Shown here piece by piece: positions 1 to 64,000 of a stretch of DNA of 64,000 nt. The notes under the pieces were generated by a model, which saw nothing but the letters and a program-made list of their open reading frames with translations, ran no database searches and had not been told where the DNA came from. Where the stretch lies: NCBI GenBank assembly GCA_964017185.1, contig OZ024880.1, positions 37,662,329 through 37,726,328 on the forward strand. Direction: 5' to 3'. A program made the position numbers and the translations under genes. Positions within the stretch are counted from its first letter, which is position 1, and every line of letters starts with the position of its first letter. This stretch comes from Rugalucina vietnamica. Its lineage: Eukaryota; Mollusca; Bivalvia; Lucinida; Lucinidae.

Positions 1-374
1 TCTTTAAGCTACTGAAACGTTCTGCTAACCTTTCTAAGGCAGACGTTGCTTCTGTCTGCACGAGTTGAACACTGTGTACCATAGACCTTATGGAATGTAT
101 CTCCCTGTCGGTTTCTCACTAGTGAATCCAGTTAGTCCCGAAAAAATTCTCCAAGCGCTTTAAGAGCAGTGAAAATATATGTGAGAAAGGGGATGGGCCA
201 AACCGCAAAACAACAACACCCCCTACCCCCACCCCCCCCAGCTTTTTCTTAAGCCGAGTTACTGACTGCGAATGCCAAAATTTATCTTGACCTGTCATGC
301 TATACTCATTTCAACAGCGTAGGTGTGTTGTTGTTGGTTTTGTTTAAAGAAATTTACTGTTGATATTGTTATAG
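1..374. other. intron sequence before the first visible CILP exon
   Basis: No exon recognised. 145-205 resembles the dispersed 'repeat E' seen at 6321, 6982 and 10168 (TTTAAGAGCAGTGAA followed by GGGGATGGGCC). A short C-rich run lies at 219-240. Confidence 0.5.
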
Positions 375-689
375 ACTGTAGCAAACCGTGCCCGCCTGGG
401 GGTCAACTCAGCGCTGACTGTGAAGTGTGCGAATGTTCCAGCGTGACTCTGATGGGAAAGGTCAAAGACACGCTAAACTCTGTTGTCGGAAATGCGAGCG
501 TTTTCCTGGAGTCTAGGCCGTATAAAACCATTGGCGAAACAAACGAGTTCGGGATGTTTCGAATATCGGGGGTCTGTATTATGAACGACCAGGTTATCAT
601 CGGTAAAGCTGGCTATTCTAGTGAGTTGGAAACACCAACTCAGGTTAATGCTTCCCATTGGAGAATTGATGCTATAATTTCGAAGCAAG
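375..689 (+). CDS. CILP: CILP-like exon a (TSP1 end and carboxypeptidase-regulatory-like module)
   Basis: Acceptor TTATAG at 369-374, donor AAG|GTGAAT at 690. Phase 1 at both ends, so the exon is symmetric. It encodes the last cysteines of a thrombospondin type 1 repeat followed by a beta-sandwich module with the pattern GKVKDTLNSVVGNASVFL. The apparent ATG at 323 lies in the intron and is not a start. Confidence 0.88.
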
Positions 690-3600
690 GTGAATATTTA
701 TTATGGTGCTTTCGCGTGTTATAATACATAAAACCCCAAACGAAATAAATCAAACTTTCATTAGGGGTCTTTCATGAACTGATAATGGATACACTTAAAC
801 TTCTGTAAATTTCAATTTTGAACATAGAATTGAGATGATGTGTCTCTTCCCTTGTGCTACTAGTATCTTATGGGACATCATACCAGCTGCAGTAAAAACG
901 ACATCGTTAAAATTACAAACTAGCAGTATACTGCTGTACTGCTACTGCTACTGCTGACTTCCCACCGGTAACTTTTAGAGTGACGAACGCATTAATAGTA
1001 AAAAGTTTATCGGAAGAAATACTCTTTCTGTAGTGGTTCTATTTGTTTTACGAGTATGTTTTGGCGTTGATTTTTGTGCTGTTTACACCTTATGTACGTT
1101 TTCATATTATAGTTTAAAAGGTTCTAGTAGGACAGTACAAGTATGCAACGACCTTAAGTCTGGGTAACTGAGTGACCGCCTATTGGGAAATAGCTGCTCA
1201 GTCGGCAGCTATTATAGTATTTATAAGTCTTAGAATAAGTACCAGATTGATAATACGTTTTTTCCCACCAATTGGTTTTTGGAGTGGTAATTTCTTTCTG
1301 ATTGCACCATTTCCTGATCATTACATACCTTTACCTTTCCATCACAATTTCAGATCAGATCATTTATTTATCCATGAAAATATAAGCGCTTTAGATTATA
1401 CGCCTTGATACTCCAGATAATGTTTATTTGAACTTCACCCATGTATTTTCAGTCGCTCCGTTGTTTAACACAATACCCAACTACAAAGTCAGAATGGTCG
1501 GACAGAGTGTTAGCTTGTGTTGTTCTGCAGTAGGAACTCCAACACCAAGTGAATATAAATGGTGATTAAACTAATATAAGTATAACAAAATACCTGTCTT
1601 AACCTAGTGCGATACCAGCATTACGGTGTACATGGCTTAGTAAACACAAACATGGCTTTCCAACATTGGACAAAGGTCCATTCAGTCAGAACTATACAGT
1701 TTGAATGTTTCGAGCATTTAGTTCTTCTAGATTCGGTGTGAAAATATCTAGAGTTCAGTTCAGTCAAAACATCGTCCACACGAAACGCAAACATATCTTA
1801 ATATTCCTGTATATACGTTTTCTACGTGAACAGACCAGACCGGCTTATATTTTATTTACAATAGATCTTCGTTGTATTTTTATAGGTACAAAAACAATAT
1901 TGAAATGGAAGGACAAGGAACTGATGGAGTTCTTACACTTGCTAATCTATCGAAAGAAGACGCGGGACGATACAAATGCAGCTCTGAGACTGAGGCAGGA
2001 GTATCACAGACACCAGAAGCATTGCTCGTAGTTAAAGGTACATCAATGTCTTGCTCCTTTTGTTATCTTAGTGATTACATGTTAAAAGGGCACTTATTAA
2101 CTATAACTTATCAGGTGGTTACGACGGATGAATAATATCTGCATTTATCGATGACTGTAATCCAAAATAGAGAAAGGAAATGCCATCCGTCAGTATGATT
2201 GTATTCTTTATTTTCTCCACAGAACAAGATGAAGATACTTGTGGCGAACCAGTGTCCAGATACGAAACACTTCCACCAACCTGTTACGTCTCCGAGGACT
2301 CTTCGATGAACAATACCCTCGACGTCAGAACTTGTGAGAAGTCAAAGTGCATAACAGATGAACACGTTGATAACGGCACGTGTTCTGATTGGTGGCCACG
2401 CCATTGTTGTGACGTCGGAGAAACGGAAGAAGTTAACATCATTTGCGACGGCTTTACCTACAAAGCTTCGCGAGTTAAAACATGCATATGTCAAATGTGC
2501 ATCAGCAAAACAACCGTATCAGGAAGAGCTTATGGTAAAGCTAAGGGCAAAAAGATACCATTTCAACTAGGCCTTATTACCGCCAATGGACAGGAGATTG
2601 CCAGAACCGCCATGTCGGGTCATTTTAGATTTGACGTTCCCGCGGATCTAAAGAGAGCTATTCTGCGCTTCACTGACATTGTCTTCGATAAATTCTTGGA
2701 CCATGTAAAAATCGTTAACATAAACGAGGAATCTGACACCCAGGTACCAGTAGTAATACCTATGAAGCCAAAGCCAGCACCATTCAATCCGGATCTTGGG
2801 ATTGAGATACCCCTGGAAAGCAGCCATAAGACAGGCGTGCCACCAGCGAGCAGAATCTCGATTCCAGAGAACTCAACGGTGACAAGAGACGGGGAGCCAT
2901 ATCATGGCCCTGCTAACGTGACGGTACATTTCATGGACCCGAGAAGCCGCGATGATCTTGAAATGGCAAATGGTGAATTCGTCTATGAAAACCCAAACGG
3001 AGACATGCTACCGCTACAAACATATGGTGTATTTCAACTAGCTATTCGGGACGAATATGGGAATCCTCTACAAACAACCAAGCCCATACAGACGACATTT
3101 GACAATTCGCTATTTAACGTGTCGCTAGACAGAGATGGGAATCCTGATCTAGAACTCTGGCATTACGATGGTAATAAGGGACTTTGGGTTACACAAGGGA
3201 AAATGGAAGCTCCTGCAGTGTCAAGCGATGGACGCAGACGACTTCTGGCTAACGGACAACAGCTCGTCAAGCCTTTCATCCCCCCAAATATACCTGAAAT
3301 GACAGCTTACGACAGCGTTACGAAGTTCAGAAAGGAGGTGGAATGGGTATGGAATGTAAATTATGACAGAAGGGTTAAAAGAGAAGTAGTAAAATCCTAC
3401 ACAGAAGAAGTTCTAAGAGACGAAGTGTGTTACGTATGTGTTTCAGCTTACAAGGATTATTCTCTACGAGAACCGTCGGACGCTGGGACTGTTAGTATTA
3501 CTGCGTATTCTCAGGACCAAAAAGATGGGACATACCTTGGAATAAAAACGGAGACAGTCAATGAATATGGACAGGCATGTTTGATGGTGTTCTGTAATAA

Positions 3601-5071
3601 GCATGTCTATCTAACTGCAGTAGGGGATGGGGTACAGTTACTTCCTGAGACTCGACTTCTTCCGGAAATATATCCTTTGAGAAATCGAAATGAAACACGC
3701 AAGAAAAGAGAAGTGAAGTTTGAAAGTAGGGATTTTGGCAGAGCTTTAATGTGTAATAAAGGCCAAGTCTGCAAAGGTCCGATATATCCATTCAAAGGAG
3801 GTAAAGGAGAAAACGAATGCAAGGACAGGCATTCTGACAACTCATTTCGTTTTGCATTCGCACCCTTTACGAAGAAACCTTCTTTGTCATTTGCATGCGG
3901 ATCTAGAAATGAGTATAACAAAAAACTATCTTGGCATCCTGTGTCTCCAGACGAAAAAAAGTTAAGGACATGTTTCATCAAAGTTCAAATCAGGGTAAGT
4001 TCCTAATCTTTATTGTTATGTGGACATTTTATTTTTTGCCGAGCAGGTTACGCTATAATCTGGGGCTTTCAGACGGTCTTGATAATAGGAACATAGACAT
4101 TGACACTTTTAAAATGTTATGAAAAAAGAAGGCACGGACAACACTACAATATAGTTTGACTGATCAAATGTATGCATGTTACGCATTGTAGACTAAATTG
4201 TGGAATGGCCTTGTTTCAAAATGTGAAAAAAAAATGTCTTAGTATTCTATATTCAACTTTTTGGCAGGTAACAGAGGCGTATGATCTGCGAGTAATTTCT
4301 AAAAGTCACCTTGAAGAGGCAGAAAGGGAAACGTTCGGCACTCACGATGTAGGACCTATACCGGACCACGACACTGGCGACTTAACCAACAGAGCAGCTT
4401 GTGTAGAATTCCGGTGTCCAGGGCTTATCAAAGACGGAGGCAAAGAGAGCTTTAATAGATCAACGTTTGTTTCGGGACGACTCATGTCGAACGAAACACT
4501 TCGCTGCACTTTGAGGTATAACTAAAAGCCTAAACAATGTATGCCTCGACACAAAAAAAAACGCACACAAATTTACAGCGTACACTGGGTCGAAGCGTAT
4601 AAACGGCTAGATCATATATTTTGTCATAATCTTATAGAATGCTGTAGACCAAATCATAGGGAAACTGAGTCTAAGGAAAGAATTGTAAAACAGATTTCAC
4701 AATATTGGACAATGTTTTCTTTTTCTTTCTTTATTTTTTTTTTCAAAGTATCGACAATAATTCAAAAGGATTAAATTTAATGTAAAATTGTCTAAAATAT
4801 ATATTTCAGTTTTAACCAGAATTTGACGACCATCACTAACGAACGCGATGAAAAAGGTTTCAAGTTTGAAGCGGAAGCTGGTAGGAATTATGGACCCGCG
4901 TTTGGTGTGTTCATCAATGACGCTGAGGCTGAGCAGGTACAGGATTACTGCTATAGTGGCTGGGATAGTGGACCGTCTGTTGGTGGAGTAATGAAACCGG
5001 ATATAAACCCTGCAATGACATTTGATTGTCTCAAACCAGTGACAACAACCGTCATAAATAACATATTTTAA
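375..5071 (+). CDS. CILP: CILP-like secreted matrix protein, 3' six exons (5' partial)
   Basis: Six exons (375-689, 1453-1561, 1886-2037, 2223-3994, 4268-4515, 4810-5071) join in one frame to give 951 residues and a TAA stop at 5069-5071. Domain order matches cartilage intermediate layer protein: the end of a thrombospondin type 1 repeat (CSKPCPPGG), a carboxypeptidase-regulatory-like module, an I-set Ig domain split over exons 2 and 3, a cysteine-rich linker, the large CILP/FAM171-type module (IPENSTVTRDGEPYHGP), then the C-terminal region related to the 'NTPPHase' half of CILP. Two furin-type sites are visible, RVKR at 3371-3382 and RKKR at 3698-3709; vertebrate CILP is likewise cleaved into N- and C-terminal halves. 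The protein should be secreted into extracellular matrix, but the signal peptide and any further N-terminal domains lie before the window. The downstream gene at 14675 is a paralogue of its C-terminal part. Family identity is firm; one-to-one orthology with vertebrate CILP is inferred. Confidence 0.92.
1453..1561 (+). CDS. CILP: CILP-like exon b (first half of Ig domain)
   Basis: Acceptor TATTTTCAG ending 1452, donor TG|GTGATT at 1562. Enters in phase 1, leaves in phase 2. The translation APLFNTIPNYKVR, then SVSLCCSA, then EYKW gives the B-strand cysteine and the core tryptophan of an I-set Ig domain. It has no methionine-initiated ORF, so it is found only by joining splice phases. Confidence 0.88.
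1886..2037 (+). CDS. CILP: CILP-like exon c (second half of Ig domain)
   Basis: Acceptor TTTTTATAG ending 1885, donor AAAG|GTACAT at 2038. The first base completes the tryptophan codon of the previous exon. LTLANLSKEDAGRYKCSSE is the classic DxGxYxC signature of the F strand of an Ig domain. Leaves in phase 1. Confidence 0.9.
2223..3994 (+). CDS. CILP: CILP-like large central exon
   Basis: A 1772-base exon; acceptor CTCCACAG ending 2222, donor AGG|GTAAGT at 3995. It starts with a cysteine-rich segment (DTCGEPVSRYETLPPTC, SDWWPRHCC, CICQMC), then the CILP/FAM171-like module, then the furin-type RVKR and RKKR sites, and ends in FIKVQIR at a phase 0 junction. The same junction, after a K-I/L-R tripeptide, is used by the paralogue at 15729. 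Confidence 0.93.
4268..4515 (+). CDS. CILP: CILP-like exon e
   Basis: Acceptor TTTTGGCAG ending 4267, donor TTGAG|GTATAA at 4516. Phase 0 in, phase 2 out, identical to the paralogous exon 15900-16135. The shared landmark is a cysteine-rich block, AACVEFRCPGL here and VACLQFRCPTL in the paralogue. Confidence 0.9.
4810..5071 (+). CDS. CILP: CILP-like terminal exon
   Basis: Acceptor ATATTTCAG ending 4809; stop TAA at 5069-5071. Contains NYGPAFGVF, a cysteine pair and TFDCLKPV, matching HNYGPKEGIF and EYDCT in the paralogue. A weak ATTAAA lies at 5088 and a canonical AATAAA at 5670, either of which could be the polyadenylation signal. Confidence 0.9.
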
Positions 5072-5185
5072 TGACTACAGTTAGCAAATTAAAAACAAGT
5101 TTGAAATTTTCAAGCGTCATATGTATATGGACTGACGGTGAGGTTTTTACATGAAAGAACTGTATTTAAAGTATTGTATATTCAG

Positions 5186-5467
5186 GGGCCAGTTGTTCAA
5201 AATTAACGACATCGTTTGTTAACGGGATTCGTTAAAATTTCATACATGAATACTACAAATACACTGTTATTTTTTGTTGATAAAATGTGAGAATCCTTTG
5301 CATTGCATTGCAAAGGATTCTCACATTTTACCAACAAAAAATATTGCAAAGGATTATCACATTTTATCAACAAAAAATAACAGTGTATTTGCTTATGAAG
5401 TCAGCATTTACTTCTAGAGTTGATGTCTTAATCATGATGTTAAGCTAACGAAGTTTTGAACAACTGG
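5186..5467. repeat. hairpin MITE family C, copy 1
   Basis: Ends GGGCCAGTTGTTCAAAA and TTTTGAACAACTGG are inverted repeats. The centre is a foldback of TGTTATTTTTTGTTG and GAGAATCCTTTGCA; one arm has a short extra duplication of the CAAAGGATT block. A second copy is at 43436-43677. Confidence 0.8.
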
Positions 5468-6049
5468 ATGTTATACTATATGTGTCTGAGAAAGTCATCA
5501 TGTACTTCGACGATCTATTGCAAAGCTATTGTAGGACAGTTGGAGTAACAAAAGATAGATTTAAATTACTTTATGATCGCTTGAGATGCAAACGAGATGT
5601 ATAGATGCTCTTCTATTAATATGCATGAAAATATTGTTTTGGAATTCTGCGTTTTATGCTACATCTGTAAATAAAATATATACAATTGTGCTTTTATTTT
5701 TTAAAGAAAACCAAAGGCCACTTGATTCGAGGCTGAAAATTTTCAGCCAAATGATGGAGACCTTTATTTTTGCATATAATTATGATATAAACAAAGACAT
5801 TCACCAGACTGTGTCGGGGACTGAGTATTTCTAAAGACAGTTAAGTAATCTCGTAAATGTACCGGTGGTGACAAAACATCTACTTTTTACTTACATAAGA
5901 AAGAGTATAAAGTTCAGTCATCACATAGTCATCTTGGTCTAAATCATATTGTTTTAAGGTTTGTTATGTCTTGTATTGTCCTTTCTGGATTGGGCCTTTA
6001 AATGTCAATTCCGAGACTTTATATTCTTACTTTAAATTGGATTGCATTT
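5468..6049. other. AT-rich intergenic stretch
   Basis: No gene or clear repeat seen apart from an AATAAA at 5670-5675 that could terminate the CILP-like transcript. The small ORF at 5586-5834 looks random. Confidence 0.4.
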
Positions 6050-6230
6050 GAGCCTGTGCGTAAGATAACCAACAATTTGGGTTCCCACCCTGTCTGACAC
6101 AAACCGGCATGTACAGTCAAAGAGGCAGACTAGAATAAAAAGGCACTGATCAGCTGTGCAGTTTCTGCACAGCTGATCTGCGGCTTTGTTTTCGCCTATG
6201 CAAATTGTTGGTTTTCTCATGCAGTGGCTC
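6050..6230 (+). repeat. hairpin MITE family A, copy 1
   Basis: Family A elements run about 235 bp: termini GAGCCGC..GCGGCTC, a longer arm with CGACACAAACCGG, and an off-centre palindrome built on GCTGATCAGC within GCGAAAACAAAGGCG. Here the stem uses the GCTGTGCAG form with matching CTGCACAGC, and 4-bp ATTT duplications flank both ends. Confidence 0.85.
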
Positions 6231-6320
6231 ATTTATGTTTCGATGAATTTTTCAGATCGATTGAATGATGTCTAAAAAAGTACAATTATTCCACAAATGT
6301 TCGTATATAATAAAACTGAG

Positions 6321-6395
6321 ATCCTTTAAGAGCAGTGAACATATTAATGGGAAAGGGGATGGGCCATACCGCGGTTTCGGCTACTTAAGCCTCTT
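6321..6395 (+). repeat. repeat E, 5' part, interrupted by a SINE
   Basis: Starts near GAGATCCTTTAAGAGCAGTG and runs to CTTAAGCCTCTT. It continues after the SINE at 6686 as AAGCCTCTTTAGTAACCC. Related copies lie at 6982-7063 and 10168-10280; the latter also shares the GATTTGGCAACA tail. Confidence 0.7.
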
Positions 6396-6685
6396 CAGGC
6401 GGCCCCCGTGGCCGAGTGGTTAAGAGCGCTGATATTTCATTACTGCACTTAACCATTCGATCATCTCACCGCTATGTCTGGTGTGAGTTCGAGCCCCGCT
6501 CTGGCCACATGTGAGACAAGCCAAGTTCTGCTTACGGGTGTGCCAGGTGGTTTTTCTCGGGGTTCTCCCGTTTTCGCCCCACCTACTGATTGGCCCGTCT
6601 CATATGAGCTGAAATAATCTTGAAAGGGACGTTAAACTGAATCAAAAAAAAAAAAATAATAAAAAAAAAAAAAAAAAAAAAAAAT
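6396..6685 (+). mobile_element. full-length tRNA-derived SINE
   Basis: About 290 bp. The head resembles a tRNA-Ser/Leu type sequence with a long variable arm: A box around GTGGCCGAGTGGTTAAGAGC, B box GAGTTCGAGCCCC. The body ends in ATCTTGAAAGGGACGTTAAAC and an A-rich tail. Perfect 9-bp duplications AAGCCTCTT lie at 6387-6395 and 6686-6694, so it inserted by target-primed reverse transcription into repeat E. Partial or related copies occur at 12436, 20126, 39461 and 44059. Confidence 0.9.
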
Positions 6686-7512
6686 AAGCCTCTTTAGTAA
6701 CCCTATACATTTGGCAACACAAGCCAAGGAGAACTACTTTAATTTTGCATGTTTCAAACGGAAGACTAGTATTATCCAAATGGGGCCAAATATATTAAAC
6801 GTTGGTTAGAAAATGAATCTAAACCGATAATAATTTTCTGACTTCTCCTAAATCTCGGAATACCCTCGTTAATCTCAAAGGACCAAAAGGAAAATATAAT
6901 CTGCACTATGGATGCTGTACGGGGAGACTTTCTAGGGCCGTCACACGGCACAACACCAGCTGCGGTAATAGCAAATAAAAATAAAACTGAGATCCTTTAA
7001 GAGCAGTGAACATATTAATGAGAAAGAGGATGGGCCATACCGAGGTTTCGGCTACTTAAGCATATTTATACATAAATTCGCCATAATAGTTGGGTTCCCA
7101 TAGCCCTTTTATCAAAATAGTTTTTTATCCAATGTTTCAGTCACTCATCTCAAATGTCGAGAAAAATAAGGAAACTTTATGGACTTATTGCGCAAATAAG
7201 CCTATTTTAGAAGTAAGCCGTCAAAGATCTATTGCGGATATTACAGCTTGTAGATCAGCAAAGAGACCAGAAAACAGGAGCTACTACAAAGGTGAACTGA
7301 TTTAATTTCACTTACACCAATCTGATTACTGTTTTCGGATTTCTATCGCAGCGATTAAATGAAGTCAATTTCATTTACACGAAAACATTGCAGCAATAAG
7401 TGGTGCTGACTTGGTTCCCATCGGCATCCCGACGACTAGCCCCAAAAATGTTAAAATTGCCCTAAAGGTATTGTTCCATTTTTTCCTAAATTAATACTTC
7501 AAGTTTTTAGAT
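6686..7512. other. intergenic, fragments of repeat E
   Basis: A repeat E copy lies at about 6982-7063. The rest, including a 71-codon ORF at 7090-7305, shows no recognisable coding signal. Confidence 0.5.
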
Positions 7513-8408
7513 ATGGGGTGCCGTTTTACTATTTATTCCCTATTTATGGATATCCATAATTCGTTTTAGAATATCCATAAATCATTTCTGGATAATTATA
7601 AATGAATTAAGGGTATCCATAATTCATTTAAGGATATCCTTAAATCGATTTATGGATATCCTCAATTCGGCTGAATTATGGACATCCATAAATCGATTTT
7701 AGGATATCCTTAAACGAATAAAATACAACCTGATTTAAGGACATCGATAATTCGATTTAAGAATATTCTTAAATAGGATGAAAATTGGATATCCGTAAAT
7801 CGAAGTATGGATATCCTTAATTCAATTTATGGATAACCTAAAATAGGGTTGCATTTTAGGATATCTATAATTCATTTACGTACAACCTTAAATCACGAGA
7901 AAACTATATAAAAGAAATAGGAAAGATTTTCAAAAATGAATTAAGGATATCCTTGAACCGAATTATCGATATCCTTAAATTAGCCTATTTATGGATATCC
8001 TATATTCAAATTATGGATATCCTAGATTCGAATTATGCCTAAGTTCAAAACTATTTTTAATATCCATAAATACATTTAAGGCTATCTTTAAATAAGCCGA
8101 TTTAAGGATATCCATAATTCGAATTTATAGGATATCCTAAAATCGAATTACGGATATCTTTAATTCAGCATGACTTTTGGATATCCAGAAATGAATTTTA
8201 GGATCCTTAAATGTATTTATGATTATTCTAAATTCATTTATGGACATCTTATGTTCATTTTTGGATATCCTTAATTCATATGTGGATATCCTTATATAAT
8301 TTAGGATATCCATAATCAATTTAGGATATCCTTAATTCAATTTAGGATATTCATAAATGAATTATTGATTTCCATTAATAAGGAATAAATCGTAAAATAG
8401 CACCCCAT
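7513..8408. mobile_element. 896-bp foldback element filled with GGATATCC repeats
   Basis: Ends ATGGGGTGCC..TTTTAC and GTAAAATAGCACCCCAT are inverted repeats. Everything between is a degenerate array of short palindromic units around ATGGATATCCAT, AAGGATATCCTT and TTAATTC spacers, several dozen in all. No ORF of substance and no clear target duplication. Confidence 0.75.
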
Positions 8409-8466
8409 AGTTAGAAGGCTCTGCCATTCAGAAACTTAATTGGAATGCCGTCGATATTAATAAACC

Positions 8467-8474
8467 ACACACAC

Positions 8475-8515
<41 letters not shown>
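8467..8515. repeat. (CA)n(GA)n microsatellite
   Basis: Short CA run followed by about 21 GA units just after the GGATATCC element. Confidence 0.9.
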
Positions 8516-8518
<3 letters not shown>

Positions 8519-8612
8519 GCAATAACAAAAATTAAGCCCCGGTATCAAATAGATTAGCTGTATGAATGAAATTCTAAAATCTAAACTCTAGTCGAGAAAG
8601 CCATTGTTTTAT

Positions 8613-9853
8613 GAGGGTCTGAATGGGGGGTCCTGGTATTCACTAATCTTTAAAAATTTAGCCATTTATTCACTGTCATTAAAATTTTGGCTTATTCATT
8701 AAAATTAGCTTGATTATTCATTAAAATATGATAATTACTAGTCACGCCTTCTTCACCCTGTTTATATACCCATAAGCAAATAGGTGTTCCCCACCTAAGG
8801 CATCCCGTATCTCAAGCCACAAGGACTAGTTCTATTATATTAGATTGTAGACTGCTGAGTGCAACCTTGATATTAACATCTTGAGAGAAGCATAGTTACA
8901 AACTCTGCTAGACCACAAAGCCTCATAGAAACTTTCCGAAATAGTATACCGATTTTTTTTTAGCAAAACCCTTTTAAATCTGTTGGGAGTATAATCCCCC
9001 CTACCTTAAATACTGAATACACCCTAAGTTTTTCCCTGAATCTATTCACTTATGAATAATGCTGAATATTGTTTTTATTTAGTATACCAGTTAGCATAGA
9101 AGTACTATGTGACGTATCATAGTGGATTTGTGCTTATGCCTGATTGTACAATACATTTTATTAATGTCTAAATACCGAGCGAGCAAAGCGAGCGAGGAAA
9201 AAAAATATGTAGCGCCATGAAATTGCCAGATAGATTTGCATTAACGTTCTTAATGCTGCCTTGTTTCTGATTGCAAAAGACACTATAATTATGTTCTGTC
9301 ATATAAAAAAGCAAGATGATGTCCATCCACAGAAAAGATAATCATTATAGGATTGGAACATATATAATAAGGACAAAATGGGGTAATAGAATAAAATAAA
9401 AATACATACGCAAACAAAGTAGCGAAATAGTATCAAGCTCAGTAAACATCCAGAATTATTTATTTTTCTCTGCCTTCAAATGACACATTCCTACATGCTT
9501 GGCTTCCAGACATATGTCTTTCCAAACATTCAGGGATTTCTGAAATATGAATACAACATTTGAACTAAATCGGGTTTGGTGGCGTCCAGACCCCAGAAAA
9601 AAATGAAATTCTGGAATGTCAGGGAGGCCATCTAAGACAATTCCATAGCCAAATTTTAGCATATTCATTATTCTTTAAATTGTTATTATTCACTATTCAT
9701 TATATTACTCTGTTATTCATTAAAAATTTACATTTATTCATTATTCTTTAGGACCCCATTATTCACTAATCATTATTTTTTTTGCTCTTTATTCACTCTC
9801 ATTAAAAAATTTAGGCCATTATACATTAATCATTATACCCCATCCAGACCCTC
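8613..9853. mobile_element. 1241-bp AT-rich element with 6-bp target duplications
   Basis: Termini GAGGGTCTGAATGGGG (8613) and CCCCATCCAGACCCTC (9838-9853) are inverted repeats with one mismatch. Perfect TTTTAT duplications lie at 8607-8612 and 9854-9859. Subterminal sequence on both sides consists of repeated ATTCATTA and TTCACTAATC blocks. No transposase is recognised, so it is non-autonomous. Confidence 0.8.
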
Positions 9854-12435
9854 TTTTATCTGAACTGTTCTGAAACGTTACGAAGATTAAACCGCATCTT
9901 ATTAAGCAGCATGTTTTCTTATATATGAATATATGGACCCTTCTGAAAAAGACATCGGTGCAAGCAGGTACAAATACCCGCCCCTAAAACCAAAGTTAAA
10001 AAAGAAGGACAAGTTATTACTGATGCAAAAAGATCACCCGAGTGAGTAGTTCTTTCCAAAACAGTTTTCGTTCGGCAACACGATAAGCCATGCATGAATC
10101 CGAGAAAATCTTAAACAAATGGACACCAAAACAAGAAATGCAGAGAAGTACAATAGTAATAAAAATGAAACTGAGGTCCTTCAAGAGCAGTGAACATATT
10201 GATGAGAGAGGGGATGGGCCTGGTTTCGGCTATTTAAGCCTCGACAGTGACCCTGCTGATTTGGCAACATGGAACTGAATGGATTCATTTACTAACAGAT
10301 GCACTATGCGTGCACATCAGAATACCGACGACTTGTCTGTATATCTTATTATCAATTAACTACATTAATATTAGTATTTGTATGACCAAATCAGCTAGAC
10401 AGGTGGTTTTATGGGTGCATATTTGGAGGTGTGGGCACTTTTGTGGCATAAGCTGCCACTATGCTTATTATCATCAGTAAATATTCCTGATCTGATTTTG
10501 CCCTGTTGCAAAAATGGGAAACCCAAAATAAGGTCATAATCAAGGTCAAAGGTCACCAGGTGCATTTTATTGCAATATGATTAAAGGGTAGTTTCAATAT
10601 TTATATTTGCTACTAAAATGAAGGTATGTGTTGATAAAACTAAATAAGCAGACACTCATGGTGTGGTTAAACATTCTGGCCATATAAAAGGTCAAAAATG
10701 GGGTCAAATGCCCTTAATCTTTGATGTCGTTTTTTTGTTTTTTGTAACCTAAGGATTAGAATTATCAATGTTGGAATACATTATTTATTGTCTGAAAAAC
10801 ATCAGATGATGTTTTTTTTTTTTTGAATGGGTTTGATTATATTTAAACCAGAATGTAAATGATGGTATTTCTGTGACAGTTCGTGTCACGGATATAAACC
10901 GTTGGTGCAACGTATTGGATATTGTTCATATATGCAAATTACGAAATATAGATCGTTTGTGATTCAAGAAAAGTTAGCACGTGACTATTACAAACACAGT
11001 GCAGCACTGAGTACACCAGTAGATGTGTATGCTTCACCACTGACGGTCGGGCTACTGGGTTTCCTGCTGAATTCCCAACCCTTTTCATAGGTCATCAAGT
11101 GCACTTTGAGAAATTTTCGTCTAATTAGTTACATTTTGAATTTGTATCTACATTTGGGTGGACAAAAGTGGGTTTGCAATAGCAGCAAACATTTCATAAC
11201 TGATTTGCCTTATTTGCAGTCAGCTGTGGGTGCTTGGTGATGTCTGGTCTGGGGCACAACACAGAGCATGAAATGGCCAACCATGTCTCAAAACCATCAG
11301 TAACAGTTCTGGTTGGATTTTTTTTTTTTTTTTTTTTTTTTGTTTTTTTTTTTTGTTTTTTTTTTTTTTGTTTTTTATTGGTAATGTCCTTGACGTTTGT
11401 ATGGTTCTGGTATAATATGTGAGAGGGAGATCCACTGTATAGGTAATTTATTTTCATATACATGTAGATGATTACATTCAAAGTCAAGGTTTGGGATATA
11501 GATGGATGTGTTTAATATTTTACTTGGCACTATCAAATATGCAAGGTGTAGATTGACTACACCCAAAACTTATCAGCGTTTGAGTGATTTTTTATCTGAA
11601 ACACACACTATATTATTACTTGGCATGCCAAGCAAAATGGCACACTGCATGGTATACAAATAAGCAATGCCAGTCTGAAGGCAGTTTTAATCCAAAGACC
11701 GGAAAATAATTGGATGATGCTTTGTATCCGAAACATTAATCATATGTTGTGCACCAGCGGTTAATATTTCAATATAGTCTTTGCAGCAAGTCCGTTTGTC
11801 CATACAACGACTTCTTTTGGATTGATACCTATGTCTCCAAAAACGGCAAGGTTGGCACTTACTGCTCAGGGCTGAATAGTCACTAATATACATATGGATG
11901 CAAACGATAAGATTTGAGAACCCCGAACAGAGTAAGAGGCTTTCAGTTAAATACAACACCGTCTTGTGTGAAAATTGGCTTTTTCTGGCAATTTGGTTCT
12001 CTGGTTGCAGCTCGTGCATGTGTTTATGTCAGATGCCCATGCAGATACTTCATGTTTCAACAACAATACCATCCACAACTGAACCAATGTTTTATCTAAC
12101 TAAGTCACCATATCAGCATGTGATATGGGCTACAGGGAAAACAATTTGTGCCACAGTTTACAAGGCAAAGCGATTGTTTGTCTAGGTTATGGACTATGGT
12201 TGAAACTATCTTCTGTGGGCTTTCATCATCTTAATTCATAATTATGACATGAAGTGTCCATGTTTTATAGCAAAATGCCTTGAGGGATGTTCTGAGAAAA
12301 TTAGTAGAAAGCATGCTGTTTGCAGCTGCGAATCTGGTGCGCATTTGTACATGGTAACCACTGTTTGGAAGCGTACTGCCAACATAGCTTTATGAACTGA
12401 ACATTATTAATTGTCTGATTCAAGCATCTGCACTT
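9854..12435. other. intergenic stretch with degraded repeats
   Basis: Contains repeat E (10168-10280), a block at 10425-10560 matched in inverted orientation by 13680-13795, and long T runs at 11315-11372. At 11700-11870 a minus-strand frame reads SANLAVFGDIGINP, which vaguely resembles the C-terminal part of LINE reverse transcriptases but is broken. No intact gene seen. Confidence 0.45.
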
Positions 12436-12610
12436 GCGGCCCCCACGGCCGAGCGATTAACAGTATTGATTTCATAACCGCAAAATCATTCAATTATATC
12501 ACTGCTTTGTATGTTGTGGGGTTGAGCCCCACACAGGGCAAGTGAGACAAACCAAGTTCTGCTTGCGGGTATGCCAATGTGGGTTTTCTAGGGGTTCCCA
12601 GTCCCGTTTG
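12436..12610 (+). mobile_element. tRNA-derived SINE, 3' truncated and diverged
   Basis: Head GCGGCCCCCACGGCCGAGCG and body AAGTTCTGCTTGCGGGTATG align with the full SINE at 6396. It stops before the tail and has no A-run. Confidence 0.8.
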
Positions 12611-12971
12611 CGTGAAGTTGTTTCAAGACTTCCTAAAACATGTCTTGCCATTGTTGATGTCACACACAGAGAATAAACATTTGTTATAAATGCTGTCTTG
12701 AAACAGGGCCCAGGTTCACATTGAACAGTAAAATCATGATTGAAAGTATCCACACAAAGCATAGGTTAACATTTATTGAGCATTTCATTGACACATTGCA
12801 ATTTACGCATTCTAACAGACAATCACATTTCTTTTGATGGTTCTGTCTAAATTTGAATAAAGGTAATAAATTAGGAAAAATATATGTCATTATGCATTCA
12901 TTAAAGAAATAAAACAACTTCAAAACTTTTACATGTAAAAAGGAACCATTAATCTACATACATACATTCTG

Positions 12972-13312
12972 TACATCTGTAATTCAATATGGTTTGAAAT
13001 AAGTAATTCTGTTTTGCTGATCCTGAAAAATTGTCTTAAGGTATGTTTGAGTTTTCGTCAAGGGTGCCTGCTTGAACGCAAGGGAAGTTCAACTAGTTTG
13101 AACTTTTAAGGAATGCCAACTTGAAAACAAGGAAAGTCTACATCTGTAATCTGATAAGATTTGAAATAAGCAATTTTGTTGTGCTGATCCAGTAAAATTG
13201 TCTCAGGGTACAATATTCGAGCTTTACGTCTAGGGTGTCTGCTTGAATGCAAAGGAAGCCCAACTAATTTGAACTTTTGTTAAGGAGTGCCAACTTGAAA
13301 GCGAGGAAAGTC
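12972..13312. repeat. tandem duplication, unit about 170 bp
   Basis: Units 12972-13138 and 13139-13312 each run from TACATCTGTAAT to GGAAAGTC and share TGCCAACTTGAAA. They differ at many sites, so the duplication is not recent. Confidence 0.75.
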
Positions 13313-13843
13313 AAATAAATATGTATAATTTCAAACCCCCATACCTTTAAATCCAAGCGGTCGTAACCATAGCAACTTACCCCCACCCCACTCTACCGAC
13401 ACATGTCCCCCATCCATATGGATCCAAGCACGATTCTGGACAATTAAGCCACTTTGGGCTTCAAATTATCTGAATTTTAAGAAATATTTATCAAAATGAC
13501 ATTTTAGTAGGCGTAAAAGCTTTGTATGTTACGTTTTACATTTTTTGCACTTGATGACCTTTGACCTTACCTATTGACCTCAATATTGATTTGTCAGACT
13601 TATTGAGGCAAAATTCTACTTTTGCTAAGCTTAAAAAGATTACATAGTAAATTTTACACAATTTTGCACCTGATGACCTTTGACCTCCTTTATTGACCCT
13701 TATACTGGTCGTTCGTTTTTGCAACAGGCAGAAACTGAAAGAGGGCGTGTCCCTCTAAAACTTAGGCACTGTTGCAATCCATACTGCAAAAGTGCCCACA
13801 AACGTGTTTTCTAGCGCCCTTATTTACTGTTGAACGCTAGTCT
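13313..13843. other. intergenic, short duplicated block
   Basis: Two copies of a block containing TTTGCAC.TGATGACCTTTGACC lie about 120 bp apart (near 13545 and 13668). The end at 13780-13795 matches 10425-10440 in inverted orientation. Confidence 0.5.
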
Positions 13844-14058
13844 AAGCCCGCATCATGTACGGATGACAAACTGGGCCAATACGAGATCAGCTTGCGGTAA
13901 CCGCGAAGCTGATGAGCGCCTTTGTTTTCGCCACTCGAAAAGTATAATCTTCTTAAATCCAAAATTTCAAACTTCTAGCTGTCTTTGTGGCTGTACAGCC
14001 AAGTTTGTGTCGGACCTGGTCGGAAACCAAAATTGCTGGTTTTCTCACGCACAGGCTC
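13844..14058 (-). repeat. hairpin MITE family A, copy 2
   Basis: Reverse orientation (palindrome first, long arm second). Stem GCTTGCGG/CCGCGAAGC, then TTGTTTTCGCC and TTGTGTCGGACCTGG. The left terminus is shortened. Confidence 0.75.
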
Positions 14059-14674
14059 AAATCATGTGTCAGTCTCTGGTCACGATGTGGTGGTCCCTAC
14101 TTGATAGTTCAATGATTCATAATTTTCCCCGATTCTACCACCACAAATTAAGAGTAGCATTGACCTAAATAAGAATATCTTCCTTATGATGAGTCGTCTT
14201 AGCGAGTTATTTTCCTTACAACATGCATGATATTGTTTAATACAGCTAACCAATGGATGTAAATAGAACAAAATGTGTTGTGGGCCTTTCTTTAACTACA
14301 TACAAGCTGACCATTTAGAAAAGTCAGTCATTTTACCGCCCCTGCACAACGTGCAAGCAAAAGTGACAGACATTGTTTATCATCTCGCGGGAAAGCAAGT
14401 CATTAGCTCAGCAACTTAGATTACTTATGGCACAGTTTTAAAAAATAGTGCTATAACCACGGTCAGTAGACTGACCAGGGAAGCAAGTCACAACAATGCT
14501 TAGCAACTATTCCATCGTGTCATTGGGCAGCTAGCATAATCGGCGCAAATAACAATCTCGCAGCACACCTCACATTTTTATTCTGTCATAGGCTTAATTT
14601 TTGTTTCCGGAAGTTGCTTCAGCCAGCGTAGCCTACAGTCGGTAGTCTTGATGTGCAGTTGGAACGGTTGAAGC
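14059..14674. other. upstream region of the short CILP-family gene
   Basis: No TATA box is obvious before the ATG at 14675. GCAAGTCATTAGCTCAGCAAC (14395) is partly repeated at 14482. The promoter should lie here, but no element can be assigned with confidence. Confidence 0.35.
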
Positions 14675-14744
14675 ATGGCTTCTCAACTTCGATTATCGCG
14701 TAAAATATTCGTGCTCTTTCTCTGTTGGGTGTTTAATTGGGCAG
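14675..14744 (+). CDS. short CILP-family gene, exon 1 (signal peptide)
   Basis: ATG at 14675, 23 codons plus one base, donor GCAG|GTGAGC at 14745, phase 1. The start is chosen because it gives a complete signal peptide and joins in frame to exon 2. Too short for ordinary ORF detection. Confidence 0.85.
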
Positions 14745-16772
14745 GTGAGCAGAACCTTTCGTTTTGCATGCATAATATTATGTTGTTGACGCTAGTTGAA
14801 GTAGCAACAGTCACAAGGCAGATCAGCAGGTAGACAGGTAGAACAGAATCTTTAATACTTTTCACACAGATTTTGAGTACGAAACAAAACAGTAGAAATA
14901 CTGAAGGTTTTCTCATGGCGCGACTAATGTTGGGATGCACTTGCGATGGCGCCATATAGGCTTACCGAAGATGATACGTTTTATTGCAGATGTAAATGGA
15001 CAAGGGGGTGGGGACAGATTCTTACTGATCGAGAAAGAAAACCATGGTGGAATCCGAAAGCGACAGATTATGGGTCAGGAAGTAACAGTGAACGGTAAAG
15101 TGTTTTCGATGTTACAGGAGATTAAACCTGGTTCCGATCCTAACGAGCAGTGCTATGTCAATATCGGTGTGTACACGTCAGAGTCAGCCGAAGTAGGATT
15201 GCCGGGTGCTGAGGTCACCGTCGTGTCTGTGATAGATTACAATACCACTGATACGGGTTATACTGTAAATTTCGGAGGTTACAGTCGAGGGATAACGAAC
15301 ACGAACGGTCAAGTGTGCTTGGTGATGTTATGCTATGACATTGATACTGCGTTTGGAGTTGCGTACGTGGCTACGGAAAACGAACGACTCTTCACGCCGC
15401 TAACGCGGAAGGATATACCAAATCTGCCATCGACAATCAAGGATATCAAGCCAATAGCAAATAATGAAGAGTTGGCATTCTTAGGTTCGACTACTGGACC
15501 AGTTGAGGGGAAAACGGGACCACTGTATACCTACCACGAAAAACATCTATGTGACACAAATGGTCTAAGCGACTACCATTTCGTGTTCTCATATCTGTCG
15601 ATTCCCGACGAGCTGACAGAAACCCCTGTCCCTACAATTTCCTCTGAACCCATCCCCGACACAAGAACCTGGTACTATGGTCTAACAAAGAGGGACAGGC
15701 AGACGTGCTACTTCAAACTTAAGATTAGGGTAAGCAGTTATTCATAAAAAAAACCCCTAATTGTTGGTTTACCAAAAACTTTTCCAGAACGCTAATGTGT
15801 GAATCATATGACTTGAGCCGAACAGAGAAAGTTACAAAAGTTGGTCAATGAGGTTTTTCTCTTTCATGTACCAACAAATACGAAATAATATTGTTGTAGG
15901 TTGCCTCATCTCAAGTGAAAGTTGAGTTACGGAGTATGAACCCCAATACCTTACAGAGCTACGGCACGTTTATTTCTGGACCCAAGAACGACCCCGACTC
16001 CCAAGACAAAACCCTTAAAGTAGCTTGTCTGCAGTTCCGCTGTCCAACTCTGATGGTGGATCGCAATGACACCATGGATACACTAGTGGAGGGGAAAATT
16101 ACAGTACCGGGAAAACCGGAGGGATGCACAGTGCGGTAAATTAGATCTAGTCTGGTCATCAGATAAATATGCATCCTCGAACCAGGCTACTTCGCTGAAC
16201 TAATGGCATGTCGAACAATGTAGTCGCTGATAAGCATGCACTGAAGGCATACTAGTAATAAAAGAATTCAAAATAACATGCAACCTGATCAACCTCTTTT
16301 TAGAATTGCATACTTCATTAAATAAACACCAGACCAGTTTTATAATCATTGTCTTATATACATTTTCAGTTCTCTCATTTAAATTTGGCTCAAACTGAAA
16401 CTGGCTTTGATCCAAACTATAGTGTAACAGAGTTTTTTGTGTATTTTATAACACTGGTTTTGTGATTTCTCTATATGTAAAAGTCGATTTTTTTTTAGCT
16501 AAACCTGAAAAATAAGGTCAAAATTTTCTGAATTCTACGGACATAATTGTATCTTTTTCAGCTCCACCCATCTTACTGGTATCGAAGCAGACGAGTTGGG
16601 GTTTTCAGCTACACTATACACCGGACACAACTACGGACCAAAGGAAGGGATTTTCAAGCACACTGACACCATGTTTTCAAGAGCCCGTTGCTTTGCCGGC
16701 CGAGATTTCCTGGGCAACAGCTATTCTATGGCATTTGATGACAACAATGCACTAGAATATGACTGTACATAA
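14675..16772 (+). CDS. short secreted CILP-family protein, C-terminal half only (complete)
   Basis: Exons 14675-14744, 14990-15729, 15900-16135 and 16562-16772 join in frame to 418 residues plus TAA. Exon 1 encodes a clean signal peptide: basic start MASQLRLSRK, hydrophobic core IFVLFLCWVF, then small residues. The mature protein starts with a short spacer and a furin-type IRKR (15052-15063), then aligns with the C-terminal half of the CILP-like neighbour: shared cysteines, an N..GQ.CL motif, GPLY, CYFKLKIR, CLQFRCP and HNYGP. The last two introns have the same positions and phases (0 and 2). There is no TSP1, Ig or CILP/FAM171-like module. It is therefore a tandem paralogue reduced to the half that vertebrate CILP releases by cleavage. 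Secreted/matrix location is inferred; catalytic activity is unknown (the old pyrophosphohydrolase label for this half is disputed). AATAAA at 17152 is a possible polyadenylation site. Confidence 0.9.
14990..15729 (+). CDS. short CILP-family gene, exon 2
   Basis: Acceptor TTTTATTGCAG ending 14989, donor AGG|GTAAGC at 15730. Codes for the spacer, IRKR, and most of the CILP C-terminal-like region. ATGs upstream of 14990 in the same frame are intronic. Confidence 0.92.
15900..16135 (+). CDS. short CILP-family gene, exon 3
   Basis: Acceptor TTGTTGTAG ending 15899, donor GTGCG|GTAAAT at 16136; phase 0 in, phase 2 out, as in the neighbour. Contains ACLQFRCPTLM. Confidence 0.9.
16562..16772 (+). CDS. 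short CILP-family gene, exon 4
   Basis: Acceptor TCTTTTTCAG ending 16561; TAA at 16770-16772. The first base completes an arginine codon. Reads STHLTGIEADELGF, HNYGPKEGIF, then two cysteines and EYDCT. It is homologous to the last exon of the CILP-like gene and was placed by splice phase. Confidence 0.88.
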
Positions 16773-16837
16773 CTTATAGTATGTGTATGATGAATGATTT
16801 GAAGATGAATTAAGAGACTTAGCACATGTATCATGTT

Positions 16838-17077
16838 GAGCCGCGACGTGAGAAAACTGGTCTTTGGGGTTTCCGATCAGGTCCGACACAAACCGACGTG
16901 TACAGTCATAGAAGCAGGCTAGAAGTTTGAAATTTCACATTTAAGAAGAGGAATTGTACTATCCGTGTAGCGAAAACAAAGGTGCTGATCAGCTTCGCAG
17001 TTACGCAGTTACTGCGAAGCTGATCTGCGCCTTTGTTTTCGCATAGGCAAAAATCCGGTTTTCTCATGACACGGCTC
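16838..17077 (+). repeat. hairpin MITE family A, copy 3
   Basis: Full length, GAGCCGCGACG..ACACGGCTC, flanked by ATGTT on both sides. Stem GCTTCGCAG/CTGCGAAGC. It lies 65 bp after the short CILP gene stop, so it is probably part of that gene's 3' UTR if AATAAA at 17152 is used. Confidence 0.85.
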
Positions 17078-17667
17078 ATGTTCATGTAAACATTAACTTA
17101 ATTGAAAAAGAGGATATTTTCACAATGCTTAAAACTAGTAACCTTAAAAGGAATAAATGCTATCTGACCTTTCCAAGTGTGTTTTATTTTTAATATTGCA
17201 GAAAAGTAAGTTGCGCTTACGCTAATCCTTAGCAAGGGATTTCTCGTATATATGACTTGTCCTTTATTACGCAAAAAAATAAATAAACAAATAAATAACG
17301 AAGAATGGCCAAGCAGTGTCTGTAAACTGGTAAAAGATTTGAGAGTAATGACCAGATCCTATACAAACCAGCCTACGCAAAGATGGTGTCTAGATGCTTG
17401 AAATCTCAAGTATGGGTAGTTTTAATTGTTGTTGATTCTCTATTAAAACAATTATGATGATGTTGAAGGTACATTTTTACTCATTTGCATTAAAAGTATA
17501 TTATGACTGAAACACTGTTTTCACGTCTCAAAATTTCAAAAATGAGTTGGTTCATCACTGTGATTAGGAAGACCATCGTTATTTCTTGAGTATTCAGTTT
17601 ATAAGTGTACCTGATCTTTTTAGAAAAAAAAATGTATTACATGATCAGTCAAAACAAGGTCAAATTT
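17078..17667. other. AT-rich intergenic stretch
   Basis: AATAAA at 17152 and an AAATAAATAAAC cluster at 17275-17300. No gene or repeat recognised. Confidence 0.4.
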
Positions 17668-17990
17668 ACTTACCATTGGCGCCTCGGAGAAATAGATGGG
17701 CTGCTTCTGCCTCCAGGCCAAGCTTCTTATCTACTGACCGACTCTCTGATTACTGGTAAACCACTCATGTCTGAGCCTGCCCAGGAAAAGTGGTTTAGTC
17801 AAACCATCCATACGTATAAGCCTTTTCGGCTTAGTTGGGTGGTTATATTTTATGAAGCACATTTTGAGTGTCATGACATTTTACATTGGGTAAGTCACAT
17901 AAAATGGAGGCAACGCCCCGACATGGCCCCGACATGACCATTGCTGTTGACTTGGACATAAAACATCAATTCAAACAAACAAACAAATTT
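17668..17990 (-). repeat. repeat K, copy 1 (SINE-like)
   Basis: Shares, in inverted orientation with 19708-19935, blocks such as ACCACTCATG/TGGTTTAGTCAAACCATCC and a tail around GTTGACTTGGACATAAAAC. Ends in an ACAAACAAACAAA run, like a minus-strand SINE tail. Family not identified. Confidence 0.55.
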
Positions 17991-18336
17991 CCTTTTCAAA
18001 TTGTAAGCTGAACTTAAAGTACTTAAAGTACTGCCAAGAGGAAAGGTAACAGTCAGTGCACTTGGTGTGCATGACAAAGTGCACTTTACTTGCAATGTTT
18101 GATAGTGATTAGTGCACTTACTAGTGCACTCCATGTGCACAAGGGTGTTACCATTCGTCTTAGCTTAACTGTAGTTGGCCTCTGAAGAAAGAAACAAAAA
18201 GAAAAGATAGGAAAGAAAAGAAAACAAATGAACAGATTGAGGACAGTGGGATGGACACTGGATCATAGGTATACTACCAGCTCACCAGGTGAGCAAAACA
18301 TCTCAGGTGAGTTAAAACTAGAAGACCAATGGCCCT

Positions 18337-18567
18337 GAGCAAATCATGGGAAAACCAACAATCTGCATATGCGAAAACAAAGACGCAGATCAGCTTTGCG
18401 GTAACCGCGAAGCTGATCAGCGCCTTTGTTTTCGCTACTCAGATAGTACAATTCCTCTTCTACTTAAATCCAAAATTTTGAGCTTCTAGCCTGCTTCTCT
18501 TACCGTACAGGCCGGTTTGTCGGACCTGTTCGGAAACCACATTGCTGGTTTTCCCACGAGGTGGATC
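18337..18567 (-). repeat. hairpin MITE family A, copy 4
   Basis: Reverse orientation, nearly full length; stem GCTTTGCGG/CCGCGAAGC. Flanks read GCCCT on both sides. Confidence 0.85.
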
Positions 18568-18589
18568 GCCCTGTAAACCCTCATCTGAG

Positions 18590-18930
18590 ATCTGATATAC
18601 CCGTATATACCAATAAACATGTTTGAATATTATGGTAAGTGCATTGTGTTATTATGGTAAGTGCATTGTATTATTATGGTAAGTGCATTGTATATAGCTC
18701 TAGTGGGGAGATGAACCCCTGGGGTCAAATGTTTTTCAGAATCATTAATTTTATGTACATGCAAGTTTTTCCTTTCAAATGACATTTTAAAGTTTCCCCG
18801 CCACCTATATTGACCAAGAACAAGTGCCATAAAATAGGTCATTATCAACACAGGGTCATGATTTATGTGCAATGAAGTACTCCAATACCCATACATGTGA
18901 TACCTCCCTCATCATCAGAGAGACTCCAGG
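18590..18930. repeat. repeat I fragment
   Basis: Shares GTTTGAATATTATGGTAA and CAGGGTCATGATTTAT with 26570-26800. Includes a short tandem of ATTATGGTAAGTGCATTGT (18630-18690). Confidence 0.5.
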
Positions 18931-19030
18931 AAATGAGCGGTAAAATGATCTACAATTTTACTAAAATATACACCTTTTTCAAGAAAATTTCAAAGTCTCC
19001 CTGAACTGAACTTAGAATTTTCTTATATCT

Positions 19031-19064
19031 TGAAAACATGTCCGTGCAATGTATACCCCCTTAA
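19031..19064. repeat. hairpin MITE family B, copy 2, left piece
   Basis: GAAAACATGTCCGTGCAATG then GTATACCCCCTTAA. The rest of this copy resumes at 25981 as TTAAACACCACTTTTATA, so a 6.9 kb insertion splits one family B element at a TTAA. Confidence 0.8.
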
Positions 19065-19707
19065 GGTAAAGAACCATAAAATTGCTGATCCATAGAATTT
19101 TTTTATTTTTTGATATTTTAGAGAAAATATTTATATCTATCGATTCGTGTAATAAAAAAACATGGTTACCAGGTTAGTTTTCCTGCAAATCGCTCCCCTA
19201 AAATGGCTAAAATTGCCTTTATTTGTACGTGACGTAATGGGAAAGTAATAAAAACGCGTCGCTTTTTGCACTTGAGCGCCGTTTACAAGAGAACTAATCC
19301 ATAGAATTTTTTTAAAAACTAAATATGGTCTCGTTTTTGTATTGTGAGTCAAAAAGTTAAATAAAAGTCCTTGACTACCAGGTTGGTTTCGGCGGTATTT
19401 GTCAACGAATGAAGACAGGTAAGCTAAAAATCTTAATTTTCCGTAAGTGACGTTGACGTCATAAAAATGGCGCCTTTTGACTTTTCGGACGTCTTTCATA
19501 AACGTTCGGCATTTGGTTTATTAGAATGTGCTTTAGGCGTCGAATTTAAGATCATTAACGCGTGCTTGTATCTGTCTGAGTAATTTTCAACTCGAATGAT
19601 CTTTCAGTCATATCACGACCGTGAATGGTTCAAATTCGACCCAAGTTCAACAGTATACATAGAGGTACTGTTCAAAATATTTGACCCCAAATTTCAGTCA
19701 ACATGTT

Positions 19708-19935
19708 TGTTTGTTAGTTTGTTTGGATTGATGCTTAACGTCCCAGTCAACAGCTATGGTCATGCCGGGACGTTGCCTCTATTTTATTGGACTTTTACCC
19801 CAAATTAGGATGTCAAAATGACGGCTTAACATATAACCACCCAACTAAGCCAGTAATGCGTATATGTATGGATGGTTTGACTTGAAACCACTTTTCCTGG
19901 GCAGGCTCAATCCTGAGCGGTTAACCAGTAATCAG
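19708..19935 (+). repeat. repeat K, copy 2
   Basis: TTTGGATTGATGCTTAACGT, then a diverged match to the inverse of 17668-17990, ending with GTTAACCAGTAATCAG. Confidence 0.5.
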
Positions 19936-20085
19936 ATGGCATTCAATTAAACTTGTCACAATTATTGTTCAACAAAACTATCATTTCATCAAACGCGCAA
20001 TGCATGCGATGTAAGGTCTGTCTTTTAGTACAATTCATTGCTTGTAAAGGATATAAAGAGTCTGTTTTAGTTTTATTTCCCGTAC

Positions 20086-20089
<4 letters not shown>

Positions 20090-20126
<37 letters not shown>

Positions 20127-20280
20127 AGGATAATCCCGAGAAAAACATCTGACACACCCGCAAGAAGACTTTGGCTAGTCTCACATGCGTCTGATGTGAT
20201 GCTCGAACCAACACCAGACACAGCGGTGAAAAGGTCGAATGGTTAAGCGCGTTAATGGAATCACCACTCGACCATCGACC
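20090..20280 (-). mobile_element. tRNA-derived SINE fragment with A-run
   Basis: Minus-strand head of the 6396-type SINE: GATGCTCGAACCAACACCAG is the B box region and TCGAATGGTTAAGCG part of the head. It is joined on the left to a 36-base A-run. Confidence 0.7.
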
Positions 20281-20504
20281 ATGGGTCGCTGGATAAAGTT
20301 TTGTCAGCTGATTATGTTTCATATAATACATTTGGTCGGTCTTTCCTACATGCTTTTCGTTTAAATTATAGAGTGTCTCTTAAACTTATGTGCGAGCCGC
20401 TGCTTCAGAAAACCAACAATCTACATATGCGAAACCAAAGGCGCAGATTAGCAATGCAGTAACTGCATACCTGATCAGCACCATTGTTTTCGTTTTTGTT
20501 TTCG

Positions 20505-21200
20505 TACGGCCGCGGTGGTGTAATGTATAGCGTGTTCGCTTAAGGCCGTCTCACACAGAACACGGTTGGGCACACGGTTCCAATACGGTTTACTCGGTTA
20601 TACACGGATTGAATGGTACGAGTATTGAGCTCCAACCGTGCCTGGGGTACGATTTAGACTCGAATGTAGCAAGAGTGAGTACGATCAAAGCACGGGTATA
20701 CTCGATCAAGCAATGTTTGTCACGGTTTGAACACGATTTGCCAACGATTTTCATACGATTGTTTTACGGTTCCAAGTACGGTCTTGTTCGATCTGTTACG
20801 GCCTAGTACGATTAAACACGACGTTTACAGGGTTTATATACGGTCGATTCCATACGATTTATATACGATTTTGACACGGTTGAGCTTACTCGTGCTTTGT
20901 GCTTCATGTACGGTTGTATATACGGTCTCGTACGGGCTCACACGGTCTCTCACGGTCTTGTACGATCGCTTATACGATTATACACGGACATCGCACCCGT
21001 GCTAGTTTTTTAAAAGTTTTAAAAATCATACACGGCTTACACGGATACACTCGAATGGCCCGAGTGCAAGTCGGATAAGGCCACGGTTTATTCGGTTGTA
21101 TGTACGGTGTACACGGGTGACCAACCGTGTAAATCGTGTGTTCTGTGTGAGACGGGCTTTAGCAATCAAGGGGTTGCGGGTTCGAAACCCGGCTCAGTAC
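20505..21200 (+). repeat. tRNA-like/SINE head interrupted by a MITE
   Basis: TACGGCCGCGGTGGTGTAAT to GTTCGCTTA (20542) continues at 21162 with GCAATCAAGGGG and GGGTTCGAAACCC, a perfect pol III B box. The break falls in the anticodon region. GTAC at both outer ends may be the insertion duplication. Not a functional tRNA in this state. Confidence 0.65.
20543..21158. mobile_element. 616-bp MITE with TTA target duplication (PIF/Harbinger-like)
   Basis: Inverted ends AGGCCGTCTCACACAGAACA and its near-complement at 21139-21158; TTA on both sides (20540-20542, 21159-21161). TTA/TWA 3-bp duplications are typical of PIF/Harbinger. The interior is dense in ACGGTT, ACGATT and TACACGG words. No ORF of note. 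Confidence 0.75.
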
Positions 21201-21686
21201 ATATGTCCGTCATAAAATTCTAAAATTCAAAGCTTCTATCCTGCTTCTGTGGCTGTACAGTCTGGTTTGTGTCAGACCTGGTTGGAAACCCCGATTGTTG
21301 GTTTTCTCATGCATAGGCTCACTCAAAAGCTCAAGTTCCTTCCACGAGGCTTGAAAGCTCGATCGGATAAGCCACCAAAACACCACGAATATATAAACAA
21401 AATTTTAATAAAAAAAAAAGAATATCAGGCGAATGAACAGATTGAATAAATAAATGATAATAATGAGGCTTTGGCGGGTTCGATCCTCGAGTCCCGCACA
21501 TCACCTTCCACACGATAAAGCCGTCCGAAATGAATGAGTGTACAAAATAACGTACACCAGCTTTCCGGAAATTCTATAAATTCATTTTTGTCAGTTCTTT
21601 CGGCAGACTTTCTAAGCCAGGGCGTTGATGCTCGTTACGGAGAGTCACGGAATAAACTGCATCCAGAAAGTTGTTCCCCTTTACAC

Positions 21687-21963
21687 ATCAGGAAAACATG
21701 CCCGTGAAATATTTACCCCCTTATACCCTACTTTTATATAATAAAACTGGGGTATGCAGGGGTATACATATTTTTCTTATTTTTGCTCCAAACCATAGAT
21801 TGTGGGTACTCGTTAGAACCGCCTCGGCGAGGCGGTTCTAACGTATGCCCACAATCTATGTTTGAGCAAAAATAAGAAAAGTATCAAAAATTTTCTACTG
21901 AAAATTTTCAATTTTTACAGCTTCAGAAAATTCTTTTTATTGCATGGGCAAGTTTTCGTAATG
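21687..21963. repeat. hairpin MITE family B, copy 1
   Basis: Ends ATCAGGAAAACATGCCCGTG and CATGGGCAAGTTTTCGTAAT. The central foldback has CATAGATTGTGGGTAC arms around a GAACCGCC/GGCGGTTC stem at 21810-21842. Lies inside the TTAA-flanked block. Confidence 0.85.
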
Positions 21964-22130
21964 AATAAACAAAGAAAATAATATGAAAATTAGGTTTATT
22001 GCGTGTTAAATATTTCATAACTATAAGTCTGAGAAATCTGGAGCGTGGGTGGGGTGGTAATGTAGCGCCGGGAATATATACGGAAATATACGAGCAGCAG
22101 CGATCTTAATGTCACCAGGTTTATACTATA

Positions 22131-25100
22131 AGTAAGTAAGTAAGTAAGTAAGTAAATTTTATTATAGTGACATGTGTTATGTACAATACAAATATCAAAT
22201 ATAAATTCAAACAACACCCGGCCGCATTGGGCCTACAAGTCACTCTAATAATATAAATACATACAATGAATGAGAAAAAAAGGTATAGCATAGTTTAACG
22301 AAATCATACGTGATTTTGAATATGTGCTGTTCTGTTTATAGTACAAGGAAAATATGATGTTCCTAGAGAATATGCATAGCTAATCATATTGGCAATAGGC
22401 GTTAGATTTCAGTTGTAGAGTAAAGATTTTCTGCGTTTCATTGCATTAACAATAAATTTTGCTACATAAATGAAATGATTGTCAACAACGTGTCTTAGTT
22501 TTTCAAAATCATTTAACATTAAGAAATTTGACTTAGTTTCAGTTGCTTTAGAAATGAGCGTTTGTCTGAGGTCTTGATAGCATGAACATTTGAAAAGAAA
22601 ATGAATCTCATCTTCTGTTTCTGTTGAGTTACAAAAATGACATACTCTCTCATGAACTTTTAAACCTGAATATCTCCCTGTCTCTACTCTGAGGGGTAAA
22701 ATGCCGCACCTGAACTGGGCAAAATGTGATTTTTCAAGTTTTGTCATATTAGAAAGTAGATACTTTTCTGTACTATATTCAAATTTGAACTCCCTATATG
22801 TTCTAAGTTTTGATACAGTTTGTAATTTATCTAACCAATCGATTTTATAAACATTCAAAAGGTGATTTTCAACAAATACCAGATCAACAGGTGTTTTGTT
22901 TTGAAAATGGGTAAGAAGATCTACTTTGGTTAAAATCGTTTTAACCTCAGAGCACCAGTTTTTACCTCCAGTCATGGAATAGTCATAATTAAAAACTTTC
23001 TTTGTAAGCCTGTTTTCATTCATATTAACTAGTCTATTCCACAAACGTAAGACGTTAGCCCAACGCCTGTTCGTAGAGACTACCCAACCCATATCCCCAG
23101 TAATCGCTAAAATTGGTGTGAATCTATGTACACCCATGAAATACCTTATAGCCCGATTTTGAATCATGTCAATTTTATCGAAATTCTTGAAACCCCATAC
23201 TCCAGAACAGTAATCTAATACAGGTACTACACATGTGTAAAACAGTTTGCTATAAGTTTTGAATCCCACATCTTTATATGAATGAATTTTCGAAATCACA
23301 GCACCGAGAGCCCTTCCTCCAGCTTTAGACAAGGTTTCTGCAATTATACCAAATTCCATATGTTCATTTAGATGTACCCCAAGGTATCGATATACTGATG
23401 CATAATCAACAGTTTCATTCCCAACTTTAAAATCGAAATCGCTACACTGCTTCCCTTTATTTCTAAAGTGCATTACTTTTGTTTTGGAAAAATTGATTAT
23501 AAGTCGCCACTTTCTACACCAGTCATTAACAAAATTTAAAAGTGTCTGCATATCATTTTCGTTTTCAGCAAGAAGTAAAACGTCATCAGCATATGTTAAG
23601 CAACTCAGTTTATTATCACCAAATGCAACACCCTTATTCAAGTCATTTAAACCACTTATGAGATCGTTTATGAAGAAGGCAAAAATCGTTGGCGAACTGG
23701 AATCGCCCTGTCGCACACCTGATGAGACCGGGAACCAGTCTGTCAGTTTACCATTGAGCTTTAAACATGCTAATGTATCAGACAGAATAGATTTCACAGA
23801 GTTATAAAATTTCCCATTAATTCCATTTGATAGTAACTTATATAACAACACATTTCTATCTACATAATCGAAGGCTTTTTGAAAGTCTATAAAAACTCCA
23901 AATGTGTCCTTCTTTTGTGCAAGTCTGTTTCTTATGAGGGTACATGCAGAATATACATGATCTTCACATGACCGTTGTCGACGGAAGCCATTCTGCTCTT
24001 CCGCTAAAAGATTTTCATCTTCCAAATAATTCAGAAACCTGTTATTTAATACCGCAGAGTACAATTTACTTACAACAGATAGAAGGCTTATACCGCGATA
24101 GTTCAGTGGTATGCGTTTATCTTTACTAGAATCTTTTGGAATTGGAGAAATCATAGCTTTTTTCCAAGTACTAGGCAAAATACCCGTATCAAAGCATAGA
24201 CTAAACAGAGCATGTAATACATCAATGATAATGGGAAATTTTAAAACTTCGTATGGTATTTTATCAAACCCTGTACTTTTACCGTTTTTGGCACAATTTA
24301 CTACCTTTTTGACCTCACAGTGCGAGATAGGTACATTCAAAATGGGGTTATGCTCAAAAAGAGGGTCAAGCATTCTATCCTCTAAAAACATTTTTTCGGA
24401 CAAAATTTCGTTATAAAATCTTTCATTGAAATTGTCACTGGTTTCGGCATTATAAAGGTGTTTAAAATCGTCTGACCATTTCTGATAAACAAAATTTTCA
24501 TCTGATATTACAGTTTCGTCATTTCCATAGACCTCCATTGGCACGGAGCTTTTTCGCTTTGGACCTAAATTTTTTATGTGATCCCAAAATGCTTTTGGAT
24601 TTTCTGTACTGACATGTTCAACATCAATCGCTAATGATCGCCTGTATTCTCGTTCTGCGGACCTTAATCGTTTGTCGAAAGCATTTCGAGCAATTTTAAA
24701 GTCATTCCTCATACGATTTTTCGTGTACCGATCTCCCTGAAATTTCAAAAAGGCCTTTTCTTTCATGTGAAAATTGTGCCATAACAAATCTAAATTTTCG
24801 TCCCAATATGGTTTATATTGTTTATAGCGTTTTCTTGATTTCTTCGAACAGTCAAACGATGGAATATTTTCATCCATTTCCCTAATCAACTTGCAACAAA
24901 AATCGTCATACAGTTTATCAACGTTTTCTTGGTTTTCTCTACAGAGTTCAATATTACGAATAATGTCAAGAAATGCTCGTCGTGTCAAGTCAGAACTCAT
25001 GAAGTTTGCCGGTATACGTTTCAGTTTGTACACTTTGGTGTTAAATGGTATTCGTGAACCGCTAGCTTCCTCCTGTCCAACAGTGTCCTCAATTAAGGTA

Positions 25101-25800
25101 GAATATTTAAAGTCAAATCGAAGAAAGTTATGGTCCGGAATTTTGCTACGTTCTCCCAATAATTGCTGTAAGCTATGCTGATTTATTACTGATGTAGGGG
25201 AGATAACCTGAAAATTCTCACAGGAGCTGAAACAGTCATGTGGTACTAAAATATAGTCAACAACCGCTCGACCCCTATTTGAAACTGACGTGAAATTATC
25301 AGAATTCTGTGAAAAGCGGCCATTCAATACACACATTTTTGCATCCAGCAAAAAGTCGATTAGCGTATGGCCATGTTGATTTACTGTCTTGTCCAAGGGA
25401 AAACGGGACGGAATTCCATCTATATCGTTAATAACATCTGACAGTTCCCCAATTCGAGAGTTGAGATCCCCGCATATAAATACTGCATCGTTATCTGACA
25501 GCAAGTATATTTGACCAAGTAAGTGTGAGAAGAAATCAATTGCATTACGGCCCCATGGAGAATTTTCCGGGGGTAAATAAACTGAGTATATGATAATCTT
25601 ATAGTCAGTCTGTTTTGAGGTAAGCGAAATTCCCAATATACCATCAAATGATTTGTCAATTACACTTATTTCATAACTTTCATAAACCGAAAGCACACGC
25701 TCGAAATCTAAAATAAAGAGATATGCATAAAACTGGAAAAGGGATTTGATTATCGCCGTTAGCATTTTCTGGACCTTCTTTTCTCTCCATTATAATATGC
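22131..25800 (-). mobile_element. LINE (APE-type non-LTR retrotransposon), 5' part missing
   Basis: The coding region 22409-25765 is followed (minus strand) by a short 3' region ending in a (TTAC)n tail at 22155-22131, a common simple-repeat LINE end. There are no LTRs. The 5' end, around 25770-25830, lacks the first part of the endonuclease; a short frame MERKEGPENANG just upstream may be a leftover of another ORF. Confidence 0.85.
22409..25765 (-). CDS. LINE ORF2: endonuclease (partial) and reverse transcriptase
   Basis: Uninterrupted 1118-residue frame starting at ATG. Residues about 55-220 carry the later part of an APE-like endonuclease: VYLPPENS, CGDLNSRIG (residue 98 on), VVDYILV and IPDHNFLRF; the N-terminal catalytic Asn/Glu motifs are missing. 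The reverse transcriptase spans about 490-800 with PLNYRGISLLS, FIDFQKAFD, SSGVRQGDSSSP and the catalytic LTYADDVLLL (YADD near residue 725). Near residue 1040 a CHFCNSTETEDEIHF..C cluster is a C-terminal zinc-knuckle-like motif found in several LINE clades. An intact frame suggests fairly recent insertion, but without a whole endonuclease it is probably inactive. Clade not assigned. Confidence 0.92.
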   Translation of the reverse strand: MLTAIIKSLFQFYAYLFILDFERVLSVYESYEISVIDKSFDGILGISLTSKQTDYKIIIYSVYLPPENSPWGRNAIDFFSHLLGQIYLLSDNDAVFICGDLNSRIGELSDVINDIDGIPSRFPLDKTVNQHGHTLIDFLLDAKMCVLNGRFSQNSDNFTSVSNRGRAVVDYILVPHDCFSSCENFQVISPTSVINQHSLQQLLGERSKIPDHNFLRFDFKYSTLIEDTVGQEEASGSRIPFNTKVYKLKRIPANFMSSDLTRRAFLDIIRNIELCRENQENVDKLYDDFCCKLIREMDENIPSFDCSKKSRKRYKQYKPYWDENLDLLWHNFHMKEKAFLKFQGDRYTKNRMRNDFKIARNAFDKRLRSAEREYRRSLAIDVEHVSTENPKAFWDHIKNLGPKRKSSVPMEVYGNDETVISDENFVYQKWSDDFKHLYNAETSDNFNERFYNEILSEKMFLEDRMLDPLFEHNPILNVPISHCEVKKVVNCAKNGKSTGFDKIPYEVLKFPIIIDVLHALFSLCFDTGILPSTWKKAMISPIPKDSSKDKRIPLNYRGISLLSVVSKLYSAVLNNRFLNYLEDENLLAEEQNGFRRQRSCEDHVYSACTLIRNRLAQKKDTFGVFIDFQKAFDYVDRNVLLYKLLSNGINGKFYNSVKSILSDTLACLKLNGKLTDWFPVSSGVRQGDSSSPTIFAFFINDLISGLNDLNKGVAFGDNKLSCLTYADDVLLLAENENDMQTLLNFVNDWCRKWRLIINFSKTKVMHFRNKGKQCSDFDFKVGNETVDYASVYRYLGVHLNEHMEFGIIAETLSKAGGRALGAVISKIHSYKDVGFKTYSKLFYTCVVPVLDYCSGVWGFKNFDKIDMIQNRAIRYFMGVHRFTPILAITGDMGWVVSTNRRWANVLRLWNRLVNMNENRLTKKVFNYDYSMTGGKNWCSEVKTILTKVDLLTHFQNKTPVDLVFVENHLLNVYKIDWLDKLQTVSKLRTYREFKFEYSTEKYLLSNMTKLEKSHFAQFRCGILPLRVETGRYSGLKVHERVCHFCNSTETEDEIHFLFKCSCYQDLRQTLISKATETKSNFLMLNDFEKLRHVVDNHFIYVAKFIVNAMKRRKSLLYN

Positions 25801-25980
25801 ATCTGTTTTAACAATAAAAGCGACCCGTTTCTTTGCTTCTGTCGATATCTACTGTGTGTTCAGAACGCACACCTACAGCCGACGCCATCTTGAAAACGAC
25901 GTCATTGGCGCGACGTTATGGCATTTCGTCCTTCGCGACGCACGGACCTTTAAGCGCCACGGTTTTTATGGTTCTTTACC

Positions 25981-26224
25981 TTAAACACCACTTTTATATA
26001 GCAAAACTGGGGTTTGCAGGGGTATACCTATTTTTCTTATTTTTGCTCCAAAATATAGATTGTGGGTACTCGTTAGAACCGCCTCGGCGAGGCGGTTCTA
26101 ACGTGTACCCACAATCTATGTTTTGAGCAAAAATAAGAAAAATATCATTTTTTTTCCTGTGAAAATTTTCATTTTTAAAACCAAAATATTTTCTGTATAT
26201 TACATGGACGTGTTTTCGTAATGA
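25981..26224. repeat. hairpin MITE family B, copy 2, right piece
   Basis: Continues the piece at 19031-19064. Central GAACCGCCTCGGCGAGG stem at 26078-26102, right end CATGGACGTGTTTTCGTAAT. Confidence 0.82.
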
Positions 26225-26376
26225 TTCTATACATTTTTCAAAAACCTCCCTGAAATGAAAGAAAAATCTCCCTCATGCCACTTTCAAACTCATCACATGT
26301 ATGAATACCAGATGTTACATGTCAAGTTTTGTTGTAATCATCTGTTCCAGAGAAGCTTTTTGAAGGGTTTTTACAA

Positions 26377-26484
26377 GATAGAGGCGTGGTGGCCATCTTC
26401 ATCATGTTATGAGATAGAGGCGTGGTGGCCATCTTCATCATGTTATGAGATAGAGGCGTGGTGGCCATCTTCATCATGTCATAT
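26377..26484 (+). repeat. three tandem 36-bp units
   Basis: Units start at 26377, 26413 and 26449 with GATAGAGGCGTGGTGGCCAT. 36 is a multiple of three, so a frame stays open, but this is a repeat. A related single block is at about 27103. Confidence 0.85.
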
Positions 26485-26529
26485 GGATATTATTTGTGAA
26501 CACATTGGTTTTTGCTTCCTATAGATGCT

Positions 26530-27297
26530 TCATATAGAATTTGGCTTTGATTGACCAAGTGGTTTCAGAGATGTTTGAATATTATGGTAATATACATGCA
26601 TATTGCCCAGGGTGGGGCAGACCAACCTCTGGGGTCCAACTTGGATTATTTTTTTTTCAGCATCATTAATATTTTGTCCATTTGCCCATTTCTTGCAAGT
26701 TTTTCAGTTTTCCCAATTCCAATGCAACCTTTGTTGATCTTGCTGTAAAACAGGTAAAGGTCATCACAGGGTCATGATTTATAAACACATTGTAGTACTC
26801 TAGCAAGCCAAGTTTCTTTGAAATCGGACCAGGGGTTCTGGGGAAGATTTTTTAAGGGAATGAATGAATACAGGCCACGACCAAGGAACGTCATTATCTG
26901 CCATAGGCTTTTATTTAGGAAATACATGAAAAAAAAACTTCTCTGAAACCGCAAAGGCCTAAGCTTGTGTATTTGGTATGCAACAATATCACATGGAGTT
27001 CTATATAAATCCGGCCAACCATGGCCCCCCCCCCGAGGTCAAAAATGGCCCCACCCCGAGGGTCATTAGCCTTACAATGGGAAAGACATTCCATATATTG
27101 GCATGGTGGCCATCTTGGTCATGTGACCTGGATTATTTATGTACACATTGACTCCCCCTTCCTATAGATACTTCACATAAAATTTGGCTTTGATAGACCA
27201 GGTGGTCTCAGAGAAGATCCTTGAAAACGGTGGACGACAGCCATGCAAACGACAGACAGACGACGGGTACCTGCCTATCCTATGGCTCAGGTGAGCT
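26530..27297. repeat. repeat I, long copy
   Basis: Shares the CTCTGAAACCGCAAAGGCC block with 52981-53020 (there TTTCTAAACCGCAAGGCC) and GGGTCATGATTTATA with 18860. Ends CAGGTGAGCTAA, the same terminus as the 52799-53158 element. Includes a C-run and repeated GGTGGCCATCTTGGTCATG blocks. Confidence 0.55.
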
Positions 27298-27299
27298 AA

Positions 27300-27738
27300 A
27301 AATGGAATCGAATAGAAACTCAAATTCAATACAATTTAATCAACAATTATATTCAGCACTTTATGCATGATAACATAACATATAATGTCAATTATAATTA
27401 ACAAGAATTGTCACATAGTTTTATATGCATAATGTTTCATGATCATTAAAGTCATACAACAACAAAATTCTTCAACTGACACAGACCTGTTACATACTGA
27501 AAATTAGAAATTGTTCATCAAATTAATTCTTGTAAATTTCAGAAAATTTGATATCTTCCGAATTCAGACATCTCGCAAATAAAGACTCGCATAAGATTTA
27601 AGATTGCATGAGTACACTTGTGAATTTAATAATTTGCTAATAATTCAGAGATAGAAAATTTGCAAAATAAAAGTAGCACGAAAATCTTCGCAATTACAGT
27701 ATGCAGACTGGTCAGCATCTTTGTCATTCACTATATTT
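27300..27738. other. AT-rich intergenic stretch
   Basis: No gene or repeat family recognised. Confidence 0.4.
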
Positions 27739-28012
27739 GAGCTGTGATGCAAGAAAATCAGTCTTCTGGGTTTCCGACACAAACAGGCCTGTACAGTCTC
27801 GAAAAAAGCTAGAATCTTGAAATTTCGGATTTAGTAAGAACAGTACTATCAAAGTAGCAAAGACAAAGGTAATCATCAGCTGTGCAGTTACAACAGTGGT
27901 TTTTGAACCCCAACCTCTTACTCCCTAGTCTGAAACTCAACCACTTTAGAAAGTACATGAAAATAGGCACTGATACAGTGTGCAATTGCAAATAGCCGGT
28001 GTTCTCATGAAA
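27739..28012 (+). repeat. hairpin MITE family A, copy 6, degraded
   Basis: GAGCTGTGATGCAAGAAAAT, CGACACAAACAGGCCTGTAC, then a broken palindrome. A foreign block with a tRNA-like 3' end (about 27899-27968) interrupts it. Confidence 0.6.
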
Positions 28013-28017
28013 GTAAA

Positions 28018-28567
28018 CTGCATCAAGATGCAGATCACACCTTTGTTTTTGCTACACAGATAACACAATTTTTCTACTTCTTACAACCGCGCAAATACCA
28101 GCTTAGCAATTCACAAGTTTCAGATTACTCAAAATCAGTTGTCAAAGACAAGAAATTGACAGTCCACAACAGTTATCCAGGTGCAATAGTTGTTCATTTC
28201 TTTAAAATAGCAAAAAGCTGTCAAACAATCAATCACCTTGGTCTGTTTCATTATTTTCAAACAACCAATGAATTTTTTGAAAAGAGAAATCAACGTCTGT
28301 CAATTCCATCTTACTGTGACCAATCAGAGATAAATAAGGAAATGATGTTCATTTCAAGGTTGATACAAATATTGAACAGGAAATGTCAATTTCATCTTTT
28401 TGACAACCAGTTAGGAGATGTTTGAAACACACCTGGATTGCTAAGCTGCTATTTGCCTGGTTGTAAATCCAAAATTTCCAGTTTCTATCCTTCTATGACT
28501 GTACAGGCGGGTTTGTGTTAGACCTGGTCAGAAATTGTGAAAACTGATTTTCTTGCGTCACAGTTTA
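28018..28567 (-). repeat. hairpin MITE family A, copy 7, split
   Basis: Left piece to CTACTTCTTA at 28083 and right piece from AAATCCAAAATTTCCAG, separated by a 380-bp TA-flanked element. Confidence 0.7.
28084..28463. mobile_element. 380-bp TA-flanked MITE (Tc1/mariner-like signature)
   Basis: Inverted ends CAACCGCGCAAATACCAGC and GCTGCTATTTGCCTGGTTG, extended by CTTAGCAAT on each side. TA at 28082-28083 and 28464-28465; removing the element with one TA restores the family A consensus CTTCTTAAATCC. The 89-codon ORF inside (28156) is not recognisable. Confidence 0.78.
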
Positions 28568-28652
28568 AGTGTGAGCTGATCTACATCTAGTTTGCTGGCA
28601 CAGAATAGTTACATGAATGAAAAGCCATCTCAGCACTAGAAATGGCTGCACA

Positions 28653-28770
28653 CATTACAAAAACATGCCCATGCAATAAACAGAAATTTTTTGAGCTTTA
28701 AAAATTGAAAATTTTCAATATAAAAGTGGGGTTTCAGGGGTATACTTTACACGGACATGTTTTCCTGATG
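28653..28770. repeat. hairpin MITE family B, copy 3, centre deleted
   Basis: Both ends (CATTACAAAAACATGCCCAT and ACACGGACATGTTTTCCTGA) remain, but the GAACCGCC hairpin centre is gone. Confidence 0.75.
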
Positions 28771-28823
28771 TGGCCGCACATTTTATACAAATAAAACAGC
28801 ACTTCTACATTGTGTATTGAAAA

Positions 28824-29021
28824 TAAGCCACTGCATCAGAAAATCAACGATCTGCATATGCAAAACCAATGACAGTATAATTTCTCTTCTTCAATCGGCC
28901 TGCACAGTCTTAGTCTTGAAATTTTGGATTGAATCCAAAATTTCAAGACTAAGACTGTGCAGGCCAATTTGTGTCGGACCTGGTCGAAAACCCAAACTGT
29001 TGGGTTCTCATGCAAAGGCTA
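28824..29021 (-). repeat. hairpin MITE family A, copy 8, with a new internal palindrome
   Basis: Usual GCGAAAACAAAGGCG palindrome lost. Instead 28897-28965 is a perfect inverted duplication of the GGCCTGCACAGTCTTAG to TTTTGGATT segment, arms about 34 bp. Confidence 0.75.
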
Positions 29022-29167
29022 TTTAATAAATAAAGCAATAATTACATATTCCCTGCTATAATTAGTCTGACTTCTAGTAGACATGATTAAAGAGTATTTT
29101 TTTTACATTTTTACAAAATACAAGCATGCCTGGAGAATTAACTATATTGGCATTTTTAATAATATTT

Positions 29168-29394
29168 GAGCCGCCTATTGGGAAAACCAACAATGTGGTT
29201 TCCAAACAGGTCCGACAAAAACCGGCCTTGACAAGCACAGAAAATAGCTAGAAGCTTGAAATTTCGGATTTAAGTAGAAGAGGAATTGCACTATCCGAGT
29301 AGTGAAAACAAAGACGCTGATCAGCTTCGCGGTTACCGCGAAGCTGATCTGAGTCTTTGTTTTCGCCTATGCAGATTGTTGGTTTTCCCATGAG
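29168..29394 (+). repeat. hairpin MITE family A, copy 9
   Basis: Stem GCTTCGCGG/CCGCGAAGC. The right end stops at TTTTCCCATGAG, just before the AAGTCACA repeats. Confidence 0.85.
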
Positions 29395-29407
29395 AATGTA
29401 GAATGTA

Positions 29408-30016
29408 GGAAAAAAAAAGTCACAGGAAAAAAGTCACGGAAAAAAAGTCACAGATTTGAGTAGGAAAAAAAGTCACAGGAAAAAAAGTCACAAAAAAGAA
29501 TTATGCTCTTTCTCAAGTTTTGGTTAGGAATAAACATTTTTATTTTTATTATTACCATTATTATCACTTTATGTTTTGTTTGGATTTATAGTTTAGCATT
29601 TTTATGTCCCACATAACAATGTTCGGTCATGCTGGGACTGAGCTGATACTTCCTGAGTACTTGACCAGTTATCTGGTAGCTTAAAACAGGCTTGCTCAAA
29701 GACACTGCATGGTAACAGTATGTTTCAAACAAAGTTCTACTACACCATGGTCTGAAACTCTACCATAATGCCACCATGCTCCTCGTATTGGATAGATGCT
29801 CATCTATTCTATGTTTCCCATTCTAAGGGCATGGTTTGATTCTCATTAACATTTACTCATCATTGCTTGATTTTAACATGAAAATCATGTCCTATTACAT
29901 TTAGGTACAGATATATGTATTTTCTCCTGCTCTTTTATTACTGTGACTTTTTTGCCTGTGACTTTATTTCCTGTGACTTTTTTTTCGTGACTTTTTTTCC
30001 TGTGACTTTTTTTCCG
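29408..30016. repeat. foldback element with arms of 15-bp tandem repeats
   Basis: 29408-29502 carries about five units of GGAAAAAAAGTCACA; 29941-30016 carries about five in inverted orientation. Between them lies a diverged tRNA-related SINE (about 29580-29800). Confidence 0.75.
29575..29800 (-). repeat. tRNA-Gln-like SINE, diverged copy
   Basis: Matches the 51363-51565 element in blocks GTTCGGTCATGCTGGGACTG, GGCTTGCTCAAAGACAC and CTCTACCATAATGCCACCAT. Confidence 0.55.
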
Positions 30017-31122
30017 TCCACCCATTTATAATCCCTTATTTTAACATGAATCTAACATGAGGTGAACAAATTGGTGCAAGATTTGTCAATGCAACAACAC
30101 TGTCCTTGATCAGAGACTTAACTATTCGTGAATCAGTCTGCTTTTTTGCATATCAAAATATGGCATGATACATTAACCAGCATTTTGCAAATAAGAAAAC
30201 AAAAGACAGAGATCTGCTTTGCAGTTACCCATGAAAACCATATAATCTGTGAAGTGAAAAATGATAAATATCATACACTTAATTATCTAACTTTTGACAA
30301 ATTTTAACTTTTTGACAAGAGTGGAAATACTCCTAATAGCAACCAGATTCTTGCAATATTTCAAAATTTAGAGGTCTTTACTGAAAAAAGTAAAATTTGC
30401 ATTTTTAACATACTGAAATTCCCCAATCAGCTACACAGCTGATACCTTCAAATCTTTGTCTAAAAATTGCATAGCAATTTAGCAAAACAATTAAACAAAT
30501 AACAATGTAATTCAACAAGCATAAACATTCTACTTTAGAGACAGGATAATTAAGGGTATTTTGCAAAGGTTTTCATGTTACATGTGTATATGTGCATTTA
30601 CTCAAAGCCAACAAAACAGAACTTTCAGATGTTATGAAAGAAATAACAATTTGTATTTGATATGTTTTTTAATGGTTTTAAGTATATAGTGTGCACATAC
30701 CTACAAAAATGTCTCAGGTCTAAATTTTGTGCATAATACAACATGAAGGTCTAGAATAGGAATTCTATATTTCCTCTTGTATGTTTTATGTTAATTCTTA
30801 AGATCTCAGTCAACAATTTTCATTGTGACAGCCGCCACTTTCTGGGTATTTGACCAAGTCGCATATGGACTCCACATGACATGATCAACGTGATACATAC
30901 ATAGTACAAAAGGGTATTTTTACTGTAAACCAACTTCTGGCCTGCATATTTTCATAATTTTAGTTTTCAAGGAAAAATTTCTGAGATTTTTTTTTTTTTT
31001 CAGATTTCTTTATGCAGAATTACTGCACAATGTGACTATGTAGACTTAATCTTAGCCAGTGATTTCATAATAATTTCTGGTGGAAATCAGAAAATGCATG
31101 TGAAAATAATGTTTGCTTACAG
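30017..31122. other. AT-rich intergenic stretch
   Basis: Only a short tRNA-Gln-like SINE fragment at 30800-30875 (TCAGTCAACAATTTTCATTG) and a T-run at 30988-31001. No gene seen. Confidence 0.4.
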
Positions 31123-31188
31123 TACCCAGCGGGCACAAGACGTCAAAATGACGTCATATCAACGTCGATGCGATGTGCCTGCTGGGTA
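31123..31188. repeat. 66-bp foldback with CGTCA repeats
   Basis: Ends TACCCAGCGGGCAC and GTGCCTGCTGGGTA are inverted repeats. The middle contains GACGTC, TGACGTCA and CAACGTCG words. Confidence 0.75.
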
Positions 31189-31262
31189 TACAGTATTAAT
31201 GGCAATTCTGGCTTTGACTAGAAATTACCTGAACATGTCACTTAACCCATTCATGACAAAAT

Positions 31263-31496
31263 GAGCCGCCTCGTGGGAAAACCAACAATGTGGTTTCCGA
31301 ACAGGTCCGACACAAATCGACCTGTACAGTCACAGAAGCAGGCTAGAAGCTTGAAATTTCGGATTTAAGTAGAATAGGAACTGTACTATCCAAGTAGCGA
31401 AAACAAAGGCGCTGATCAGCTTCGCGGTTACCGCGAAGCTGATCTGCGCCTTTGTTTTCGCATATGCAGATTGTTGGTTTTCCCATGAGGCGGCTC
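31263..31496 (+). repeat. hairpin MITE family A, copy 10 (reference-like)
   Basis: Best-preserved copy. Ends GAGCCGCCTCGTGGGAAAAC and its complement at the right, AAAT duplications at 31259-31262 and 31497-31500, stem GCTTCGCGG/CCGCGAAGC. Confidence 0.92.
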
Positions 31497-31849
31497 AAAT
31501 GATTCACAGATGATTATCATTTGCGCGAGTCCACTTTAATTTTAGGGGCCTTCAGTCGTGATTTTAAAATCTTATTCCACTTTTTTATGAGATTCCTCTG
31601 AGCATCACATCTGGGACTATACTGTTTGCATATGTCCCATAAAAAGGACGCCAGACTTATATATAAAGTTAACCACACTTTTGGTATACATGTAGTTCAG
31701 TATGAGAAAATTCAAATTTTCAAAACAAAATTAAACCTGCACATTGGTGCCATTCTTATTCAATGTTGTCACATGATATGCTTACAAGTATAATACAAAC
31801 TATTTAATTAATGAAAAAGAATGACTCATGTCAGACCAGATAAGAAAAT

Positions 31850-32050
31850 TTGATAAGAAAACAGGATTTTTACCAAGCGGAAACAAAGGCGCAGATCAGC
31901 TTCGCAGTAACTGTTTTCGCTACATGGATAGTACAATTCCTCTACTTTCTAAAACCAAAATTTCCAGCCTCTGGATATCTTCTGAAACAGCACAGGCCAA
32001 TTTGTGTCGGACCTGGTCGGAAACCCAGAAGCCCGGTTTTCTCAGCTCAT
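31850..32050 (-). repeat. hairpin MITE family A, copy 11, partial
   Basis: Second half of the palindrome deleted (GCTTCGCAGTAACTG followed by TTTTCGC). Long arm with TGTGTCGGACCTGGTCGG retained. Confidence 0.8.
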
Positions 32051-32183
32051 ATTCTACAGAACATGAGCAAAAGCCGTGAGATAAACTGCCTTCAGGGTTT
32101 CCAACCAGGCCCTATACAAACCCAAAGGTGTTTTCCATGACTGGGCACTTTAACAAATATGGTACTTTTCTGAATAACAAAAT

Positions 32184-32339
32184 ATGAGCTAGTGCTTTTG
32201 ATTTTGCTTCACATAGTATAAACTACAAACCCTCTTCTTCTTTAATATGAAATTTCAAGCTTCTAGCCTTCTTCTGTGACTGTACAGACCGTATTACATG
32301 TATGAAATCCCTACGACCAGTTTTCTCATGACATGACTC
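32184..32339 (-). repeat. hairpin MITE family A, copy 12, degraded
   Basis: AATTTCAAGCTTCTAGCC and GTGACTGTACAGACC identify the long arm; palindrome lost. Confidence 0.6.
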
Positions 32340-32434
32340 ATATCATGGTCATCTTAAACATGAGGGAGTGAAACCTATTACATTCAACTACAACTAATGT
32401 TTACCAGTAGTCAAGAATCTTTGGTTTGAAAATT

Positions 32435-32657
32435 CAGCCGCATCATGACAAAACCTGATTTTTGCCTATGCAAAAACAAAGGCGTAGATCAGCTTCGCAG
32501 TTTTATCAGCGCCTTTGTTTTCACTACTGGAATAGAACAATCCTTCTTCTTAAATCCAAAATTTCAAGCTTCTAGCCATCTCCTGTGCTTGTACAGCTTC
32601 GTTTGTGTCAGATCTGGTCGGAAACCCCGGAAGACCTGTTTTCTCACGTCGCGGCTC
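32435..32657 (-). repeat. hairpin MITE family A, copy 13
   Basis: Palindrome shortened to GCTTCGCAG then TTTTATCAGCGCC; both terminal arms present. Confidence 0.8.
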
Positions 32658-32857
32658 AAATAATGAACATAAGGGTTGTTTAATGTATAATGTTTGCTTC
32701 AGTCACATCAAAATGAATCAACAAAAATTTTGGTTGGCTGTTTGATTCTTTCTGAACATTTCAGTCTGAATCAACAATTATTCAGTCATGTAGGCACCAA
32801 TCAAACATTAACATTTTTTAGCGTAATAGTATCAAATAATGTGTTGCTCAACTATAT

Positions 32858-33091
32858 GAGCCGCCTCGTGGAAAAACCAACAATGTGGTTTCCGAACAGG
32901 TCTGACACAAACCGGCCTGTACAGCTACAGAAGCAGGCTAGAAGCTTGAAATTTTGGAGTTAAGTAGAGGAGGAATTGTACTATCCAAGTAGCGAAAACA
33001 AAGGCGCTGATCAGCTTCGCAGTTACTGCGAAGCTGATCTGCGCCTTTGTTTTCGCATATGCAGATTGTTGGTTTTCCCACGAGGCGGCTC
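32858..33091 (+). repeat. hairpin MITE family A, copy 14
   Basis: Full length; ATAT duplications at both ends (32854-32857, 33092-33095); stem GCTTCGCAG/CTGCGAAGC. Confidence 0.92.
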
Positions 33092-33379
33092 ATATAACTA
33101 AACGGAGGTAGGTTTAGAACCCAGCATTTGTCGATTGGGAATCCTACATTTTTCCACTTGGCCGCCACTGCCCTCACAAACAAAGGAAGTGCAGACAGGC
33201 TCAGCACACACACTTAAACTTTTGCAGGTTTTCTAACAAAGACCCTGGAGAAACACATTCTTGTGACCCACCTCCAATATCAGTAAAACAAAACATCAGT
33301 AAACCAGGTATCAAAATGAAAGTATACTGGTCAACAATACTGAAGACACTTTGTCCTGAACAATAACAGCTTATAAAAT

Positions 33380-33618
33380 GAGCCACATCATTAGATAACC
33401 GGATTTTTGTCTATGCGAAAACAAAGGCTCAGATCAGCTTCACAGTAACTGCGAAGCTGATCAGAGCCTTTGTTTTCGCTACACTGATAATACAATTTCT
33501 CTACTTTCTAAATCCAAAATTTTCAGCTTCTAGCTTAGTATCTTCAGTTACTGTACAGGTCGGTTTATGTCAGACCTGGTCGGAAACCCCGAAGACTGGT
33601 TTTCTTGCGTCGAGGCTC
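33380..33618 (-). repeat. hairpin MITE family A, copy 15, within a 62-bp direct repeat
   Basis: Full length; stem GCTTCACAG/CTGCGAAGC. The roughly 62 bp before it (33320 on, AAAGTATACTGGTCAACAAT) are repeated directly after it (33619-33680). Confidence 0.85.
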
Positions 33619-33736
33619 AAAGTATACTGGTCAACAATACTGAAGACACTATGTCCTGAACAATAACAACTTATAAAATGTTGTAAATACATGTTACACT
33701 ATAAAATGACTGTATTTACAGCTTGAATTAAAAGAT

Positions 33737-33973
33737 GAGCCTTCACATGATAAAACCAACAATTTGGGTTTCAACCAGGTCCAACACAAACCGGCCTTTA
33801 CAGTCACAGAAGATGGTTAGAGGCTGGCAATTTTGGATTTAGAAAGTAGAGGAATTGTACCATCCATATAGCGGAAACAAAGGCGCTGATCAGTTTCGCA
33901 GTTACTGTTGCGAAGCTGATCTGCGCCTTTGTTTTTGCCTATGCAGATTGTTGGTTTTCCCATGCGGAAGCTC
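33737..33973 (+). repeat. hairpin MITE family A, copy 16
   Basis: Full length, termini slightly diverged (GAGCCTTCACATG); stem GTTTCGCAG/TTGCGAAGC. Confidence 0.85.
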
Positions 33974-34002
33974 ATATTTAAGCTCAACATCAAAAACAAT
34001 AA

Positions 34003-34202
34003 GAGCTGTGTCTCAAAGAAAACCAGCCTTTTTGTATATGCATATCAAAGGTACTGATTAGCTATGCACTTACGATCAGCTGATCAGTGCCTTTCGCATT
34101 GATTAAACCGATCCTTTCAAGCGACCACTTTCTGTGACTGTACTTCAATTTGTGTTAGAAATAGTCAGAAATCTGAAAGCCTGGTTTTCTCTTGACATGG
34201 CT
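34003..34202 (-). repeat. hairpin MITE family A, copy 17, degraded
   Basis: Short palindrome GATCAGCTGATCAGTGCC and arm TTTCTGTGACTGTAC remain. Confidence 0.6.
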
Positions 34203-34210
34203 CTACATGT

Positions 34211-34460
34211 CCTGGCCCAGAGGTTATAAAACTTTTTTTCAAGCTCAGCTCAGCGGAGACTAAAATTTATCCTGCTCATAAATGTTAAAATGCCAACAAT
34301 TGTTGGCATTTTAACATTTATTAGCAGGATAAATTACAGGCTTTGGCATTCTAAACCCTCAATTTCAATATATTTGGACTATTTTGGTATTTATGGGAAG
34401 TTAAAATTTTATGCTCAGCTGAGTTGAGCATGAAAAAAGTTTTATAACCTCAGGACCTGG
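34211..34460. repeat. hairpin MITE family D, copy 1
   Basis: Ends CCTGGCCCAGAGGTTATAAA and TTTATAACCTCAGGACCTGG. The centre is a near-perfect hairpin AATGTTAAAATGCCAACAAT with its complement. Second copy at 35378. Confidence 0.82.
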
Positions 34461-34490
34461 TTTAACTATGGCTTCATGAAAACAATATTT

Positions 34491-34732
34491 CAGCCATCAC
34501 ATAATAAAACCAACAACATGCATAGGCAAAAACAAAGGCGCAGATCAGCTGTGCAGTAACTGTTACTGCACAGCTGATCGGTGTCTTTGCCTTTGCATCA
34601 CAGTTAGTACAATCCCTCTTCTTCTTAAATCCGAAATTTCAAGCTTCTAGCCTGCTTCTGTGACTGTGCAGGCTGGTTTGTGTCAGACCTGGTTTGAAAA
34701 CCCAAATTGATGGTTTTCTCCTGCGAACGCTC
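34491..34732 (-). repeat. hairpin MITE family A, copy 18
   Basis: Stem of the GCTGTGCAG/CTGCACAGC type; long arm complete; termini diverged. Confidence 0.82.
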
Positions 34733-34882
34733 TACATCAGAACCTGGAATGTACAATAGCGAGACTTGTTGCTGAGACGTCAGTTCAGTGCATATGTCAA
34801 TTTTTGGCATTTTAATCTCCTGTTTTTGCAGTTACTGTAATGATATGAAGTTTTCAGACACAGGGCTTGACAACCAGCAAAT

Positions 34883-35060
34883 ACATCATGTCCGTGTAAT
34901 GTATACCCTATCTATTTTTTATTGTCAAACAGGGGTGTACACAGGAATACCTATTTTTTTATCTTTGATCCAAAACATAGATTGTTGGTACTCGTTAGAA
35001 CCGCCTTGCCCAGGCAGCAATAAAAGTCTCAGTATATTTCATGGGCATGTTTTTGTATGC
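34883..35060. repeat. hairpin MITE family B, copy 4, partial
   Basis: CATGTCCGTGTAATGTATAC, CATAGATTGTTGGTAC and GAACCGCC present; the second half of the hairpin is deleted. Confidence 0.75.
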
Positions 35061-35149
35061 ACCCAGGTTAAAAAGGTACAAGTAGGCAATGATCAGGAAA
35101 ACTAGCTTAATCAATCTTTGGTATTATACAGCATCACTGTATGGTAAAA

Positions 35150-35325
35150 ACTTATTTTTGTTGGTTTAGGTTTAATTTACCTGTAATTTACAGTCAATAC
35201 GGTACGTCAGGACTGAGCCAGCCCTACCTGGGTTTATTATTTAAGCTCAAGCACACAATCCAGCAGCAGTGGGGTTTGAAACCCAAGGCCTCATGATTAC
35301 CACTAGGCCACCACACTCCCTTGTA
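35150..35325 (-). repeat. tRNA-Gln-like SINE, diverged copy
   Basis: Minus-strand head GGTGGCCTAGTGGTAATC and B-box-like GGGTTTCAAACCCC, then a body related to 51363-51565. Confidence 0.55.
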
Positions 35326-35377
35326 AAATCTTAAGAAAATCAAGTATGAATGATAGCTAGAGATTTAAAATGAGACT

Positions 35378-36141
35378 CCAGGTACCATGGTTATGAAATT
35401 TCTTGCTCAGCTTAGCTGAGACTAAAATTTATCCTGCTCTTAAATGTTAAAATGCCAACAATAGCTGGCATTTTAATATGCTCAGAGGATAAAGTTTCGT
35501 CAGTAGATTACTATCATACCGTACTACTTGCCGAAGATGTTCCCCTTTATAAAATTTGCAAAGTCAGTTTCTTTCTTATTTTGAAAAGTTATTGACATTT
35601 TACGTAAAACATCATTTTTATAATTATCCGATAAATGATAAAATCGGCGCTTTGATTAATAACATTTTTTGAGATAGAGGTTGTTGCCAGTGACAAAAAT
35701 CTGAAAAATCTTTTTAAAATTCATCCACAGTTTCGAGAAATAACAAGCCAAATTTCATTTATTTTTAGATTACCTCCCTTTCATTTAGAATAAGAATGAA
35801 AATTGGTGTACACACTCTGGCAAAGCCGCATGCTATATTTCAATCTTTTTTGTTGGAAATGTTAGGTTTTATTCACAGTTTTATGACTGGTAATTTTAAT
35901 CCCAAACTATTAAAGGGTTTTGAAGCTATAGCGATTTATACAGTCCCAATGGGATTTTACATGTATTTTCACTGACTAAACTTTTGCTGGTGAGCGTATT
36001 TATGAGCTGGATAAATTACATGCTTTGGTGATCTATACCTGAAATTTTAATTTATTTGGGCTATTCTGTCATTTATGAACATTCTAAATTTTACGCTCAG
36101 CTGAGTTGAGCATGAAAAAGCTTTTATAACCTCAGGGCCTG
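35378..36141. repeat. hairpin MITE family D, copy 2, expanded
   Basis: Same ends and GCTCAGCTGAG arms as copy 1, and the TGTTAAAATGCCAACAAT hairpin, but about 500 bp longer with unrelated AT-rich sequence. AATAAA motifs on the minus strand at 35868-35873 and 36051-36056 could serve the SIK transcript. Confidence 0.7.
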
Positions 36142-36293
36142 ATGCCAGCCTTGATCTTGTGCCAAACATTCTGAAAACTTCAAATCATTATAGTGTCCTG
36201 CAACTGGACAGACCTTCCCACACTGTCACTCACATGACCACATTTCTAAATTATCTAACTATCACAATAAATAACATCTACTATAACCCTTAG

Positions 36294-62465
<26,172 letters not shown>

Positions 62466-62483
62466 CTGAAAGATAGAAAAATC

Positions 62484-62739
62484 CATTACAAAAACATGCC
62501 CACGTAATATACAGATTTTCCCCAAGTTGTAAAAATTCAACATTTTTAGTTGGAAAAATTTGGCATTTTTTTTCGTTGATACTCAAAACATAGATTGTGG
62601 ATACAAGTTACAAGTCAAGTACCCACAATCTATGTTTTGGATCAAAAATAAAAATAATAGGTAAACCCCTGCCAACCCCAGTTTTACTTTTATAAAAGTG
62701 GGGTGTAAGTGGGTATACATTACACAGACATGTAATTAT
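62484..62739. repeat. hairpin MITE family B, copy 7, 15 bases from a SIK acceptor
   Basis: CATTACAAAAACATGCCCAC to ACACAGACATGTAATTATC; central hairpin shortened, with ATTGTGGATAC/GTACCCACAAT arms. Confidence 0.83.
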
Positions 62740-63323
62740 CATACTACACCTCACAGAGACACTTCTGAATACACCCACTACCTAAATTTTGATGGAGAAA
62801 GAAAGCAATCTTTAGCGTATTTACAGTAAAAGCTTGAGAGGCCAATTCTTAACGCCACCTAACTATTGAAGAAGACAAAGCAAGACCCAGCTGTGCCCAG
62901 CTTGCGGTGTCCTAGCCTGATTAACAGAAAACAATGTAAAACAGTGATTGATCGTGCTAGTCTGTAATTGCTCGTCCAATATTGGCTAGGTTTGCGTCAT
63001 AGAGCTATTAAAGACGCTCTTCAGTTACCGAGATGACAGGAACTGATCGTGCTGCCAGGTCATGTGTACTTAATAGATACGACGTGACAACAGCTTAACA
63101 ATGAAATAATATGCTCCGAAAACACATTTATATTCCAGCACATATAGCACCATTGATGATTTTCATAAGTGAAATGGTTACTTCAGGGACAAAGTTATTT
63201 AGGGCTAAAGAGAATAGCTGGAGTACTGTTTCTTTCTGTCAGAAAACCAAAGATGGCAGTAAGATCGAAAGCATCTACTTTCCAATTAGCAGTCACTGTG
63301 CAAAAGGATTTGAGCTTTCGCAT
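62740..63323. other. SIK intron, no clear feature
   Basis: The exon preceding 62465 is not found here; no repeat recognised. Confidence 0.4.
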
Positions 63324-63602
63324 CATTACGAAAACTCGCCCATGCAATAAAAAGAGACTTTTGAGCTTTTAAAAATTGAAAATTTTCAGCTGAAAAAATT
63401 TGATATTTTTCTTAGTTTTGCTCAAAACATAGATTGTGGGTACACGCTAGAACCGCCTCGCCGAGGCGGTTCTAACGAGTACCCACAATCTATGTTTTGG
63501 AGCAAAAATAAGGAAAATAGGTATACCCCTGCATACCCCAATTTTTCTATATAACACTGGGGTTCAAGGGGGTATACAATACACGGACATGTTTTCCTGA
63601 TG
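63324..63602. repeat. hairpin MITE family B, copy 8 (best copy)
   Basis: CATTACGAAAACTCGCCCAT to GGACATGTTTTCCTGATG; complete GAACCGCCTCGCCGAGGCGG stem at 63451-63470 with ATTGTGGGTAC arms. Confidence 0.88.
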
Positions 63603-63813
63603 TGAGAAAACCAACAATCTGAGTTTCTGACCAGGTACAACACAAACCGCCCTGTACAGTAACTGTTACAGAAGCAGGTGAGAAGCTTGAAATTTCGTAT
63701 TTAAGAAGAGTATAGTGAAAACAAAGGCGCCGATCAGCTATGCAGATACTGCACAGCTGATCTGCGCCTTTGGTTTTGCATATGCAGACGTTGGTTTTCT
63801 AGTGCAGTGGCTC
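63602..63813 (+). repeat. hairpin MITE family A, copy 42
   Basis: Directly abuts family B copy 8; left terminus missing. Stem GCTATGCAG/CTGCACAGC. Confidence 0.83.
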
Positions 63814-63949
63814 ATATGATTACTTCTTAAAAAGGGGACGGGAAAGGCCATCTGAATGGTGCACAAGTTCCTTATATTCGTACTTACATTCTTCATAAAA
63901 ATGTCACACATTGGTTAAAATATACAACACAAAATGTGATACATGATTT

Positions 63950-64000
63950 GAGTCACTGCGAAGCTGATCATCACCTTTGTTTTCGCTATTCAGATAGTAC
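63950..64000 (-). repeat. hairpin MITE family A, copy 43, cut by the window end
   Basis: GAGTCACTGCGAAGCTGATC then ACCTTTGTTTTCGCTATTC; first half palindrome deleted. Confidence 0.7.

Follow-up and report, generated by a model that had tools for sequence, protein, structure and literature searches.

Matched changes between the hairpin arms of an abundant non-autonomous DNA transposon of Rugalucina vietnamica

The element and its hairpin

The window, which is the whole 64-kb stretch of DNA analysed here, contains copies of family A, a ~240-bp element of a host genome of 1.09 Gb. A profile search of the window retrieved 53 matches, 28 of them near full length, and both arms of an internal hairpin were readable in register in 22 copies (Table 1). 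Genome-wide, the hairpin frame was counted 82,660 times with exact 33-mers, a count that for a large family may be a lower bound.

Family A is a non-autonomous DNA transposon (MITE). Its termini read GAGCC...GGCTC, and its terminal inverted repeats (TIRs) are imperfect, with an identity of 0.72 between the two arms of a copy across 22 positions. A perfect 4-bp target site duplication (TSD) flanks 9 of 26 copies, against 2.8 expected from shuffling, and the left flank is ATTT in six copies, AAAT in four and ATAT in four (14/26). The family has the TIRs and the TSD of fixed length that define MITEs, and it is likewise short, with little coding capacity (a stop-free frame of at least 60 aa in 31 of 122 copy-strands) and tens of thousands of copies. 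It differs from other MITEs in having its strong stem apart from the TIRs, as an internal hairpin close to one end that is better conserved than they are. A Helitron-like element, with a 3' hairpin and neither TIR nor TSD, was rejected because family A has both. Sola2 elements have AWWT TSDs (ATAT, AAAT, ATTT) (PMC3627910), and the 4-bp, AT-rich TSD of family A conforms to this pattern. Short imperfect TIRs are a further likeness to Sola2 transposons and their non-autonomous derivatives. The passages on Sola2 in that paper mention no 65-nt subterminal hairpin. The element is of an ordinary kind; its pattern is instructive.

The hairpin spans 65 nt, with 30 pairs and one T.T mismatch at pair 15 (pairs are numbered outward, pair 1 being next to the loop). 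DNA folding of one copy per stem type gave -39.3 to -40.6 kcal/mol, with z from -12.8 to -14.5. The arms are conserved relative to the body and the TIRs: across 55 copies, 10 of them from loci fetched for a perfect TC.G stem, columns diverge on average by about 0.02 at pairs 7-14 and by about 0.05 in the outer arms, whereas the body averages 0.128 and the TIRs 0.20.

No match was found for the 23-base core among viral contigs, for a gapped core among other genome contigs or for one whole copy among phages, and an Rfam scan of the window gave no match at the gathering threshold. Searches of literature text with core strings and hairpin-frame peptides retrieved isolated short strings in papers on subjects unrelated by title. 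In titles and abstract starts of the literature on bivalve MITEs, palindromes, TSD superfamilies and template switching, family A is undescribed, and it may still be in print.

Table 1. Family A copies in the window, with strand, hairpin, stem type, TSD and remarks; "the 22" are the copies with both arms readable in register
Copy	Strand	Hairpin	Stem type	TSD	Remarks
6048..6232	+	6133-6193	GT.A		two profile pieces, internal deletion
13884..14059	-		TC.G (left arm)		ends inside right arm; outside the 22
16837..17078	+	16972-17040	TC.A		8-nt tandem duplication at loop
18341..18567	-	18373-18433	TC.G		unmatched right-arm changes, pairs 5 and 19
20394..20494	-				right part only, with hairpin; outside the 22
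29167..29394	+	29304-29364	TC.G		pair 19 changed on both sides, pair 17 unmatched
31262..31498	+	31399-31459	TC.G	AAAT	full length; only T.T unmatched
32434..32658	-				left arm has deletion
32857..33093	+	32994-33054	TC.A	ATAT	only T.T unmatched
33378..33619	-	33417-33477	TC.A		pair 17 matched change, pair 4 unmatched
33736..33975	+	33873-33936	TC.A		insertion in loop
34490..34732	-	34528-34594	GT.A		6-nt loop insertion extending palindrome
38955..39190	+	39092-39152	TC.A	ATTT	
39743..39960	+	39863-39923	GT		pair 2 unmatched (left A, right C)
40393..40614	+			AATT	shortened hairpin
41999..42226	-			ATTT	shortened hairpin
42715..42950	+	42850-42910	GT.A		only T.T unmatched
43103..43338	-	43148-43215	GT.A		7-nt tandem duplication in one arm
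44958..45183	-	44988-45048	GT.A		
49637..49873	-	49676-49736	TC.G		some changes unmatched
50302..50524	+	50425-50485	TC.A (left arm)		unmatched changes in right arm
51054..51291	-	51093-51153	TC.A	AAAT	pair 4 unmatched
51600..51836	-	51639-51699	TC.A	ATTT	pair 4 unmatched (C)
55513..55749	+	55650-55710	TC.G	ATTT	pair 19 changed on both sides
56308..56544	+	56446-56506	TC.G	CAAT	body of GGTCTT group
58644..58852	-				hairpin core lost
59179..59382	+		GT-like		without left end; hairpin with indels; outside the 22
60651..60852	-				hairpin core lost
61256..61475	+				shortened hairpin
61799..62035	-	61837-61897	TC.A		pair 14 matched change, several unmatched
63599..63815	+	63717-63777	GT.A		pair 6 unmatched on left

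Stem types and co-variation between the arms

Beyond the window, copies were sampled to give a set of 94: 28 from the window, 17 from 20 place-sampled stretches, 10 from loci L001-L008 (chosen for their perfect TC.G stems), and 39 from short stretches (of 40), picked largely by stem type from the first 100 genome places. This choice enriches GT.A and TC.A, and it required an intact block of pairs 8-14 and the T.T of pair 15 in these 39 copies, so statements on pair 15 rest on the other hairpins. Eighteen of the 94 copies lack a hairpin that fits the 65-nt frame; they were omitted from the pair counts, which thus concern 76 hairpins and span pairs 1-28 only.

There are three main matched stem types, TC.G, TC.A and GT.A; the TC and GT types differ at two adjacent bases in both arms. 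A sequence-only reading of the window had listed three stem versions, and exact search located each of them in the copies listed: GCTTCGCGG/CCGCGAAGC four times (29324, 31419, 55670 and 56466), GCTTCGCAG/CTGCGAAGC three times (16992, with the loop duplication, 33014 and 39112) and GCTGTGCAG/CTGCACAGC four times (6153, 34548, 42870 and 45008). Partners are matched at pairs 2, 5 and 6 in 20, 21 and 21 of the 22 window hairpins, respectively.

That reading also held that both arms change together. This is true at pairs 2, 5 and 6, above shuffled, slid and tree nulls; the tree comparison was among the checks that it had called for. Across 18 equally long window hairpins (17 distinct), true partners score 0.139 for covariation, against 0.081 in shuffles (reached in 0/500) and at most 0.070 with slid partners. 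These hairpins have 18 cells in which both sides changed, against 5.7 in shuffles (0/500), and further pair types are not raised (12 against 12.5 shuffled; 434/500). Most of the effect comes from the three pairs named, out of 30; other stem changes are mostly one-sided. The r2 between partner columns at pairs 2, 5 and 6 is 0.85, 0.60 and 1.0 in 55 copies and 0.86, 0.78 and 0.93 in all 94; in the latter set, the mean over 352 other column pairs at 10-30 nt is 0.116 and the maximum 0.73. Wherever two main types differ at pair 5 they differ at pair 6 too, so that the cross-linkage of these pairs (0.77-1.0) is as high as that of true partners. Only pair 2 is separately informative. If changes were independent, three matched pairs among seven common side changes would arise with a chance of about 2e-5. 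Co-variation beyond ancestry, as expected of a structured RNA, is present at three pairs and fits RNA and DNA alike. Double CpG decay was rejected as the whole cause of the matching: pair 3, the CpG neighbour of pair 2, hardly varies (matched C in 21/22), and the change at pair 6 is not a transition.

The T.T of pair 15 is unmatched in all 22 window hairpins and in 38/38 sampled hairpins not chosen by that feature, with a left-arm T in 37 and a right-arm A (in the left-arm sense) in 38 of these 38. A single divergent partial copy has a matched pair at this position (1/39). Unmatched variants are also held in common by several copies, namely a C at pair 4 (two window copies) and a right-arm T at pair 19 (25/76). 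The states of pair 19 among the 76 hairpins are G.T in 21, A-T in four and A.C in none; one of the 22 window hairpins, outside the 76-hairpin set, has A.C.

Ancestry and decay of the copies

Under plain subfamily ancestry, every stem type would have one origin in one lineage and the co-variation would be shared descent alone. The three main types, with no matched GT.G stem among the 76 hairpins, would fit a short history of the core, TC.G - TC.A - GT.A. Partial clustering on the element tree is seen for the state of pair 2 (10 changes against 19 shuffled, P 0.001; 94 copies). Resolution is low in the element tree to which four partial copies were added (one of them dropped for the window clade test). 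However, the stem types were rejected as single clades of the rest-of-element tree (AU p 0.006 and 1e-6; 94 copies), as they were with the window copies, so whole-element ancestry does not explain them. The TC/GT doublet is hardly clustered (8 changes against 9.6 shuffled, P 0.08, in 94 copies; P 0.12 in the window copies alone). Descent accounts for the sharing of types but not for their differences falling on partner positions, for which the chance was given above. Plain subfamily ancestry is already not sufficient, and we consider it very improbable. Linkage decay suggests that the elements are mosaics within which the core of the hairpin travels as one unit.

Once a copy has landed, its two arms decay largely independently. 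Of 100 listed hairpins, 24 carry changes in one arm and 7 in both arms, and none has a matched change at the same pair. At CpG sites, in a comparison covering three of the four doubles and one of the four singles, one matched double (53) was not clearly commoner than one unmatched double (42; ratio 1.26, CI 0.84-1.89). The condition under which the sequence-only reading would have given up a maintained stem, independent divergence of the arms within each subfamily, largely describes the copies after insertion, with a small matched excess left: matched minor changes occupy seven cells against 2.5 expected (P 0.003; 76 hairpins, pairs 1-28), four of the seven at pair 19. RNA wobble was considered as a force steering this decay, with no clear sign of it in the one-sided transition cells (29 against 23, pairs 15 and 19 omitted). 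The matching of the arms seems to date back to the source elements from which the copies derive. A family of about 80,000 copies in a single genome makes it possible to tell source-derived from post-insertion matching by counting alone. Co-variation across repeat copies need not imply selection on the fold of each copy and, where elements are mosaic, whole-element ancestry need not account for it either.

What keeps the arms alike

The sequence-only reading had offered a mutational alternative, template switching with one arm serving as template for the other. Whether by this route, at replication, or by mismatch repair within the hairpin, the matching would be unselected. Stems have been described in which template switching produced compensatory changes of several bases at once (Monttinen and Loytynoja 2022, PMC8794818). 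Family A resembles them in having a multi-base matched change in a long stem, and the difference between TC and GT at adjacent bases of both arms speaks for the same route. Copy 34490-34732, with its 6-nt palindrome-extending insertion, also suits recopying, but this insertion can also be explained as a tandem duplication and one substitution. Family A departs from those stems in that a mismatch persists and private matched changes are rare (0/100 listed hairpins at pairs 1-7). Recopying past pair 14 should erase the T.T, which stays although pairs 17, 19 and 29, further out, show matched changes; the kept mismatch counts against arm recopying. The inverted loop TAA is as rare as TCA (2 against 2 of 100 listed), and the CpG doubles show no clear difference. 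Recopying is already weakened, and we consider it unlikely.

Selection may instead have acted on the folded hairpin in the source copies, either as DNA, extruded or single-stranded while the element transposes, or as a short hairpin RNA after transcription. This is possible, if doubtful. The near-perfect 30-pair stem with its low z, the co-variation above all three nulls, the slight surplus of matched minor changes and the pair 19 states argue for it. Against it stand the nearly constant T.T at pair 15, the shared unmatched variants at pairs 4 and 19, the single A.C at pair 19 in the window and, among one-sided transitions, the lack of a clear preference for those that would wobble in RNA. A more specific form, which we consider unlikely, would make the extruded 65-nt DNA hairpin with its T.T the active form, recognised by the transposase or a host factor; pairing would be selected on source copies, with three tunable pairs near the loop, and the mismatch would mark orientation. 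If true, this would place a hairpin-reading step within a cut-and-paste transposon bearing TIRs.

We give about an even chance to a reading in which source copies preserve the likeness of their arms, probably because these serve as inverted recognition sites, and new copies inherit the matched pair. Family A would be mobilised by a putative transposase encoded elsewhere, with a Sola2-like target site, and the hairpin would represent two inverted ~30-bp sites near one element end. The same protein, a transposase dimer or an accessory factor, would most likely have to read both arms, whose likeness may be maintained only on the few source copies still transposing. As the preference of the protein shifted, both arms of successful source copies would shift with it. 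The matched pair would then pass to new copies, the hairpin being exchanged between lineages as a block, and each landed copy would decay one arm at a time. This reading is favoured by the co-variation of the TIR arms of family A (P 0.0002, 26 copies), which is expected if a protein, not hairpin pairing, drives the matching. Several observations count against recognition sites. Purely independent decay leaves the excess of matched minor changes unexplained, the pair 19 states trace the path expected if pairing matters, and a 65-nt near-perfect stem exceeds the need of two short sites.

Anatomy and surroundings of family A

Family A consists of one interspersed element, approximately 240 bp long, with the termini GAGCC...GGCTC. 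The window is rich in it: a profile built from its own copies retrieved 53 matches on both strands of the 64-kb window, of which 28 were near full length; 20 sampled 10-kb stretches, whose letters were partly N, held 37. A perfect 4-bp flanking duplication was found in nine of the 26 two-ended copies, compared with 2.8 when the flanks were shuffled. When duplications of 2-9 bp were counted in these copies, 5 bp was the only further length above chance (2 vs 0.28), and the left flank was ATTT, AAAT or ATAT in 14 of them. Sola2 elements are reported to have an AWWT target-site duplication (PMC3627910), the same type as that seen here. Given the duplications and flanks, the family A copies are MITEs with a Sola2-like target site, and they may belong to Sola2. 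In copies 58644-58852, 60651-60852, 61256-61475 and 41999-42226, the hairpin near one end of the element is deleted or shortened, with breakpoints within its arms. The exons and the reverse transcriptase listed below suggest an animal host.

Other features of the window (C12:37662329-37726328; assembly of 1.09 Gb in 47 contigs)
Feature	Window position	Strand	Details
CILP-domain exons and SIK3-like exon	2171-4003, 14905-15744, 36297-38276	+, +, -	SIK3 match under Pfam cut-off
Array of 20-22 bp units around palindrome GGATATCC	7542-8363		
LINE-type reverse transcriptase	22412-25789	-	Open 1126 aa, RVT_1 E 8e-38
Minisatellite, 39-bp unit	45492-46528		26.6 copies

Conservation and co-variation of the hairpin

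The hairpin, near the right end of family A, comprises 65 nt and 30 pairs, numbered here from the loop outward, with a single T.T mismatch at pair 15. Its loop is TTA in 93 of 100 listed hairpins. A genome-wide search for the frame TGATCAGC-N17-GCTGATCT, inside which both mismatched T's fall, retrieved 82,660 matches (41,432 + 41,228), and the reversed control pattern had none across the genome. The arms are the best conserved part of the element. Mean column divergence, taken over 55 copies of which ten come from loci retrieved because they hold a perfect stem, was lowest at pairs 7-14 (~0.02) and in the outer arms (0.05); it was higher in the body (0.128), at pairs 1-6 (0.17) and in the TIRs (0.20). 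The mismatched position 15 is itself conserved: it was unmatched in all 22 window hairpins (read in left-arm sense, 20 have T left/A right and 2 have C/A) and in all 38 hairpins not picked by the frame (37 T/A and one other). In a set of 39 hairpins, it was matched once, in a diverged partial copy (locus L010, 4986-5069).

The sequence-only reading had proposed that the stem is kept by matched changes in both arms, through selection or arm recopying. The arms do change together at pairs 2, 5 and 6: these are matched in 20, 21 and 21 of 22 window hairpins, respectively, and each has two common states. In 18 hairpins of equal length, the covariation score was 0.139; shuffles gave 0.081, and slid partners never exceeded 0.070. 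The count of further pair types was not above shuffles in this set. Agreement also exceeded independent evolution of the two sides on a tree of non-hairpin columns (P was 0.012-0.019 under the slowest of the rates used and fell as low as 0/1500). Co-variation at these three pairs is real. The rest of the stem has few matched changes. In 22 copies, 5 cells were matched and 43 one-sided (1.3 matched cells expected, P 0.003); with one of two sister copies dropped, 4 were matched where 1.0 was expected (P 0.01). The corresponding counts were 6 matched and 78 one-sided in 39 hairpins (2.5 matched expected, P 0.03), and 7 and 99 in 76 (2.5 matched expected, P 0.003).

Ancestry and linkage of the stem types

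Most matched stems are of type TC.G, TC.A or GT.A, named by the doublet at pairs 5 and 6 and the letter at pair 2. Subfamily ancestry could have produced these types, and we compared them with a tree of 94 copies in which the hairpin columns were left out. The doublet required at least 8 changes among 67 labelled copies and was barely clustered (8 vs 9.6 shuffled, P 0.08); pair 2 within TC required at least 10 among 57 and was partly clustered (10 vs 19, P 0.001). A single GT clade (p 0.006) and a single G clade (p 1e-6) were both rejected. The pattern was the same in the window alone, where the doublet required 5 changes and pair 2 required 4, and the single clades were again rejected (p 0.012 and 0.0005, respectively). 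Resolution of the element tree is low (1 starred of 29 inner branches). Whole-element ancestry is not the explanation of the co-variation.

Linkage among variable columns drops with distance: mean r2 was 0.32 for columns 1-5 nt apart and 0.044 for those separated by 41-80 nt. About three-quarters of distant column pairs show all four combinations in the 94 copies. The elements thus look mosaic, recurrent mutation being another source of four combinations. Linkage was higher again between columns of the two ends: mean r2 was 0.13 at distances above 150 nt, compared with 0.046 at 81-150 nt.

Across the arms, partner columns at pairs 2, 5 and 6 had r2 values of 0.86, 0.78 and 0.93 in the 94 copies, all above 0.73, the highest value among 352 other pairs of columns separated by 10-30 nt. 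The 55-copy set, which precedes any type-based choice among 40 short stretches, gave 0.85, 0.60 and 1.0. Cross-linkage of pairs 5 and 6 was equally high (0.77-1.0), and the two are counted as one event because both differ together between types. No matched GT.G was found among 76 hairpins, so the core itself fits a short history TC.G - TC.A - GT.A, moved as a block. Such descent does not explain why it is partner positions that differ between the types. By simple arithmetic, the chance of three matched pairs among seven common side changes is ~2e-5, provided that the changes arose independently; this assumption may fail for pairs 5 and 6.

Decay after insertion and a reading of the arms

Pairs 1-7 were scored in the first 100 hairpins listed from the genome-wide frame search. 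The arms were perfect and of one of the three types in 69, changed on one side in 24 and on both sides in seven, with no matched change at the same pair. Among TC.G stems genome-wide, a left-arm CpG transition occurred alone 448 times, with its matched partner 53 times and with an unmatched right-arm CpG transition 42 times; a second matched CpG double occurred 86 times. The ratio of matched to unmatched doubles is 1.26 (95% interval 0.84-1.89), assuming equal decay rates of the two right-arm CpG sites. If right-arm singles are as common as left-arm ones, ~6 doubles would be predicted from singles. The matched and the unmatched double are both more frequent than this, as would be expected if the copies differ in age rather than if the arms are coupled. 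Given 0/100 matched changes and 53 against 42 doubles, the arms of a landed copy decay largely independently, which is part of the outcome that the sequence-only reading had set against its own proposal.

On source copies, the two arms would have to stay matched, in one of a small number of states. The arms are probably a pair of inverted recognition sites for a single protein. We infer that this is a better fit than selection of perfect pairing as such, because the unpaired position is conserved, the T.T is rarely repaired and the TIR arms co-vary in parallel (within-copy identity 0.724 vs 0.680 shuffled, P 0.0002, 26 copies). That pairing as such is selected seems rather improbable to us. 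Pair 19 speaks for it, with G.T in 21, A-T in 4 and A.C in 0 of 76 hairpins; a right-arm T is present in 25 of these, and the chance of such a pattern is ~0.012. However, the four A-T copies include two close relatives within the window (29167 and 55513), and A.C is present in one window hairpin outside the 76.

A stop-free frame on the reverse strand spans the hairpin of copy 31262-31498. A literature text search with strings of its peptide found no matching coral or mollusc protein. Corals and molluscs presumably have very similar peptides among their predicted proteins; if so, the hairpin predates the present genome, and gene predictions in more than one phylum may be contaminated by the family A repeat.
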